This document shows, in pieces, positions 1 through 64,000 of a stretch of 64,000 bases of DNA. The position numbers and the translations under genes were made by a program. Origin of the DNA: an uncultured bacterium. GTDB taxonomy: Bacteria > Bacillota > Clostridia > Lachnospirales > Lachnospiraceae. The stretch spans positions 1 to 64,000 of the forward strand of contig CAMWUN010000013.1 in NCBI GenBank assembly GCA_947177425.1. Direction: 5' to 3'. Position 1 is the stretch's first letter. The number at the start of each line of letters is the position of its first letter. The notes beneath the pieces were generated by a model that had not been told where the DNA came from, made no database searches, and saw nothing but the letters and a program-made list of their open reading frames with translations.

Positions 1-36
1 ACGTCCTTTTCTGACTAACTGGTTAAATGTTGGCAT
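1..36 (-). CDS. rpsL: 30S ribosomal protein S12, N-terminal fragment
   Basis: The reverse strand from position 36 reads MPTFNQLVRKGR, the invariant start of ribosomal protein S12 of the small-subunit decoding centre. The gene runs off the left edge after 12 codons. A strong GGAGGTG ribosome binding site lies at 44-50. rpsL follows rpoC in many Firmicutes, and here it has its own promoter at 155-183, so it opens the str operon. Only the start is visible, so nothing can be said about streptomycin-resistance residues. Confidence 0.95.
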   Translation of the reverse strand, partial: MPTFNQLVRKGR

Positions 37-154
37 TCTGTTTCACCTCCTGTTTATGAAATCCTTTTGTTTCAGTAAGCTGGCCCGCGAAGCGTGTCAG
101 CATCTGGTATTGTGCATGAAAAAATGATGCAGTCATCACAATGCACACTAAATT

Positions 155-183
155 AGTATAAGTGTTCCATTTTTTCTTGTCAA
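155..183 (-). promoter_or_regulatory. Sigma-70 promoter of rpsL
   Basis: On the minus strand a perfect TTGACA (178-183) is followed after exactly 17 bases by TATACT (155-160). It lies about 120 bases upstream of the rpsL start and downstream of the rpoC terminator, so the str operon can be transcribed independently of rpoBC. Confidence 0.85.
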
Positions 184-238
184 TATATTTCTTTGTAAAT
201 TTTAGCCAAAAATACATTCTTTATACAGCATTTTCACT

Positions 239-278
239 AAAAATCTCCGTGCCTGCCATAAAATGCATGCACGGAGAT
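239..278 (-). terminator. Rho-independent terminator after rpoC
   Basis: Reading the minus strand, a 10-bp stem (269-278 pairing with 243-252, ATCTCCGTGC/GCACGGAGAT) with a 16-base loop is followed by a short U run. It begins about 12 bases after the rpoC stop. The U tract is only four to five residues, so termination may be partial. Confidence 0.75.
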
Positions 279-289
279 ATCTTTTACCG

Positions 290-3200
290 TTATTTTTCAG
301 CCATTACTCCTTCAAGGGCTTCCTCCTCAATCAGTTCTTCCTCAGGATAATCCTCCTCCGGAAATTCTTCTTCGGAATCCTCTTCCAGAATGTCCATGGT
401 TTCATCATCTATTTCTTCGATTTCCGCAATCTCTTCCATTTCTTCCCCAAAAGAGAACTCGTCGTCATCCTCAAAATCAATGGTTCCCATTAAATCATTG
501 TCTGTGGAAAGCCTTGTAGTGCGATAGCGTTTCATACCAGTACCGGCCGGAATCAGTTTACCAATGATTACATTCTCTTTCAGCCCGATAAGCGGGTCGC
601 TCTTTCCTTTGATTGCCGCTTCCGTGAGAACCTTGGTGGTTTCCTGGAAAGATGCTGCGGACAGGAAGGAGTTGGTGGCAAGGGCTGCCTTGGTAATACC
701 AAGCATGACCTGTTTGCCCTCCGCCGGCTCTTTGCCTTCTGCAAATAACTGCTCATTCATGTCCTCATACTCAAGAACATCCACCAGCGTTCCCGGAAGG
801 AAGTCGGTGTCGCCGTTATTTTCAATCCTGATTTTCTTCAGCATCTGGCGCACAATTACTTCGATATGCTTATCGCTGATATCAACGCCCTGCAAACGGT
901 ATACTCTCTGAACCTCGCGGAGCATATAATCCTGAACCGCACGGATTCCCTTAATTTTAAGGAGGTCGTGAGGATTTACACTTCCTTCTGTCAGTTCATC
1001 TCCGGCTTCAAGCACTGCCCCGTCCAGAACCTTTATTCTGGAACCGTAAGGAATCAGATATGCCTTGGATTCCCCGGTTTCATTGTTGGTAATCACAATT
1101 TCACGCTTCTTTTTGGTATCCTTAATGGAAGCCACGCCGCCGAACTCTGCAATAATTGCGAGTCCTTTGGGCTTTCTTGCCTCAAAAAGCTCCTCTACAC
1201 GGGGAAGACCCTGTGTGATATCGTCACCTGCAACACCGCCCGTGTGGAAGGTACGCATGGTAAGCTGGGTACCGGGTTCACCGATAGACTGTGCCGCAAT
1301 GATTCCCACGGCCTCACCCACCTGCACCGCTTCCCCGGTTGCCATGTTAGCGCCGTAGCATTTTGCACAGATGCCCACATGGGAACGGCAGGTAAGAATC
1401 GTACGTATTTTCACTTTCTCAATAGGTTCGCCTTTGTCATCCACTCCAGTGCTCAGAATTCTTGCCGCCCGGCTGGGAGTAATCATGTGGTTACTCTTTA
1501 CAATCACATTGCCGTCCCTGTCCTTAATATCCTCGCAGGAATATCTTCCTGTAATTCTGTCCTTTAAGCCTTCAATGGTTTCCTTTCCATCCATAAAAGC
1601 AGATACCCACATGCCTGGAATTTCGTCTTTCCCTTCCATACAATCAACTTCACGGATAATCAACTCCTGTGATACGTCAACCATACGTCTGGTCAGATAA
1701 CCGGAGTCGGCAGTACGCAAGGCTGTATCGGACAATCCCTTACGCGCTCCGTGAGCGGACATAAAATACTCCAGAACGTCCAGTCCTTCACGGAAATTGG
1801 ATTTAATAGGAAGTTCAATGGTCCGTCCGGTGGTATCCGCCATTAGCCCACGCATACCGGCAAGCTGTTTAATCTGCTGGTTGGAACCACGGGCGCCGGA
1901 GTCAGCCATCATGAAAATGTTATTATACTTATCCAGCCCCGCAAGCAGCACATCTGTCAGCTTCTTATCTGTCTCATTCCAGGTTTCCACAACCGCACGG
2001 TATCTTTCCTCTTCCGTAATCAGACCGCGCCTGAAGTTCTGGGAAATCTTATCTACCGTTGCCTGGGCTTCATTTAACATCTCCTGCTTCTGGGCTGGCA
2101 CTGTCATGTCTGAAATGGAAACGGTCATTGCCGCTTTGGTGGAATATTTGTAACCTGTGGATTTAATCAAATCCAGTACTTCCGCTGTCACGGATGCACC
2201 ATGGGTATTAATAACTTTTTCAAGGATCTGCTTTAACTGTTTCTTTCCAACATGGAAATCCACTTCAGGCAGGAGGAAGTTTTCCGGCCTGCTCCTGTCC
2301 ACATATCCCAAATCCTGGGGAAGGATTTCATTAAACAGAAATCTCCCAAGAGTGGATTCAACAATACTGGAAACTATTTCTCCCTGTGCATTCTTTTTGG
2401 TTATTCTGACCTTAATTCTGGAGTGGAGGGTGCACGCACCGTTCTCATATGCCAGAATCGCTTCATTTACACTCTTAAAAAATCTGCCTTCGCCCAATGC
2501 GCCGGGTCTTTCCTGGGTCAGATAATAAATTCCAAGAACCATATCCTGTGAAGGAACGGCAACAGGACCGCCATCGGAAGGCTTCAGCAGGTTATTGGGA
2601 GACAGAAGCAGGAAACGGCACTCTGCCTGGGCCTCCACGGAAAGAGGAAGGTGCACAGCCATCTGGTCCCCGTCGAAATCCGCGTTAAAAGCGGTACATA
2701 CCAGCGGATGCAGCTTAATTGCCTTACCTTCCACCAGAATAGGTTCAAATGCCTGGATACCAAGCCTGTGCAGGGTAGGGGCACGGTTCAGCATAACCGG
2801 ATGCTCCTTGATAACTTCTTCAAGCACATCCCATACCTGGGTATCCAGCCGCTCTACCAGCTTCTTTGCATTTTTAATATTTTGTGAAATGCCCCTTGCC
2901 ACCAGTTCTTTCATAACAAAAGGCTTAAATAACTCTATTGCCATCTCTTTGGGAAGGCCGCACTGGTAAATCTTAAGTTCCGGCCCTACCACGATAACGG
3001 AACGTCCCGAATAGTCAACACGCTTGCCCAGCAGGTTCTGACGGAAACGTCCGGACTTGCCCTTTAACATGTCGGACAGGGATTTCAGCGCCCTGTTGCC
3101 CGGCCCTGTTACGGGTCTGCCTCTCCGGCCGTTATCAATCAGCGCATCCACCGCTTCCTGGAGCATCCTCTTTTCATTGCGGACGATAATATCGGGCGCG

Positions 3201-4045
3201 CCCAGTTCAAGGAGCCTCTTTAAACGGTTGTTGCGGTTGATAATTCTTCTATATAGATCGTTCAGGTCGGAAGTTGCAAAACGTCCGCCGTCCAATTGTA
3301 CCATTGGTCTTAAATCAGGCGGGATAACCGGAATAGCGTCCATAATCATCCATGAAGGCTCATTTCCTGATTCCCTGAAAGCTTCCACCACTTCAAGCCT
3401 CTTGATAATCCTTGCCCTTTTCTGGCCTGTGGATTCCTTAAGTCCGGTTTTCAGTTCTTCTGCTTCTGTCTCAAGATCGATGGCCTCAAGCAGTTCCTTG
3501 ATGGCTTCTGCACCCATGCCCACACGGAACCTGCTTCCCCAGTTTTCCCTGGCATCCTGGTATTCCTTTTCAGATAAGACCTGTTTGTAATCCAAATCGC
3601 TCTCACCTTTGTCAAGGACAATATAGGAAGCAAAGTAAAGCACCTTTTCAAGAACTCTGGGGGATAAATCCAAAATCAGTCCCATACGGCTGGGGATCCC
3701 CTTAAAATACCAGATATGAGATACCGGAGCCGCCAGTTCAATATGTCCCATACGCTCCCTGCGGACACTGGATTTGGTAACTTCCACGCCGCATCGGTCA
3801 CAGACAACGCCTTTGTATCTGATTTTTTTATATTTACCGCAGTGACATTCCCAGTCCTTACTTGGGCCGAAAATCTTTTCACAGAACAGTCCATCCTTTT
3901 CGGGCTTCAAAGTCCTGTAGTTGATTGTCTCCGGCTTAAGCACTTCGCCCCTTGACCATTCCCTGATTTTTTCAGGTGATGCCAAGCCAATTCTGATGGC
4001 GTCAAATGTCATCGGCTGATACACTTCTTGCTTTGTTTCTGACAT
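290..4045 (-). CDS. rpoC: DNA-directed RNA polymerase subunit beta'
   Basis: This is the catalytic beta' subunit of RNA polymerase, 1251 residues. The N-terminal zinc ribbon has Cys67, Cys69, Cys82 and Cys85. The active-site loop NADFDGD, whose aspartates hold the catalytic Mg2+, is at 454-460. A second zinc site ([11 protein letters not shown]) precedes the conserved [16 protein letters not shown] segment of the trigger-loop region. The last 60 or so residues are an acidic Glu/Asp tail that is probably disordered. The gene follows rpoB by 33 bases in one transcript and ends at a terminator. The start ATG has AAAGGAG upstream at slightly long spacing. Confidence 0.99.
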
Positions 4046-4078
4046 AGCTAATCCATGCTCCTTTCAAAGTCCGGCTGT

Positions 4079-7000
4079 TTATTCATCAAATGAATCAGAA
4101 TCCAGCACCTCGTCAAACTCTTCATCAAATCCATCGTCCAGATCTTCCTCATCGTCAGCGCTTACGAATTCCCCGCTATCCTCATCGTATTCCTGCTGCT
4201 GATATCCCATGGAACTGAATGAACCTTTATCATAGTCGTAATTCTTGTCGTCGCCCTCAATCTCATAACGGTAATCAGTATCGCCGTAATCAATGTTTTC
4301 CATAATTTCGACTTCTGTATTATCCTCCCGCAGGACTCTCACATCAAGCCCTAAAGACTGCAATTCCTTAAGCAGCACCTTAAAGGATTCAGGAATCCCC
4401 GGCTCAGGGATGTTATCCCCTTTGATGATTGCTTCATAGGTCTTCACACGTCCCACCACATCATCAGATTTCACTGTCAGTATTTCCTGCAATGTATAAG
4501 ATGCGCCGTATGCTTCCAGCGCCCACACTTCCATTTCCCCGAAACGCTGTCCGCCAAACTGGGCCTTGCCGCCCAGAGGCTGCTGTGTCACCAGCGAGTA
4601 AGGGCCTGTGGAACGGGCATGAATCTTATCGTCTACCAGATGATGCAGCTTTAAGTAGTGCATGTGCCCAATTGTTACCGGACTGTCAAAATATTCACCG
4701 GTTCTTCCGTCCCGGAGCCTTACTTTACCGTCCCTCGAAATGGGAACGCCTTTCCAGACTTCCCGGTGATCCCGGTTTTTGTATAAATAATCCATAACTT
4801 CCGGAAGAAGTTCTTCTTTATGCTTTGCTTCAAACTCCTCCCAGGTCAGGTTGACATAATCGTTAGCCAGATCCAGGGTATCCATAATGTCATTCTCGTT
4901 GGCTCCGTCGAATACCGGCGTTGCCACATTGAAACCAAGGGCCTTTGCGGCCAGGGACAGATGGATTTCCAATACCTGTCCAATGTTCATACGGGAAGGC
5001 ACGCCCAGAGGGTTCAGCACGATGTCCAGAGGACGTCCGTTGGGAAGATAAGGCATATCCTCCACAGGAAGCACACGGGAAACAACACCCTTATTACCAT
5101 GTCGTCCTGCCATCTTATCCCCTACAGATATCTTTCTCTTCTGGGCAATATAAATACGGACTGCCTGATTGACGCCGGGTGAAAGTTCGTCGCCGTTTTC
5201 CCTTGTAAACACTTTGGCGTCCACAATAATACCATATTCCCCATGGGGAACCTTGAGGGAGGTATCCCTTACCTCTCTTGCCTTCTCGCCAAAGATAGCC
5301 CGCAGCAGCCTTTCCTCTGCGGTCAGTTCCGTCTCTCCCTTGGGCGTAACCTTGCCCACAAGGATATCTCCTGCACGCACTTCTGCGCCGATACGGATAA
5401 TTCCTCTCTCATCCAAATCTTTCAGGGCATCATCGCCCACGCCGGGAACATCCCTTGTAATTTCTTCCGGCCCTAATTTGGTATCTCTCGCTTCCGCTTC
5501 ATATTCTTCAATGTGTACGGAGGTATATACATCCTCCTGTACCAGCCTTTCACTTAAAAGTACGGCATCCTCGTAATTGTAGCCTTCCCATGTCATAAAT
5601 CCAATCAGCGGATTCTTGCCAAGCGCCAGTTCCCCTTCGGAAGTGGAAGGGCCGTCTGCAATTACCTGCCCCGCCTCCACACGCTCGCCCTTAAGCACGA
5701 TAGGCTTCTGGTTATAGCAGTTAGACTGGTTGCTTCGTGAAAACTTGGTCAGACGGTATTCCATCTTCTCCCCGTCGTCACATATCATCCTGATTAATTT
5801 GGAGGACACGTAACTGATTGTGCCTGCCTTCTTTGCCACAACGCATACACCGGAGTCAACAGCCGCCTTGGGTTCCATACCAGTTCCCACAGCAGGCGCT
5901 TCCGTAGTGAGAAGGGGCACTGCCTGACGCTGCATGTTGGAGCCCATCAGGGCACGGTTGGCATCATCGTTCTCAAGGAACGGGATAAGCGCTGTAGCCA
6001 CCGAAAATACCATTTTCGGGGACACATCCATATAATCAAACATAGCCTTGGGATATTCCGATGTTTCATCCTTATAACGTCCAGATACAGTGTTCCTTAC
6101 AAAATGCCCGTCTGCATCCAGCGCTTCATTTGCCTGTGCCACATGATAATTGTCTTCCTCGTCTGCGGTCATATAGACAACCTGCTCCGTTACGACCGGA
6201 TTCGCCGGGTCGGACTTGTCAATCTTGCGGTAAGGCGCCTCCACAAAACCGTATTCATTAATCCTTGCATAAGATGCAAGAGAGTTAATCAGACCGATGT
6301 TGGGACCTTCAGGGGTCTCAATGGGGCACATTCTCCCGTAATGGGAATAGTGCACGTCACGAACCTCAAACCCTGCACGGTCCCTGGAAAGACCGCCCGG
6401 GCCAAGGGCCGAAAGACGCCTCTTGTGGGTAAGCTCGCCCAGCGGGTTATTCTGATCCATAAACTGGGACAACTGGGAAGATCCGAAGAATTCCTTCACC
6501 GCTGCCTGCACCGGTTTAATGTTAATCAGCACCTGGGGGGATATCTCTTCCGCATCATGGGTGGTCATCCGCTCGCGCACCACTCTCTCCAGCCTGGAAA
6601 GACCTATTCTGTACTGGTTCTGGAGCAGTTCGCCTACGGCGCGGATACGTCTGTTGCCCAAATGGTCAATATCATCGTCATTGCCGATGCCATACTCAAG
6701 ATGGATGTTATAATTAATGGAAGCAATAATGTCTTCCTTGGTAATATGCTTTGGAATCAGCTCGTGCACATTCTTTTTGATGGCATCTGCAAGTTCCTCG
6801 GGATTTTCGCCAAACTCCTCAATAATCTGCGCAAGCACAGGATAATACACATGCTCTGTAACCCCTAATTCCCTGGGCTTACAGTCCACAAAGTTTGTAA
6901 TATCCACCATCATATTGGAAAGGATCTTGACATTTTTCTCTTCTGTCTGTATATATACATAAGGCACTGCCGAATTCTGAATCTGATCCGCCAGTTCTGC

Positions 7001-7945
7001 AGTTACTTTTGTCCCTGCCGCTGCCAGGATTTCGCCTGTGGAAGTATCCACAACGTCCTCTGCCAGCACATGATGCCGGATTCTGTTTCTGAATGCCAGT
7101 TTCTTGTTGAATTTATACCTGCCGACCTTCGCCAAATCATATCTTCTGGGGTCAAAGAACATGGCATTGATAAGGCTTTCTGCACTTTCAACGCTTAAAG
7201 GTTCACCGGGGCGGATTTTTTTATACAACTCTAAAAGACCTTCCTGATAATTTGAAGAAACGTCTTTGGAAAAGCTTGCCTCAATCTTTGGTTCATCTCC
7301 GAATAATTCCCTGATTTCATCATTGGTACCTACGCCAAGGGCTCTTATAAGAACTGTAATCGGGACTTTTCTGGTTCTGTCAACACGTACATAAAAGATA
7401 TCGTTTGAGTCTGTTTCATATTCAAGCCACGCGCCGCGGTTAGGGATAACCGTTGAGGAAAACAGTCTCTTACCAATCTTGTCATGGCTGATTGCATAGT
7501 AAATACCGGGAGAACGAACCAACTGGCTTACAATAACACGTTCAGCGCCGTTAATCACAAATGTACCCGTCTCTGTCATAAGCGGAAGATCTCCCATGAA
7601 AATCTCGTGTTCGCTTATCTCTTCCTTCTCTTTATTATAAAGACGGACCCTGACTTTAAGAGGCGCCGCATAGGTGGCATCTCTCTCTTTACACTTCTCA
7701 ATAGAATATTTCACATCGTCTTCGCAAAGTTCGAAATCCACAAACTCAAGGCTTAAATGCCCGCTGTAGTCTGCGATAGGAGATATATCATCAAACACTT
7801 CTTTCAGTCCTTCTTTCAGAAACCACTCATAGGAATCCTTCTGGACTTCAATCAGGTTCGGCATCTGCAAAACCTCTTTCTGCCGTGAATAACTCATACG
7901 CATGTTCTTACCTGCGGCAATGGGACGTATCCTGTTCTTTTCCAT
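4079..7945 (-). CDS. rpoB: DNA-directed RNA polymerase subunit beta
   Basis: This is the beta subunit of RNA polymerase, 1288 residues. The rifampicin-pocket stretch [20 protein letters not shown] followed by [11 protein letters not shown] carries the wild-type Asp, His and Ser residues usually altered in resistant mutants. The switch and flap regions ([34 protein letters not shown]) are intact. As in beta', the C-terminus ends in a long Asp/Glu-rich tail, here about 75 residues. GGGGTGA precedes the ATG. It lies downstream of rplL with a 260-base gap that holds an attenuator-like hairpin. Confidence 0.99.
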
Positions 7946-8077
7946 CGACTATTCACCCCGTTCTTTAAGATATATTAAGGTAACAAGCATACCACACCAC
8001 AATAGTGCACTATCCATTCTACTACAAATCAAAAAACGAGTCAATAAATATTTTTTTAATTTTTGGAATTTTCAGGC

Positions 8078-8120
8078 AAAAAAGCAGGCCGCGTACCATA
8101 TTATTTCCGTACGCAGCCTG
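8078..8120 (-). terminator. Attenuator-like hairpin between rplL and rpoB
   Basis: On the minus strand 8109-8120 (CAGGCTGCGTAC) pairs with 8085-8096 (GTACGCGGCCTG) as a 12-bp stem, and is followed by six U residues at 8078-8083. This is a good rho-independent terminator inside the rplL-rpoB gap. Partial termination here would lower RNA polymerase subunits relative to L7/L12, as is known for the E. coli operon. I see no strong promoter between it and rpoB, so read-through is implied. Confidence 0.75.
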
Positions 8121-8205
8121 TTTCCAGTCAGCCCTGCAGCAGACATCAATGCCGGCCTGCGGGACTTGACAGCCTTTGATTTGCACCAATCAGATTTGTT
8201 CCAGA

Positions 8206-8580
8206 TTACTTTAATGTTACCTTAGCGCCTTCGCCTTCCAGCTTAGCCTTGATTTCTTCAGCTTCTTCCTTGGTTGCTGCTTCCTTCAATACCTTGGGAG
8301 CTGCGTCAACAAGGTCTTTTGCTTCTTTCAAGCCCAGGCCTGTAGCTTCACGGACAACCTTGATGACTTTAACCTTATTAGGTCCAACTTCTGTCAACTC
8401 TACGTCGAACTCTGTCTTTTCTTCTACTGCTGCGCCTGCATCGGCTGCTGCTGCAACTACAACGCCTGCTGCTGCGGATACACCGAACTCTTCTTCACAA
8501 GCTTTTACAAGGTCATTTAATTCTAATACTGTTAACTCTTTGATAGCGTCAATTAATTCCTGTGTGGATAACTTTGCCAT
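8206..8580 (-). CDS. rplL: 50S ribosomal protein L7/L12
   Basis: L7/L12, 124 residues, forms the multimeric stalk that recruits translation GTPases. The sequence starts [20 protein letters not shown], the N-terminal dimerisation domain. An Ala/Val-rich hinge (about residues 37-52) follows, then the C-terminal GTPase-binding domain containing [21 protein letters not shown] start two codons upstream exists, but GGAGG lies eight bases before this ATG and only two before the other. rplJ ends about 90 bases upstream in the same transcript. Confidence 0.99.
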
Positions 8581-8667
8581 TTTCATTTCCTCCGTTTTTA
8601 TTGGTTATTCAAGTTTAACTGTTTCTTTTAACTCTGTCTGCCGCGGGACTGATTATCCCTGCCAGCC

Positions 8668-9240
8668 TTACTCAGCAGCGGGTGCTTCGGTAGCAGCTTC
8701 AGGCGCTTCCTGTGCAGCATCCTCTGCTTCCTTTGGAGCAGCTTCGCATTCGCCTGCGCCGCCTTTTTCCGCAAGCTGGTTCATTACGCGGGCGAAATTG
8801 GTGATAGGAGACTGGATGCTTCCAAGCAGCTTGGAGAGCAGTTCGTCTCTTGAAGGAATCTTAGCGATTTCTGCAATACCGTCTGCATCATAAGCTGCGC
8901 CTTCCACAATACCGCCTTTGACTTCCAGCTTGGGCGCTCCTTTTGCAAATTTGCAAATGACTCTTGCCGGAGCAGTTGCATCCGTAGTAGAGATTGCAAT
9001 CGCGCTGGGTCCTTCCAGATAAGGCATAAGACATTCGCAATCGGTTCCCTTGAATGCAAAATTCATCATTGTGTTCTTGTAAACCTTGTAAGTGATTCCT
9101 GCTTCACGAAGCTGTTTACGGAGGTCAGTATCCTGCTCTACTGTAAGTCCACGGTAGTCAACCAGAACAACTGACTGCGCATCTTTGATATTAGCAGCAA
9201 TCTCTTCAACAATCGGTTTTTTCAAATCAACTTTTGCCAC
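8668..9240 (-). CDS. rplJ: 50S ribosomal protein L10 with extended acidic tail
   Basis: L10 anchors the L7/L12 stalk to 23S rRNA and represses its own operon by binding the leader RNA. The product is 190 residues, while most bacterial L10 proteins are about 165-175. The extra length is a C-terminal Ala/Glu-rich tail beginning after residue 155. The core (MAKVDLKKPIVEEIAANIKD, VVLVDYRGLTVEQ, TYKVYKNTMMNFA) is canonical. The start codon is GTG, placed by AGGAGGT nine bases upstream. It follows an L10 leader with its own promoter. Confidence 0.98.
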   Translation of the reverse strand: MAKVDLKKPIVEEIAANIKDAQSVVLVDYRGLTVEQDTDLRKQLREAGITYKVYKNTMMNFAFKGTDCECLMPYLEGPSAIAISTTDATAPARVICKFAKGAPKLEVKGGIVEGAAYDADGIAEIAKIPSRDELLSKLLGSIQSPITNFARVMNQLAEKGGAGECEAAPKEAEDAAQEAPEAATEAPAAE

Positions 9241-9462
9241 TTTCTTTACCTCCTGTTAGATTTTGGCGCCGAAAGGAGTTTATACAACAGACGCCCGCTT
9301 CACAGGCTGTCCTTATGTTAAAAAAACCTTCCAAAGACGGAAGGTCAGAATCTATCGCAAATAAACTCTTCTCCTCGGTAGGCGCTTCGCTTACGTCTGT
9401 GTCCGCCTGCTTACGCAGGGCATCCACCGACACCTACTGTCTTCGGCATGGTCTAAATGACC
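9241..9462 (-). ncRNA. L10 ribosomal-protein leader RNA
   Basis: The 220-base 5' leader of rplJ-rplL contains the conserved L10-leader elements on the minus strand, GCCGAAGACAGTAGGTG and CCTACCGAGGAG, which fold around a variable hairpin with the CCCTGCGTAAGCAGG stem. A rho-independent terminator follows at 9320-9344. L10 (with L7/L12) binding is known to control such leaders in Firmicutes. An apparent 68-codon reading frame through this RNA is not a gene. Confidence 0.85.
9320..9344 (-). terminator. Attenuator of the L10 leader
   Basis: On the minus strand CCTTCC (9339-9344) pairs with GGAAGG (9327-9332) and is followed by seven U residues. It sits between the L10-binding structure and rplJ, where it would terminate when L10 is in excess. 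Confidence 0.85.
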
Positions 9463-9468
9463 TTACTT

Positions 9469-9497
9469 AAAATACCACATAACCTGCCCTGTGTCAA
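9469..9497 (-). promoter_or_regulatory. Promoter of rplJ-rplL
   Basis: On the minus strand TTGACA (9492-9497) is separated by 17 bases from TATTTT (9469-9474). Transcription would start near 9462, at the 5' edge of the L10 leader. The -35 box lies 16 bases beyond the stop codon of the capA-like gene. Confidence 0.8.
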
Positions 9498-9512
9498 TCA
9501 TTAATTTTGTTT

Positions 9513-10865
9513 TTACGGTTTGCTCACATACCCCTCCCCGTCAATCACCGCTTTCGGCGACAGGCTTCTCATATGGCTCAGAATCCTCTCTTTATCCTCT
9601 CCATAAGCCAAATCCACCCGGCAGCCGGACTGGATACCCGGCAGAAACTGGAAAGATTTCAGTCCATTCCCATCCAGCGTTACCTGTACCATGCCCGTGT
9701 CCAGTGTTTTGGAATTGAACCAGAAATTCCCCAGGCTGTATATGACCGGCGTGTCGCCGCAGTAGGTAATTCCCTGAAGACAGTGGGAATGATCCCCGAT
9801 AATCAGATCTGCTCCTGCCTCAGCGATTTTCGGCGCCTGATCCAACTGCAGCCAGTCAGGTTCTTCCTGATTTTCCGTACCCCAGTGAATATAGACAATA
9901 ACGAAATCACTGTTTTCTTTCGCTTCCGCCACCACCTGGCACAATCTGTCAGGGTTAAGGCACCTGAACACTCCGGCGCTGTTTTCCGTGGCGCCTTTGG
10001 TGTCGGGATTATCCAGCCGCTCAATCTGGGTAGCCGCCACGATGGCAATCTTCATATCGTTTACAATAAAATAAAGGGGCGCCGAGGCTTCTTCCAGATT
10101 CCTTCCCGCCCCGACATTTGCTATCCCTGCCTCCTCCAGTGTGTCCAGGGTATCCAGAAGTCCCACCTCGCCAAAATCATAGATGTGGTTGTTTGCAAGT
10201 ACGGCAACATCTGCTCCCATATCGTGGAGATAGTAAACCGTATCTGTATCCGCCCTGAAAGTAAAGGTTTTCCCTTCCGTAGGCGTCCCCCTGTTGGTAA
10301 AAGGAAATTCATTATTTACCACCATAATGTCCACTGCCTGCATCTTTGCAAGCAGCGCTTCGGAGATTCCGCTTTCTATGCTTCCCCCCCGTTTTATCAG
10401 ATTAGCCATAATCGCATAGGAATCGTCCATCAGAATATCCCCCACAAATCCGATTGTAACTTCGTCTTTGCTGGCAGCCTCCCAGGGAATTATTCCATTG
10501 TCTTTCATATATTCCTGGTCTGCAAGTACATCGCCATATTTTGAGGGCACTGTCGGCTGGGGAGCCGCCTCCTGCTTTTCCCATGCAGAACTCTCCCCAG
10601 AGTTTTTTTCTCCGGGAATACTTTCCCAGGCGTACTGATTATCCTCCTGCTTTTCTTTTTCCGGCGTGGCTGCAGACGCAGATACAGCCGCCGCCCTATC
10701 CTCCAAAGATGCTTTGCCCGCCCAAAATTTCACGAGAAGCATCCCAAGAATTCCTGCGGACAGAATAAGCACAAGGGTGGTAAAAAAGACCGGAAGCACC
10801 CCGCTGGAACGTCCCCTTCTTCTGCGATTTACTTTTGATGATTTTTTATATACATTTCTTTTCAT
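9513..10865 (-). CDS. CapA/PgsA-family membrane-anchored metallophosphatase-like protein
   Basis: This is a PGA_cap (CapA-type) protein of 450 residues. A short basic cytoplasmic N-terminus (RRRRGR near residue 15) is followed by one membrane helix (about 22-45) and a low-complexity linker. The extracellular calcineurin-like domain follows, with motifs FVGDILMD, LANNHIYDFG, IHWGTE, IIGDHSHCLQG and YSLGNFWF. CapA proteins take part in poly-gamma-glutamate export, but no capB or capC is nearby, so the role is unknown. A TTG start at 10904 is possible. I prefer the ATG at 10865, although neither has a good ribosome binding site. The gene interrupts the usual rplA-rplJ adjacency. Confidence 0.85.
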   Translation of the reverse strand: MKRNVYKKSSKVNRRRRGRSSGVLPVFFTTLVLILSAGILGMLLVKFWAGKASLEDRAAAVSASAATPEKEKQEDNQYAWESIPGEKNSGESSAWEKQEAAPQPTVPSKYGDVLADQEYMKDNGIIPWEAASKDEVTIGFVGDILMDDSYAIMANLIKRGGSIESGISEALLAKMQAVDIMVVNNEFPFTNRGTPTEGKTFTFRADTDTVYYLHDMGADVAVLANNHIYDFGEVGLLDTLDTLEEAGIANVGAGRNLEEASAPLYFIVNDMKIAIVAATQIERLDNPDTKGATENSAGVFRCLNPDRLCQVVAEAKENSDFVIVYIHWGTENQEEPDWLQLDQAPKIAEAGADLIIGDHSHCLQGITYCGDTPVIYSLGNFWFNSKTLDTGMVQVTLDGNGLKSFQFLPGIQSGCRVDLAYGEDKERILSHMRSLSPKAVIDGEGYVSKP

Positions 10866-10871
10866 ATATAT

Positions 10872-10900
10872 ATAATAACACATTCCGGCAGTTATGCCAA
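10872..10900 (-). promoter_or_regulatory. Possible promoter of the CapA-like gene
   Basis: The minus strand has TTGGCA (10895-10900), a 17-base spacer and TATTAT (10872-10877). Transcription would begin almost at the ATG at 10865, implying a leaderless or very short 5' end. That could explain the lack of a ribosome binding site, or the match may be chance. Confidence 0.4.
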
Positions 10901-10935
10901 ACAACGGATGTCAGACTTCGCCAATCAACCTTATG

Positions 10936-11030
10936 TTAATAGTTAATGTTCACTCCGTGACCACTCTCGAATCACTTTCTTACGACCAGCGCAGTAAATG
11001 CGCAGGTCTGTGTGAACAATAACTGTTAAT
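10936..11030. repeat. Dispersed palindromic intergenic repeat, copy A
   Basis: The ends form an imperfect inverted repeat: 10936-10953 matches the complement of 11012-11029 with two mismatches. Inside is a GCGCA-loop-TGCGC hairpin near 10990-11004. The core from GTTCACTCCGTGACC to TGTGAAC recurs at 17612-17732 with an extra 51-base hairpin inserted. It has no coding content and is likely a REP- or MITE-like element. Confidence 0.8.
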
Positions 11031-11071
11031 AACACTTCCGCCCTTCGCGAACCAGCTTATTGTATATCAAT

Positions 11072-11101
11072 AAAGCCGCTCCCTTTTGAGGAACGGCTTT
11101 T
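11072..11101 (-). terminator. Terminator after rplA
   Basis: On the minus strand a stem formed by AAAAGCCGTTCC and GGGAGCGGCTTT with a short loop ends in CTTTATT. It lies 14 bases after the rplA stop. The U tract is poor, but this separates the L11-L1 transcript from the CapA-like gene. Confidence 0.65.
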
Positions 11102-11115
11102 GTAATCCGGTTTGA

Positions 11116-11805
11116 TTAAAACTTTGCAACACTGACTTTTACGCCAGGTCCCATAGTTGAAGTAAGCGTAATGCTCCTTAAATACTGTCCTTTAAGGGCT
11201 GAAGGTTTTGCTTTGACAATCGCTTCCATAAGCGCATCAAAATTTTCCTGAAGCTTTGCTTCTTCAAAAGATGCTTTTCCGATAGGCACATGGATAATGT
11301 TAGATTTGTCAAGCCTGTACTCAATCTTACCTGCTTTGATATCGTTGATTGCCTTTGTAACATCCATGGTAACAGTTCCGGCTTTGGGATTAGGCATTAA
11401 ACCTTTCGGGCCTAAAACCTTACCGAGACGTCCCACAATACCCATCATGTCAGGGGTAGCCACAACCACGTCAAAATCAAGCCATCCGTCATTCTGGATT
11501 CTGGGGATAAGTTCATCGCCGCCAACGTAATCAGCGCCGGCTGCTTCCGCTTCATTTACTTTATCGCCTTTGGCAAATACCAGCACTTTTACAGTTTTAC
11601 CTGTACCGTTAGGAAGCACAACTGCACCGCGGACCTGCTGTTCAGCGTGACGTCCGTCACAGCCTGTTCTGATATGGACTTCAATTGTCTCGTCAAATTT
11701 TGCTACTGCTGTCTTTTTAGCTAACGCAATGGCTTCAGCAGGCTCGTAAGCTGTCATGCGGTCAACCTGCTTTGCAGCTTCTATATATTTCTTTCCATGT
11801 TTCAT
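11116..11805 (-). CDS. rplA: 50S ribosomal protein L1
   Basis: L1 (229 residues) binds 23S rRNA at the mobile E-site stalk and in many bacteria represses its own mRNA. The start [16 protein letters not shown], the central [20 protein letters not shown] with [12 protein letters not shown], and the C-terminal [20 protein letters not shown] are all canonical. TAGGAGG precedes the ATG. It follows rplK by 100 bases, a gap holding an L1-site-like motif, and ends at a hairpin terminator. Confidence 0.99.
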
Positions 11806-11860
11806 TATTAATTCCTCCTATGGTTCAAACGACACCGCCTATGTGTCTGCCTTTCACAAG

Positions 11861-11887
11861 GCATCGCCGGACTTTCGTGTCTCCCAC
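11861..11887 (-). promoter_or_regulatory. Possible L1-binding site between rplK and rplA
   Basis: The minus strand reads GTGGGAGACACGAAAGTCC followed by GGCGATGCC. The GUGGGAG and GAUG elements resemble the asymmetric internal loop that L1 recognises in 23S rRNA and its own mRNA. A small hairpin GCCTTGTGAAAGGC follows. Pairing is weaker than at the site upstream of rplK, so this is tentative. Confidence 0.35.
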
Positions 11888-11904
11888 TTTCTATAATTTA
11901 TTGG

Positions 11905-12330
11905 TTATTCTTCTACGGTGATACCCATACTTCTTGCCGTACCTGCGATCATGCTCATAGCGGCTTCAAGGCTGGCCGCATTTAAATCAGGCATCTTCAT
12001 TTCTGCAATTTCCTGTATTTTTGCTTTGGAAATCGTTGCCACCTTTGTCTTGTTAGGTGTTGCAGAACCAGACTTCAAATTGCAGGCTTTCTTGAGAAGT
12101 ACTGCGGCAGGGGGAGTTTTCGTAACAAAACTGAAACTTCTGTCTGCATATACTGTGATAACAACAGGGATGATAACATCACCTTTGTCTGCTGTCCTTG
12201 CGTTGAACTGTTTGGTAAATTCAACAATGTTAACCCCATGCTGTCCAAGTGCAGGACCAACCGGGGGAGCTGGTGTTGCTTTACCAGCAGGGATCTGTAA
12301 CTTAATATATCCTTCTACTTTCTTTGCCAT
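11905..12330 (-). CDS. rplK: 50S ribosomal protein L11
   Basis: L11 (141 residues) binds the GTPase-associated centre of 23S rRNA and is the target of thiostrepton-type antibiotics. The sequence begins [20 protein letters not shown] and contains [14 protein letters not shown] and the C-terminal RNA-binding motif [20 protein letters not shown]. An in-frame start 32 codons upstream is rejected because AGGAGGTG lies just before the ATG at 12330. It is followed by rplA, and a 336-base structured leader precedes it. Confidence 0.99.
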
Positions 12331-12666
12331 TGTGGCACCTCCTAATAATAATGCATCTTCCTTCTCCTGACAGGTACAGGAGCCGACACTCCCGGAACAA
12401 GCTGACGGGCATTCATTACAGCACAACCAGACTGCGGGGTATAGGCCTCACGCCAGTTGCCAAATGCCTGCAGGCAGCCGCCTGCATCGCTGCTCGCGGG
12501 AATTGCTTCCGACCACACGTATTCCTGTCTGGATACGGTTGCATCGTGGTATGGCGCAGAATCTCTTCTGCTCCCACAGCCCGCGCCGGAGCGCAGACTA
12601 ATTGTAAAGTTTCTATAATATAGATACGGAACAGATTCCGCCGGAAACTGCCCATATCAATATTAA
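12331..12666 (-). ncRNA. Structured leader between nusG and rplK
   Basis: This 336-base gap has no credible gene. On the minus strand it is GC-rich and full of short inverted repeats. The segment 12542-12579 reads GTGGGAG, a CAGAA-loop-TTCTG stem, then CCACGATG. GUGG pairs with CCAC, leaving GAG and GAUG in the positions of the known L1-binding internal loop. An L1 autoregulatory leader of the L11-L1 operon is therefore likely. A TATATTAT box near 12615-12625 may be a -10 element, but I see no convincing -35, so transcription may come from nusG. Confidence 0.55.
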
Positions 12667-13185
12667 CTAAGACATTTTTCTTACTTCTGCAAAACTGATT
12701 TCAACAGGTGTCTCCCTGCCGAACAATTCCACATTGATGGTAGCCGTCTGCTTGCCAAAATCCATTCTCTGTACAACGCCGACCGTATCCTTCCATACGC
12801 CTGCCACAACAGCAATCGTATCGCCCTCGGCAAAATCCACGGAAATATTTTCTGTCTTAATTCCCAGCGGTTTCATTTCCGCCTCTGTCAAAGGAACCGG
12901 CTTGCTTCCGGGGCCGACGAATCCCGTCACCCCTCTGGTATTGCGGACAACATACCACGTGTCATCGTTCATAACCATATTAATCAGAACATATCCCGGG
13001 AACATCTTTTTCTGGACAGTCTTCTTGGCGCCGTTCTTAAGTTCCACCACGTCCTGCATGGGCACACGGACCTCCAGAATTTCCTCTTCCAGATGTCTGT
13101 TCTCGATTGTTTTCTCTATATTGGCTTTTACCTTATTTTCATATCCGGAATAGGTATGCACTACATACCAGTTCGCCTCTGCCAT
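12667..13185 (-). CDS. nusG: Transcription termination/antitermination protein NusG
   Basis: NusG (172 residues) binds RNA polymerase and modulates pausing and Rho-dependent termination. The NGN domain begins EANWYVVHTYSGYENKVKAN and contains KMFPGYVLINMVMND and WYVVRNTRGVTGFVG. The C-terminal KOW domain has FAEGDTIAVVAGVWKDTVGV. GAGGGTGATT precedes the ATG, and it starts 15 bases after secE. Confidence 0.99.
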   Translation of the reverse strand: MAEANWYVVHTYSGYENKVKANIEKTIENRHLEEEILEVRVPMQDVVELKNGAKKTVQKKMFPGYVLINMVMNDDTWYVVRNTRGVTGFVGPGSKPVPLTEAEMKPLGIKTENISVDFAEGDTIAVVAGVWKDTVGVVQRMDFGKQTATINVELFGRETPVEISFAEVRKMS

Positions 13186-13200
13186 ACAATCACCCTCACT

Positions 13201-13410
13201 CTACAGACTTGTCAGGAAGTCCACACCGTACTGCATCAGGAAATCCAGCACTGCGATAACCGCTCCCAGCACAACTGAAATACAAACAACTGCAACAGAC
13301 TGCTTTAAAAGCGAATCCTTGTCCGGCCATGAAATCTTCTTAAATTCGGCCTTAACGCCCTTGAAAAAGCTGGGTTTGGCTGCTTTTTCCTTTTTAGCGG
13401 AATCTGCCAT
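13201..13410 (-). CDS. secE: Preprotein translocase subunit SecE
   Basis: SecE, 69 residues, is the short single-span form typical of Gram-positive bacteria and clamps SecY in the translocon. A basic N-terminal half contains FFKGVKAEFKKISWPDKDSL, the conserved amphipathic SecE motif. One membrane helix (about residues 38-60, VAVVCISVVLGAVIAVLDFL) follows. It sits between rpmG and nusG with a GAAAGGAG ribosome binding site. Confidence 0.97.
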   Translation of the reverse strand: MADSAKKEKAAKPSFFKGVKAEFKKISWPDKDSLLKQSVAVVCISVVLGAVIAVLDFLMQYGVDFLTSL

Positions 13411-13438
13411 CTCTAACTCCTTTCAGACATGTGCGTAA

Positions 13439-13588
13439 TTATTTGGTTTCCTTGTGCAATGTATGAGTTCTGCAGAATCTACAATACTTTTTGATTTCCA
13501 TCCTGTCGGGATGTGTTTTCTTGTCTTTGGTGGTATTGTAGTTACGCTGCTTGCATTCTGTGCATGCTAATGTGATTCTCGTACGCAT
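13439..13588 (-). CDS. rpmG: 50S ribosomal protein L33
   Basis: This 49-residue reading frame begins [20 protein letters not shown] and ends THTLHKETK. It carries two Cys pairs, CTEC and CRFC, the zinc-binding C+ form of L33, a small protein near the ribosomal E site. GGAGGAAGAAT precedes the ATG. rpmG-secE-nusG is the conserved order in Firmicutes. It is the first gene of the transcript and has a clear promoter. Confidence 0.97.
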
Positions 13589-13652
13589 GATTCTTCCTCC
13601 AATCTTCTACCGGATTTTAAGCATAAAAAAAAGACCTAAATCTTGTTTGTTA

Positions 13653-13681
13653 ACTATACCATATCCTTCCCTCTGCGTCAA
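13653..13681 (-). promoter_or_regulatory. Promoter of rpmG-secE-nusG
   Basis: The minus strand has TTGACG (13676-13681), a 17-base spacer and TATAGT (13653-13658), about 60 bases upstream of the rpmG ATG. No other promoter this good lies before rplK. Confidence 0.8.
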
Positions 13682-13730
13682 CTTAAATTTCAATACTTTT
13701 TCTACACTTTTTGTTACCAACTCTATTGTA

Positions 13731-13824
13731 TTTACCAATTCTCCATGATAAAATTATAGTGATAGTAGATTATTATGCCCTAATACAGTAAACCATCCTG
13801 ATTTTCAGACATATAATTTTATCA
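13731..13824 (+). promoter_or_regulatory. Putative promoter with 13-bp inverted repeat upstream of the FliD-like gene
   Basis: Two perfect 13-base arms, TGATAAAATTATA (13746-13758) and TATAATTTTATCA (13812-13824), face each other across 53 bases. A possible promoter overlaps the first arm: TTTACC at 13731-13736 and TATAGT at 13755-13760, with 18-base spacing. The arms could be a paired operator, a long mRNA hairpin or recombination sites. The sequence alone does not decide. The coding start follows at 13890. Confidence 0.45.
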
Positions 13825-13889
13825 GGAGCAGGTTCCGTCAAATGGTATTGACGGTATGTAGCATTCACGGAAGAAAGGAGGGGCAGACT

Positions 13890-15200
13890 ATGGCTTATGG
13901 TATGACGTTAAACGCCGTCTACAATCATTATCTGACTACTTATGCACCTAAAAGCTGCACGCAGTACGACACTCACAAAAAGAGCGAACTGCGCAATATT
14001 TATAATTCTATCGTTAAATTAAATAAGGAATCCCCCCTGTATATTTTAGATTCCAGCAGGGAATCCCGTGCTTTCGCGGTGGGCCTTAAAGAAAATGCAA
14101 GGGCGCTGAGGAATACCATTGCGTCTCTGGGCGGCCTGGACGATGAGGAAATGCTTGGCAAGAAAGCAGCATATTCCAGCAATGAGAGCATTGCGTCCGC
14201 TGTCTATATCGGGGACAGCAATGAGGAGGTTGCTGCACCTTCCTATAATATAGAGGTTACTTCCTTAGCTTCCAACCAGATTAACCTTGGGACTTTTCTT
14301 CCCTCCGATGAAAGGATTGACCTTCCGCCCGACGCTTATTCCTTTGACATCACCATCAATGACTTAAGCTACGAATTCCAGTATAATGTCCGCGAGGGCG
14401 AAACAAACCGCGATCTGCAAGAACGTCTGGCCCGTCTGGTGACAAATGCGGATGTGGGCATTTATGCCGATATTCTGGAAGACGGAAAAGGGAATTCTTC
14501 CCTCCGCCTTACTTCCACCAGCAGCGGTCTTAAGGGCAACAGGGATTACATATTCCAGGTTACGGATGACAAGGCCAGCAAACGTGCCGGCACGGTAGAT
14601 TATCTTGGTCTTTCCTACACAGCCCGGATACCTTCCAATGCGGAATTTCTCTTAAACGGGGAACCCAGCAGCGCTCCTTCCAACCGGTTTACCATCGGGA
14701 AAATGTTTGATGTCACCCTGAACGGCATAAGCAGTACAGAGGGAGAAACTGCGGAAATCGGTCTGAAAACAGATTTGGACTCCCTCACGGAAAATGTGGG
14801 CAATCTGGTAAGCGGCTATAATTCCTTTGTAAGGGCTGCCGCCGAATATCTTGATTCCCATCCAAGAAGCGGACGGCTCCTAAAAGAAATGGATCATATT
14901 TCCCGTTATTACCAGCAGGATCTGGAAGGACTGGGATTTGGTTTTGAAAGCGACGGACGGCTGGCGCTGGATGATGATACCTTTAAACGTTCCATCATCG
15001 GGGATGAAAACCGGCTGCAGTTTTCCACCATAAAGGATTTCACCAATTCCATCCTCCGCAAGACCAACCAGGTATCCTTAAATCCCATGGAATATGTGGA
15101 TAAGACAATGGTTGCTTATAAAAATCCTACCGGAAGGAATTTTGCAACGCCTTATGTTACCAGTAATTACAGTGGTATGCTCTTTAATGGTTACTGTTAG
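13890..15200 (+). CDS. Flagellar filament-cap (FliD)-like protein
   Basis: The product is 436 residues, beginning MAYGMTLNAVYNHYLTTYAP, with AAAGGAGGGG upstream, so I reject the ORF start 16 codons earlier. It has no signal peptide or membrane helix, and is polar and rich in Ser, Asn and Asp, as in flagellar axial proteins. The segment around residues 120-180 (YNIEVTSLASNQINLGTF) resembles the SQVTVTQLAQA-type region of FliD. The segment around 260-300 (KMFDVTLNGISSTEGETAEI, then LTENVGNLVSGYNSF) matches FliD C-terminal logic. No other flagellar gene is in the window. Its neighbour is the glycan cluster, which hints that this surface apparatus carries the glycan. The family assignment is moderately sure and the function is inferred. 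Confidence 0.6.
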   Translation: MAYGMTLNAVYNHYLTTYAPKSCTQYDTHKKSELRNIYNSIVKLNKESPLYILDSSRESRAFAVGLKENARALRNTIASLGGLDDEEMLGKKAAYSSNESIASAVYIGDSNEEVAAPSYNIEVTSLASNQINLGTFLPSDERIDLPPDAYSFDITINDLSYEFQYNVREGETNRDLQERLARLVTNADVGIYADILEDGKGNSSLRLTSTSSGLKGNRDYIFQVTDDKASKRAGTVDYLGLSYTARIPSNAEFLLNGEPSSAPSNRFTIGKMFDVTLNGISSTEGETAEIGLKTDLDSLTENVGNLVSGYNSFVRAAAEYLDSHPRSGRLLKEMDHISRYYQQDLEGLGFGFESDGRLALDDDTFKRSIIGDENRLQFSTIKDFTNSILRKTNQVSLNPMEYVDKTMVAYKNPTGRNFATPYVTSNYSGMLFNGYC

Positions 15201-15320
15201 AGAGTTTACGTCCTGAAAGACTGGCGGCTCGGCGAAGAACAATAAGAGTATACCTACGGCAAACGAGAATGCTGTGCATTCTCTCTAAATGGTTTACACT
15301 GTCGCAATTTTATATTATAA
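15201..15320. other. Intergenic stretch without a gene
   Basis: This is the left part of the gap between the convergent FliD-like gene and glf. It holds one short hairpin (GAGAATGC-TGT-GCATTCTC near 15267-15285) and no reading frame I can support. Convergent terminators follow. Confidence 0.5.
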
Positions 15321-15357
15321 AAAATGGTTCGGGGAATGGTATTCTCCGGACCATTTT
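15321..15357 (-). terminator. Terminator of glf (can act on both strands)
   Basis: A hairpin pairs ATGGTCCGGAGAA with TTCCCCGAACCAT on the minus strand and is followed by six U residues. The plus-strand reading also ends in TTTT. It lies about 50 bases after the glf stop. Confidence 0.75.
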
Positions 15358-15370
15358 GTCTACAGTCTGA

Positions 15371-15397
15371 GCGGTTCAATTAAATGAACCGCTTTTT
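15371..15397 (+). terminator. Terminator on the plus strand after the FliD-like gene
   Basis: GCGGTTCA and TGAACCGC form a perfect 8-bp stem around AATTAA and are followed by TTTTT. It faces the glf 3' end, so the two convergent transcripts have back-to-back terminators. Confidence 0.8.
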
Positions 15398-15404
15398 ACA
15401 CATA

Positions 15405-16544
15405 TCAGTTTTCCGATTCTTCTTTTACCATGGCAAGGGCTGCTTCAATCACCTTGTCCATATCATAATAGCGGTACTGCCCCAGTCTTCCTCCGAACAA
15501 AACCCTCTTTTCCTTTTCCGCCAGCTTCTGATATCTGGCAAAAAGTTCGTTGTTCCGCTGGTCATTTACCGGATAGTAAGGCTCATCTCCCGGCTTCCAC
15601 GAGGCGGGATATTCTCTTGTGATGACAGTCCCTTCTCCCTGCCCAAACTCAAAATGTTTATGCTCGATAATCCGGGTGTAGGGAACTTCCCGTTCTGTAT
15701 AGTTGATAACTGCATTTCCCTGATAGTTCTCCTGCTCCGGCATGTCCTCCTTCTCAAAGCGGAGGGAACGATATTCCAGATTGCCCAGACAGTAATCAAA
15801 ATACTCGTCAATCATGCCTGTGTAGAGAACCTTGTCATAGGATATATAGTCCTCATTCCGCCCAGCCGCTTCCTTCTGCTGTCTGTCAAACTCCCGGTAA
15901 TCCGTATTTAATCTGACCTCTATACCTTCCAGCATCTTTTCAACAATTGCGGTATATCCCCCTATGGGAATCCCCTGATATCTGTCTGTAAAATAATTAT
16001 TGTCGTAGGTAAAACGCAGGGGAACTCTTTTGATAATAAAAGCAGGGAGTTCCCGGCAGTCTCTTCCCCACTGCTTTTCCGTATAGCCTTTAATCAGCTT
16101 CTCATATACATCCCGTCCGGCCAGAGACAATGCCTGTTCTTCAAGATTTTGGGGAACATCAATAGACAAATCGTTGATCTGTTCCTTTATTCTGGCCTTT
16201 GCCTCGTCCGGTGTCCTGACACCCCAAAGCTTACTGAAAGTATTCATGTTAAATGGAAGATTATAAATCTCTCCCCGGTAGATGGCCATCGGTGAATTGA
16301 CAAAATGATTAAAGTCCGCAAACTCATTCATATAATCCCATATTTCACGGTTGGATGTGTGGAAAATATGCGCCCCATATTCATGGACATGGATGCCTCT
16401 CTTTACGCTTGTATAAATATTCCCCGCAACATGTTCTCTCTTGTCAATAACCAGACAGCGCCTTCCGCGTTTATTCATTTCCCGTGAAAAAACCGCGCCA
16501 AAAAGCCCGGCCCCCACAACCAGATAATCAAAATGTTTGTCCAT
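15405..16544 (-). CDS. glf: UDP-galactopyranose mutase
   Basis: This flavoenzyme interconverts UDP-galactopyranose and UDP-galactofuranose, the donor for galactofuranose in surface glycans. Its 379 residues match the family. The N-terminal FAD-binding motif is YLVVGAGLFGAVFSREMN, with CLVIDKREHVAGN next. VHEYGAHIFHTSN and EKQWGRDCRELP are typical of Glf, and GGRLGQYRYYDMDKVI lies near the C-terminus. It starts five bases after the small regulator gene, whose last codons contain its ribosome binding site, so the two are one operon. Confidence 0.97.
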   Translation of the reverse strand: MDKHFDYLVVGAGLFGAVFSREMNKRGRRCLVIDKREHVAGNIYTSVKRGIHVHEYGAHIFHTSNREIWDYMNEFADFNHFVNSPMAIYRGEIYNLPFNMNTFSKLWGVRTPDEAKARIKEQINDLSIDVPQNLEEQALSLAGRDVYEKLIKGYTEKQWGRDCRELPAFIIKRVPLRFTYDNNYFTDRYQGIPIGGYTAIVEKMLEGIEVRLNTDYREFDRQQKEAAGRNEDYISYDKVLYTGMIDEYFDYCLGNLEYRSLRFEKEDMPEQENYQGNAVINYTEREVPYTRIIEHKHFEFGQGEGTVITREYPASWKPGDEPYYPVNDQRNNELFARYQKLAEKEKRVLFGGRLGQYRYYDMDKVIEAALAMVKEESEN

Positions 16545-16549
16545 ACAGC

Positions 16550-16885
16550 CTATGACTCCCTGTATTTCTCAAGCTGGACATAGTCTTCCATCATTTCGAG
16601 AATTCTCTTACGTCCCTTCTTGTTTAACTGAATATAATACTGCATAACTCTGTTTTCCAGAATCTTCTCTCCAAGTACTTCTCCCTTTTCCAGAGATGAA
16701 AAATCCACAGGATTCAAACTCAGCCTGTCGCACATACGAATAACTGTACCATATGCCATACCCTCAATCCCTCTGTCCAGCGCTGTCACCAGTGTACTGT
16801 AGGGAATTTCCATATCAATAGCAAACTGTCTTACGCTCTTGTATTGTTTCAGTATCTCTTGTTTTAAAATTTCTGCTTTTGTCAT
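16550..16885 (-). CDS. Small HTH-type regulator cotranscribed with glf
   Basis: The product is 111 residues. Residues 13-60 read as an XRE/Cro-like helix-turn-helix, with YKSVRQFAIDMEIPYSTLVT and then ALDRGIEGMAYGTVIRMCDR. The C-terminal half is a helical extension ending in LEMMEDYVQLEKY. It has AGGAGG before the ATG and is translationally close to glf, suggesting local control of this operon. No ligand domain is visible. Confidence 0.75.
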   Translation of the reverse strand: MTKAEILKQEILKQYKSVRQFAIDMEIPYSTLVTALDRGIEGMAYGTVIRMCDRLSLNPVDFSSLEKGEVLGEKILENRVMQYYIQLNKKGRKRILEMMEDYVQLEKYRES

Positions 16886-16942
16886 TGCAAAGACCTCCTA
16901 TTATTGATAGCTACCAATGTCACTACATTCTTTTATAACGTT

Positions 16943-16963
16943 AGTATAGCACACCCGTATATG
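16943..16963 (-). promoter_or_regulatory. Extended -10 promoter of the regulator-glf operon
   Basis: The minus strand has TGCTATACT (16943-16951), an extended -10 element. The -35 is poor. The sequence CCGTATATG at 16955-16963 on the plus strand resembles CCRTATATGG sites near the second HTH gene and may be an operator. Confidence 0.5.
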
Positions 16964-17067
16964 CAAGTCATCAAAAAAAATATAAACTTTCTCCTAATAT
17001 ATACTAAAGTACTATTCTTTTTATCATTAAACACTGCGCCATGCTTTGCAGACAATCCCACCGAACT

Positions 17068-17096
17068 AAAAGGACAGGACATATGCCCTGCCCTTT
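17068..17096 (-). terminator. Terminator after the 80-residue HTH gene
   Basis: On the minus strand AAAGGGCAGG pairs with CCTGTCCTTT around CATATGT, followed by a short U run. It lies about 50 bases past the stop codon of the HTH gene at 17144. Confidence 0.65.
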
Positions 17097-17143
17097 ATTA
17101 CCCATGTAGAAAGTCAAATCCTGCTGGTATCCGCACCTGACCG

Positions 17144-17386
17144 TTATACATCGAACCGGTCGATGTCATCAAATTCAGGGGCATCAAAAAACTCCTTCAA
17201 GGTGATACCGAAACCTTCACACAATTTACTGATAGTAAGTACTCCCGGATTTACTGTAGACTTATCTACAATATGCATCAGCGTGGTCATTGGCACCGCC
17301 GATGCATAAGACAATGCATAATATGTCATTCTCTTTTCCTTACATAAATTGTTGATTCTTTCCACTAACACGTCTTGTGCTTTCAT
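17144..17386 (-). CDS. Small XRE-family transcriptional regulator
   Basis: The product is 80 residues and is almost entirely a Cro/CI-type helix-turn-helix: RINNLCKEKRMTYYALSYAS, AVPMTTLMHIVD, then TISKLCEGFGITLKEFFDAP. The start is the second ATG, because GGGAGGA lies six bases before it, whereas the first ATG is part of that site. CCATATATGG overlaps its ribosome binding site and a near copy lies 44 bases upstream, so autoregulation is plausible. Confidence 0.8.
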   Translation of the reverse strand: MKAQDVLVERINNLCKEKRMTYYALSYASAVPMTTLMHIVDKSTVNPGVLTISKLCEGFGITLKEFFDAPEFDDIDRFDV

Positions 17387-17397
17387 CTTTCGTCCTC

Positions 17398-17451
17398 CCA
17401 TATATGGTATTATTATACCTTATTATACACAAGGATTGTCTCCGTATATGG
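17398..17451. promoter_or_regulatory. Candidate operator pair CCRTATATGG
   Basis: CCATATATGG (17398-17407) and CCGTATATGG (17442-17451) flank a TATAAT-like element on the minus strand (TATAATAAT near 17411-17419). The spacing suggests binding of the adjacent HTH protein to its own promoter. A related CCGTATATG occurs at the glf-operon promoter. Confidence 0.45.
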
Positions 17452-17525
17452 TAGTACTTATTAAAAATTATGAAAATTACGATAAAACCTCTTATATAGC
17501 CGTTTTACAGTTTAAATAAATACCT

Positions 17526-17556
17526 TGATACGATTTTTACAAATAAAATTGTATCA
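17526..17556. other. Intergenic hairpin of unknown role
   Basis: TGATACGATTTT (17526-17537) pairs with AAAATTGTATCA (17545-17556) with one G-T pair. It lies between divergently transcribed genes, where no terminator is needed, so it may be a binding site or a decayed element. Confidence 0.4.
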
Positions 17557-17610
17557 CGAAGCTGTCAAAAAAGCAATCCCTAACTTTACATAATGGCATC
17601 ACACTGTTCC

Positions 17611-17738
17611 TGTTCACTCCGTGACCAGTAACATGCAAAAATCCATCGAAAATTGCCTTCGGCAATGGGATTTTTGCACTCTCGAATCACTTTCTTACGA
17701 CCAGCGCAGTAAATGCGCAGGCCTGTGCGAACAGTAAC
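17611..17738. repeat. Dispersed palindromic intergenic repeat, copy B with inserted hairpin
   Basis: It begins TGTTCACTCCGTGACC and ends CTGTGCGAACAG, matching copy A at 10936-11030. Relative to copy A it carries 51 extra bases (17627-17677) just after CCGTGACC. The extra bases form their own stem, TGCAAAAATCCAT against ATGGGATTTTTGCA, with an inner TTGCC-TTC-GGCAA hairpin. Confidence 0.8.
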
Positions 17739-17767
17739 GGGCCCTACACACTTCATTCCTTTGCATC

Positions 17768-17796
17768 TTGACAGTTTATCTTCCTCCGCTGATAAT
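17768..17796 (+). promoter_or_regulatory. Promoter of the GT2-TPR gene
   Basis: Perfect TTGACA (17768-17773), a 17-base spacer and GATAAT (17791-17796) lie about 105 bases upstream of the ATG at 17904. Between them is a region with no reading frame. Confidence 0.8.
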
Positions 17797-17903
17797 AATT
17801 ATATGAATGGCTCCGGCCGCTGCCCATATGGATGCGCAAATTCATATCCTTCCAGCATACCGCATATGAAGCATTTGTAATAAAAATTTAAGGAGAACTG
17901 ACC

Positions 17904-18980
17904 ATGTTACCTGTTTCCGTCTGTATCATTACTAAAAACGAAGAAAAATATATCGGAACCTGTCTGGAGAAGCTTTGCAGATATGACTGGGAAATTGTAG
18001 TGACTGATACTGGCTCCACCGATCATACAGTGGAAATTGCGCAGAAATATACTCCCAATATTCATCACTTTCCATGGAACAATGATTTCAGCGCCGCCAG
18101 AAACTACTGCATTTCCAAAGCCAGCCGCAACTGGATATTGAATGTGGACTGTGACGAATATCTGACGAATTCCGAAACCCAGAAGGAAATGGACAAACTT
18201 CTTGCCCCATGCTTTCAACTGCCCGGACAGGCCGGCATGATAGAAATTATTAATCCCCACGCCGCATCCATCAATGACACGGTAAGCGTGGAGCACATTG
18301 CCCGTTTTTTTCATAAGGATTTCTATACCTATCAGGGAACGGTTCATGAACAGCCCGCCCCTGCAGCAGGCGGGCCTGTGTCCTACTTCTCCCTTCCCCT
18401 CTCCTTTTATCATGCAGGCTATTCGGACGAGGCACTACTGAAAAAAAAGGCTGCCAGAAATATCCGGCTTCTTGAACAGGCAATTTTAAAAGATGCCGAA
18501 GACCCTTACCTTTATTACCAGCTTGGACAAAGCTATTTCGTTACGGGAGATGCCCAGAAAGCCTGCGATGCCTTTGAACAGGGACTGGCCTTTGAAGTAG
18601 AACCCAGCCTGCAGTATGTCAGGACCATGGTGGAGTCCTACGGTTATTGCCTGCTTCAACTGAAAAAGTATGAACAGGCATTACAATTTGAGGGTATCTA
18701 TGAGACATTCTGTTCCCATGCAGACTTTGTTTTCCTTATGGGACTGATTTATATGAACAACGCAATGTTTGACGAAGCCATCGCCCAGTTTATACATGCC
18801 GCCAGCATCCCCGACTACTCTGTCGCCGGGGTCAACAGCTATCTGGCTTATTATAATGCAGGCGTTATTTATGAATGCGCGGGGATGGTAAAAGAAGCGA
18901 TGGAGTTTTATGAAAAATGCGGGGAGTATCCGCCTGCCGTGGAGGGAATGGCACGGCTGCGGAAGGGGGAGCATGCTTAA
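17904..18980 (+). CDS. Family 2 glycosyltransferase with TPR repeats
   Basis: The product is 358 residues. Residues 1-95 are a GT-A domain: PVSVCIITKNEEKYIGTCLE, VTDTGSTDHTVEIA, and the NVDCDEYL metal-binding segment. From about residue 190 there are TPR-like repeats (DPYLYYQLGQSYFVTGDAQK, FLMGLIYMNNAMFDEAIAQF). This architecture is seen in cytoplasmic protein glycosyltransferases such as SunS, and in GTs of Gram-positive flagellin or surface-glycan loci. AAGGAG precedes the ATG. It is the only plus-strand glycosyltransferase here and converges on the big minus-strand cluster. Confidence 0.85.
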   Translation: MLPVSVCIITKNEEKYIGTCLEKLCRYDWEIVVTDTGSTDHTVEIAQKYTPNIHHFPWNNDFSAARNYCISKASRNWILNVDCDEYLTNSETQKEMDKLLAPCFQLPGQAGMIEIINPHAASINDTVSVEHIARFFHKDFYTYQGTVHEQPAPAAGGPVSYFSLPLSFYHAGYSDEALLKKKAARNIRLLEQAILKDAEDPYLYYQLGQSYFVTGDAQKACDAFEQGLAFEVEPSLQYVRTMVESYGYCLLQLKKYEQALQFEGIYETFCSHADFVFLMGLIYMNNAMFDEAIAQFIHAASIPDYSVAGVNSYLAYYNAGVIYECAGMVKEAMEFYEKCGEYPPAVEGMARLRKGEHA

Positions 18981-19003
18981 ATACTTAAACATGCTCCCCC
19001 CTT
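18963..19003. terminator. Shared bidirectional hairpin between convergent genes
   Basis: AAGGGGGAGCATG and CATGCTCCCCCCTT form a 13-bp GC-rich stem spanning the last codons and stop of the GT2-TPR gene and reaching the stop of the opposing epimerase gene. No U run follows on either strand, so it may work as a transcript-end stabiliser rather than a classic terminator. Confidence 0.55.
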
Positions 19004-20043
19004 CAATAATATCCGGCAAAGGCTTCCACTGTACATCGAAGCCCTTCCGCCATGTGTACCTGCGGCTTCCACCCCAGACTGCATAATTTAGAGGCGTCCA
19101 GCATTGCTTTCGTCGCCGTCGAGTATCCACGGCTCTCCTTTTCGTCCGGCAACTGGAAAACTACCTGTGTGCCTGCAATATGCGCCAGATGCCCTGCCAG
19201 ATCTTTCAAAGCAATATCAGATTCCTCATCTGCCACATTATAAGCTTCCCCGGGCTTTCCCAGAAGCATTGTATACAAGATACCAGACACGGCATCCGTC
19301 ACGAAGGTATAGGAATACATCTGGCGGCCCTCGCTTTTAAGGACAATATCCTCCCCTGCTGCCGCCTTTTTAATAAATTGTGAAATTGCTTTTGTGTCAG
19401 AAGAGAGCATAGTAGGGCCATACACTCTTGAAAGTCTGGGAATCGTAAACGTCAGCCCATATGTCTGATAATAGGCATTGCATAAAGTCTCCCCAAGGCG
19501 CTTGCTCTCGGGATAGCCCGCCCGGAGCGTATTGCAGTCTATGTATCCTAAGTATTGTTCATCAAACTTCTCTGCATCTCCACGGTTCTCCCCGTATATC
19601 TCCACAGAAGAAACAAAACAAAAGTGCTGCACCCTGTGGCTGACCGCATAATCCAGAAGATTTTTAGTTCCAATCACATTTGAAGCAATGGTCCCTATGG
19701 AATCTCCGGCATATTGCACGGGATGGGTATTGCTGGCTGCATGGATTATGTAATCGGCATTTCCGCATTCCGGTATTTCCCTGTTAACGTCACAGGAAAT
19801 ATACTGGAAGTTCCCGTTATCCCAGCAGGACGCAAAACGCTTCCTTGCCTGCTCCTCATTCCTACTTAATGCAATTACTCTGACAGGCGCTTCTGACTTC
19901 AAATTTAAGAACATAAATAAATCAATCAGGCACTTGCCAATCATGCCAGTGGCGCCGGAAATCATAACCGTCCTTCCGGAAAAATTCTTCCATGGCAGAT
20001 TCAGCCTGCTTATTTTCTCTAATTCATTATTATATAAGTTCAT
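19003..20043 (-). CDS. NAD-dependent sugar epimerase/dehydratase
   Basis: This extended SDR enzyme has 346 residues. The Rossmann motif is VMISGATGMIGKCLIDLF, and IIHAASNTHP follows. The catalytic region has VSSVEIYGE and a Tyr-x3-Lys equivalent in GYPESKRLGETLC. It resembles UDP-glucuronate decarboxylases and dTDP-glucose 4,6-dehydratases, but I cannot fix the substrate. The start uses GAGGAAAACT at 20043 rather than the GTG six codons earlier. It is the last gene of the minus-strand cluster. Confidence 0.8.
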   Translation of the reverse strand: MNLYNNELEKISRLNLPWKNFSGRTVMISGATGMIGKCLIDLFMFLNLKSEAPVRVIALSRNEEQARKRFASCWDNGNFQYISCDVNREIPECGNADYIIHAASNTHPVQYAGDSIGTIASNVIGTKNLLDYAVSHRVQHFCFVSSVEIYGENRGDAEKFDEQYLGYIDCNTLRAGYPESKRLGETLCNAYYQTYGLTFTIPRLSRVYGPTMLSSDTKAISQFIKKAAAGEDIVLKSEGRQMYSYTFVTDAVSGILYTMLLGKPGEAYNVADEESDIALKDLAGHLAHIAGTQVVFQLPDEKESRGYSTATKAMLDASKLCSLGWKPQVHMAEGLRCTVEAFAGYY

Positions 20044-20177
20044 AGTTTTCCTCTTTCCCACAGTAGAATACGTTGCAGTAGATATCTAAAAGCATTGCCA
20101 GCATACAAATATACGCATTATCTGGTATGCATCCGGTATTTGCTGTCCGGCTGACCGATAATTTTTTACCTCCAAGC

Positions 20178-21221
20178 CTACACAAGCATCTTTCTCCCTG
20201 TATACGCAATCTTAAAATCTCTTTGGTGATACAGGAAATAGAGAGCCGTCAGATTTTCTCCAAGATAGCCTATATAACGGTCTGACCGTTCCCGTCCTTT
20301 GGGCACGCTTAATTCCTCCGTCCGTGCCAGAATGGGAAACATCCAATTGCAGAAATCCTGGAAAATCTGCCTTTTGGCAATCAGCATGTTGTAATTATAA
20401 AAATACTGCCCTGCAAAAATCTTCGGAAGCGCCTTTGCATAAAGCGGCGCACACTCTGCCAGGGCCTGAACCATGGCCTCCCAGTCCTGCTCTTTTAAGT
20501 AACGTCTGTGATGCTCATTTATACTTGGATAATGTATGGTTGGAAAGGGTAGTATGACATCAATGTCATTTTTATTCAAACGGTACAAATCTTCTTCCTG
20601 CACATCCAGAATACGCCTGTAGTGAAACAGTCCCAGGTAATCTGCATCTGCATGTTTTCCCACCCAGTACAGGGCGGACAGTTCGCTGTAGTTTACATTT
20701 TTTTCTGATATATTTTCCCCCTGATTATCACAGATTTCAGCAATGCGGATATCTGTCAGAGCCGCCCCCGCCTGAATTGCGTGAATCCAATCAGGCGCCC
20801 GGTAACTTTCTTTCAAAGGCTGGTCCCGGTAGAATTTGGACATAAATACAGAAAGCCCGGCCTGGCTGTTTCCGGCCGGACAGGCATGTAAAATCCGGTA
20901 TCCTTTTTTTTCATAGTATCGCTCCATCAGTGCCGCTTCCTTTTGGGAATCCATACACAGGTAATCCCTGATACCCTTTGTCTCCAAATCCCTGATAATG
21001 GCGGGATGATGGTTCTCCGGCGTCGCAATTAATACTTTGATATCATTTTCCTTAAATCTGTCCAATGTTATGACAGGAATCCCATCTATGTCATAAGGAT
21101 TTCCCGACTGTTCCTTAACGATAAAACACCAGACTTTGCAATCACTGTATAACTCTTTTATTGCATAATAAACACTTACGGCCACCATCTGGGCACCGTA
21201 AATAGCTATAAGGTTCTGCAT
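20178..21221 (-). CDS. DUF4422 glycosyltransferase with N-terminal Rossmann module
   Basis: The product is 347 residues. Residues 1-90 are the recurrent PglD-N-like module (LIAIYGAQMVAVSVYYAIKE, then DIKVLIATPENHHPAIIRDL). The rest is a DUF4422 domain, a GT-A-like family in capsule and LPS loci, recognised by NYSELSALYWVGKHADADYL, GLFHYRRIL and YNYNMLIAKRQIF. A TTG start twelve codons upstream is possible. I chose the second ATG of the ATGATG pair because GGAG lies six bases before it. The acceptor is unknown. Confidence 0.75.
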   Translation of the reverse strand: MQNLIAIYGAQMVAVSVYYAIKELYSDCKVWCFIVKEQSGNPYDIDGIPVITLDRFKENDIKVLIATPENHHPAIIRDLETKGIRDYLCMDSQKEAALMERYYEKKGYRILHACPAGNSQAGLSVFMSKFYRDQPLKESYRAPDWIHAIQAGAALTDIRIAEICDNQGENISEKNVNYSELSALYWVGKHADADYLGLFHYRRILDVQEEDLYRLNKNDIDVILPFPTIHYPSINEHHRRYLKEQDWEAMVQALAECAPLYAKALPKIFAGQYFYNYNMLIAKRQIFQDFCNWMFPILARTEELSVPKGRERSDRYIGYLGENLTALYFLYHQRDFKIAYTGRKMLV

Positions 21222-21280
21222 CATACTCTCCATTCTATGCCATTTGGAACTTTTCAAACACGCTCGACAATCCTTGCGTC

Positions 21281-22378
21281 CTACTTCATCCTCTCAAGCA
21301 CTTTACGGCAGTGTGTCTTGTCATAGGGATTAATTTTGTGGTTGGCAAGGGTCTTTTTTGTGTAATCGTCCTTTAAGCCCACCACGCCTTCCGGCATGAA
21401 AACTTCCCGCGGAAAGCACGCCATGTCTCCTATTTTCTGATATTCATTCTTAACCAGATATCCTCTGCCTATCATGTACTTTGTCTCATAATAGGTATTA
21501 AAGGACAAATTTAAACTGCCATCCGGATTGACAAATGACACATCCCTGTAAATATCCAGCAGTTCGCCGATTATCTGACTGCCCTTGACTGCTCCCAGTC
21601 CTGACCCGGAATTTACCTGCCCTCCATCATCAATTCCTATAAAAGCTTCATTATATAGTAAATCGTCAATGGGACGCAGAATTTCCACGTCTGTGTCAAA
21701 GTAAATACCTCCATGCTGATACAGTACATCTTTCCTCGCCAAATCCGTGGCATACATGTACTGTTTATTTTCCACGGCTTCCCTGGCATACTTATATTTT
21801 GCAAAATCATAGTTTGACTCATTCCACTGGATAATTTCATAACCGGGGCAGAACTTCTTCCATGATTCTATATTCTCTGCATATTCGTCCGGCAGTTTCT
21901 GACCGCCAATCCAGAAATAGTGGATAATCTTTGGAATCCGGGGCATCTTCAGACTTCTTATTTCAAAGGGCGCCGGCGGCTTTCTATTGAGAATGGTTGA
22001 AAAAATATACGCTTTCACACCGTCAAGCTCTGGAACATTATCCAGCCCGCCTATGACGGATAAGGAATAGTACAGGCTGAATAAAAGTGTAAACTCATGC
22101 ATTTCAGAAACATATTCCCGGCAAAAACGCTTAAGTGAAACTACCTTTACTTTGATATCGTCAATGGTACAGATAGTCCCGTCCAGAGCCTCATTCTGGT
22201 CTACAATAAAGACAAGGGAACCGCTTAGGCCTCTTTTATAATAGGACGCCAGAATTAATTTTGCCGATGCGCCTGCACCGTATAAAACAATTTTTTTCTC
22301 TTTTTTAAATAAATCTATTGGGTCTTTTACATCGCTGCATAAATTTAACATTTCTGTATTCCTATTCCGGCAATCCAT
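21281..22378 (-). CDS. GT32 (OCH1-like) glycosyltransferase with N-terminal Rossmann module
   Basis: The product is 365 residues. The N-terminal 120 form the recurrent module, starting KIVLYGAGASAKLILASYYK and ending FTLLFSLYYSLSVI. The catalytic domain is family GT32: MPRIPKIIHYFWIGGQKLPD, then YATDLARKDVLYQHGGIYFD with TDVE, the DxD metal site. GT32 enzymes transfer single sugars from nucleotide donors. The donor and acceptor are unknown. Confidence 0.85.
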   Translation of the reverse strand: MDCRNRNTEMLNLCSDVKDPIDLFKKEKKIVLYGAGASAKLILASYYKRGLSGSLVFIVDQNEALDGTICTIDDIKVKVVSLKRFCREYVSEMHEFTLLFSLYYSLSVIGGLDNVPELDGVKAYIFSTILNRKPPAPFEIRSLKMPRIPKIIHYFWIGGQKLPDEYAENIESWKKFCPGYEIIQWNESNYDFAKYKYAREAVENKQYMYATDLARKDVLYQHGGIYFDTDVEILRPIDDLLYNEAFIGIDDGGQVNSGSGLGAVKGSQIIGELLDIYRDVSFVNPDGSLNLSFNTYYETKYMIGRGYLVKNEYQKIGDMACFPREVFMPEGVVGLKDDYTKKTLANHKINPYDKTHCRKVLERMK

Positions 22379-22473
22379 GCCATCCCCTGCGTTTAGGTCT
22401 TCCCATAAACGTACACATTCTCTTTGATAGGAAGTTTTTTGCCTAAATAGCTGTGTTTCACTTTTACCAATAC

Positions 22474-23481
22474 TCAGACTGCATACAAAACTGTCTCGGC
22501 CTCTCTCAAAGAATAATGTCTCAAATAAAAGCGGTATTCCGGGTTCATTTCCAGCAAAAGCTTTGGCAGTTCCCAGATATCTTCTTTTTTATGATAAATG
22601 CTTACTGCCAGTTTAGGTTTCTGATTCTTAATAATATTTTGGGCGCCTATAAGCGCTTCTTTTTCCGCGCCTTCAATATCCATCTTGATAAAGGTAATAC
22701 GCCTGTCCCCTGCAATTTCGTCCAGCATTCCCGTTGTTATCCGGGTTTCTCCCTCCTTGGCAATCTGGGAATCCGAACTGCCTGTAGCATGGAAAGACAA
22801 TACACCATTGCTGCTCCACAAACCGGTATTTTCCAAAGTAAGGTTTTCAACGTCTTTCAATAAGGCACGGCACTTTTCAAGGCACATGGCATCCGGTTCA
22901 AAGGATATGATTTCCCTGTACTTTCCTCCCGACCATTTAATGAAATTCCGCACAGTCAGCCCGTCGAAACATCCTGCATCCACAAAAACTTCATCCTGTG
23001 CATGAGTCAGAAATGGCAGGTCAAAATACTGATTGTCAAACAAATCCACCATCAGCTTCCCTGCATTGATAATTTTATTTTCTCCAATGCCATGGGACAG
23101 CAATTGACGATAGATTTCCTCGTGATAAAATGCCGTAGCAATCAAGATTAGCTGTCCCGAATACATTTTCAAAAATTCCTGGGAACTGTATACAGGCATT
23201 CCGTTTTTTACCGATTCCCTGGGGGAATTATCCACATACCCTCGCCAATCTATGTCGGGGAAACTTTTAATTAGGTAATTTCCCCAGAATCCAGTGCCCC
23301 AGATGAAGACCTGTCTGTCTTCTGATAAATTAATTTTACGCCTGATTTCTGCGGCCTGGTCTGTATCTGCTACAATTTTGCAGATTTCAGTATAGTCTCC
23401 GGTCAGACTGAATAGTAACCTGGATTTGAAAATGTCTTTTGATTTTTGATCCGTTAATTTGGCGTAGATTTGTTCTAACAT
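22474..23481 (-). CDS. FkbM-family methyltransferase with N-terminal Rossmann module
   Basis: The product is 335 residues. Residues 55-145 hold the recurrent module (RQVFIWGTGFWGNYLIKSF, LILIATAFYHEEIYRQLL). The C-terminal part is an FkbM SAM-dependent O-methyltransferase: EVFVDAGCFDGLTVRNFI, ISFEPDAMCLEKC, FIKMDIEGAEKEALIGA and LAVSIYHKKEDIWELP. It likely methylates a glycan hydroxyl. It shares its layout with the protein at 38029-39198, which looks like a diverged paralogue. Confidence 0.85.
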   Translation of the reverse strand: MLEQIYAKLTDQKSKDIFKSRLLFSLTGDYTEICKIVADTDQAAEIRRKINLSEDRQVFIWGTGFWGNYLIKSFPDIDWRGYVDNSPRESVKNGMPVYSSQEFLKMYSGQLILIATAFYHEEIYRQLLSHGIGENKIINAGKLMVDLFDNQYFDLPFLTHAQDEVFVDAGCFDGLTVRNFIKWSGGKYREIISFEPDAMCLEKCRALLKDVENLTLENTGLWSSNGVLSFHATGSSDSQIAKEGETRITTGMLDEIAGDRRITFIKMDIEGAEKEALIGAQNIIKNQKPKLAVSIYHKKEDIWELPKLLLEMNPEYRFYLRHYSLREAETVLYAV

Positions 23482-23507
23482 CTCTATTCACACTTCAATG
23501 ACATTAA

Positions 23508-25529
23508 TTAAATAATATAAAAGTCATTTATCCCTCTTTGTTTTAATAGATTTCCAATTTCTTCCTGATAGTAAACAGACACAGCAACTGCAATTCCAGC
23601 TTTATCCTCTTGTTTTTTTTCTTTTTCCAAAAATTCATCCAATGTATAAACAGGCTGTCCACAAACAATGTCTGTGGCTTTACAACTGGTCACAATAAAA
23701 CCTGCAAAAGAAAGTTTATTGCGACTCAAAATTTTCGCATATTTTCGTCCATACAATCCAATACCGTATATATATAATCTTTTATATCTTTTGCAAAAGT
23801 GAATAAATTCCGTAAAATTAAAACCTTCAAAGTTTGCATACGAACTTATTACACAATTATTTCGATACTTCCGCAATACTCCCTGCAACTGATAGTCCAA
23901 ATTGGAAATCAGCAAAGATGCATTCTGCGTAGTCATTACAGTCGCAGAATAAAATCCTTTCTTTTGAGCAAGGTAAGGAATAATTCGTTCTATAGCATGA
24001 CTGATAGTTCCATCTTCTGGCATCGGCTCCTCACAAAAATCATCATATGTAAATGCATAGTTCCAAAGTCCTTCCAGCGCCTGTGTCCGACACCAAAAAG
24101 ATGTCGACAAAATAAAAGGAGACTTTCTTTTGTCAATTTTTATTGATTCTCCAATTTTACTTGCCAATTTTAGTGTTTCATCAAAGCAACAGGTCCATGC
24201 ATCATCTTTTAAACAAAAATACTGCCCATGAACAGGCGCTGGTGATGCTACAACTCCTAAAAAAGGATTTTTTTCAAATAATTCCAGTATATTATATATA
24301 TATGCTTCACTTCCAAGCAGATTTTCAAAAATACTATCCATAAATCTTTCCCCTACAGGAAAGCTGCCATTATTTCCGGAGGTCTTTTTATCGTGTACAA
24401 AACACATATATTCATATTTCTTAACTATCTCCCGGCAGCCTACAAGCAATGCACTGCAATCCCTACCCCTGTTTTGTACCTTGATAACTTGAAAATCCGT
24501 AATTCCTAATGAAGCAAATGCTCTATTTATTTTTTCAATATTTGCTTCCACAGATGTTGTAACATAAATATCTATCCATTTAGGTATATTCATTGCAAAA
24601 TGAACTATTTTATCCAACAGTTCATTATAGTATACATGAATAATAACCGCCGCTCTTTTACTCTGAACATTAAAATATGTCTGATATTCACTCAGTATAT
24701 AATCCAAATGCAGACCATGATAAAGGTCGCATATATCATAGCTGCATAACAATTTCTCCCAAAGATATTTTTCCGGGAAGCCCAGTTGTTTTATAATGTA
24801 TTCTAATAAATTTCTTGCATCGTGCCCGTCATCTGACTGAAAATTTTTCTTTGCAAACACTTCAGCCGGAACAAATGGACATCTTTCCTTTTTCACAAGG
24901 TCACAAGCCTTCCCCTCATACCAGATGAAATTGTTACAATTCCTTACATTTCTGAACCTTTCCAAATCACAATAAGATTTTCCTGTATATCCTGCTTCTT
25001 CCAGTGTATGTGAAAATGCAATATTGAACGGAATTTTCCCAGATAAATTATCAAAAAGCATTTCAAAAAAATGTAATGATTTATGAAATCTGTATGCACT
25101 TTTTTTTAGGACCAGAAACCGTGCATCTATGCTTTCTGGAAGTGTTTCTTTTTGCAGGGTGTAAATAGGAAAATTTCTTACCAATCCCCAAAAATCAACT
25201 GTTTCATCTTGCATTTTAGCAAATACTTCATCTAGCGGATAAAAAGGGCCTATCATATCTCCATCAATAAAAACCAGTTCATCATAATATTCTATTGAAA
25301 ATTTATAAAAAAAACTCTGGCTCTGGCTGCATGCTTCCTCTGCACTTGAGACTTTTTTTAAATACTCTGATTCAATTTTCTGTTTATGGCAAAACCTTTC
25401 AACCTCTCTGTCGTCACTTAGTACAACAATTTTTGATACTTCATTCTGTATGGCATTCCAAAGATAATTATTCCATTCATTTTGCAATTGAATTGTCGAA
25501 CTAATCCATATAACAGCTATCCGATTCAC
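23508..25529 (-). CDS. RgpF-like rhamnan-synthesis protein with C-terminal Rossmann module
   Basis: The product is 673 residues with a GTG start. Residues 1-270 contain a region with FIDGDMIGPFYPLDEVFAKM. Residues 285-560 match the RgpF/rhamnan synthesis F family (AAVIIHVYYNELLDKIVHFA, VQNRGRDCSALLVGC, YEYMCFVHDKKTS). RgpF proteins take part in rhamnose-rich polysaccharide assembly. The last 90 residues are the recurrent module (RLYIYGIGLYGRKYAKIL, AVAVSVYYQEEIGNLLKQRG). No rhamnose synthesis genes are in the window. Confidence 0.8.
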   Translation of the reverse strand: MNRIAVIWISSTIQLQNEWNNYLWNAIQNEVSKIVVLSDDREVERFCHKQKIESEYLKKVSSAEEACSQSQSFFYKFSIEYYDELVFIDGDMIGPFYPLDEVFAKMQDETVDFWGLVRNFPIYTLQKETLPESIDARFLVLKKSAYRFHKSLHFFEMLFDNLSGKIPFNIAFSHTLEEAGYTGKSYCDLERFRNVRNCNNFIWYEGKACDLVKKERCPFVPAEVFAKKNFQSDDGHDARNLLEYIIKQLGFPEKYLWEKLLCSYDICDLYHGLHLDYILSEYQTYFNVQSKRAAVIIHVYYNELLDKIVHFAMNIPKWIDIYVTTSVEANIEKINRAFASLGITDFQVIKVQNRGRDCSALLVGCREIVKKYEYMCFVHDKKTSGNNGSFPVGERFMDSIFENLLGSEAYIYNILELFEKNPFLGVVASPAPVHGQYFCLKDDAWTCCFDETLKLASKIGESIKIDKRKSPFILSTSFWCRTQALEGLWNYAFTYDDFCEEPMPEDGTISHAIERIIPYLAQKKGFYSATVMTTQNASLLISNLDYQLQGVLRKYRNNCVISSYANFEGFNFTEFIHFCKRYKRLYIYGIGLYGRKYAKILSRNKLSFAGFIVTSCKATDIVCGQPVYTLDEFLEKEKKQEDKAGIAVAVSVYYQEEIGNLLKQRGINDFYII

Positions 25530-25545
25530 TTGTCAGCATCCACCT

Positions 25546-27633
25546 TTAACGATTAAAATCTGCTACATTTTTTCCCATAAATTCATCTATATTTATCAGA
25601 CAATTAATTTCATCCGTCATTATTTCCGAAAAATCGGCTGAGAAGCCTCCCAGCAAAGCATCATAAAATTCTATACTGCTGTCCGCCGAATAAATATCCG
25701 GTATTAAATTAAATAATATATCTGAGTAACTTAAGATTTCATCATGCATTCTTTTTATCAGTTCTATTGCCTCTTTACTACGCTTTTCTTCATAAAAGAC
25801 AAGATTACCGGCCTTGTCAACTCCCCAAAATGTAGGTTCATAAGATGTAATAATGGTTTCCAAAAAATAATAAAACCTATATACATTAGCCTCAATCTGA
25901 AAATCCCCAGCCTCTTTGTATAAAGAATGGCACTTTAATTCTTTCATCTTCTTTTTGTCTGCCAGTCTCCGTAAAAAATAAAAACCTTCAAACTTCGTTT
26001 CCATAATCTGCTCCAGTGCCGCCTGGACAGTTCCCATCGCTACGAAATCCATAAATGCAATCTTAAGGCAATCGTTTAGCCCTGATTGCCTTAAATATTT
26101 TTTATAATAATTCTGTTCCTCCTTACATTTGGTTAAAAGCATTTCATTAGATATATGCATATCCTGTGTATATCCAATACCAAATCTTTCCTTGAGCAGT
26201 TCTTTCTTATCTTTCACAAATATAAAATCTATAATTTCCTGAACATCTGCTTCTGTTTCAGCCGCCGCAACCAATGCCGCCCGTCTGGATGTATACAAGT
26301 AAACCGCTTCCGGAAGTTTTAAATACGGATTTTCTGTTTTAATTTTTTGGTATATTTTTTTTAACAAATATCCATCCCTTGAAGGAAAAAGAACTAAATC
26401 GCATTGTCCTGACTTTATGCCCTGAATCAGCCAGATTATATATTTACAAATCAATGGTGCAACAAAAAATGATATCGCCTCCTCCAGGCGTCCAATTAAT
26501 AATTTTCCATTTGCCTCACATAAACGGAAAGGGTCATTATAAGCTTGTTCAGCAAAAAGTGACAGTACAATATTCTCCTCTAAAGTCCGACAGTTTTGCA
26601 GCAAGCCGGAATATAAGCTACATTCCAGTTTTTCCTGTGCACTGAATACCTGATAGGTATCTATCCCTTCATATTGAGCTGCTATAATGTCCGAAAAGTA
26701 ATTGTCTCCAATATGAAGATACTTTTCCCCCTCATTAGATGTACGTTCCTTATATTTTTTAAACAGCCCCTCCTGCTTTTTTAACTTATGTTCACATGAA
26801 ATAAATATATCTTTATAACCTTTAATTCCAAACTCCTGTAATATATTCTCTAAAATATCCCTGGAAAAATACATATCAGACACAATATAGACCTCTTTCC
26901 CCTGCTCCAAGGTCCAATCAAAAATATTACACATTTTTTCCCGTCTGACAAGAAACCGTTTTTCCAGTTCTACCTCTTTATCCAGTAATTGATGTATTTC
27001 CTCTTCACTGCTCTGTGTATTTGTCTGCAATTTTCTATAAATTTCGTATATATCTGGATTGTCTTCGCTTTTAAAAGAATCTTCTGCTTTCACACGCTCT
27101 TCTGAAAAGCAATACTTCAAATCTCTTAACCCAGTATCCATGACAGAAAAGATATCTCTTGGTCTTAAAATCCTACGCATCAGCAATGTGTCAAAAATAT
27201 CAAAAGAAATAATATCATGCTGTTTTATTTTTTCTTTCAGTTCGCCCTCTCTTTGTGTAAAACAGGGAAATTCTTTTACCTCTTCCTGTTCCTTCTGCAA
27301 ATTTTTACCCTGTATGTCATAAACCGGAATATCATTTTCCTGACAAAATTTCTCTATCCGACGGTAAATCACGTTAATTACAGCATTACGCGCAATAATT
27401 ACAATAATGCAATTATTTATTTGTGCAGCTTCCGAATAAGATAATACCTTATACCCCCAGAGCACCTGTCCTGTTTTTTTTTCGTCCATTAGTCCGGCAA
27501 TTCTATTGCCATCGATTTTCTCCACTAATTTCTGTGTATTGAGCCCGGTGCCATATAGTATAATTGGATTCGTTTTTGAATCCAGAAAATTATTTCTAAA
27601 CTGGTCATATATATATTTTTCTTCTATGTACAT
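25546..27633 (-). CDS. HAD-superfamily protein with N-terminal Rossmann module
   Basis: The product is 695 residues. The recurrent module is at residues 20-110 (NPIILYGTGLNTQKLVEKID, NNCIIVIIARNAVINVIYRR). A HAD phosphatase-like domain follows: DIISFDIFDTLLMR with the nucleophilic Asp, YIVSDMYFSRDIL, and YLHIGDNYFSDIIAAQYEGI with the metal-binding Asp. The last 300 residues (LVLFPSRDGYLLKKIYQKIK, AVYLYTSRRAALVAAA) are of a type found fused to HAD domains in surface-glycan loci, with no function I know. It starts one base before the next gene ends. Confidence 0.7.
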   Translation of the reverse strand: MYIEEKYIYDQFRNNFLDSKTNPIILYGTGLNTQKLVEKIDGNRIAGLMDEKKTGQVLWGYKVLSYSEAAQINNCIIVIIARNAVINVIYRRIEKFCQENDIPVYDIQGKNLQKEQEEVKEFPCFTQREGELKEKIKQHDIISFDIFDTLLMRRILRPRDIFSVMDTGLRDLKYCFSEERVKAEDSFKSEDNPDIYEIYRKLQTNTQSSEEEIHQLLDKEVELEKRFLVRREKMCNIFDWTLEQGKEVYIVSDMYFSRDILENILQEFGIKGYKDIFISCEHKLKKQEGLFKKYKERTSNEGEKYLHIGDNYFSDIIAAQYEGIDTYQVFSAQEKLECSLYSGLLQNCRTLEENIVLSLFAEQAYNDPFRLCEANGKLLIGRLEEAISFFVAPLICKYIIWLIQGIKSGQCDLVLFPSRDGYLLKKIYQKIKTENPYLKLPEAVYLYTSRRAALVAAAETEADVQEIIDFIFVKDKKELLKERFGIGYTQDMHISNEMLLTKCKEEQNYYKKYLRQSGLNDCLKIAFMDFVAMGTVQAALEQIMETKFEGFYFLRRLADKKKMKELKCHSLYKEAGDFQIEANVYRFYYFLETIITSYEPTFWGVDKAGNLVFYEEKRSKEAIELIKRMHDEILSYSDILFNLIPDIYSADSSIEFYDALLGGFSADFSEIMTDEINCLINIDEFMGKNVADFNR

Positions 27634-27634
27634 A

Positions 27635-28549
27635 TTAATCCACTTTAATCACTTCACCATTTTTTCTTGCCAAAATAAATGCGTACATGGATAATCCGTT
27701 TTTAATTGCCAAGTCGTCAATTTCAATCATATAGTTCATTAGTTTACTATAATCAGGGATATTTTCAATAATCCCATCTAACCCTATCAGATACATTACC
27801 CCTCCCGTCATTTTTATATAAGGATTGGTAAAGGTACTCCTGATGGCAGGCAAAATATTATCAGAATCTGCCGCCTCTGATGGATCCATCTTCATCATAG
27901 CTTCTATTGATGGTCTGCCTACTTCCCGCATATATTCTCTGGATGAAGTTTTAAACACTTCCCCGGGCAGACATTTTCTTACATCATTTACCACCTTCAA
28001 TTTTTCATCAGACCATTGGAATCTGGATTCTCCTATATAATCATTGCAGAAAAATATCCCATCCTCGTCCAATATTTCTCTGGATTTTTGAACTGCCTCA
28101 TAAACATCCGGCATATGATGAATACTATTATCCCAAAACACCAAATCATATTTATGCTTTGCATACTCGGATTCGAAAAAATTACCATATATTACTTCAA
28201 TTCTATTTTCCAGTCCTTTTTCTTTGGCAGTCCGAACTGCCCGCTCAATTCTCTTTTCTGAAAGTTCAAAACAGGTAAACTTTTCAACAATCCCCTGTTC
28301 CAAAAAATTTATTTCTTTGGATGCCTCTCCACAACCAATTGAAACTGCGCAGGAAAACTTACTCTTTACTTTGGAGAGTAGTTTCACTGCTCCCGCATTC
28401 CACCCTTCTAATTCCTCGCCGCAAATCAGCCAATTAATGTGTTTAATAATCTGCTTTGAGTTCCACCACTTATTTCTTGCAGGCACACCGCTTGTTGTCT
28501 TATCCCAGGCTTCTGAAACTTTTTTTATATATTCTTTATCCAAATTCAT
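27635..28549 (-). CDS. Class I SAM-dependent methyltransferase
   Basis: The product is 304 residues. The SAM-binding region has SCAVSIGCGEASKEINFLEQ as motif I and YDLVFWDNSIHHMPDVYEAV as motif II. GILDEDG-type spacing gives EILDEDGIFFCNDYIGE, the post-motif strand. The start is the third in-frame ATG, because GGAGAT lies just before it and the region upstream overlaps nothing needed. Probably a sugar or acyl methyltransferase of the cluster. It has no Rossmann module, unlike its neighbours. Confidence 0.75.
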   Translation of the reverse strand: MNLDKEYIKKVSEAWDKTTSGVPARNKWWNSKQIIKHINWLICGEELEGWNAGAVKLLSKVKSKFSCAVSIGCGEASKEINFLEQGIVEKFTCFELSEKRIERAVRTAKEKGLENRIEVIYGNFFESEYAKHKYDLVFWDNSIHHMPDVYEAVQKSREILDEDGIFFCNDYIGESRFQWSDEKLKVVNDVRKCLPGEVFKTSSREYMREVGRPSIEAMMKMDPSEAADSDNILPAIRSTFTNPYIKMTGGVMYLIGLDGIIENIPDYSKLMNYMIEIDDLAIKNGLSMYAFILARKNGEVIKVD

Positions 28550-28566
28550 TTTTATCTCCATTATAT

Positions 28567-29586
28567 TTATATCGGTCTGCACAAAAGTAAAATATCCTCC
28601 GGAAGGAAACCGCTTCTTTCTGCTTCCTGCATACTTACTTCCTTTCCCGGTGAATATACACTTACCCGCCAGCCAAATCCCTCTATACGCTCCTTGAAAT
28701 CCTTTCCATACAGCCTTACATGATCCTTCTGCCCAAAATACCTTAATCTGTCTTCCTCACTGGAGATTTCCTCATTTTCAAATGTTTCTGCTTCTAAAGT
28801 AATTGGAAAAGAAAGAACTAATGTCCCATTTTCTTTAAGTACCCTCTTTAATTCACGAAATGCCTTCCTTTCATCTGCTACATGTTCCATTACATGGTTT
28901 ATCAGAATGTAGTCAAAAAAATTATCTTTGAATTGAATGTCCGTAACATCAACCTGATGATTTTCCGTATTGAGAACAATGTCCCCTGCATAATAGTCAC
29001 AATTTGCATTCTCTTTAATTCTCTTGCGTATCATCTCTTCCGGCGCAAAATGCAACACCTTGCACTTGCTGCTTAATATATCAGTTTTTTCCTGTAACAC
29101 CCGGAATACCCATCGGTTTCTGTCCAGGCTTCCACAATACGGACAGACAGCATTTTCCCTATATCCTCCGCCAATTACTTTTAATTCTGAAAACAACCGG
29201 CTTTCATGACCTGATGGCAGAAAACTATCACAACTATGTCTGCATAAATTACATATTTTTTGCCCGGGCAAAATTTTCTTTCCTATAAAATAATTTTCCT
29301 CCAAAAATATGTTCCAGCAAAAAACCCTGCTCATGTCGTAATGATGCTGTTCAAAAATGCCTTTTATACTGTTAACCACATTTCTGTTCTGAATGGCAAT
29401 GAATATGAAAAACCCATATTCACCTCCTAAATACTCTTCAATCGTCACCACCGGAACACCTTCATAATCATTTATATCTGTCTTGGAACTCTGAATAAAC
29501 AATTCTATCTGACAGCCTAGTGATTTTAAAAAACCATATAATTTTTGTCCAAAGTCTCCGGCTCCATATATTGCAACCTTTTCCAT
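28567..29586 (-). CDS. SAM methyltransferase with zinc-ribbon and N-terminal Rossmann module
   Basis: The product is 339 residues. Residues 2-90 are the recurrent module (KVAIYGAGDFGQKLYGFLKS). A four-Cys region follows: CNLCRHSCDSF and CPYCGSLDRNR, probably binding zinc. The class I methyltransferase core has CKVLHFAPEEMIRKRI, VDVTDIQFKDNFFDYILINH and VMEHVADERKAFRELKRVLK. The target is unknown. Confidence 0.8.
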   Translation of the reverse strand: MEKVAIYGAGDFGQKLYGFLKSLGCQIELFIQSSKTDINDYEGVPVVTIEEYLGGEYGFFIFIAIQNRNVVNSIKGIFEQHHYDMSRVFCWNIFLEENYFIGKKILPGQKICNLCRHSCDSFLPSGHESRLFSELKVIGGGYRENAVCPYCGSLDRNRWVFRVLQEKTDILSSKCKVLHFAPEEMIRKRIKENANCDYYAGDIVLNTENHQVDVTDIQFKDNFFDYILINHVMEHVADERKAFRELKRVLKENGTLVLSFPITLEAETFENEEISSEEDRLRYFGQKDHVRLYGKDFKERIEGFGWRVSVYSPGKEVSMQEAERSGFLPEDILLLCRPI

Positions 29587-29598
29587 CGTCTGCTCCTA

Positions 29599-30807
29599 TC
29601 ATGAATATGGATAACAAAGAATCTTCTGATAGCCCTGTTCTAAAAGCGTATCAACAATTACATTCTGTATTTCTAAAGATACACCTACAATTACCTTAAT
29701 ATTTATATCCTGCCACTGTCTTATTCCATAAACCGGAATGTTATCTATATTTGAGAGATTTGTGTCACTTGTAACTAAAAAACACTTGGGATATATTCCT
29801 CTCTCCTTCAACCCACTGTAAATTATATGTGCTACTTTTCCTGCCCCATATATCACAAACTCTTTTGTTTTCAGACTCAAAATTTCTCTTTCATATATTT
29901 TTTTCTGCAACATATATTTTTGGGAATATTTTTGGCTCAAATACTCCAACGCATTTTGTACCGCATTAATCCTGCTTATATTTTTTTTCTCCAAAGCCTT
30001 CTGCAGCATGATACTGTCTTCAACTATATAGTCCCCATCCCGGCATCTTCCATTTTCATAACAAATCTTCAGCCATGCTTCTGCATCTAAAAATTCACCA
30101 TGTTTTTCCAACAGTAATGCCACTGCCCTTAACATGCCCAGACTGTCATTTGAAATGCTACATTTTGTTCTATACACATTCACTAGTACTTCACTTATAT
30201 AGCCGATTGGGATTTGCTGTACAAGTCTTATTACAAACTCATAATCCTGCAGTCTCGGCATTTCAATATCAAATCCCCCAAGATTTTCAACAATATTTCT
30301 TCTCACCACAAGCGTCTGTGTACTTATCACGTTATGCCAGGTAAGTTCTTTAGGTAAATATTTCTCATATCTTTCCTTATTGGAATATTCTTCCGGCATC
30401 CTAATACTATATCCACTTTCTACCAGATTATATGCGCAGAAACATGCAGAAAACTTCTTGATTTGCATATATGCTATTTGCTGTTCAAGTTTATTTTCCA
30501 GCCATTCATCATCACTATCCTGAAAGGCAATGTATTCTCCCCGGGCACATAATATACCTTTATTTCTGGCAGCATTTGCGCCGCCGCACTTCAAAAGTTC
30601 AACAACCCTGATTCTTGTATCACTATATTTATATACAATATCCAGTGTATGATCCGTAGAACCGTCATCCACTATAACCAGTTCTAAATTTGTATATGAC
30701 TGCTGCAACACGCTGTCAATTGACCGTTTAATGGTATCTTCCCTGTTGTGAACTGGTATAACTACGGAGACTAAAGGGCGGGGGATGTCAGACGCTTTAA
30801 ATTCCAT
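29599..30807 (-). CDS. Family 2 glycosyltransferase with C-terminal Rossmann module
   Basis: The product is 402 residues. The GT2 domain begins PLVSVVIPVHNREDTIKRSI with VIVDDGSTDHTLDIV and the DxD-like AFQDSDDEW. The final 90 residues are the recurrent module (EFVIYGAGKVAHIIYSGLKE, IKVIVGVSLEIQNVIVDTLL). The module sits at the C-terminus here and at the N-terminus in the neighbouring methyltransferase, so it moves independently of the catalytic domain. Confidence 0.85.
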   Translation of the reverse strand: MEFKASDIPRPLVSVVIPVHNREDTIKRSIDSVLQQSYTNLELVIVDDGSTDHTLDIVYKYSDTRIRVVELLKCGGANAARNKGILCARGEYIAFQDSDDEWLENKLEQQIAYMQIKKFSACFCAYNLVESGYSIRMPEEYSNKERYEKYLPKELTWHNVISTQTLVVRRNIVENLGGFDIEMPRLQDYEFVIRLVQQIPIGYISEVLVNVYRTKCSISNDSLGMLRAVALLLEKHGEFLDAEAWLKICYENGRCRDGDYIVEDSIMLQKALEKKNISRINAVQNALEYLSQKYSQKYMLQKKIYEREILSLKTKEFVIYGAGKVAHIIYSGLKERGIYPKCFLVTSDTNLSNIDNIPVYGIRQWQDINIKVIVGVSLEIQNVIVDTLLEQGYQKILCYPYS

Positions 30808-30844
30808 ACTCTGCTATTTTCCTTTCAGTGAATGTTTCTCCTAC

Positions 30845-31321
30845 TTAGATTTCATATAAAACATCTTCTAAAGAGATAATTGGGCAATCCAGCTTTTCGC
30901 TCAATTTCTCTTCTATCTCATCAAAGAAAGTAATCGCAGTTACAACAACAGCATCTACATCTTCGAAAGAATCATCCATTGTAACAATGTCTAAATCAGC
31001 ATAAATTGTATCCGCTTTCTGGTCAATCCCGTAGGCAATCGTTATATCTGTATCTTTCAGTTCATCTACCAGCGTTTCGCCTGCATAACTCATTCCATAA
31101 ACAGCGATTTTCTTATAACCGTTCTTTTCAAAATAAGACGCCAGATTTTTTCCATCCTGCTTTACCTTTACCCACTGATTCATCATAAGGAACAATGCAA
31201 GATGTTTATCCGAGAACTGACGTGCAACTTTCAATTTATCTCCCGTGAATTTGCCTGCACTGACAGCGCCGCCAACTGCTCCTGCCACTAAAGATAATAC
31301 TCCAATAACTCCTTTTTTCAT
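30845..31321 (-). CDS. Standalone Rossmann-module protein with hydrophobic N-terminus
   Basis: The product is 158 residues. A Gly/Ala/Val-rich hydrophobic segment at 4-24 (GVIGVLSLVAGAVGGAVSAG) could be a membrane anchor. A helical linker of about 45 residues follows. From about 70 to the end it is the recurrent module without any enzyme (KIAVYGMSYAGETLVDELKD, DAVVVTAITFFDEIEEKL). The signature glycine is kept as YGMSYAG. It may be a scaffold or regulator for the fused enzymes. No function is known to me. Confidence 0.7.
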   Translation of the reverse strand: MKKGVIGVLSLVAGAVGGAVSAGKFTGDKLKVARQFSDKHLALFLMMNQWVKVKQDGKNLASYFEKNGYKKIAVYGMSYAGETLVDELKDTDITIAYGIDQKADTIYADLDIVTMDDSFEDVDAVVVTAITFFDEIEEKLSEKLDCPIISLEDVLYEI

Positions 31322-31356
31322 TTTAAATTGATCTCCTTTACTTTTATTTATTATTT

Positions 31357-32493
31357 TTATCTTATCAAATAGTCGTAAATATATTCATTAGGAAAAATAT
31401 ATTCTAAAACTCCCTTTTTCTTCAAAACCGAACATATTTCTTCCTGAAAGACTTCCCCAACCCCTATAAGAATTAAATCTTTTTCTTTATCAATACATAC
31501 TTCTGACAGAAAATATATGTCTTGACCATCTTCCATCTTATTCTGTCCATCAGATACAATATATCCCATTACTTGAACATCGCATTTCTTCAGAAGCTGG
31601 TAAAACTGTTTTCCAAAATTCCCACAGCCATATATGTAAACTCGTTTTTCCCTTAATGCTTCAATCCATCTATATATATTTAAAAACTCATTTTGCTTTA
31701 TAAGCGCTCTCTTATCCAAGGTCTTCTTATTTAACTGCACCGCCATATCAAATAGTTTCAAATTATCCTTTGAATAATATTTACTGTAAAACTCTCTATA
31801 TAAATTAATTTCTGTATCACCTGGTTTATACCTCCATGTGATTGATAATGCCGAAAATACATTTTCAATATATTTACCAGTATCTTCTGTAACTATAAAC
31901 GCTCCAATACTTGAAATCTCTCCCTCCATATCAAGAATCTTTTCCGCAGCAACTGTATCCAACAATATTCTTGTGGCAAACCCATCCAAATTATTACTAC
32001 ACTGGTTTAATAAAATATCATGAAGCACCACAACACTTCCCAGCTTTAAAAAAGGATAACAAGCAAGAAAATCCAGTAACTCTCCTGGCAGACTATGCAC
32101 CGTATCTAAAATTAGAAAATCAATATCTGCACCTACTGTTTCCAGATATTCAACCGCAAACTTTCCAGTATACAGTGTATGTTCTAATTTCTTATCCAAT
32201 ATTTCTCTACATTCATCTATTAAGAAACCTGTTTTTTTGCTATTATCGCGATAATAATTTTCTGACAAATCCAATGACACTACCTGTGCATCCAACTGCA
32301 ATATAGAAATGCAGTTTAAAATGACTGCTGTAGTCCCCCCTGCTGCCACGCCAATTTCAACAATTTTTTCAGGTCTGTACTTTTTGATTAAACCGCACAA
32401 AAACGCTAATTCTTTTCCTGACATTTCTGTTTTATTGCAAGCCAAATGACCTAATATATTTGCAGGCTCATAATAATGTTCTATGGATCTCAT
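31357..32493 (-). CDS. SAM O-methyltransferase (CmcI-like) with C-terminal Rossmann module
   Basis: The product is 378 residues. The methyltransferase part has KIVEIGVAAGGTTAVILNCI as motif I, AQVVSLDLSE, and DFLILDTVHS followed by SVVVLHDIL, resembling CmcI/rhamnosyl O-methyltransferase and class-24-like enzymes. The last 95 residues are the recurrent module (RVYIYGCGNFGKQFYQLLKK, LILIGVGEVFQEEICSVLKK). AAGGAGACAGGT favours the ATG at 32493 over one five codons upstream that overlaps the previous stop. Confidence 0.8.
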   Translation of the reverse strand: MRSIEHYYEPANILGHLACNKTEMSGKELAFLCGLIKKYRPEKIVEIGVAAGGTTAVILNCISILQLDAQVVSLDLSENYYRDNSKKTGFLIDECREILDKKLEHTLYTGKFAVEYLETVGADIDFLILDTVHSLPGELLDFLACYPFLKLGSVVVLHDILLNQCSNNLDGFATRILLDTVAAEKILDMEGEISSIGAFIVTEDTGKYIENVFSALSITWRYKPGDTEINLYREFYSKYYSKDNLKLFDMAVQLNKKTLDKRALIKQNEFLNIYRWIEALREKRVYIYGCGNFGKQFYQLLKKCDVQVMGYIVSDGQNKMEDGQDIYFLSEVCIDKEKDLILIGVGEVFQEEICSVLKKKGVLEYIFPNEYIYDYLIR

Positions 32494-32504
32494 ACCTGTC
32501 TCCT

Positions 32505-33410
32505 TCATTTTAAATACTCATTTACATCAATCTTAAAGTACTTTAATACCTGCTTTATTTGTTCATCATTTTTTCTTTGCTCAATATTTATTCTATATAA
32601 TCCCTTATTTGAACTATTTTCTATAGGTATTACATGCCCTAAGATCCCAGTCGTATTCTTAATCTTTATTCCCGATATCCATGCACAAAAATTAAGCCAT
32701 ACATCATCTGCACTTGGAGCCAGACGCATAAATGCTTCTCTATTTAAAACCTCCTTATCCATCAAAAATATTGGAAACAAAGTTCCTCCACAGCCTGTAA
32801 AAAAATTATAATATGCTGGTTCTTTGTTTAGATCCTTCCGAACAGAATAATCTGTCCATTTATTATACGATCGTAATTGTCTATTTCTCATATTAATACG
32901 ATGCGAACGATGACAAATAATACATCCCTTATTGTTTTTATATGTTCTCATTAAATCGCTTAACATGTTTTCCGCATAAATTATGTCATCATCCACTGTC
33001 ACGATAAAACTATTCGGATTTTCTTTCGCTGTGAAATAAATTTTTTTATAAGACTTTAGATTATCACAATATCTTATTTCTAAACCTCTTCTTCTTTGGT
33101 CTCTTAGTTCGTCCGACAATCTTAGTTCTTTAAACTCATCACTTGCTAACCACAAAATAATCCTATCTGGCTTATATTTCTGCCGCAACAGACTTTCTAT
33201 AGTAATCCAAACTTTATCTATCCTTGTGGGAATTGAAGTCATTGAAACAATCACATCTCTTTTTCTATTAGCTTTCTTATTGATGCCTGTTTTTCTCTGT
33301 CTAAATAATTTATAATATAAGACTATCAGCTTTTCCCAAAAAGAATCCTTTATTTTTTTATTAAACATTTTTTGGCTGTAATATTTAATAAAATAACAAC
33401 TTTTTACCAT
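32505..33410 (-). CDS. Putative glycosyltransferase (GT-A fold)
   Basis: The product is 301 residues. VIVSMTSIPTRIDKVWITIE, then SLLRQKYKPDRIILWLA, ENPNSFIVTVDDDIIY with a DDD metal-binding segment, and SADDVWLNFCAW near residue 240 mark a GT-A glycosyltransferase of the type in capsule loci. Basic residues dominate the first 50. No Rossmann module is fused. It lies 15 bases after the next GT2 gene in a run of tightly packed genes. Confidence 0.75.
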   Translation of the reverse strand: MVKSCYFIKYYSQKMFNKKIKDSFWEKLIVLYYKLFRQRKTGINKKANRKRDVIVSMTSIPTRIDKVWITIESLLRQKYKPDRIILWLASDEFKELRLSDELRDQRRRGLEIRYCDNLKSYKKIYFTAKENPNSFIVTVDDDIIYAENMLSDLMRTYKNNKGCIICHRSHRINMRNRQLRSYNKWTDYSVRKDLNKEPAYYNFFTGCGGTLFPIFLMDKEVLNREAFMRLAPSADDVWLNFCAWISGIKIKNTTGILGHVIPIENSSNKGLYRINIEQRKNDEQIKQVLKYFKIDVNEYLK

Positions 33411-33425
33411 ACTATTCCTCTTTTT

Positions 33426-34382
33426 CTACTTCAGCCTTACTGCTAAGCCGGGAAACCATGCAAATAATAAATAAAGCCAATACTTTTGGGATTTATTTAT
33501 ATTTTTCAATTTTTTTGGAGCTATCCATTTTAATGCGCGTAAATATATTTGTCTGCTATCTGTAATAAATTCATTAAATAATGCTTTATCCTTTTGCTGG
33601 TAAATCATCCTTGTAATTTCAATACAATAATCACATATATAAACGCACGGATAAATTTTCAAATGCGCATCTGTAAACAAATTTGCCGTCATTACTCCTG
33701 CACGAATTGTATCCAGACGATTTATTTCTATTCTCTTTCCGCAGGCACTTTGGTCATGAATAACATAGTGATATACTATTTTATTTAATGTGACTTTACA
33801 AAAAGCATCTCTATGCAGCAATGCATTCATATAATAGTCTTCACTATAATGTAATAAAGGAAATTTCCTATTCTGGAACAACTCTTTCTTATAAATTTTA
33901 TTACACATATAATTATAGCAATTTTCCTGCTCTAAAAAATGCTTCGCACAATTATACTTCCCTTCAATCACTTCTTCATGTAACATACACTTATATAGCA
34001 AGGCTCCATTAATTTTTTCCTTTCTACATGCCCCTTCTACTATATCAGCATTATGTTTCTTCATTTCATACAGCATACTGCTGTATGCATCTGGTTCCAA
34101 ATAATCATCGGCATCTACAAATGTAATATATTTTCCTCTTGCCAGCCTAAGTCCTACATTTCTGGCATGTGCAACTCCCTGATTCTTTGTTGAAAATAAT
34201 CTAATCATATCATGCTGTTCGGCAAGTGTTGACACAATTTCTGCCGTATTGTCAGTTGAACCATCATTGACTACAATTATCTCCATAGCAGAGACCTTCT
34301 GCCTAACAACAGATAACAGACACTTCATAATAAACTTTTCTGAATTGTACGCAGGAATAATTACTGATAATTCAAATGACAT
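33426..34382 (-). CDS. Family 2 glycosyltransferase
   Basis: The product is 318 residues. The GT2 signature is LSVIIPAYNSEKFIMKCLLS, then IIVVNDGSTDNTAEIVS, and FVDADDYLEPDAYSSMLYEM with the DxD site. The C-terminal part is helical and basic. It overlaps the upstream wecB-like gene by 11 bases, implying translational coupling. The sugar transferred is unknown. Confidence 0.88.
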   Translation of the reverse strand: MSFELSVIIPAYNSEKFIMKCLLSVVRQKVSAMEIIVVNDGSTDNTAEIVSTLAEQHDMIRLFSTKNQGVAHARNVGLRLARGKYITFVDADDYLEPDAYSSMLYEMKKHNADIVEGACRKEKINGALLYKCMLHEEVIEGKYNCAKHFLEQENCYNYMCNKIYKKELFQNRKFPLLHYSEDYYMNALLHRDAFCKVTLNKIVYHYVIHDQSACGKRIEINRLDTIRAGVMTANLFTDAHLKIYPCVYICDYCIEITRMIYQQKDKALFNEFITDSRQIYLRALKWIAPKKLKNINKSQKYWLYLLFAWFPGLAVRLK

Positions 34383-35514
34383 CTTGTATCCTACCCCATT
34401 CTATAATTTTTCCCGCAATCCTCTCGCTTGCATGCCCATCTCCATATGGATTAACTGCTTGTGCCATCTTTCTATAAGTTGCCTTGTCGCATAATAACTG
34501 ATTAACGGTAAAACATATATCATCTTCACAAGTCCCCGCTAGTTTGGCAGTTCCTGCCTCTATCGCCTCTAAGCGTTCTGTTTCTGTCCGCAACACTACT
34601 ACCGGAATCCCAAAATAAGGCCCCTCTTCTTGCAAGCCACCTGAATCAGTCAATATGAGACTACTTCTAGCCATAATATTATGCATATCTTCAACATCCA
34701 ACGGTTCAGACAAATGTATTCTTTCTACATTACCCAAAATAGAAAATACTGTATTCCTCACTGCCGGATTTAAATGCACCGGGTAAACTACCTGCACGTT
34801 TTTATTTTCATTAACAATTCTCTTTACAGCCTTGCATATATTCTCTAGAGGCTTTCCCAAATTTTCCCGTCTATGCGCGGTCATTAATATAATTCTAAAT
34901 TCGTTAAAATTTACCCTTTTTAAAGTACTATCTTTAAACTGATATTCCTCTTTTACAGTATATTTGAAAGCATCTATAACTGTATTTCCTGTAATATATA
35001 CATTTTTAGATATATTTTCTTTTTCCAGATTTTCTTTATTATTTTCTGTAGGAGCAAAAAATAATTCTGCAATCTGAGAAATCATTTTTCTATTCATTTC
35101 TTCAGGAAATGGCGAATAAATGTTATATGTTCTAAGCCCTGCTTCCACATGTCCGACAGGAATCTGCTGATAGTATGCCGCCAATGCTGCCGAAACTGAA
35201 GTCGTTGTGTCCCCATGCACTAATACTAAATCAGGATCGATTTTAGGAAGTATTTTCTCTAACTCCAGTAATGCATTAATCGTGATTGTTGTCAATGATT
35301 GACTCTCTCTCATCAAATTTAAATCATAATCTGGCTGAATCCCAAAAATCTCTAAAACCTGATCCAGCATTTGACGATGTTGTCCAGTCACGCACACAAT
35401 ACTTTCAATCTCATTCTTCCTATTTAATTCCTTTATCAAAGGGCACATCTTAATTGCTTCTGGCCTTGTACCAAATACACTTAGTACCCTAATCCTTTTC
35501 TTTTTATTCTTCAT
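34372..35514 (-). CDS. wecB: UDP-N-acetylglucosamine 2-epimerase, non-hydrolysing
   Basis: This enzyme interconverts UDP-GlcNAc and UDP-ManNAc. Its 380 residues contain VLSVFGTRPEAIKMCPLIKE, VCVTGQHRQMLDQVLEIFGI, DLVLVHGDTTTSVSAALAAY, VGHVEAGLRTYNIYSPFPEE and LTDSGGLQEEGPYFGIPVVV, all diagnostic. With wecC at 36796 it supplies UDP-ManNAcA. It shares one base with the stop of the following GT4 gene. Confidence 0.96.
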   Translation of the reverse strand: MKNKKKRIRVLSVFGTRPEAIKMCPLIKELNRKNEIESIVCVTGQHRQMLDQVLEIFGIQPDYDLNLMRESQSLTTITINALLELEKILPKIDPDLVLVHGDTTTSVSAALAAYYQQIPVGHVEAGLRTYNIYSPFPEEMNRKMISQIAELFFAPTENNKENLEKENISKNVYITGNTVIDAFKYTVKEEYQFKDSTLKRVNFNEFRIILMTAHRRENLGKPLENICKAVKRIVNENKNVQVVYPVHLNPAVRNTVFSILGNVERIHLSEPLDVEDMHNIMARSSLILTDSGGLQEEGPYFGIPVVVLRTETERLEAIEAGTAKLAGTCEDDICFTVNQLLCDKATYRKMAQAVNPYGDGHASERIAGKIIEWGRIQDVI

Positions 35515-36746
35515 TACTTTTCACTCAAAAGGCAATCCATAAACTTACATAATCGTTTCGCCTGATACTCTCTTGAGAATTTCATTATATTACTATTCCC
35601 CTTATATCGGTTACAATTATGTAATATAAATTCCACCATTTCATTCTCTGATATAGTTCCAATTCCTTTATTGGTATATGAAATCAAAGCCGCCAAATCA
35701 GAATTCTTTGGAACTATTCCCAAAATTGGAGCTCTTTCATGCATTAATTCATATGCCTTTCCCGGTACTGTAATCATCTGTTCTTTATTCTCTTTATGTA
35801 TTGAATTCAATATAATATTTATATACGCCCTGCTTTGCTCCTCTTTTATTGTTTCTTCCGGAGCTGGCGGTAAAATCTCAACACTACTTTTCATCCCCAT
35901 TTTTTCTGCTATTTTTTTTGCTGCATTATCCAATTTTTTAGGTCCAATTGATCTGACAATCAACTTAATATTCTCTATTTCACGAACTTGTCTTAAAGCT
36001 TGTAATAATAATGAAAGACTTTCCAACCTGTGTTCATATAAAGAACCCGCGTAATATAAATACTTTTCTTTTACATTGCATGGCTTCTCAATTGTTGTGC
36101 CATCCCAGCCATTATATACCGTTGAAATTCTTTTTTTAGGATATTTCTTTTTCAATATAGCTTTAAATCCCTGTGTTACTACTGTAATTCCGCCTGCCGA
36201 AGATAATAATGTTTTTTCAATTATATTGTCAATTATAAAACATCTTCTATATCCTTCCGGAACTTCTCTCCATTCAGAAATTAAATCCCTAATATCAGCT
36301 ATATATAAGCAACCTAGTTTCTTAGATAAATATTTTGCAACATAAATATTACCTATAGGCCCATATGTTCCAATAACAACATCAATATCCTTAAACTTTT
36401 TTAAATCAACTACTTTCTTTACATTCTCATACCATAATATTGATTCTGCAGAAATTGTTCTGGAACTAATTTTAACCTTTTGTAAAAAGCACCCCACCCC
36501 TAATATCATTTGAGTCATGAATCCGTTACCAGAGCTTGCTCTGCCAATCCTAAATATTTTTCTGGCTGCAACAGGAACATCTAAATCCCGTTTAGCTCCC
36601 AGATATAATCCATCCTCTACAACTGTTGTCAATATATAAGCATCATATCCATTTTCTTTAAAATACTTGCACATCGTCCCATAGCGCTTAGCAGCAATGC
36701 TATTAAGTGGCGGAAAATAATAGGATATAATTAATACCTTCTTCAT
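35514..36746 (-). CDS. Family 4-like glycosyltransferase
   Basis: The product is 410 residues with the two-domain GT-B layout. The N-terminal KVLIISYYFPPLNSIAAKRY and AGGITVVTQGFKAILKKKYP, then STVYNGWDG at the domain switch, and APILGIVPKNSDLAALI at the C-terminal donor site resemble WbuB/WcaI-type GT4 enzymes. Such enzymes often transfer an N-acetylhexosamine. It lies between wecB and wecC, so a ManNAc(A) donor is possible but unproven. Confidence 0.78.
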   Translation of the reverse strand: MKKVLIISYYFPPLNSIAAKRYGTMCKYFKENGYDAYILTTVVEDGLYLGAKRDLDVPVAARKIFRIGRASSGNGFMTQMILGVGCFLQKVKISSRTISAESILWYENVKKVVDLKKFKDIDVVIGTYGPIGNIYVAKYLSKKLGCLYIADIRDLISEWREVPEGYRRCFIIDNIIEKTLLSSAGGITVVTQGFKAILKKKYPKKRISTVYNGWDGTTIEKPCNVKEKYLYYAGSLYEHRLESLSLLLQALRQVREIENIKLIVRSIGPKKLDNAAKKIAEKMGMKSSVEILPPAPEETIKEEQSRAYINIILNSIHKENKEQMITVPGKAYELMHERAPILGIVPKNSDLAALISYTNKGIGTISENEMVEFILHNCNRYKGNSNIMKFSREYQAKRLCKFMDCLLSEK

Positions 36747-36795
36747 TAATAGTCTCCTTATATAAATTTATATCTGCACAGTTCCTTCTGCCTAA

Positions 36796-38016
36796 TTATA
36801 ATAAATACTTATTAATATCTAATATATTTCTTGTATCAAGTACAATTTTCCCACTTAATTCCTTCTGCCTGCCGATGATTTCCTGATGTCCTACCATAAT
36901 AACCACTATCTCTATATCCTTTAGAAATTTTTCCAGGCTATGATACTGATTTGCGACTATATCATCTTTTATATATGGATCATATACTTTTATCCCATAT
37001 GCCAAATGCTTTTTCATACATTCAAGCATTTGTAAGGTTGGGCTTTCACGTATATCGTCCACATCCTCCTTATAGGTAAGCCCATAAATCCCAACTTTTG
37101 AAACATCGGTAATACCATGCTGTTCCATAATGGCCACAATTCTCTCCAATACAAATTCCGGCATAGAATCGTTAATCTTTCTTGCTGCCAATATAATATT
37201 CGCAAGCCCTGGATAATCACCAACCAAAAACCAAGGATCTACAGATATACAATGTCCGCCGACTCCTGGTCCTGGCGATAATATGTTTACTCTTGGATGC
37301 ATATTGGCAATCTCAATTATCTCATATACATTCAAATCCGCCTGCTGGCAGATTTTCGTCAATTCGTTGGCAAATGCAATATTTATATCACGATATGTGT
37401 TTTCGACCACTTTCGTCATTTCAGCGGTCTTAATACTTGTTACTACAATTTTTCCTTTGCAGAAAGACTGATAGACTGCTTTTACTTTTTCGCCAATACT
37501 TCTGTCATCAGCTCCGATTGTTCTTGAATTATGCTCCAACTCATAAATCATATTTCCAGGGATAATTCTTTCAGGTGCATGCACAATATGAATATCTTGT
37601 CCAGCCACAAATCCCTTTGCTTTCACTACAGGTCTGATAAACTGATCTATCGTTCCCGGGGACACTGTTGACTCTATAACTATGATGCTTCCTTTTTCAC
37701 ATATATCCAGTACCTGTTTCACCGCCGCCACTACGTATCCTGCATCTATTTTTTTATTTTCTTTTCTATACGGTGTTGGGACAGAAATAATGTACATATC
37801 TGCAGATATGTTTTTTGTTGAAAAGATAATTCCATTATCAACCGCATTCTGAAATAAATCATATAAAGACTTTTCTTCAAAAGTAATCTGTCTATTATTT
37901 AACAGCTCAACCTTGGTATTATCTATGTCTGTCCCCACTACATCCAAACCTTTAGCAGCTAACATTAGAGCTGTGGGTAAACCTATATATCCCAAGCCAA
38001 TTACATTTATTTTCAA
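36796..38016 (-). CDS. wecC: UDP-N-acetyl-D-mannosamine dehydrogenase
   Basis: This enzyme oxidises UDP-ManNAc to UDP-ManNAcA with two NAD+. Its 406 residues contain KINVIGLGYIGLPTALMLAA for NAD binding, IVIESTVSPGTIDQF, VHAPERIIPGNMIYE, the catalytic-Cys region SPGPGVGGHCISVDPWFLVG and GLTYKEDVDDIRESP, which is the WecC pattern. Other UDP-HexNAc dehydrogenases of the family are similar, but the wecB neighbour supports ManNAc. Confidence 0.93.
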   Translation of the reverse strand: MKINVIGLGYIGLPTALMLAAKGLDVVGTDIDNTKVELLNNRQITFEEKSLYDLFQNAVDNGIIFSTKNISADMYIISVPTPYRKENKKIDAGYVVAAVKQVLDICEKGSIIVIESTVSPGTIDQFIRPVVKAKGFVAGQDIHIVHAPERIIPGNMIYELEHNSRTIGADDRSIGEKVKAVYQSFCKGKIVVTSIKTAEMTKVVENTYRDINIAFANELTKICQQADLNVYEIIEIANMHPRVNILSPGPGVGGHCISVDPWFLVGDYPGLANIILAARKINDSMPEFVLERIVAIMEQHGITDVSKVGIYGLTYKEDVDDIRESPTLQMLECMKKHLAYGIKVYDPYIKDDIVANQYHSLEKFLKDIEIVVIMVGHQEIIGRQKELSGKIVLDTRNILDINKYLL

Positions 38017-38028
38017 CGAAAACTCCTC

Positions 38029-39198
38029 CTATTCGCAAATACCGTAAAGTACAACCTCGCTTGCATTCGGCCAGTGAGCCCTTAAATATAGTTTGTATTC
38101 GGGCACCAATTTTTTCAAATACTGCGGAATAGAAATCAAATCTTCCCTCTTATGATACACACATATTGCTAATTTGGGCTTATGCTTTTGTATTACATTT
38201 CTTGCACCTTTCAATGCTGGCATTTCTTCTCCCTCAATATCCATTTTGATAAATGTAACTTTCTCTTCCTTATCAAGTATATTATCAATACTATTCAATT
38301 CAACATATCCGAGCTCTCCAGTGCTGACTTTGTCATATACGACCTGTCCGCATCCTGCCGACGAATGGTCAAAATACGCTTTCACATTTTTATCAGAAAC
38401 ACCTATTGGCAAATGAACAATATCGCCCTTATTACTAACTGCCTTTATTACATTACTAAGCTGTTCAAATCTAGCAGCATCTGGTTCTAATGCATAATAT
38501 TTATCAAAAGCATCTACATGTTTATTAAATGTCTCCAAAGTATCACCGGTAAAGGCACCACAATCTATAAAAACTTCATGTTGTGATAACAAAATAATAT
38601 CATTAGGAAAATATTGCTGCTCTGCATCGATTTCATTCCACACTGAAAGCATCGGCCAACTCTTTACCTCTATATGTCCTTTAAGATAACATTTCATGGT
38701 CATTCTGGACTTTTCATCAGCAAGCCAATCATATGTTTGTGTAAACGCATCGAGATTTTCTTGAAAATAGGTGTAATCAAATTTCCTATTTAACAAAATC
38801 TTATAATAATCATCTACCAGTATAATATCCTTTTGCAGATTCATATTGTGCATAAATGCACGTGTCCCCTCCAGATAATATATTCTATCTACTATTTCTG
38901 AATTTATCAGCGCTTTATTTAAGTCCTCATATATTAAAATATTATAGCCAGCTACAATATTTACCTTTCTTCTTACTTCGCTAAATGGCAATACTTTTAA
39001 TCCATGAAATTCACTGCCTGGCTGAAAATATTCATCACTTACAATTACGCCTTTTATATGTACATACCACCTCTGTAACCTCTCAAATATATCTTCCGCA
39101 TAGTTTCCATTACCATACATATATAAATCATTCTGCTTTTGTAGATGCATTATTCCTTCTGGTATTCGCTTGCTATTATCTTCGAACTCCACCCACAT
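38029..39198 (-). CDS. FkbM-family methyltransferase with N-terminal Rossmann module
   Basis: The product is 389 residues. Residues 22-112 are a diverged copy of the module (NDLYMYGNGNYAEDIFERLQ). The FkbM domain has EVFIDCGAFTGDTLETFNKH, YALEPDAARFEQL, FIKMDIEGEEMPALKGARNV and LAICVYHKREDLISIP. The domain order equals that of the gene at 22474, and both end in a similar LYLR-containing C-terminus, so they are probably paralogues acting on different hydroxyls. Confidence 0.85.
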   Translation of the reverse strand: MWVEFEDNSKRIPEGIMHLQKQNDLYMYGNGNYAEDIFERLQRWYVHIKGVIVSDEYFQPGSEFHGLKVLPFSEVRRKVNIVAGYNILIYEDLNKALINSEIVDRIYYLEGTRAFMHNMNLQKDIILVDDYYKILLNRKFDYTYFQENLDAFTQTYDWLADEKSRMTMKCYLKGHIEVKSWPMLSVWNEIDAEQQYFPNDIILLSQHEVFIDCGAFTGDTLETFNKHVDAFDKYYALEPDAARFEQLSNVIKAVSNKGDIVHLPIGVSDKNVKAYFDHSSAGCGQVVYDKVSTGELGYVELNSIDNILDKEEKVTFIKMDIEGEEMPALKGARNVIQKHKPKLAICVYHKREDLISIPQYLKKLVPEYKLYLRAHWPNASEVVLYGICE

Positions 39199-39212
39199 AA
39201 GTAAACCTCCTT

Positions 39213-40214
39213 TTAATTTTGCATTTTATTCTCCAATTTACTTTTATAATATCTGGCATCAAAAAAATACTTAACCGCCCAGCTAATCTCTTCATTCGGA
39301 AAATACGTTATATGCTTTTTCATTAGTTCAGATAATATCCCCATTTTATACGGCGGATATCCTCCAAACCATCCTCCTGATTTATTCTGCAAACTGACTG
39401 CATATTCAAATGCCTTTTTCCCTTCTGTATAGTGCCCCAGTTTAAACCATATTATTGCAAACTGAAACAACCCTGTAGAACAAATCCATTTAACATTTTT
39501 GTATGCAGGAACAGCCCCGTCCTCACGCTGCATTTTCTTAATTTTCTTCATTGCTGCTTCTGCAATCTTATCTTCCCCCAAATCTACCATAGCCTCAATT
39601 ATATATGCATAAAAATGTGATAGGTAATTAAAATTTATGATATCCGCCCAAAATGTTTTTTTATAATATTTTAAGCTTCTCTCTGCACATTCCTTATAAA
39701 TACTCACACCTGTTTTTTGGCTTATCTCACATAGCGGCGGCAGACAATAAACATGTATTAATTCTGAATTAATCCCCTCTGAAAAAGCTGTTCCTTTTGT
39801 TGGAACTAATCTGCCATCGGTATTGATGTTGGATATCAACCAGTCAGCCCCCCTTAACATATTCTCTTTTACTTCTGGAAGCAAATCGTATATCGCCACC
39901 AATCCCCTCAAAACCTGTCCCGTGTTAAAGATTGATTCATTTTTCAAATCAAAACTAAGCCATGCGCCACTTGGTTGTTGAACTTTACAAAGCCATTTTG
40001 CATAATTAATGGCATATGACTGCATACCGTTTTGAAGAAGTGTCGGTATATAATATCCTGTGACTTCCTGATATATTCGTCGCTGTTTTGATGTAATGAC
40101 AATCCCATGATTGGCTACTGTATTTCTCTTAATCCAATATTTTGCTTTCACAATAGCGTTGTCTTCATCATATTTTATTCTATATTTCCGCATTTTATAT
40201 ATTTCCTCAATCAT
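39213..40214 (-). CDS. Putative alpha/alpha-toroid protein
   Basis: The product is 333 residues with no signal peptide. Repeated helix-turn segments with aromatic and Gly-Gly motifs (KVQQPSGAWLSFDL, MQREDGAVPAYKN, LQNKSGGWFGGYP) resemble the repeats of prenyltransferase/squalene-cyclase-like toroids and of C5-epimerase C-terminal domains. YQEVTGYYIPTLLQNG near residue 50 suggests a substrate cleft. Next to wecC, an action on a uronic-acid glycan is conceivable. No catalytic residue can be assigned. Confidence 0.5.
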   Translation of the reverse strand: MIEEIYKMRKYRIKYDEDNAIVKAKYWIKRNTVANHGIVITSKQRRIYQEVTGYYIPTLLQNGMQSYAINYAKWLCKVQQPSGAWLSFDLKNESIFNTGQVLRGLVAIYDLLPEVKENMLRGADWLISNINTDGRLVPTKGTAFSEGINSELIHVYCLPPLCEISQKTGVSIYKECAERSLKYYKKTFWADIINFNYLSHFYAYIIEAMVDLGEDKIAEAAMKKIKKMQREDGAVPAYKNVKWICSTGLFQFAIIWFKLGHYTEGKKAFEYAVSLQNKSGGWFGGYPPYKMGILSELMKKHITYFPNEEISWAVKYFFDARYYKSKLENKMQN

Positions 40215-40215
40215 T

Positions 40216-41418
40216 CTATAATTGTATGGCTGGTTGTATATATTCCAAATCTCTTAAACCTAAATTGCAATGGTTACATGCCTCATAATATGGCAATGTC
40301 AAAAAATTGTTAACTTCCATCTTTAAATTTGTGGAGTCATTTATTTCTATGTATTGGTTCGTCATTGTATAACCAAGATTTTCTAGGCTTGCAGCCCTTA
40401 CACAGCCAAACAATTTATCTTCCCACAAACATTTACATATCTGCCCACCCTGGCATCTATCATATTGTTTGATTAACTCTATTGTATCTCTGTCTCTTTT
40501 TTCAGGTCCCCCTGGAACTACCCACATCATATCTTTTAGGACTTCCATGTTTACATCATTATTCTTCATAAATTCAATAAATTTCCCCTGATTTACCTCA
40601 TTTCCGTAATCGCTTAATCGTATCACCACCTTAGGATTTTTCAGATTATCAATGCTTAAGTTCTTATTTATAATAGTGCCATTCGTGGTTATCTCAATTC
40701 TTGTAACCTTAGTTTGTTCCAACAAAAAAGAAAGAACATCATCAAATATTGATGCCAAAAATGGCTCTCCTCCTATAAGTTCGCAACATGGTATAATATC
40801 AATTATTTTCATTAATTTTTCTAAGGAATCAATTATTTTTTTCTTAATCAAATCCTTTGGATGCGAATAATAGCCAATCAATTCATTGCAATCTTTACAC
40901 CTTAATGAGCATTTGGTTGTTAACACAATCACTAATCTCGGGATAATAGAAATATCATTGCTTTTATATTTTTTTAAAAATTCTTCCCATGTATTACAAT
41001 TTACACTTTCTAATATTTGCTGTTCATCCTGCCACATAAGCAATGGTGCAATTATTCTTTTATATATTTTCTTATCAGGATGAGTGACACAAAATGGATA
41101 CTCAAAATATTCATATTCTATATTCAAATATTCGTCTACTTGTTGCTTCATATCTAAAGCATAAGAACTGCAAAAAAGGAAAACATATTCTGAAATATTA
41201 AAAATGTTTTTTATATATTGAGGGTTATATACATATATACTCTTTCCCGATTCAAGACTTAATTCTCCTTGATAGTTGTTATCAATGCAAAATACTATTT
41301 TATCTACAAGCTCAGGATATTGCTTGCAAAACTGCTCAAAATAATTCCCCACTCCAAATACAATTAAACCTTTTGTTTCTAAAATACTATATAATTCTGC
41401 ATCTGTATTACAGTTCAT
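40216..41418 (-). CDS. Radical SAM protein with N-terminal Rossmann module
   Basis: The product is 400 residues. Residues 16-108 are the recurrent module (GLIVFGVGNYFEQFCKQYPE). The radical SAM core has the 4Fe-4S motif CSLRCKDC in the context VLTTKCSLRCKDCNEL, then CCELIGGEPFLASIFDDVLS as the GGEP motif. Extra Cys near the end (CQGGQICKC, CNHCNLG) suggest a SPASM-like auxiliary cluster. It could oxidise, epimerise or remodel a sugar or peptide. The substrate is unknown. Confidence 0.82.
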   Translation of the reverse strand: MNCNTDAELYSILETKGLIVFGVGNYFEQFCKQYPELVDKIVFCIDNNYQGELSLESGKSIYVYNPQYIKNIFNISEYVFLFCSSYALDMKQQVDEYLNIEYEYFEYPFCVTHPDKKIYKRIIAPLLMWQDEQQILESVNCNTWEEFLKKYKSNDISIIPRLVIVLTTKCSLRCKDCNELIGYYSHPKDLIKKKIIDSLEKLMKIIDIIPCCELIGGEPFLASIFDDVLSFLLEQTKVTRIEITTNGTIINKNLSIDNLKNPKVVIRLSDYGNEVNQGKFIEFMKNNDVNMEVLKDMMWVVPGGPEKRDRDTIELIKQYDRCQGGQICKCLWEDKLFGCVRAASLENLGYTMTNQYIEINDSTNLKMEVNNFLTLPYYEACNHCNLGLRDLEYIQPAIQL

Positions 41419-41459
41419 ATCTCCAAATCAGTCCTCCTCACCAAATATACTTCCAATTA

Positions 41460-42620
41460 TTATTGTTTTTGCAACATTAAAATAAACTTTAAATATACAA
41501 AAGAATCACACTCAACCAATTTATTGGGCAATATATATACTGTTGTCTTCAAACCAAATTTCTCTGCGACATTTAACACCCGTCTCTTCAATGCTGCTAT
41601 ATCATAAAATCTACCAATTGCCAAATCTCCCCGACAATCTGTCCTAATACATTCATAACTCCCCTCATCAGCGGTTCCTTTCCCGTAATACGTTGGAGAA
41701 ACTGTCGAAAGATACTTTTCGTGCATATATAAGGGAAGAATAATAAACTTTCCTCCTGGTTCAAGAACCCTAGATGCCTCTTGTATCATTCTACTGTCAA
41801 TTGTACCTGTAAAAGTTTCATATGCTGACTGTGCAGACATTGCTCTGACAGAATTATCTGAAAAATGTAAATCTGTCACATCTTCCTGTAAATAGTAACC
41901 TAAATCGGCATATATACTTTTAGCCAGATCTATTCCATAAGCTTTTATTCCTCTTTTTTCACGTAAATATCTAGCAAACGGACTTGCCTGCGCCCCTAAA
42001 TCAAGATATATTTCTCCACTGTCCCACTGTGCAAAACCTAATAACTTATCAACAAAATAATATTCCATAATTTTTCTACGATATCGGGAATATGGTTTTT
42101 GTTCCCAAATCAAATCGTAAGCTCTTTTGTAAGTTCCAATAAAACCCAAGCTTTTTTCATATTCTATAAATTCCTCTTCGTCAAACCAGTCGATATCCTC
42201 GCATACTGCATTTGCACGCAAATCCCTTTCTAAATGATTTAATATTTCTACATTAATCTCTGGAACCCGAGGCGCTTTATCATTTATTAAAAGTGCTTCA
42301 TAATAATCAGGCTCCAAAGCACTAACATAATCTTCAAGTTCCCTATAACCCTTTGTATGTAAGTCCGCCGATATTTCCGGAAAAAATATTGTAGAAACCA
42401 ATATGTAATATTTTTTACTTATCATTTCTGAAGCAATTACTTTTTTCTCCTTATATAGTTTATTTTGTTTACTACTACTACTATCAATATAAATATAATC
42501 TGATATGTTTAATTGATTCAGAATCTCTTCTGCTACAGATGATAATTCGCCAGCCCCCCATATCGCTATTTTTCTTATACATGACATTCTTTTTATATAT
42601 TCCAAAAATTTATTATGCAT
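41460..42620 (-). CDS. Class I SAM methyltransferase with N-terminal Rossmann module
   Basis: The product is 386 residues. Residues 15-100 are the recurrent module (KIAIWGAGELSSVAEEILNQ, YYILVSTIFFPEISADLHTK). The methyltransferase follows with IYLDLGAQASPFARYLREKR as motif I, DVTDLHFSDNSVRAMSAQSA, and SRVLEPGGKFIILPLYM. It probably modifies a glycan. It is separated from the next gene by only nine bases. Confidence 0.8.
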   Translation of the reverse strand: MHNKFLEYIKRMSCIRKIAIWGAGELSSVAEEILNQLNISDYIYIDSSSSKQNKLYKEKKVIASEMISKKYYILVSTIFFPEISADLHTKGYRELEDYVSALEPDYYEALLINDKAPRVPEINVEILNHLERDLRANAVCEDIDWFDEEEFIEYEKSLGFIGTYKRAYDLIWEQKPYSRYRRKIMEYYFVDKLLGFAQWDSGEIYLDLGAQASPFARYLREKRGIKAYGIDLAKSIYADLGYYLQEDVTDLHFSDNSVRAMSAQSAYETFTGTIDSRMIQEASRVLEPGGKFIILPLYMHEKYLSTVSPTYYGKGTADEGSYECIRTDCRGDLAIGRFYDIAALKRRVLNVAEKFGLKTTVYILPNKLVECDSFVYLKFILMLQKQ

Positions 42621-42629
42621 ATGTTCTAC

Positions 42630-44036
42630 CTATCTCTTTCTCTTTCTCATTTTATTTATAAACTCACCATAAAGCTTTTTATAATTCATATCATAAAAGT
42701 CATTATATGCTTTCATTGGTAACTCATGTCTTCTGCTCCATAATTCTTTAAACATCTGCGGCTCTTGTAATAAATATATCTTATCCTTAATAGAATCCAA
42801 GCCATAGCATTCATACATTATATCTTTCGGTACAAAAACCACTTTTCCGCAAGTTAAAGCTTCATAAATTACTGTACTTCCGCATGATACCACATATGTA
42901 CACTGCTCAAAATAAAAATCCAACTTCTTTTCATTAGCAAATTGAAATCTATTACTAGCTCCGAATTTACCAAATAAATTCCTAACTTTTTTTGTATTTT
43001 CAGTAGGATGCAGCCTTAGATAAATCCTCGTGTTTAATCCAGTATTATTAATTATTGCCTCAACCAAGTCAACATATATTTCATATACCCCAGTTAAACA
43101 TATCAATATATTCTCATTTTTTTGCTCTACTTTAAAATAATATTTTCTATGAGTTCCAACAACTATTTTTTTTGAAGGAACATTGACTTGTGTATTCCAA
43201 TACTTTCCCATTGTAAGAAAATAACTTGGGAATATTCTCTTACAATCGCCATTCCTTATTATCGCTTCCCCCCAATAATGGGCATGTGAAGTCTTTCCTT
43301 CCCATGCATGCTGTATTTCCGCTGTTGGTATATTCAAGTCATTGCATGCCAGATTCATCGCTACATGCAATATACCCATGTAGCATCCATCACACTCTAT
43401 CACCAGGCTTGGTCTAACAATTTTTAAATATACTTTCCATGCTTCAACATACCCTGACAACCACCTTGAATAATGTATAATTGTGTTGAAAATAGTTTTA
43501 GAAAGTGCATCATCTATTTCTAAAGGAAAGTTATTTTTTAAATATCTTATAAATTCACTTGCCATTTTATGGTCATCTTTACATCCCTTCTCCTTCTTAT
43601 GAGCTAAATAATGAATAAAATAATCTGACTTCCAATTCTGGTACGCATAGTCAAATTCGTCTTTTGAGATAACTGAAACTAGCATACTTGATTTCTGATT
43701 TACATCCATATAAGCTTTAATCCGCTCATCATATATAAGTCCATCCTCATGTCTTAACATATCATCATTCGGAAAACCTATATATATAACATCCTTTGGC
43801 AGAGAAAAAAAGGGATTTCTTGTTGTAAATTCTTCTAATTCATTTGCCCGCTCTGCCATCTGTTCACGTTTTCTCTCTCTATAAGTTCCCACTTTCTTGT
43901 CAATACATGAGATAACTATACTAACTCTTACAAGCGGCCAGACTGGAACATCTTGAAATCTCAATTTATATTCTAATAGTTGCTTATTATTTTCAAACTT
44001 ATGTATCTGTTCATAAAGTTCTACTATTGTATTCAT
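42630..44036 (-). CDS. Surface-polysaccharide biosynthesis protein, GT-B-like
   Basis: The product is 468 residues with no membrane helix. The middle has IPTAEIQHAWEGKTSHAHYW. The C-terminal half reads like a GT-B donor domain: RIYLRLHPTENTKKVRNLFG, YVVSCGSTVIYEALTCGKVV and FVPKDIMYECYG. This pattern is shared with capsule and teichoic-acid transferases. I cannot name the donor. It is followed by a 226-base gap containing a MITE-like palindrome. Confidence 0.65.
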   Translation of the reverse strand: MNTIVELYEQIHKFENNKQLLEYKLRFQDVPVWPLVRVSIVISCIDKKVGTYRERKREQMAERANELEEFTTRNPFFSLPKDVIYIGFPNDDMLRHEDGLIYDERIKAYMDVNQKSSMLVSVISKDEFDYAYQNWKSDYFIHYLAHKKEKGCKDDHKMASEFIRYLKNNFPLEIDDALSKTIFNTIIHYSRWLSGYVEAWKVYLKIVRPSLVIECDGCYMGILHVAMNLACNDLNIPTAEIQHAWEGKTSHAHYWGEAIIRNGDCKRIFPSYFLTMGKYWNTQVNVPSKKIVVGTHRKYYFKVEQKNENILICLTGVYEIYVDLVEAIINNTGLNTRIYLRLHPTENTKKVRNLFGKFGASNRFQFANEKKLDFYFEQCTYVVSCGSTVIYEALTCGKVVFVPKDIMYECYGLDSIKDKIYLLQEPQMFKELWSRRHELPMKAYNDFYDMNYKKLYGEFINKMRKRKR

Positions 44037-44097
44037 GCTATATCTCCCATAGCCTAGCTTTATTATTTAAAGACCTATAAATAATTTAGATTGATTC

Positions 44098-44270
44098 ATT
44101 ACTAGTATAACCCACAATAATTATCCGCCCCTTTCACTTGTCTAAATTTCCATCTGCCGCGTCAGCTTCAATCAACGATGCTACCAGCATCGCCTCATTC
44201 AGCTTCCTTGCACATGAAAATTTATCCTGCGTGTAAGGGAACGGTAATTATCGTGGATTATACTAGCAAA
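44098..44270. mobile_element. MITE-like palindromic element
   Basis: The two ends are imperfect inverted repeats: CTAGTATAACCCACAATAATTA at 44102-44123 mirrors the complement of 44244-44266. The similarity continues inward (TAAATTTCCAT against TAAATTTTCAT, AGCTTCA against AGCTGAA) to a perfect central stem CGATGCT-ACC-AGCATCG at 44176-44192. The whole 173 bases can thus fold as one long hairpin. It has no reading frame, and its right end supplies the stop codon of the beta-propeller-like gene. Confidence 0.7.
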
Positions 44271-45447
44271 TATAATCATTTATGATTTTCCCAATTGGCT
44301 TATCCAAATGTTTTCTCATATTATCTTTTACAACTCCACTTTCCCAACCTTTTATCAGGTATTTTATTCCTTCTGTATAATATATCTCTGACATTATGCC
44401 TTTTACACTTGGTGGATATAATTGATTATTATAGTTATTGTTCACCTTAAAAATATGTCGGCTAATATTACGCGTATGCAGATTTAACTCATAAAATATT
44501 CTTGTTTTTGATGATAAAAAATATACCTTATCCCCACATTTATGTACCCTGCCATATTTCGTTGCAAAACCTCGTCCATTTTTTAGTTCTTCTTCAACTT
44601 GATCAATTGATTCTTCCTCTCCCATAATTTCAATTTTCTCAAATTTATTTGTCAATAAATTATAGTTAAGAATTGCATCAGTATAACATGGAAAAAGCCA
44701 TAAAGTTTCTTTATATGTAAAACTATGTGAAAACCAAATATTTTCTTTATAAAATAACTTTATATTTCCAGGATACTCTGCAACTTCATGTGCCTCTATT
44801 TCACCCATTTTCCATTTATAAAGCTTATTATTTTTTTGTGTTATCCAAAACTCACCGTCAACATAGCATATTGTAACAATACATATAATATTGATAGGAA
44901 AATCGTAGTATCTGAACTCCTCTCTATCCAAATCAAAAACAACCATAATTCTCTTTTCATTTTGTGGAATATAAATCATTCCATCTACCTTCACCATTTC
45001 ATACGTCTGCGCATTATCTGAAATATGTTTATTGCATGAAATACATTTTACAGAAAGTTTTTGTAAGTCAATTACATTAATCTGGGCTGTATTACGTGAT
45101 ACACAATATATTTTTCCATTTCTTTCATATATTGAATTACTACACGAATTATCTTCATTAGGTAATTTTATAAATTTGGAACGACTGCAATCATATAGTA
45201 AAAAATATTTATTTTTATTATATTTATGAGGATCAAACAGCAAATAGTTTTTAAAATTAAATACCCCTGCATATGCACAATACTCATATGAAGGTGTTTC
45301 CGGAAAAACTGCCAAAATATTAACCTGATTATTTGTCAAATTTCCTTTACACAATGCATTATAAAAAGCCATTGGAAAATAAATTGAATTATCATCAACA
45401 GCCATATCATAAAAAAATGGACGTTGTAAAATTCCTATATTCTGCAT
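44263..45447 (-). CDS. Putative beta-propeller protein, possibly 3'-truncated
   Basis: The product is 394 residues, AT-rich and without signal peptide or membrane helix. It shows repeated blade-like segments of about 45 residues with aromatic strands and turns (NSIYERNGKIYCVSRNTAQI, GMIYIPQNEKRIMVVFDL, GEFWITQKNNKLYKWKMGE, VHKCGDKVYFLSSKTRIFYE), resembling Kelch- or PQQ-type propellers. The TAG stop lies inside the terminal repeat of the adjacent MITE-like element, so the original C-terminus may be lost. No function is assignable. It may bind a partner of the glycan cluster. Confidence 0.55.
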   Translation of the reverse strand: MQNIGILQRPFFYDMAVDDNSIYFPMAFYNALCKGNLTNNQVNILAVFPETPSYEYCAYAGVFNFKNYLLFDPHKYNKNKYFLLYDCSRSKFIKLPNEDNSCSNSIYERNGKIYCVSRNTAQINVIDLQKLSVKCISCNKHISDNAQTYEMVKVDGMIYIPQNEKRIMVVFDLDREEFRYYDFPINIICIVTICYVDGEFWITQKNNKLYKWKMGEIEAHEVAEYPGNIKLFYKENIWFSHSFTYKETLWLFPCYTDAILNYNLLTNKFEKIEIMGEEESIDQVEEELKNGRGFATKYGRVHKCGDKVYFLSSKTRIFYELNLHTRNISRHIFKVNNNYNNQLYPPSVKGIMSEIYYTEGIKYLIKGWESGVVKDNMRKHLDKPIGKIINDYIC

Positions 45448-45501
45448 AAATAAATTCCTCCTATGGGCATGCGCACATTATAGTTACGAAGTTTATGCGA
45501 T

Positions 45502-46899
45502 TCAAACATAGCGAAATCCCCTAAAACTTGCATCCTTTTTTTTATATAATTTATCCAAGCATACTGTATTTGCCTGACGTGTATTCTGTAAAAAATTTTC
45601 AAGTAAAATATTATTGGCCCAATACAAAGCTTCATAATATTCGTCATCTGTTAATGTAGTAAAGTTGCATGTCAATAAATCTGAATTCATATGTTTACTT
45701 TCATAAAAATCCTCAATATCTTTTATTTTCCCATGCTCAACCGCATATCTATACAGGTCTGTTCCTGGATAGGGTGTCACTGGACGAATTGTACGTAACT
45801 GCGCATGATCATCATATTTCAACAAAAATTCCACATCATTTTCTATTGACTTTCTATTCTCTCCCAAGTTCCCAAAAATAATATTTAGTCCGGGGCTGAT
45901 ACCTACATCTATAGTGTTTTCTACTCCCTTTATAATCACTTCGGTCGTTAGATTTTTATTCATCCGTTTTAACGCTTCATCATCCATGGATTCAATCCCA
46001 TAGTTAATAAATACACAGCCTGCCCTCTTCATTAGTCGTAACATTTCTTTATCTTTTGCCGCATAATTTAATCTTCCATTACAACTCCATTTTACATTAA
46101 CTTTCTTTTCTAACATCATATTGCAAAAATCAACTGTTCGTTTTACTGATGACATCAAAAGTTCATCAATAAAAGAAATATAAGTAACTCCATAGTTCCG
46201 CTTAAGCAGTTCTATCTCCTCAATAATCTTCTCTGAAGAACGTGGTCTGAATCCACTATCCATACGATAACAAAAGTTACACCTAAAGGGGCAACCTCTA
46301 CCGCTTAATATTTCCGCTCCACGATCACTCCTTGCACTATTTGGCTGTGGATACAATACATAATGTTCCATATTGAACAAATCATATGCCGGAAATGGAA
46401 TACTATCTATATCATGAATCAGAGGTCTTCTTTCATTTATTTTCACCTCCCCCTGGTTGTCGATATAAGCTATTCCTTTCACACTACTCCAATCTCTTGA
46501 AGTTTCGAGCACATGCAATACATCTTTTACCGTTTCATCACTTTCACCAATCATGATGATATCTGCCTTAAATTTTTTAAGAAAATACCCAGGTTCAGGC
46601 GACGGCAAATGCCCTCCCATCCAAAAAAATGGCTTATCAGGAACCTTATTAATTGCTTCAGCAATCGCTTTTATTTTTCTATACTGATAATATCCACCAC
46701 ACCCTCCAACACCGACTGCGTCAAATGCGTTCTGATGCAAATATTTCGTCAAATGTTCTTCTGAATAATGATAAATATCCTGCTGATATATTTCCACCTC
46801 ATGTCCTGCATCCCTAACCGCAGAAGCAACATAGGCTAATCCTGCCGGAAAAAAAGATATATGGCTGTCATTGTCATATGCAATTAATAAAACCTTCAC
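45502..46899 (-). CDS. B12-binding radical SAM protein
   Basis: The product is 465 residues. The N-terminal 140 form a cobalamin-binding domain (KVLLIAYDNDSHISFFPAGL, DAVGVGGCGGYYQYRKIKAI, DIIMIGESDETVKDVL). The radical SAM core has CPFRCNFC in GRGCPFRCNFCYR, and ISFIDELLMSS and INYGIESMDDEALKRM. This class, which includes BchE and many C-methyltransferases, often methylates unactivated carbons. A C-methylated sugar is therefore plausible. The gene sits next to a SAM methyltransferase and the nonulosonate genes. Confidence 0.88.
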   Translation of the reverse strand: MKVLLIAYDNDSHISFFPAGLAYVASAVRDAGHEVEIYQQDIYHYSEEHLTKYLHQNAFDAVGVGGCGGYYQYRKIKAIAEAINKVPDKPFFWMGGHLPSPEPGYFLKKFKADIIMIGESDETVKDVLHVLETSRDWSSVKGIAYIDNQGEVKINERRPLIHDIDSIPFPAYDLFNMEHYVLYPQPNSARSDRGAEILSGRGCPFRCNFCYRMDSGFRPRSSEKIIEEIELLKRNYGVTYISFIDELLMSSVKRTVDFCNMMLEKKVNVKWSCNGRLNYAAKDKEMLRLMKRAGCVFINYGIESMDDEALKRMNKNLTTEVIIKGVENTIDVGISPGLNIIFGNLGENRKSIENDVEFLLKYDDHAQLRTIRPVTPYPGTDLYRYAVEHGKIKDIEDFYESKHMNSDLLTCNFTTLTDDEYYEALYWANNILLENFLQNTRQANTVCLDKLYKKKDASFRGFRYV

Positions 46900-46948
46900 T
46901 ATTAAATCTCCTCATGCTCTTTATATATATATATCATAACCCGATATA

Positions 46949-47719
46949 TTACCGAAAATGTTTTGAAAATTTATTGCTAAACTTCTGATATTCAAAGTCC
47001 TTATATCCTTCTGTTTTTTCTATCAAAAAAGTCCACTCATAAAACTTTTCTGGCATCTTATACACTGCTTGGTTCTTGGGAGAATCACCTCTTCTCAAAA
47101 AGTAATACTCTTCAACCAAACTGGCATTATGCTCTAATAACTGCCTCACAAGACAATCAACATCTGTAAAATAGTTGGGATGGCCTTTCTTGCGTGCATT
47201 AACTTCTGCTATAACTGCCGCCTCATCATCATCAAAATAATTATTGTTCTTACCCGTTATAAGAAGCAATCCATTTAACTTCAACACTCTTAAAAGTTCT
47301 CTAATAACCATTTCCTGATAGCAGGCATCAAACACTCCCCAGCAAATTATCTTATCAAAATAATCATCCTGAAAAGGAATGCTCATGCCATCATACTCAA
47401 ATAATGATTTCCCTATTTTTAAATCTGTATACTTCTTCTCAGCAAGTTCCAGTTCCCGCTCGGATACATCTATTCCATAATATCCGTTACACATTCCTGT
47501 ATATTCCTTATAAATTGGATACAAACGCCCAAATCCACAGCCAAAATCCAAAAGTTTTTCTTCGCTTCCCACGGCTAATTTTTTATAATACTCACTATAT
47601 ACTTTGTCGCTTGCCGTTTTGTCTTTCGCATCAGTATCATTATTAGCCTCCTCAATTTTGTTTTCAAAATACTTTACATACTCATTCCAAAATTCCTTAT
47701 TATTTGTGTTATCCGTCAT
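46949..47719 (-). CDS. Class I SAM-dependent methyltransferase
   Basis: The product is 256 residues. Motif I is KLLDFGCGFGRLYPIYKEY, motif II YYGIDVSERELELAEKKY, then YFDKIICWGVFDACYQEMVI and LRVLKLNGLLLITGKN. A TTG start 33 codons upstream is possible. I chose the ATG at 47719 because AGGGAGG lies just before it. The target is probably a sugar precursor or the growing glycan. Confidence 0.82.
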   Translation of the reverse strand: MTDNTNNKEFWNEYVKYFENKIEEANNDTDAKDKTASDKVYSEYYKKLAVGSEEKLLDFGCGFGRLYPIYKEYTGMCNGYYGIDVSERELELAEKKYTDLKIGKSLFEYDGMSIPFQDDYFDKIICWGVFDACYQEMVIRELLRVLKLNGLLLITGKNNNYFDDDEAAVIAEVNARKKGHPNYFTDVDCLVRQLLEHNASLVEEYYFLRRGDSPKNQAVYKMPEKFYEWTFLIEKTEGYKDFEYQKFSNKFSKHFR

Positions 47720-47825
47720 AACAACCTCCCTGCTGCCGACACCTGCAAATTGAGGCGTCAGCACAAATTTGTCTGTGAAAGATTTATTTTCAAAGAACTT
47801 TCCCTGTCTCTCATTCAAATTGTTC

Positions 47826-49163
47826 CTATAAATTTAAAACTCTTTTTTCCATGCAGTTACCATTTACATCTATAACAATGATATCCGTAACACCGCTCAT
47901 ACTATTAGCTGCAATACCAATCTTTTCTACATACCTCAAATCAACTGAATCCCTGTCAAAGGTAAATGACCACTTATGTTCCCCGATAAAATCCAAATTA
48001 CTCCAGATATATCTCTCTCCGAATAACTTTAAACAGAAAAACGGCTGAACACCAAAAATATTTTTTTCCGACTGAATGATTATATTTTTATGCTCAAATC
48101 TTATCTCCACTCTCAAATTGCAACTTTGAGGATCAAGACTAAAAAATCTGCGCATACCTTCTAATGCATTACAAAATTCAAACTGTACATCTGGATATTT
48201 TGCTGACACTTTTTTTATCATTCTCCGCATTAGTTCAACATCATGGCAAATATCTCTAAAATCATGATCTGTAAAGGAAACTAATTGATTCTTTCCGTTT
48301 TGTGCCTCACCAAATGCCTGGTCAAAATCAGCTTCACAAATGTTCCGCATTCTTGTATTCATATTCAAACATCTTGCTATTACCCTTTTGCAGTCCCCCT
48401 CCTTCCTATAATCTTCATAATCCGGATGATAAGGTATCCACGATGTAGTTGCCCCTGTCCAATTTCCCAGCCTACCGCGTACCATATCCTGCTGCATAGT
48501 TTCCTTTTCTCCTACGACAGCCTGATTCGCATAGTCAAATGGAATCCACTGCTCTAATAACCAGTGCGAGTCTGGTCTTTCAGTATGAAACCCAGGTCTA
48601 TATACAGACGGAAAAAACTGCCTGTCTATTACTTTTCTCGCCAAAACTTCAAAAACATTTCCTGACGCAACATAATTAACCCCACACGCATTATAAACAC
48701 CATTAACAGGTAAAGGATGATAGTGCCACTGAATAATATCACCATATAAATAGTCTACTTGATTTATGTACCAGTCAAAAATCGAATGGTATCCCGCTAT
48801 TCTCAGTCTCGGGTTCTCCCCCCAAAAGCCCACGTGATCCATGCAAAACCAGCTGCATTTCCACCCCTGCCCATTGCTGTCAGGCAGTTTCTCTCTAAAC
48901 TCTTTGCTGTTGAGTTTATTTATCATATTTTCAATCTCTGAAAAATTCTTGTATGTAGAAAGCAATGAATCGTCTAACGCCCGCGCAATTTCAATTTCTT
49001 TTCCGCATAAGTTTATTTGCATATCCTGTAATTTTTTTAAATTTGATATTGTAGGTTCTATTTCCACCCCAAATATCTCTTTTACTCTATTAAATGTTGC
49101 ATCTAATGTTTCATTTAACGGCCCTTCTGTATCTACACAATGCACAATATAAACTTTCCCCAT
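47826..49163 (-). CDS. Polysaccharide-deacetylase-like protein
   Basis: The product is 445 residues. The start is MGKVYIVHCVDTEGPLNETL after GGAGGATT, not eight codons earlier. The VDTEGP segment, the QWHYHPLP histidines and YRPGFHTERPDSHWLLEQWI recall the NodB/polysaccharide-deacetylase fold, and SFTDHDFRDI adds another His/Asp pair. The last 90 residues may be a beta-rich domain. It slightly overlaps the CMP-sugar synthetase gene. Deacetylation of the nonulosonate or its precursor is inferred, not shown. Confidence 0.5.
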   Translation of the reverse strand: MGKVYIVHCVDTEGPLNETLDATFNRVKEIFGVEIEPTISNLKKLQDMQINLCGKEIEIARALDDSLLSTYKNFSEIENMINKLNSKEFREKLPDSNGQGWKCSWFCMDHVGFWGENPRLRIAGYHSIFDWYINQVDYLYGDIIQWHYHPLPVNGVYNACGVNYVASGNVFEVLARKVIDRQFFPSVYRPGFHTERPDSHWLLEQWIPFDYANQAVVGEKETMQQDMVRGRLGNWTGATTSWIPYHPDYEDYRKEGDCKRVIARCLNMNTRMRNICEADFDQAFGEAQNGKNQLVSFTDHDFRDICHDVELMRRMIKKVSAKYPDVQFEFCNALEGMRRFFSLDPQSCNLRVEIRFEHKNIIIQSEKNIFGVQPFFCLKLFGERYIWSNLDFIGEHKWSFTFDRDSVDLRYVEKIGIAANSMSGVTDIIVIDVNGNCMEKRVLNL

Positions 49164-49164
49164 T

Positions 49165-49863
49165 TTAATCCTCCATGCTGCTGCCACTTTGCATTAGAAA
49201 TTCAACATATTGCAAATCCAATTCTGTATCAATATCAACCGACTGCCTCTGATTCATAATATAGGCATAAGATTTTTTACCGTAAAAAGAACGTTCTTTT
49301 CTAAGTACATCTACTTTTGAAATATATATTGCCCCATTTAATCTGTAATAGCTTTGTAGTTCCTGCCGCCTGGTTATATTTTCTTCCTTCACGAACCCAG
49401 ACAAACTTAAATCTTTTGGCAGAATATTGCTCAATAAGGGGCTGTGCTCGCATTCACACACACTAACTACCGAATCGGCATCCCTCTCATAAAATATCCG
49501 AAATGCTTCATCTATATTCTCAGAAGTTCTTAACGGCGAAGTTGGCTGTAACATTACAATATTATCAAAATATATTTTCATTTTTTCATATTCATCCAAG
49601 ACTTCAAATAAAACATCAAGTGACTTTGCCGTATCTGTTGCATTTATCTCATTTCTTAGAAACGGAACATTTGCTCCATATTTTTTTGAAATTTCTGCAT
49701 ATTCGTATGAGTTTGTGGACACCATCACTTCATCTACATATCGGCTACCAATAGCGCTCTCTATTGTATACGCAATTAACGGTTTGCCGTTTAGCAATCG
49801 TATGTTTTTGTTTTTTATTCCCTTAGATCCACTTCTGGCAAGTATTACCCCTATTGTCCTCAT
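49165..49863 (-). CDS. legF: CMP-nonulosonate (acylneuraminate) cytidylyltransferase
   Basis: The enzyme activates a nonulosonic acid with CTP to the CMP-sugar. Its 232 residues match NeuA/LegF/PseF: TIGVILARSGSKGIKNKNIR with LLNGKPLIAYTIESA, VSTNSYEYAEISKKYGA, IVMLQPTSPLRTSENIDEAF, and the C-terminal SVDIDTELDLQYVEFLM. The legB-ptmE-legG-legI neighbours make legionaminic acid or a relative the likeliest substrate. The symbol rests on context. Confidence 0.88.
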   Translation of the reverse strand: MRTIGVILARSGSKGIKNKNIRLLNGKPLIAYTIESAIGSRYVDEVMVSTNSYEYAEISKKYGANVPFLRNEINATDTAKSLDVLFEVLDEYEKMKIYFDNIVMLQPTSPLRTSENIDEAFRIFYERDADSVVSVCECEHSPLLSNILPKDLSLSGFVKEENITRRQELQSYYRLNGAIYISKVDVLRKERSFYGKKSYAYIMNQRQSVDIDTELDLQYVEFLMQSGSSMED

Positions 49864-49897
49864 AACTCTTATCCCGCAAAGTCACTTTTATATTCCG

Positions 49898-50557
49898 TTA
49901 CCATATTGATTTAACCAGCCTAAATCCTTCTGCAAACTTTACGCCTGCTTCAGCGCTTCTTATATGCGCCAGCACTTTTATATTATCCAGACTTCTGGGA
50001 AATGGATGCTCCCCTATTTCTGTTTTATACAGATTAAATGCTTCCAGTTTTTTTCCTAAATAATTACTTACATCTATATATACATTTGGAATAAACGGGT
50101 GATCAGGTAAACCAAAGTCCGTCTCCGATAAAATCTCCATTGTTAAAATAGTTTTGATGTACGATGCCCTAAACGACTTTGTACATGCATAAACCCATCG
50201 AAATACAATTCTATGATCCGAATGTGCGTCATTGTAATCTGATACTAACAGAACCTGCGGCCTTATCGCCCCAATGTAATCACTAATCATCCCAACGCCA
50301 TTATTATCAGAAATCCTATCAAGTTTCGTTGTTGGCAGATTTAAGTCCTTCTGTCCGTCAAACTGATAATATTCTTTTATTAATTTCATCTGCTTATTTC
50401 TTTTTTGGATTTGCTCCCGGGTATAGCCTTCTGACTCCAATATCCCCGTTATATTGAGCCAATAAACCTCATGTCCTTCATCTTTTGCCCTTGCTATACC
50501 TCCCCCCGCTCCTAAAGTTTCATCATCTGGATGGGGTGATATTATTAATATTTTCAT
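49898..50557 (-). CDS. PIG-L/LmbE-family deacetylase
   Basis: The product is 219 residues. The zinc-site motif HPDDE is in KILIISPHPDDETLGAGGGI, with YNDAHSDHRIVFRWVYA supplying the HxxH-type ligands. Family members remove N-acetyl groups from GlcNAc-containing molecules. Next to a formyltransferase gene this suggests N-deacetylation followed by re-acylation of a sugar, which is an inference. TAGGAG precedes the ATG. Confidence 0.85.
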   Translation of the reverse strand: MKILIISPHPDDETLGAGGGIARAKDEGHEVYWLNITGILESEGYTREQIQKRNKQMKLIKEYYQFDGQKDLNLPTTKLDRISDNNGVGMISDYIGAIRPQVLLVSDYNDAHSDHRIVFRWVYACTKSFRASYIKTILTMEILSETDFGLPDHPFIPNVYIDVSNYLGKKLEAFNLYKTEIGEHPFPRSLDNIKVLAHIRSAEAGVKFAEGFRLVKSIW

Positions 50558-50572
50558 ATTTTTCTCCTATTT

Positions 50573-51459
50573 TTACAGGTACATTCCTTTTTTAGGTTTA
50601 AAATTATTATCATAACAAAAAATACTTATAATGCCCTTTCCTGTTTTTACAGAAAATGAGCCATTGTCTGATACATCTATTATTTTTCCAGGCTCCAAAT
50701 TTTCATATCCATCATCTGGAAGTTCCCTTGCTTCCCACACCTTATATTCCTTATGCTCATATTCAAAATGCGCCCCTACATATGGTTCCGACAATGCCCT
50801 TACCAGATTGTAAATATTTCTGCTTGCCATCCGCCAGTCTATTTTCCCATCCTCTCTATTTCTTTTTCTCCAAGTATTTCCCGTCTGGCATTCTGTTTCA
50901 ATTTCGCATACGCTGCCCTCACACAGACGACTCCATAAAGCCGCCAATTGTCCTCTGGCAGTATCATAATTTTGTCATATAAAGTTCTTGCCGTATCTTC
51001 ATAACATATTGGGATTTTAATCTGTGAAATTACTTTGCCTGTGTCTGCCCCTATATCCAGCATAAAGAAACTTGATGCCGTTTCTGTCAATCCCAATGCC
51101 AGCGCCCATATAATCGGATGTCTTCCCCTACTATATGGAAGCGCTGCCGGATGAAATCCCACCACTCCTCTGGGAAATATGTCCAAAATCTCTTTCTTTA
51201 AAAGCTGAGACCACCCCAAGCAAAAGCCTATATCCGGCTTTAATTTCTGGATAAATTCTACAGAATTCGTATCATTAATATTGTTAACATAAAGATATGC
51301 TATATTGTTTCTATTACATATTTCTGCCAAATCTACAAAATCTGCATTACTTTTCGACTGATTTTTAGTGATTACCCCAATAATATCCGCCTTTTTCTCC
51401 AGCAACGTTTCCAAAAAAATTTTTGAAGATTCTACGCATCCTATAAATAGTATCTTCAT
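50573..51459 (-). pseudogene. Formyltransferase-family gene interrupted by a frameshift
   Basis: The 5' frame (50839-51459) starts MKILFIGCVESSKIFLETLL and has FHPAALPYSRGRHPIIWALA with LDIGADTGKVISQI, the formyl-THF catalytic core of methionyl-tRNA-formyltransferase-like sugar formyltransferases. After RTLYDKIM the homologous C-terminus continues in another frame (50573 to about 50967): DTARGQLAALWSRLCEG, WRKRNREDGKIDWRMASR, NLVRALSEPYVGAHFEYEHK. Adding one G (ATGGATACT instead of ATGATACT near 50966) would restore a single product of about 295 residues. Either a real mutation or a sequence error. The context of deacetylase and nonulosonate genes suggests an N-formyl sugar. Confidence 0.8.
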
Positions 51460-51469
51460 CCCGGCTTCC

Positions 51470-52630
51470 TCATTTTATATCATTAAAAACTTTTTTTACC
51501 ACGCCGCCATTTTTCAAATAATTTTTTACTTCTTTTACAATCGTTTCGGAAGTGTTTACTCCTTCATAAATATTTCTTTCTTTCTCCAGGCAGCCTTCTC
51601 TTTTCATTGTCTGCGCCTTCTCTATCCCCTGAGTAATTTCTTCTTCTGTCCAGCCGCAGTCTATAATGCTTCTCCCTTTTATCCTTCCCTTCTGTCTGTC
51701 TCCAATATTCACAGTAGGAATATGAAATGATGGTGCTTCCAATATCCCACTGGACGAATTTCCTATTACCATTTCACAATACTTTAAAGCACTCAAATAC
51801 CGAATCGTCCCCAGTGAACTCACTCCTATTGCCCTGTTTCTGTTTGCTTTTGTATACTCATCTATCTGACTGTTAATGCTTCTCCCTTCTGTGTCTGCAT
51901 TTGATTTGGTAAATATAATCTTATATTTATTAAATTTATCCAGTGCAACCAGCAAATTTTTAAACTGCGCACCCGCTGTATTCTCTTCAAGCGTCACTGG
52001 ATGAAATGTAACAATCACGTATGGCTCTTCCAATGAGAACTGAATACTTTGTCCCAATTCCTTCTTACCCAACAATGTCCGGGTTCTTATATTCTCTACC
52101 CCCAATGCTCCTACACAAAACACCCTTTCTGGCTGTTCACCTAATTGGATAACTCTTTTCCGGTAATGTTCTATTGATGTAAAATGCAGCATACTCATCT
52201 TGGTTATTGCATGTCTGACAGAGTCATCAATCACTCCTTCTGTCAACTCTCCTCCATGGATATGCGCTATCGGTACCCGGTGCACCATAGCAGCCACTGC
52301 AGCCGCCAATGCCTCATATCTATCCCCCAGTATCATCACAATATCCGGCATTATTCTCGTAAAAATATCTGCAAATCCTATCACTCCTAATCCTATAGAC
52401 TTAGTAATTCCATTAGGTGTGTCTGAACTGAGGAGCATTTCATTGCTTTCTGTTATCTCAAATCCATCCTGCTTGATCTCCTTATAAGTAAGACCAAATT
52501 CCGGCGACAAATGCATGCCTGTCGCCACAAGCTGCAACTGCATTTCGCTGTCACTGTTTATTCTTGAAATTAATGGTTTCAGCAGACCATATTCTGCTCT
52601 TGTTCCGGTTATTACACATACTTTTTTCAT
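51470..52630 (-). CDS. legG: UDP/GDP-HexNAc 2-epimerase, hydrolysing (NeuC/LegG type)
   Basis: The product is 386 residues. It contains KKVCVITGTRAEYGLLKPLI, MILGDRYEALAAAVAAM, IAHIHGGELTEGVIDDSVRH and GNSSSGILEAPSFHIPTVNI with GDRQKGRI, the hydrolysing 2-epimerase pattern. It would release the ManNAc-type or 2,4-diacetamido-6-deoxymannose substrate of the synthase. The start of the synthase-side gene overlaps by four bases, so translation is coupled. The substrate is inferred from legB and ptmE. Confidence 0.9.
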   Translation of the reverse strand: MKKVCVITGTRAEYGLLKPLISRINSDSEMQLQLVATGMHLSPEFGLTYKEIKQDGFEITESNEMLLSSDTPNGITKSIGLGVIGFADIFTRIMPDIVMILGDRYEALAAAVAAMVHRVPIAHIHGGELTEGVIDDSVRHAITKMSMLHFTSIEHYRKRVIQLGEQPERVFCVGALGVENIRTRTLLGKKELGQSIQFSLEEPYVIVTFHPVTLEENTAGAQFKNLLVALDKFNKYKIIFTKSNADTEGRSINSQIDEYTKANRNRAIGVSSLGTIRYLSALKYCEMVIGNSSSGILEAPSFHIPTVNIGDRQKGRIKGRSIIDCGWTEEEITQGIEKAQTMKREGCLEKERNIYEGVNTSETIVKEVKNYLKNGGVVKKVFNDIK

Positions 52631-53625
52631 ATCTGTATCATCTCGTCTGCCTTATAGTCCCGGTCTGCTCTCATTCCAATGATTTCATTCCACCTCATGG
52701 GACTGATCCCTGTCCCCGGACGTTTTGTTGTCATATTTTCTTCGGTAAAAGTTTCTCCCTGTCTTATCTGTTTAGCAGCCACTATACTTTTCCTTACAAT
52801 ATCTATATTAGCCTTTTCCGATGCTGAAACCTGCTTTACATCTTTTCCCAGAGCAAGTTCTATCCTGCGTATTCCCTCTACCATCGCTTTTAGTTCAGAC
52901 GGCTCCAGACTCGCCTTATGATCCGGCCCTTCCATGTTTCTGTCTAGTGTAAAATGCTTTTCTATTACACAGGCCCCCAGTGCAACTGCCGCTAAAGGAA
53001 CTTCAATCCCCTGTGTATGATCCGAATAGCCTACTGGAACTCTCAACTCCTTTCCCATACTTACCATCGCCAAGAGATTAACATCCGATAGTGGCGTAGG
53101 ATATTGTGTATTGCAATGGAGCAGTGTTACATCCTCTGCGCCGTTTTCCCTAAGCACATTCAAAGCACTTCCCACCTCTGAAAGGCTACTCATCCCTGTT
53201 GAAAGAATTACCTTTTTGTGCTGGCTCGCTATTTCACGTAGATAAGGAAAGTTTGTTATTTCACCGGAGGGAATCTTTATGATTGAAATCCCCATGGCAA
53301 CCAACATCCTGGCACTTTCTATATCAAATGGAGTTGACAGAAAAATAATATCTTTTCCCCTGCAGTATTCCTGAAGTTCCCAATGCATCTTCTCTGTTAA
53401 CTCAAGTTTTTTTAACATGAAATACTGGGTCTCCATTTTATCTGTTGTTTTTAATTGATATTCTGCTTTCTTTGCATCTTTACATACTAAATTTTCTGCC
53501 TTAAAAGTCTGAAACTTCACAGCGTCTGCACCTGCTTTAACTGCTTCATCCACTAACCTTTTGGCAGTTTCAATATCGCCATTATGGTTTACACCTGCTT
53601 CGGCTATAATAAATACTTTACTCAT
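52627..53625 (-). CDS. legI: Nonulosonic acid synthase (NeuB/LegI type)
   Basis: The enzyme condenses phosphoenolpyruvate with a six-carbon amino sugar to a nine-carbon sialic-acid-like sugar. Its 332 residues have the TIM-barrel part (KVFIIAEAGVNHNGDIETAK, GADAVKFQTFKAENLV, GYSDHTQGIEVPLAAVALGA, EKHFTLDRNMEGPDHKAS) and a C-terminal antifreeze-like SAF domain (RKSIVAAKQIRQGETFTEEN). Neighbours suggest legionaminic acid rather than neuraminic acid. Confidence 0.93.
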   Translation of the reverse strand: MSKVFIIAEAGVNHNGDIETAKRLVDEAVKAGADAVKFQTFKAENLVCKDAKKAEYQLKTTDKMETQYFMLKKLELTEKMHWELQEYCRGKDIIFLSTPFDIESARMLVAMGISIIKIPSGEITNFPYLREIASQHKKVILSTGMSSLSEVGSALNVLRENGAEDVTLLHCNTQYPTPLSDVNLLAMVSMGKELRVPVGYSDHTQGIEVPLAAVALGACVIEKHFTLDRNMEGPDHKASLEPSELKAMVEGIRRIELALGKDVKQVSASEKANIDIVRKSIVAAKQIRQGETFTEENMTTKRPGTGISPMRWNEIIGMRADRDYKADEMIQI

Positions 53626-53643
53626 GCTTCTTGAAATTATCCT

Positions 53644-54255
53644 CTACCTGATGACTTCGCCATCCTCTATATTTTTTCTTACAGTTGTTCCCGCACCTAT
53701 AATACAGTTGCTTCCAATTTTCCTTCCCTGAATTACAGTGACATTCGCCCCGACAAAAGTCTCTTTTCCCACCGACACGCCACCACACAGCACGCTGCTT
53801 ACTGCTACATGAGAAAACTCTCCCACTTGACAGTCATGCTCAATAATTGCCCCAGTATTGATAATGCACATTTTTTGAATTTGCGTATTTGCATTAACCA
53901 CCGCTTTTTTTCCGATATATATACCTTCTTCAAACCCGGCATCCAGTGCAACTGTTGCTGAATTGTCTATAATATTAGGAATTTTATAACCAATTCTTTT
54001 TAACTGCTGATATAATCTGTTCCTCACATTTCCATGCCCCAAAAAACCTATGGTTATAAATGCATTTCTAATACCATTAGCATAATATTTATCTAATGCC
54101 CCATCTGTATCCAATACACGATAATTCCTAAAATGTCTTTCTTGCATTTCTTCTGTATCAAGAAAGCCTACGATATGATATTGACCAGCCTGCTCAATAC
54201 TGTCAACCACACTATGAGCATGTCCTCCCAGCCCAAGCAAAATAATTTCTTCCAT
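53644..54255 (-). CDS. PglD/NeuD-family sugar acyltransferase
   Basis: The product is 203 residues. The N-terminal Rossmann-like domain is EIILLGLGGHAHSVVDSIEQ to about residue 80. The rest is a left-handed beta helix of hexapeptide repeats (AVVNANTQIQKMCIINTGAI, HDCQVGEFSHVAVSSVLCGG). This is the PglD/NeuD/LegH group that N- or O-acetylates UDP-amino-sugars or nonulosonates with acetyl-CoA. Its N-terminal domain is the closest named relative of the module fused to many enzymes in this cluster. Confidence 0.88.
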   Translation of the reverse strand: MEEIILLGLGGHAHSVVDSIEQAGQYHIVGFLDTEEMQERHFRNYRVLDTDGALDKYYANGIRNAFITIGFLGHGNVRNRLYQQLKRIGYKIPNIIDNSATVALDAGFEEGIYIGKKAVVNANTQIQKMCIINTGAIIEHDCQVGEFSHVAVSSVLCGGVSVGKETFVGANVTVIQGRKIGSNCIIGAGTTVRKNIEDGEVIR

Positions 54256-54258
54256 TAT

Positions 54259-55305
54259 TTATTGGCATCCTAATCTCTTCTTCATTTTTTCCAGTTCGTC
54301 TAACTGGCCCATATCAAGCCAAGCCTCCTCGCCAATTGGATACACTCCAACCCGCTTCCCTTCTTCCATAATTTTTTCAATAATATCTGGAAAGTCTATA
54401 GGTTCATTATATGCAAGACCTTCTACAACCTCCGGCTCTACAAAATAACAGCCCGTATTGGTAAAAAATGACATTTGGGGTTTTTCCTGCATAGACTCAA
54501 TTGTGCCATCTTCGCCAATATGCACTACACCATATGGAATTGAAAAATTTTTAAGAGAACATATCATCGTAATCAGGTTTCCTGATTCGATATGCTGCTT
54601 ATACGCTTTTGTCAAGTCATCATCTATCAAAATATCACAGTTCGTTAGAATAAATGTCTCTTGAACCTGTCCTTTTAACAAGCTGATACCGCCTCCCGTG
54701 CCAAGAGGTTTTGCCTCCACTACAAACTTTAAGTCATAATCCTTCTCCAGTTCATCAAAATATGCTTTTATCATATTTCTTTTATAATTTACTATCATGT
54801 AAAAATGCTTACATCCGTATGTACAAAATTGCTTAATAATATGTTCTGCTATTGGGTAATCTCCAATAGGTATCAACGGTTTGGGAAGAATGTTGGTATA
54901 TGGTGACAGCCTTGCTCCAAGTCCACCTGCCATCATAACCACTGGTATGTTATTATCAAACTTTCTCTGTGGCTGTTCTAGATTGTTTAAAAAAATAACT
55001 TTTTGAATTACATGCTCTGCGTTTAGTATTGGAATCGCATCTATTTCATACTTCCTCATAACAGATATTGCTAAATCAGCCTGCTCTTCATATAAATATT
55101 TTGGTCTGTAATTAGCCACAAACTTTATCTCAGCTTGTATATCTCCATTTTTCAATATCCATCTACGAATGTCTCCATCCGTAACTGATGCAAGAAGAAT
55201 CCCATTATTATGTACAAATAATATTCTTTTTGTGTTTTTGTCTAATAACTGCATTGCCTCAAGTATAGTATTGTTTTCCTCAATATAAATCGTTTTTGTA
55301 TCCAT
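54259..55305 (-). CDS. ptmE: CBS-domain sugar-nucleotidyltransferase (PtmE type)
   Basis: The product is 348 residues. Two CBS domains (residues 1-115, LFVHNNGILLASVTDGDIRR, YEIDAIPILNAEHV) precede a nucleotidyltransferase domain with PVVMMAGGLGARLSPYTNIL, KPLGTGGGISLLKG and FILTNCDILIDDDLTKAYK. This architecture is that of Campylobacter PtmE, a glucosamine-1-phosphate guanylyltransferase that opens the GDP-linked legionaminic acid route. CBS domains may give feedback control. Confidence 0.85.
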   Translation of the reverse strand: MDTKTIYIEENNTILEAMQLLDKNTKRILFVHNNGILLASVTDGDIRRWILKNGDIQAEIKFVANYRPKYLYEEQADLAISVMRKYEIDAIPILNAEHVIQKVIFLNNLEQPQRKFDNNIPVVMMAGGLGARLSPYTNILPKPLIPIGDYPIAEHIIKQFCTYGCKHFYMIVNYKRNMIKAYFDELEKDYDLKFVVEAKPLGTGGGISLLKGQVQETFILTNCDILIDDDLTKAYKQHIESGNLITMICSLKNFSIPYGVVHIGEDGTIESMQEKPQMSFFTNTGCYFVEPEVVEGLAYNEPIDFPDIIEKIMEEGKRVGVYPIGEEAWLDMGQLDELEKMKKRLGCQ

Positions 55306-55330
55306 TCCTTGACAGTAACATTCCTAACTT

Positions 55331-56308
55331 CTAAATATTATATATATCTATTTTATACTTATCCAAATTGTGTTTTAAAAACTCTATTGTATTTCTTAAT
55401 CCTTCTTCTAAAGAGTATTGCGGTTTCCAGACAGTTAACCTTAAAATCTTTTTATTACAGCCAAGCAGCCTGTTTACTTCACTTTTTTCCGGACGCAGCC
55501 GCTCTTCATCGCAGACAATTTGTGCGTTAGGATTAATCTGCCTGATTAGTTCCTGCGCAAGATGCCCTATGGATATTTCTTTTTGTGTGGCAATATTAAT
55601 TTCTTCTCCAATTGTCTGGTCTGACTCAAAAATCGAAATAAATCCATGAACTGTATCTTTTACATAGTTAAAGTCTCTTGTAGGCGTTAAAGAACCCAAC
55701 TTTATTTCTGTCTTTCCTGCAAGTAACTGCATGATGATAGTTGGAATCACTGCTCTTGCAGATTGTCTTGGACCGTATGTATTGAATGGCCTTACAATTG
55801 TTACTGGCAATTGGAAAGAACGATAAAAGCTTTCAGCAAGCCTGTCGGCACCTATTTTCGTGGCCGAGTATGGGGACTGTCCCTGGAAGGGATGTTTCTC
55901 ATCTATGGGGGCATATTGTGCCGTGCCGTATACTTCTGATGTTGATGTGATTAAAACTCTTTTTATCCCAAACTTCCTTGATGCTTGTAAAACATTCAAT
56001 GTTCCTTTTATATTAGTATCAACGTAGGTATCCGGTGAATGATAGCTGAATGGTATTGCGATTAAGGCTGCCAGATGAAATACTGCATCTACACCTTTCA
56101 TCGCCTCCTCAACTCCATTGTGATCCCGTATATCACCTTGAAAAATCTCAACATTTTTCATGATATTTTCTGGCAATGTATCTAACCATCCCCAGTTACT
56201 AAAGGAGTTATAATATACAAACGCTTTTACCTCATATCCTTTTTTTACCAGTTCCTCCGTTAAATGACTGCCTATAAATCCATCAGAACCTGTAACCAGT
56301 ACTTTCAT
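55331..56308 (-). CDS. legB: NAD-dependent 4,6-dehydratase (LegB type)
   Basis: The product is 325 residues. KVLVTGSDGFIGSHLTEELV with FVYYNSFSNWGWLDTLPEN is highly characteristic of LegB/PtmB, the GDP-GlcNAc 4,6-dehydratase. STSEVYGTAQYAPIDEKHP and the YSATK catalytic motif (Tyr-x3-Lys) follow, as do RPFNTYGPRQSARAVIPTII and KDTVHGFISIFESD. The product should be a 4-keto-6-deoxy sugar that needs a LegC aminotransferase, which is not present here. Confidence 0.9.
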   Translation of the reverse strand: MKVLVTGSDGFIGSHLTEELVKKGYEVKAFVYYNSFSNWGWLDTLPENIMKNVEIFQGDIRDHNGVEEAMKGVDAVFHLAALIAIPFSYHSPDTYVDTNIKGTLNVLQASRKFGIKRVLITSTSEVYGTAQYAPIDEKHPFQGQSPYSATKIGADRLAESFYRSFQLPVTIVRPFNTYGPRQSARAVIPTIIMQLLAGKTEIKLGSLTPTRDFNYVKDTVHGFISIFESDQTIGEEINIATQKEISIGHLAQELIRQINPNAQIVCDEERLRPEKSEVNRLLGCNKKILRLTVWKPQYSLEEGLRNTIEFLKHNLDKYKIDIYNI

Positions 56309-56324
56309 ATCTCATCTAATCCTT

Positions 56325-58226
56325 TTAATCTTCTAATAAATATTTGTATTTTCGCAAATAGGATGTTGCTACGTTAACTGGCAATATATCAGAAATGTTA
56401 ATATTATGATTTTTGACGCACTCATCTAACTTTAAATTAAAAGCATTCTGCAACTCTATATCCCCATCCAGTTCTTTCCATTTTCCGTCTAACTTTTCAT
56501 TCATTTCTATTGCCATCCCCAAAATATCTTCCTGTAAAAAAGGGATTAATTCTAAACCATTTTTTGCAAAATACTTTCCATTTAATTCGCCTATACATAT
56601 AAAATCAATTGCAATATTAAACATTTCCCAAAATGATAATTCTCTTTTTTCATTAACATTATATAAACGATTAAATATACACAAATCTCCTTTGTGACAA
56701 AAAATATTATGTTCAATTGCTGGGTAATATGGTAATAAAAGTGCAACTGGCTTAGCAAATATTAGAGGCAACAAACATATTCCCGCTGTAGAGCCCAAAT
56801 AAAACTTGCAAAAGCGATGGATTGCTAAATCAAGGAACTCATCATATCCCAACTTAACAAAATTAATACACTTATTCTGAATCTCCTTCTGTTCTGCAAC
56901 TTGCCCCATCCTAACGGACTGAACACCATTTTTATCAAGATAATCTATTGCACTATTCATCACGTCAAAAGGAATATCTCTATAGTCATGGTATGAAAAA
57001 TCTACATCCGACAATATATTTTTCAAATATTCACTATCTCGCGTATGTAAACACACATACTCTCCCGTAAGGCCAACTTTGTCCTTTATTATCCTTTTGC
57101 CAAATTCCAATTCCTTCACACTAAAGTCAACTGCTAAATCATGTTCTATTATCGCGCACCCAAGATTACTTACATTTATCCACTTTCCATCATATTCATA
57201 TTTTTCGTATTTCTCAAAGATATCTTGAATCCAAAAAAAATATTCTTCTTGGTTCTTCAAAAGATTGATTTGTCTTCCTATCAACTCATTAAAACATGCA
57301 TTTGCTCCCTCAAAAGGTCTTGAATAATCATCTATTGGAATATATATTTTAAAAGTTTCATTTTCAGCTTCTTCAAACAATAACTTATTTAATACTCGAA
57401 TTTCTTCTCCGATTCTGTCGCAGCGTAAATTATATATTTTAATATATTTTGCCTGATTTATTAAATCTCTTTTTTTTGCAAATTCCGGTTCTGGATCAAA
57501 CAATAAGTATCTCCCTTTATGGACAATTCTTTTTTCCTTTCTTACAAATTGCAGTATGGAAAATTTAATAAACGAAAACTTTTCTGGATTGGCTTTTATG
57601 TACTTTGCATATGCGCCTTCCTCATCCATCCATATTACAAAGGCATTTTGGTCAAGAACGTACAATAAATTATGATACCAAATTTGATCTAAATAATTTT
57701 CGTTAGGAATAAATGCCATTCCAATTCCGTTATTCTTTAAATTGTTCAATAACTCATTAATAAGTATCCCTATATCTAAGTCATTATCTATAAGCCGAAG
57801 GTCATATATATATATTTTCTTATAGTCATCTAATTTTTTCGTCAAATATTGCGAAAATCCTATTTTATTCATATTAAAAAAATAGAAATTAGCTTGCAAA
57901 AAATTGTCAGAAAACAATGTCCATATTTCTTCTGGATAGTTATAAATACATTCTCTTAATTTTATCCAGTTTATAACTTTATTTTCATTTGCCAGTTCCT
58001 TTGTTTTTATATCACAAATAATCTCTTCATAATATATATTGGCAATAATGATATAATCGTATTCAAGTTCAGGCAAAAGTTCAGATGAATAAACCGCCAT
58101 ATCTTTCCATGTTTCCCTTTGAGGATGTGTTTCAATATATCCTATTATGCGACATCTTTTCGCGCAAATATTCGATACGCATTTTTCTGATTCCAGACCT
58201 GTTCCCCATATATATACTTTTTTCAT
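56325..58226 (-). CDS. TIGR04372-like glycosyltransferase with N-terminal Rossmann module
   Basis: The product is 633 residues and very AT-rich. Residues 2-92 are the recurrent module (KVYIWGTGLESEKCVSNICA, YDYIIIANIYYEEIICDIKT). The last 260 residues resemble the TIGR04372 family of polysaccharide-biosynthesis glycosyltransferases (VCLHTRDSEYLKNILSDVDF, YHDYRDIPFDVMNSAIDYLD, KFYLGSTAGICLLPLIFAKP). The 280 residues between are not recognised, although DNDLDIGILINELLNNLKNN may be structural. The likely role is transfer of a cluster sugar. Confidence 0.7.
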   Translation of the reverse strand: MKKVYIWGTGLESEKCVSNICAKRCRIIGYIETHPQRETWKDMAVYSSELLPELEYDYIIIANIYYEEIICDIKTKELANENKVINWIKLRECIYNYPEEIWTLFSDNFLQANFYFFNMNKIGFSQYLTKKLDDYKKIYIYDLRLIDNDLDIGILINELLNNLKNNGIGMAFIPNENYLDQIWYHNLLYVLDQNAFVIWMDEEGAYAKYIKANPEKFSFIKFSILQFVRKEKRIVHKGRYLLFDPEPEFAKKRDLINQAKYIKIYNLRCDRIGEEIRVLNKLLFEEAENETFKIYIPIDDYSRPFEGANACFNELIGRQINLLKNQEEYFFWIQDIFEKYEKYEYDGKWINVSNLGCAIIEHDLAVDFSVKELEFGKRIIKDKVGLTGEYVCLHTRDSEYLKNILSDVDFSYHDYRDIPFDVMNSAIDYLDKNGVQSVRMGQVAEQKEIQNKCINFVKLGYDEFLDLAIHRFCKFYLGSTAGICLLPLIFAKPVALLLPYYPAIEHNIFCHKGDLCIFNRLYNVNEKRELSFWEMFNIAIDFICIGELNGKYFAKNGLELIPFLQEDILGMAIEMNEKLDGKWKELDGDIELQNAFNLKLDECVKNHNINISDILPVNVATSYLRKYKYLLED

Positions 58227-58300
58227 TTTTATACCTATACTACTAAAAGCCTTTTTTAATGTATTAACTATATATAACTTTAATTAGCTACTCTATATAA

Positions 58301-59254
58301 TTATTTATATTTATTGTTGTTACTTTTGCCGTAGGATACTTTATCTACAAAATTTCGGATCTTCTCATATATACTTTTTCCATCCAATCCATTTGCACGT
58401 CTCACTGCATCCAATTGTCCATAATCTACTGCAAACATATCCGGTAATCCAATTGCCAGATTAGGAACCATAATATTTTCCTTTGCCATAACTTCTGCCA
58501 CTGCACTGTATAATCCACCAATGACATTATGTTCTTCCACCATAACTAAACACTCTGCATTCTGTATTAATTTTGCAATGTATTTTGTATCTAGCGGTTT
58601 TAGAGTATGTACACTTACTACTTCCACACTTATGCCGTCGTTCTCTAATTCCCTAACTGCTTTCATCACTTCATTTATAATTGTTCCTGTTACCATAATT
58701 GTAAGGTTGCTTCCTGGTTGTATGATTGCAGGTTTTCCAATTAGGAATTCTGTATTCGTATCATAATACTCTTCTTTATTATTACTTAAACGGATATACA
58801 CTGGCCCTTTTATTCTATATGCTTCTTCCATCATCCAGCCCACCTCTGCCCGTGTAGCCGGAGAAAAAACCGTCAGATTAGGCAGGCTTCTAAGCAGTCC
58901 GATATCTTCTGTTGTATGATGGGAGGGTCCTAGCGTACTATAGGTTATTCCACTTCCAATGCCTACCAGCTTTACATTTAAGTTTTGAAAGCACACATCA
59001 TCCCTTAAAAATTCATATGCTCGGTATGCAATAAATGCGCTTATTGTATAGGCAAATGGAATTTTTCCACAACTTGCCATCCCTGCCGCTGCTGCAACCA
59101 TATTCTCCTCTGCAATACCAAAATTATAATATCTTTCTGGGAAGTCCCGCCTAAAATCATCATAGACAATCAGCCCATTATCTGACACAAGCGATACCAC
59201 TTCCGAATCTCTTTTAGCCAGACCATACAGCATTTTTAAGTAAGTATCTCTCAT
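58301..59254 (-). CDS. Transketolase, C-terminal subunit
   Basis: The product is 317 residues carrying the Pyr and C-terminal domains of transketolase: RYYNFGIAEENMVAAAAGMA with the catalytic Glu of the pyrimidine domain, STLGPSHHTTEDIGLLRSLP, and AECLVMVEEHNVIGGLYSAV. Its ATG overlaps the stop of the N-terminal subunit by four bases, so the two halves are made together. With the heptose genes beside it, production of sedoheptulose 7-phosphate or transfer of a two-carbon unit to a cluster sugar is inferred. Confidence 0.92.
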   Translation of the reverse strand: MRDTYLKMLYGLAKRDSEVVSLVSDNGLIVYDDFRRDFPERYYNFGIAEENMVAAAAGMASCGKIPFAYTISAFIAYRAYEFLRDDVCFQNLNVKLVGIGSGITYSTLGPSHHTTEDIGLLRSLPNLTVFSPATRAEVGWMMEEAYRIKGPVYIRLSNNKEEYYDTNTEFLIGKPAIIQPGSNLTIMVTGTIINEVMKAVRELENDGISVEVVSVHTLKPLDTKYIAKLIQNAECLVMVEEHNVIGGLYSAVAEVMAKENIMVPNLAIGLPDMFAVDYGQLDAVRRANGLDGKSIYEKIRNFVDKVSYGKSNNNKYK

Positions 59255-60066
59255 CTGATTAGTTCCTTTTCTAATATGCCTAGTTCTTTTTTCACAATTT
59301 CCAGTTCTTCTTCATTAGGCATACGATAATGCCAAATAGGAATTCCTTCCATAAAAGAAACGCCCTTTCCTTTTATTGTATGTGAAATAATAAGACGCGG
59401 CTTTCTACACTTGTTGTTCCTTTTTAATACAGTTTCGATCTCATTTAGGTCATGCCCGTTTATTTCTTCAACTTCAAAGCCAAAAGCTTCCCATCTATCC
59501 CTCCATGATGATATTCCCATGATTTCTTCCACAGAATCCATTGCCTGAAGACGATTATCATCCATAATTACAACAAGATTATCCAGTTTAAATCTAACCG
59601 CGGCCATCACTGCTTCCCATATCGTTCCTTCCTGACATTCCCCGTCACCAATCACAACATATATTTTGTTGTTATATCCATTCATTTTACATGCCAGCGC
59701 GACACCTACCGCAAACGGTAGTCCATGTCCAAGTGATCCTGTTGATGCTTCGATTCCTGGAGCTGCTCCCATTTTAGGTTCTCCCCCCAAGTGTGAGCCC
59801 GGCTGGCAAAAACTTTCCAACTCTTCATCTCTTATCATTCCAATTTTATTCAATATCACATATAATGCCAGACTCGCATGCCCCTTGCTCATTATCAATC
59901 TGTCTCTTGATTCCATCCAGGGATTTTCCAAATCATATGTAAGTATTGACTTACAATACAATACGTATAAAACATCAATTACTGAAAATGCTGATGCCAA
60001 ATGAGCGGCTCCTGCTTTATATGCAGTTAAAAAAATCCTTTTCTTTAACTCTTTTATCTCATCCAT
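59251..60066 (-). CDS. Transketolase, N-terminal (thiamine diphosphate) subunit
   Basis: The product is 271 residues. It carries RLIMSKGHASLALYVILNKI, EASTGSLGHGLPFAVGVALA and the ThDP-binding motif VVIGDGECQEGTIWEAVMAA with VVIMDDN, so the cofactor site is intact. It pairs with the downstream gene. Split transketolases are common in accessory sugar pathways. The housekeeping enzyme is usually a single chain, so this pair is probably dedicated to the glycan. Confidence 0.92.
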   Translation of the reverse strand: MDEIKELKKRIFLTAYKAGAAHLASAFSVIDVLYVLYCKSILTYDLENPWMESRDRLIMSKGHASLALYVILNKIGMIRDEELESFCQPGSHLGGEPKMGAAPGIEASTGSLGHGLPFAVGVALACKMNGYNNKIYVVIGDGECQEGTIWEAVMAAVRFKLDNLVVIMDDNRLQAMDSVEEIMGISSWRDRWEAFGFEVEEINGHDLNEIETVLKRNNKCRKPRLIISHTIKGKGVSFMEGIPIWHYRMPNEEELEIVKKELGILEKELIR

Positions 60067-60085
60067 ATTTATTACTCACTACCCA

Positions 60086-61147
60086 TTAAATAAAATTCAC
60101 ATGCTCCCCTGGATATTTCAACTCATTCAGATACCTGTTCATCTCATCCAGCCTGCATAGTTCCCTACAGTTCTTTTCCAAATCCATATGCATAAAGTAA
60201 TCCACTATTTCTTTTCTATGGCTTCCTTCCCATATTTCTACAAAAGAACTTTCATTTATATTCCCATATTTCAGTTCGTCTTTACCCATAAATACAATGC
60301 ATGGCCAAAGATTTCCCTTTGCATCCATATAAACCATAAACGGCAGTGCCCAGCAGTGCTCATAGCACCTTTTACATTCCAGCTTCTGCATGGCATGTGC
60401 CCTAAAATATACTTTATAGTCTTCCGTCTGTAGTTCCTTTACTTCTTTTTCCAACTCCAGCATTTCCTTATAATCAACCTGTAAGATATGTCCACTCTGG
60501 GGATGCTGGGAAAACGGCTTAATTGTAAAATAATCAACGCCAATTTTTCTAAGTTCTCTTCCCATCTGCACAATTTCATCTTTATTATCTGGAAGAAGAA
60601 GGAGCTGGACTCCCAACGTCGTATGTAAATTCTGCCTGCGCTTTACCTTAACAGCTTCCTCCATATGACACATAACCTTTGATAAGTCCCCTGGCTTTCC
60701 CTGCTGGACTTTGTCATATGTCCCATCTGTTATGCCTGCCACACTGAACCTGACCCATGTCAGGGATTTCAGGCAGTCCTGCGATACTTCCGGGGTCAAC
60801 AGAACTCCGTTGGTTGACACTGCTACATCTATTCCTAAACTTTTCGTCCTATTTATAATCTCGGGTGCTTCCTTATGCAGAAGGGGCTCCCCCTCCCCCG
60901 CATAGATAATGCTTTTTACTCCCTTGGGCGCTAATTCCTCCAGATTTTTCATCAAAGTCCTGCTGTTGATCCTGTCTGGCTTATAACCTGTATAATCCAC
61001 AGCGCAGAATATGCAGCGGTGGTTGCAGGCATTTGTCAAGCCTATTTCCAACTCAATGGGATAAATATTCTCCCCCTTCATCCACCTTGCCACCACATCC
61101 GGATGATAAATTAATTTATGTGAATCCATTCTGATATTCTCTGCCAT
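60086..61147 (-). CDS. Radical SAM/SPASM protein
   Basis: The product is 353 residues. The 4Fe-4S motif CNHRCIFC is in GLTNACNHRCIFCAVDYTGY, with SIIYAGEGEPLLHKEAPEI as the GGEP-like motif. The C-terminal Cys set (CKRCYEHCWALP, WPCIVFMG, CRELC) is SPASM-like and may hold an auxiliary cluster. The start was moved five codons in from an ATG overlapping the previous stop, because AGGAGA lies before MAENIR. The substrate is unknown. Its neighbours are transketolase halves and the sugar kinase fusion. Confidence 0.85.
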   Translation of the reverse strand: MAENIRMDSHKLIYHPDVVARWMKGENIYPIELEIGLTNACNHRCIFCAVDYTGYKPDRINSRTLMKNLEELAPKGVKSIIYAGEGEPLLHKEAPEIINRTKSLGIDVAVSTNGVLLTPEVSQDCLKSLTWVRFSVAGITDGTYDKVQQGKPGDLSKVMCHMEEAVKVKRRQNLHTTLGVQLLLLPDNKDEIVQMGRELRKIGVDYFTIKPFSQHPQSGHILQVDYKEMLELEKEVKELQTEDYKVYFRAHAMQKLECKRCYEHCWALPFMVYMDAKGNLWPCIVFMGKDELKYGNINESSFVEIWEGSHRKEIVDYFMHMDLEKNCRELCRLDEMNRYLNELKYPGEHVNFI

Positions 61148-61158
61148 ACTCTCTCCTG

Positions 61159-62691
61159 TCATACATTCATCAGCGTATTTGCAAACTTCAACACATTCAC
61201 CTTTTCAACGGCCTCTTTGTTCCCTACAATATTGGCTCCCAGCGCTCCTCCAATATTTCCCATAAGGGTTCCCATCTCCACAGGCGCACCTGCCGCCGTA
61301 AAAATCCCTGCCACCGAAAAGAATGCATCCCCCGCCCCTACTGTATCCTTTACACTTAATGTAAAAGCCGGGCATTCCCGTACATCCACGCCAGTTATCC
61401 CGTAGGCGCCTTTCGCCCCTCTCGTCAGCCAGCCGCTTCCTTTCAGATGCTCCGCCAGCCTGCCTAAGCTTAATTTTTCATCCAGTGCCGAATCTGGAAA
61501 TGCAAGTTTCAACTCCTGCTGGTCCAGGGTGAAAACATCCGCCCTGCTGTATTTGGTGATTGCATTTAATCCTTTGTTGGTAGAATTGGTCTGACAGTTA
61601 AGTACCAGATACCTTGCATTTTCCTGAACAATATCCATAACTTCCCTGTTTACCACGCCATGACCAAAGTCACACAGAAACACCACATCATAGTCTGCTA
61701 TTTTTTCCCTAAGTCTTTCCTTAAAATTCTTATATGCGTCTTTCTCGTACTCCATCTTCTCAGGAATATTGTTGATGGCAAATATCTTTCTGTACTCCTC
61801 ACGCTTTTCATTCCTTGTAAGATATCTGTGTTTTACAATGGTGGGAAATTCTGAACTGTAGGTCAGACGGAGCTGCACCTTGTCTGCCAGTTCGTCAAAA
61901 AGACGCAGACGTATCTCCTCCTCATTCCCAATAATCGACATCAGTGTCACATTATCGGAAAAAGATGACAGATGCCTTGTAATAGCCACGGCTCCTCCCA
62001 GATATTCCTCCGAATGGGAAAGCCTTGCGGAATATCCCATATCCTTTGACATCATTCCCTGTACATTGCAGTATGTATATTTATCAATAATGACATCGCC
62101 AATCACCAGCACTTTCAGTTTACCGGCTTTTTCTGCATAATCCCGGATTTCCTTCATGGTGTGCCTGGTCTTAAAATCCTGCATGAAGGAGACAACTTCA
62201 TCGGACAATCCCGACATGGCGGTGTTAATCAGCTTTGTGGAACTGAATACCTGTCCGGTGGTAAATCCCAGCCTCCCCCCGTGCTTTTCCACCAGGGCCT
62301 TTTCGTCCACGATTTTCCCGGTAATATCGTCTTCCGCTTTTGCATATTCCTCGCCCTTGACATAGATGTCCGGCTCCACGCTTTCGATGATGTCGTCAAC
62401 CGTATAATTTTCCGACAGCATCACATAGTCGATGCATCCAATGGCCGATAAGAATTTCATGCGCATCTCATCGTCAAAGTACGGCCTTCCCGGCCCTTTG
62501 CGCACATATTTAGCCGCTGTAATTGATACAACCAGCACATCCGCCATCTCTTTTGCCTGTTCAAAATGAATGATATGCCCCGGATGCACCAGGTCAAACA
62601 CCCCATGACACAGGGCAATGGTCTTTCCCTCTTTTGCCAATCCGGGTTTAATAACAGTCTTAAATTCTTCTTTTGATACAATCCAGCCCAT
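61159..62691 (-). CDS. Bifunctional cytidylyltransferase/PfkB sugar kinase, HldE-like in reversed order
   Basis: The product is 510 residues. Residues 1-160 are a nucleotidyltransferase with the HIGH-type motif HGVFDLVHPGHIIHFEQAKE and GRPYFDDEMRMKFLSAIGCI. From about 185 there is a PfkB/ribokinase domain with VLVIGDVIIDKYTYCNV, FLCDFGHGVVNREVM, and the C-terminal TVGAGDAFFSVAGIFTAAGA with the catalytic GAGD. HldE/RfaE has the same domains in the opposite order, kinase first. It probably makes a nucleotide-activated heptose or a relative. Confidence 0.88.
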   Translation of the reverse strand: MGWIVSKEEFKTVIKPGLAKEGKTIALCHGVFDLVHPGHIIHFEQAKEMADVLVVSITAAKYVRKGPGRPYFDDEMRMKFLSAIGCIDYVMLSENYTVDDIIESVEPDIYVKGEEYAKAEDDITGKIVDEKALVEKHGGRLGFTTGQVFSSTKLINTAMSGLSDEVVSFMQDFKTRHTMKEIRDYAEKAGKLKVLVIGDVIIDKYTYCNVQGMMSKDMGYSARLSHSEEYLGGAVAITRHLSSFSDNVTLMSIIGNEEEIRLRLFDELADKVQLRLTYSSEFPTIVKHRYLTRNEKREEYRKIFAINNIPEKMEYEKDAYKNFKERLREKIADYDVVFLCDFGHGVVNREVMDIVQENARYLVLNCQTNSTNKGLNAITKYSRADVFTLDQQELKLAFPDSALDEKLSLGRLAEHLKGSGWLTRGAKGAYGITGVDVRECPAFTLSVKDTVGAGDAFFSVAGIFTAAGAPVEMGTLMGNIGGALGANIVGNKEAVEKVNVLKFANTLMNV

Positions 62692-62731
62692 AAAAGAATC
62701 TGCACTTCCTATTGTTATAATTTAACGGGGC

Positions 62732-63718
62732 TTATTTCCCCAGATATTTGAACCAGTCCTCCGTAGCCGCTCCGATACTGTCCGGCGTCCACACTGGCGC
62801 TTCTTTCCAGTAATCAATATTTTCCAGCACCTTTGCCACCCCTTCTTCAAAGGTAACTTTTGCTTTCCAGCCAAGCCGGTTCTCAATTTTGGACGTATCC
62901 GCAAAGGTACAGTCCGGTTCTCCCGGCCGTTTGGGAATGTGGGTGATTTCCCCGCCCAGCAGTCCGCAGAGACGGTTTACTGAATAGGTTCCGCCGCTTC
63001 CCACATTGAATGTATCCTGCACCACATCCGATACCGCCGCTGTATAAAAAGCGTCTGCAATATCCGTCACATAAGTGAAATCCCGGGTCTGGTTTCCGTC
63101 CCCTACCACTGTAAAAGGTTTGCCTGCCAGCTTCTGTGCAAGGAAAACCCCAAACACTGCGCCGTAGGTTCCTGAAGTCCTTGATCTTGTTCCGTATACA
63201 TTAAAGAGCCGGAGTGTAACTACTGGCAGTCCATACACCTGTCCCCAGTGCAGTACGGTTTCCTCCCCTAATCGCTTGGTCAGCGCATAAGGATACTGTG
63301 ATCTGATTTCCGCACTTTCCTTTGTCGGATATTCATCCGGGATGCCATAGCAGGATGAGGAAGCCGCATATACAAGTTTCTTAATGTTAGCTTCCCTGGC
63401 ACATTCCACCACGTTGTAGGTTCCCAACACGTTGGAAGAATAATACTCCCAAGGTTTTTGAATGGAGGGCACAATATCTGCCAGCGCTGCAAAATGAAAA
63501 ACATAATCCACATCTTTGAAAACCGACTCTATTTCTTCCCTGTTTCTGATATCCATGCGATAAACAGTCAGGTTCTCATTATCTTTCTGATGTTCCAGAT
63601 TTTCAGGCCTGCCTGTGGTCCAGTTGTCTATAACTCTTACTGTATGACCTTCTGCCAGTAGTCTGTCTACCATATGGGAACCAATAAAGCCGCATCCTCC
63701 GGTTACTAATGAAATCAT
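62732..63718 (-). CDS. NAD-dependent nucleotide-sugar epimerase/dehydratase
   Basis: This extended SDR enzyme has 328 residues. It begins MISLVTGGCGFIGSHMVDRL with VRVIDNWTTGRPENL, and has YAASSSCYGIPDEYPTKESA with YALTKRLGEETVLHW supplying the Tyr-x3-Lys pair. GDGNQTRDFTYVTDIADAFY follows. GGAGGAAAT fixes the ATG at 63718, 24 codons inside the open frame. It resembles UDP-glucose 4-epimerases and GDP-6-deoxy-heptose enzymes. In a heptose locus it may act on the activated heptose. Confidence 0.88.
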   Translation of the reverse strand: MISLVTGGCGFIGSHMVDRLLAEGHTVRVIDNWTTGRPENLEHQKDNENLTVYRMDIRNREEIESVFKDVDYVFHFAALADIVPSIQKPWEYYSSNVLGTYNVVECAREANIKKLVYAASSSCYGIPDEYPTKESAEIRSQYPYALTKRLGEETVLHWGQVYGLPVVTLRLFNVYGTRSRTSGTYGAVFGVFLAQKLAGKPFTVVGDGNQTRDFTYVTDIADAFYTAAVSDVVQDTFNVGSGGTYSVNRLCGLLGGEITHIPKRPGEPDCTFADTSKIENRLGWKAKVTFEEGVAKVLENIDYWKEAPVWTPDSIGAATEDWFKYLGK

Positions 63719-63786
63719 ATTTCCTCCATTCTCGGAAAACCTGTACCAGAGTGCTTTCCTCCGGCCCGCCCTCTGCTCCGTTTCCA

Positions 63787-64000
63787 TCACAAAATTTCTA
63801 TCACATCTCTTAAGTCTTTCAGCCTGTAATCAGGCGTAACATCCTGTTCCATTCCTGCTGTTCCGTATCCACTTTCCAGAAGGACTGTTTTTATCCCCAT
63901 CCTCTGTCCTGCCAGTATGTCTGTTGCCCTGTCGCCTACCATATAGGAGTTTTGCATGTCAATGGGGAATCTCTCGCATGCCATCTTAAACATCCCTGTT
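63787..64000 (-). CDS. gmhB: HAD phosphatase, GmhB-like, C-terminal part (runs off the edge)
   Basis: The 71 residues in the window read TGMFKMACERFPIDMQNSYM then VGDRATDILAGQRMGIKTVL. The VGDRxxDI motif is the HAD motif IV. In D-glycero-D-manno-heptose 1,7-bisphosphate phosphatases and HisB-N the same TGMFxxA-VGDR layout occurs. The N-terminus with the catalytic Asp lies beyond 64000. Its stop is followed directly by the epimerase gene, and it supports a heptose branch together with the kinase fusion and transketolase. Confidence 0.8.
   Translation of the reverse strand, partial: TGMFKMACERFPIDMQNSYMVGDRATDILAGQRMGIKTVLLESGYGTAGMEQDVTPDYRLKDLRDVIEIL

Follow-up and report, generated by a model that had tools for sequence, protein, structure and literature searches.

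Why do enzymes as unlike as glycosyltransferases, methyltransferases and a radical-SAM-like protein carry the same small domain? The question is raised by a window of 64,000 nucleotides (the whole stretch of DNA analysed) from an uncultured Lachnospiraceae bacterium, in which a first-pass annotation had noticed a block repeated in 13 proteins. The features concerned are listed below.

20946..21209, minus strand: module, N-terminal, in DUF4422 protein 20178-21257
21998..22297, minus strand: module, N-terminal, in GT32-type (Gly_transf_sug) protein 21281-22378; the weakest among the 13
23062..23316, minus strand: module, N-terminal behind a helical segment, in FkbM methyltransferase 22474-23481
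23511..23783, minus strand: module, C-terminal, in RgpF-family protein 23508-25529
27313..27570, minus strand: module, N-terminal, in HAD-like protein 25546-27633 (HAD models below cut-off)
29314..29580, minus strand: module, N-terminal, in methyltransferase 28567-29586
29608..29865, minus strand: module, C-terminal, in GT2 protein 29599-30807
30851..31114, minus strand: module in small stand-alone protein 30845-31321
31115..31321, minus strand: N-terminus of the stand-alone protein, a Gly/Ala-rich hydrophobic stretch followed by a strongly conserved helix
31384..31647, minus strand: module, C-terminal, in Methyltransf_24 protein 31357-32508
38872..39132, minus strand: module, N-terminal, in FkbM methyltransferase 38029-39198
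41098..41373, minus strand: module, N-terminal, in radical-SAM-like protein 40216-41418 (radical SAM models below cut-off)
42324..42575, minus strand: module, N-terminal, in methyltransferase 41460-42620
49165..56308, minus strand: nonulosonate (legionaminate-type) genes
54001..54246, minus strand: PglD_N domain of NeuD-type acetyltransferase 53644-54255; a distant relative, outside the module count
57966..58223, minus strand: module, N-terminal, in TIGR04372 glycosyltransferase 56325-58226

One module family in 13 proteins

By profile comparison, all 13 segments are members of one family. Each block was found again where it had been described, nine at the N-terminus, three at the C-terminus and one in the small protein 30845. 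A profile of 655 modules from other genomes, whose alignment was guided by a window-informed profile and includes close orthologues such as those of locus L085, placed the 13 segments at ranks 1 to 13 of 2040 sequences (E 4e-21 to 1e-4), followed by NeuD (1.8e-4) and then by a shuffled decoy (0.19). With leave-one-out profiles, 11 of the 13 were recovered at E <= 0.013, ahead of 2000 shuffled decoys; segment 21281 ranked among the decoys (E 0.047) and 40216 (E 15) was missed. The window NeuD outscored the left-out segment in 6 of the 13 rounds, so that the border between the module and PglD_N is soft. Likeness is low, with 10-31% identity to the first sequence. Run on the genome of the window at E <= 1, the 13-row profile gave 27 places (13 in the window, 12 in C15, one in C87 and a weak one in C28), none of them in the window epimerases, NDP-sugar dehydrogenase or NeuD.

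Fold, motif and relatives

The module, about 85 residues long, is a small Rossmann domain closest to the Rex, 3NKL, PglD_N and CoA-binding folds. The first glycine is kept in 656 of 683 modules and the acid after strand 2 in 562; both first glycines and the acid occur together in 403, which is the signature of Rossmann nucleotide binders. These features suggest, by analogy with WbaP, that the module may be a nucleotide-sensing, dimerising regulatory domain of enzymes in glycan islands, many of them near flagellin, a reading to which we give a probability of about 0.4. Two counts speak against nucleotide sensing: Val or Ile replaces the acid in 100 of the 683 modules, and no more than 34 of 126 short ORFs retain the second glycine.

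The module shares its fold with, and weakly resembles in sequence, the N-terminal domain of PglD/NeuD (PF17836), for which the best of the 13 proteins reached 16.5 bits against a cut-off of 23.4. The hexapeptide acyltransferase domain present in the NeuD-type protein 53644 is absent from all 13 module proteins and was matched in 3 of 683 module entries elsewhere. VioB is a further relative, and there is faint similarity (E 0.2) to the C-terminal region of a D-mycarose C-methyltransferase. This kinship would fit an explanation in which the substrate of the attached enzyme, nucleotide-sugar or sugar, is held by the module; for such a role the PglD N-domain and the C-terminal domain of sugar C-methyltransferases are precedents. 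Such a role would also agree with the observation that module similarity tracks the partner (6.9% of same-partner pairs between loci exceed 40 bits vs 1.5% of different-partner pairs). Glycosyltransferase, cytidylyltransferase and LicD partners, however, already possess nucleotide sites of their own, the N- or C-terminal position varies by partner type, and partner regions occur without the module, so we consider substrate holding unlikely.

With respect to WbaP, similarity is strong to the single-domain protein 3NKL and weak to the WbaP DUF (PF13727), for which no match was listed for the 13 module proteins at E <= 1. The WbaP-type DUF sits on membrane phosphoglycosyl transferases and PglF-like dehydratases, whereas the module sits on many other enzyme types. 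The likeness to the Rex redox repressor core is in fold only, as no winged-helix DNA-binding domain was among the Pfam matches listed for the 13 proteins. PDB 2PY6, from Methylobacillus flagellatus, a member of a different phylum, looks like an FkbM methyltransferase carrying the module; the rmsd of 8.0 suggests that the domain angle differs.

The module is already known as a Pfam family, and its novelty lies in scale and context. PF22674 (C2185-like_N) version 3 is precomputed on both window proteins looked up, 30845 and 31357 (P0001, P0121), and by hand count on 97 of 120 listed homologues of a module-MptE-like protein. In the Pfam copy searched, none of the 13 modules reached a gathering cut-off; version 2 of PF22674 stayed below cut-off throughout the genome of the window (best 18.1 vs 27 bits) and matched 5 of 105 module proteins at E <= 1e-3. 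None of the six papers listed, out of 26 matched, in a literature search under the name C2185-like_N was about PF22674.

Fusion pattern and partners

The 80 related loci contain 587 module ORFs, and the genome of the window has a second cluster of 14. The module is a separable domain: among 683 modules (three of them in NeuD-like ORFs; loci L103, L107 and L149 removed as duplicates), 334 lie at the N-terminus, 210 at the C-terminus, 13 in the interior, and 126 belong to ORFs shorter than 215 residues. In the same loci the partner region was matched in 197 of 1290 ORFs with no detected module, a set that includes spurious ORFs because they were called mechanically. Varied position and module-less partner regions thus answer the concern that the segments might be integral parts of each catalytic fold. 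At the level of sequence, separability, PglD_N kinship and a ligand-binding-type signature, all anticipated in the first-pass annotation, were borne out. Its further proposal, assembly of the enzymes on one scaffold, is conjectural.

A hand tally of partners over cut-off, plus Caps_synth, gives at least 18 protein families, among them a Maf/MptE-like fusion; the genome of the window has no MptE-like match. The scan behind Caps_synth and the PF22674 version 2 matches covered 105 of 117 ORFs, leaving out eight truncated at locus ends and four deemed NeuD-type, two of which (L056:4285 and L057:18730) are short module proteins. Position along the protein is mostly constant within each partner cluster, of which cluster 0 is chain-linked out of several families. 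This constancy, with the very high sequence divergence, could also reflect an inherited structural cap with no common function, in which old fusions were retained for stability and spread with the islands. Motif conservation, the number of partner families and the conserved stand-alone copy would be hard to explain for a functionless part, and make such a cap improbable.

The stand-alone protein and possible docking

Protein 30845 had been described as the module alone. It does carry the module, but behind roughly 69 residues of sequence that is hydrophobic and helical. Its counterparts are 57-84% identical to the window copy in a hand-picked set of best matches and loci, and down to 42% in further loci, the helix being kept along with the rest. 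A hydrophobic N-terminal stretch occurs in 65 of the 79 short ORFs that bear the helix, and the N-terminus of 30845 may anchor the protein in the membrane. This N-terminus and the association with flagella are additions to the earlier description.

A second explanation is docking, in which modules would attach to one another, to flagellin or to flagellin chaperones, with the hydrophobic stand-alone protein as a membrane hub that gathers the enzymes. The flagellin O-glycosyltransferase FlmG offers a precedent in its N-terminal flagellin-binding domain (PMC7591256). The presence of the module on many enzymes of each locus and the conservation of the stand-alone protein, helix included, would be expected of docking, as would two modules in a single ORF as assembled (L100:17182-19575) and an excess of C-terminal-module genes before N-terminal-module genes (75 vs 55.5 when shuffled; 66 vs 55.4 for the reverse order). 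However, modules that sit on different partners in the same locus are no more alike than those of different loci (mean 12.2 vs 11.8 bits). The sequences therefore lend no support to a docking code specific to each locus and leave generic docking unaffected. The anchor-type copy was found in 5 of the 13 stretches read, both clusters of the window genome included, and in none of those read from G001, G005, G007 and G012. Docking alone would not need the retained binding-type motif, and we regard it as a serious alternative, if rather unlikely.

Association with flagellin

In the family sample, flagellin was encoded by 42 of 43 module genomes vs 36 of 107 others. In the phylum sample no significant link was found (31 of 33 vs 217 of 266; p 0.087). 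FkbM, taken as a control, was also enriched with flagellin (24 of 29; p 3e-4). All six congeners with at least six module matches have flagellin on the contig of a cluster; it lies near a cluster in G001, G005, G006, G007, G008 and G009, and none was listed alongside further clusters of G007 and G008 (C11 near 461-480 kb, C19; C1). The flagella-linkage set consisted of 50 of the 80 loci, hand-chosen on contig size, and its base rate used E <= 1e-25, every best match in the set being below that value. No late flagellar genes were found within 10 kb in any of 80 stand-alone loci.

The window island itself adjoins rpl/rpo genes, and flagellin is encoded elsewhere in the genome, on separate contigs. 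Contig C68 stops no more than 0.7 kb from its flagellin match, and contig C13 ends at 77226. The stretch 49165..56308 encodes a PseF-like cytidylyltransferase and a nucleotidyltransferase-like protein (both below cut-off), NeuC, NeuB, NeuD and LegB, interspersed with ORF 49898, which has no family match, and a split formyltransferase. LegB, NeuC, NeuB and NeuD exceed their cut-offs, in keeping with nonulosonate biosynthesis, and among the loci read the nearest relatives of these genes lie near flagellin in G007. In the flagellin glycosylation islands of Geobacillus and C. botulinum, nonulosonate genes and FkbM and other methyltransferase genes similarly lie near flagellin; a common module on the enzymes is not mentioned in the part of that report consulted (PMC5109656). 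Flagellin is a candidate acceptor, most tentatively for the window locus, and the module could be a part that many enzymes share for control or docking when flagellar sugar coats are made.

Proposed working of the module

Under the preferred reading of nucleotide sensing, a small Rossmann domain of nucleotide-binding type, fused to many enzymes of clostridial glycan islands that are often near flagellin, would bind a nucleotide or nucleotide-sugar of the pathway. On the model of the phosphoglycosyl transferase WbaP, it would stabilise a dimer and tune the attached enzyme, so that the glycosyltransferases, methyltransferases, radical SAM enzymes and other members of a pathway would respond to one nucleotide pool. 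Some of the clusters also contain a stand-alone copy with a hydrophobic N-terminus. Partners of the methyltransferase and radical SAM types are not known to release uridine nucleotides, so a single common signal is not obvious. A bolder version makes the module a pathway-wide control part of clostridial flagellin glycosylation, in which one nucleotide ligand, or the stand-alone module at the membrane, would govern where or how actively at least a dozen unrelated enzymes work, all at once; it seems doubtful to us. We know of no comparable shared regulatory domain in any other protein-glycosylation pathway.

If a single small domain is indeed shared by so many members of one glycan pathway, it would offer a way into the coordination of such pathways, as well as a functional clue for a Pfam family that so far has none. 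Lachnospiraceae flagellins are exposed to the host immune system, and the module would serve as a sequence marker for glycan loci in flagellated members of this family.

The module family and its partners

The first-pass annotation held that 13 window proteins share one small Rossmann-like module of about 85-90 residues, which resembles PglD N-terminal domains and is fused to unrelated enzymes. Profile and BLASTP results show that this observation holds, beyond chance. Direct BLASTP among the 13 translated segments gave many pairs (23508 with 31357, E 3e-10; 22474 with 56325, E 3e-8; numbers are gene starts). With the remaining proteins of the window there were few matches below E 0.5, each of at most 53 residues. 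Leave-one-out profiles recovered 11 of the 13 segments, the exceptions being 21281 and 40216, and the window NeuD (53644), a distant relative with a PglD_N domain, outscored the left-out segment in six rounds. With a profile of 655 modules from other genomes, all 13 were top-ranked among 2040 sequences. In the whole genome (4.19 Mb in 142 contigs, the window covering bases 1-64,000 of the 77,226 of contig C13), the 13-row profile found 27 places at E ≤ 1, and 25 of them lie in two clusters, the window and a second one of 14 ORFs on contig C15.

Window partners above the Pfam/NCBIfam cut-off are DUF4422, GT32, FkbM, RgpF, GT2, methyltransferase families and TIGR04372, while the radical SAM (40216) and HAD (25546) assignments are below it. 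Other loci add radical SAM, CTP_transf_like, Capsule_synth, GT4/GT1, GT11, GT-D, TylF, ATPgrasp_TupA, polysaccharide deacetylase, TIM barrel (AP_endonuc_2), MptE-like and LicD partners. A scan of 105 module proteins (E ≤ 1e-3) returned 57 families, FkbM (13), GT2 (12) and radical SAM (10) being among the commonest. MptE-like proteins, of the Maf family, had no match in the genome studied here; in nine same-genus genomes, both of those inspected are module fusions, and a third match lies in G014.

The module was also proposed to be a separable domain and not an integral part of each catalytic fold, and this is borne out by its varied positions and by partner ORFs that do without it. Among 683 modules, 334 are N-terminal, 210 C-terminal and 13 internal, and 126 lie in ORFs of fewer than 215 residues; of 1290 ORFs of these loci in which no module was detected, 197 resemble a partner region. 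Position is constant within most clusters of similar partner regions, and module-module likeness tracks the partner, not the locus. The module is probably an added domain, for most partners fused long ago.

One 797-residue ORF (locus L100, 17182-19575) carries two adjacent modules, the first resembling the C-terminal modules of partner cluster 0 and the second an N-terminal module of the DUF4422 cluster. Among neighbouring module genes of the loci read, a C-terminal-module gene is followed by an N-terminal-module gene 75 times (55.5 expected), and the reverse order occurs 66 times (55.4 expected).

The domain itself is already known: Pfam PF22674.3 covers two window proteins found by searches and 97 among the 120 module-MptE-like homologues listed, and there is a solved structure, PDB 2PY6, of what looks to be an FkbM enzyme with the module. 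Among the papers listed by literature searches, none mentions in its title or abstract opening how extensively the module is fused inside one island, or a flagellar link, and these two are what is new.

Distribution and association with flagellin

Besides the genome studied here, four of eleven same-genus genomes lack the module, one has a single weak place and six have between 6 and 16, which cluster on one, two or three contigs. At E ≤ 1e-5, the module occurs in 43 of 150 genomes of the family sample and 33 of 299 of the phylum sample. A small stand-alone module protein with a hydrophobic N-terminus (30845 in the window) is present in 5 of the 13 stretches read, from this genome and relatives. 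Eighty loci with such a protein, by title mostly Lachnospiraceae and one Muribaculaceae, together contain 1379 ORFs, of which 587 carry a module; the median is 7 module ORFs in a locus, and two loci have a single one.

In all six congeners with at least six places, flagellin and a module cluster share a contig, and in G001 and G005 a LicD-cluster ORF with a module is already the second gene after flagellin. Flagellin is also present in the five congeners with none or one module and therefore does not require it. In the family sample, flagellin was found in 42 of 43 module genomes and in 36 of the other 107 (p 3e-14, or 8e-14 when the genome studied here is left out), the single negative being G155; all 28 genomes with two or more module matches were positive. 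By hand count among the matches listed, module and flagellin share a contig, 3-35 kb apart, in at least 15 of the 43 (G025, G035, G041, G052, G062, G069, G090, G091, G103, G106, G114, G121, G130, G159, G166). All 47 genomes searched that encode the stand-alone protein have flagellin (50 loci, 2 without a searched genome and 2 within one genome).

The link is partly general for such glycan genes, since FkbM genomes, taken as a control, are also enriched (24/29 flagellin-positive, p 3e-4). In the phylum sample the association was not significant (31/33 module genomes versus 217/266 others), but G299, G353, G376, G400, G510 and G512 each have flagellin at a distance of about 8-16 kb from a module. 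Nine module genomes of at most 10 contigs have a flagellin among the matches listed. In four of them (G106, G299, G376, G510) it is linked to a module at 20 kb or less, and in five (G055, G118, G142, G168, G352) the places listed show no such linkage; G404 has no flagellin place among the matches listed. At about 2% each, our own estimate, four linked genomes would have a chance of 3e-5.

Possible function of the module

The first Gly of the glycine loop is kept in 656 of 683 modules and an acid after strand 2 in 562. Together these two features make up the signature with which Rossmann folds bind ribose, as described for the acid (PMC4777477). Among studied cases the nearest is the DUF of WbaP, which is stabilised by UMP, UDP and UTP and makes the majority of dimer contacts; UMP inhibits the enzyme, and its authors float feedback on PglF-like dehydratases via the same domain (PMC10942596). 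Because of this signature and this parallel, we favour a module that would sense a nucleotide and dimerise in the manner of WbaP. A docking role is nearly as likely: the stand-alone copy, which begins with a hydrophobic stretch, is conserved, and FlmG is described as a glycosyltransferase with a flagellin-binding domain (PMC7591256).

The window's own island

Other features of the window are:
8668-13185, nusG-rplKA-rplJL-rpoBC genes, adjoining the module island (15405-58226)
9513-10904, PGA_cap (capsule synthesis) gene, placed between those of ribosomal proteins L10 and L1
39213-40214, glycan-island protein whose repeats resemble those of squalene-hopene cyclase (PF13243, E 8e-7)
44263-45447, beta-propeller-like island protein (best E 9e-4, below cut-off)
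50573-51459, formyltransferase in two overlapping ORFs (N-terminal domain 50839-51459, C-terminal domain 50573-50947), through either a frameshift or an assembly error
58301-62691, unusual-sugar cassette of a two-ORF transketolase, a radical SAM protein with SPASM and a heptose enzyme resembling HldE (below cut-off), with relatives in locus L111

In L060, a locus of another family (G012, contig C44), relatives of rplJ and rplA of the window flank two module genes, and a common insertion site is possible.

The island carries LegB, NeuC, NeuB, NeuD and a PseF-like enzyme. Among the loci read, the nearest relatives of NeuC, NeuB, NeuD, the nucleotidyltransferase-like protein and LegB lie near flagellin in G007 (48-84%), and those of 19003 and 20178 in the G008 cluster on the flagellin side (76% and 70%). 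Other window genes have theirs in L085, L097, L111 or L084, four loci with no late flagellar gene within 10 kb. Contig C68 ends just after flagellin, and the C15 cluster may follow it. As the window island adjoins the nusG-rplKA-rplJL-rpoBC genes, with the flagellin of this genome on other contigs, its target is inferred; we consider it probable, at roughly 0.65, that the island modifies flagellin.
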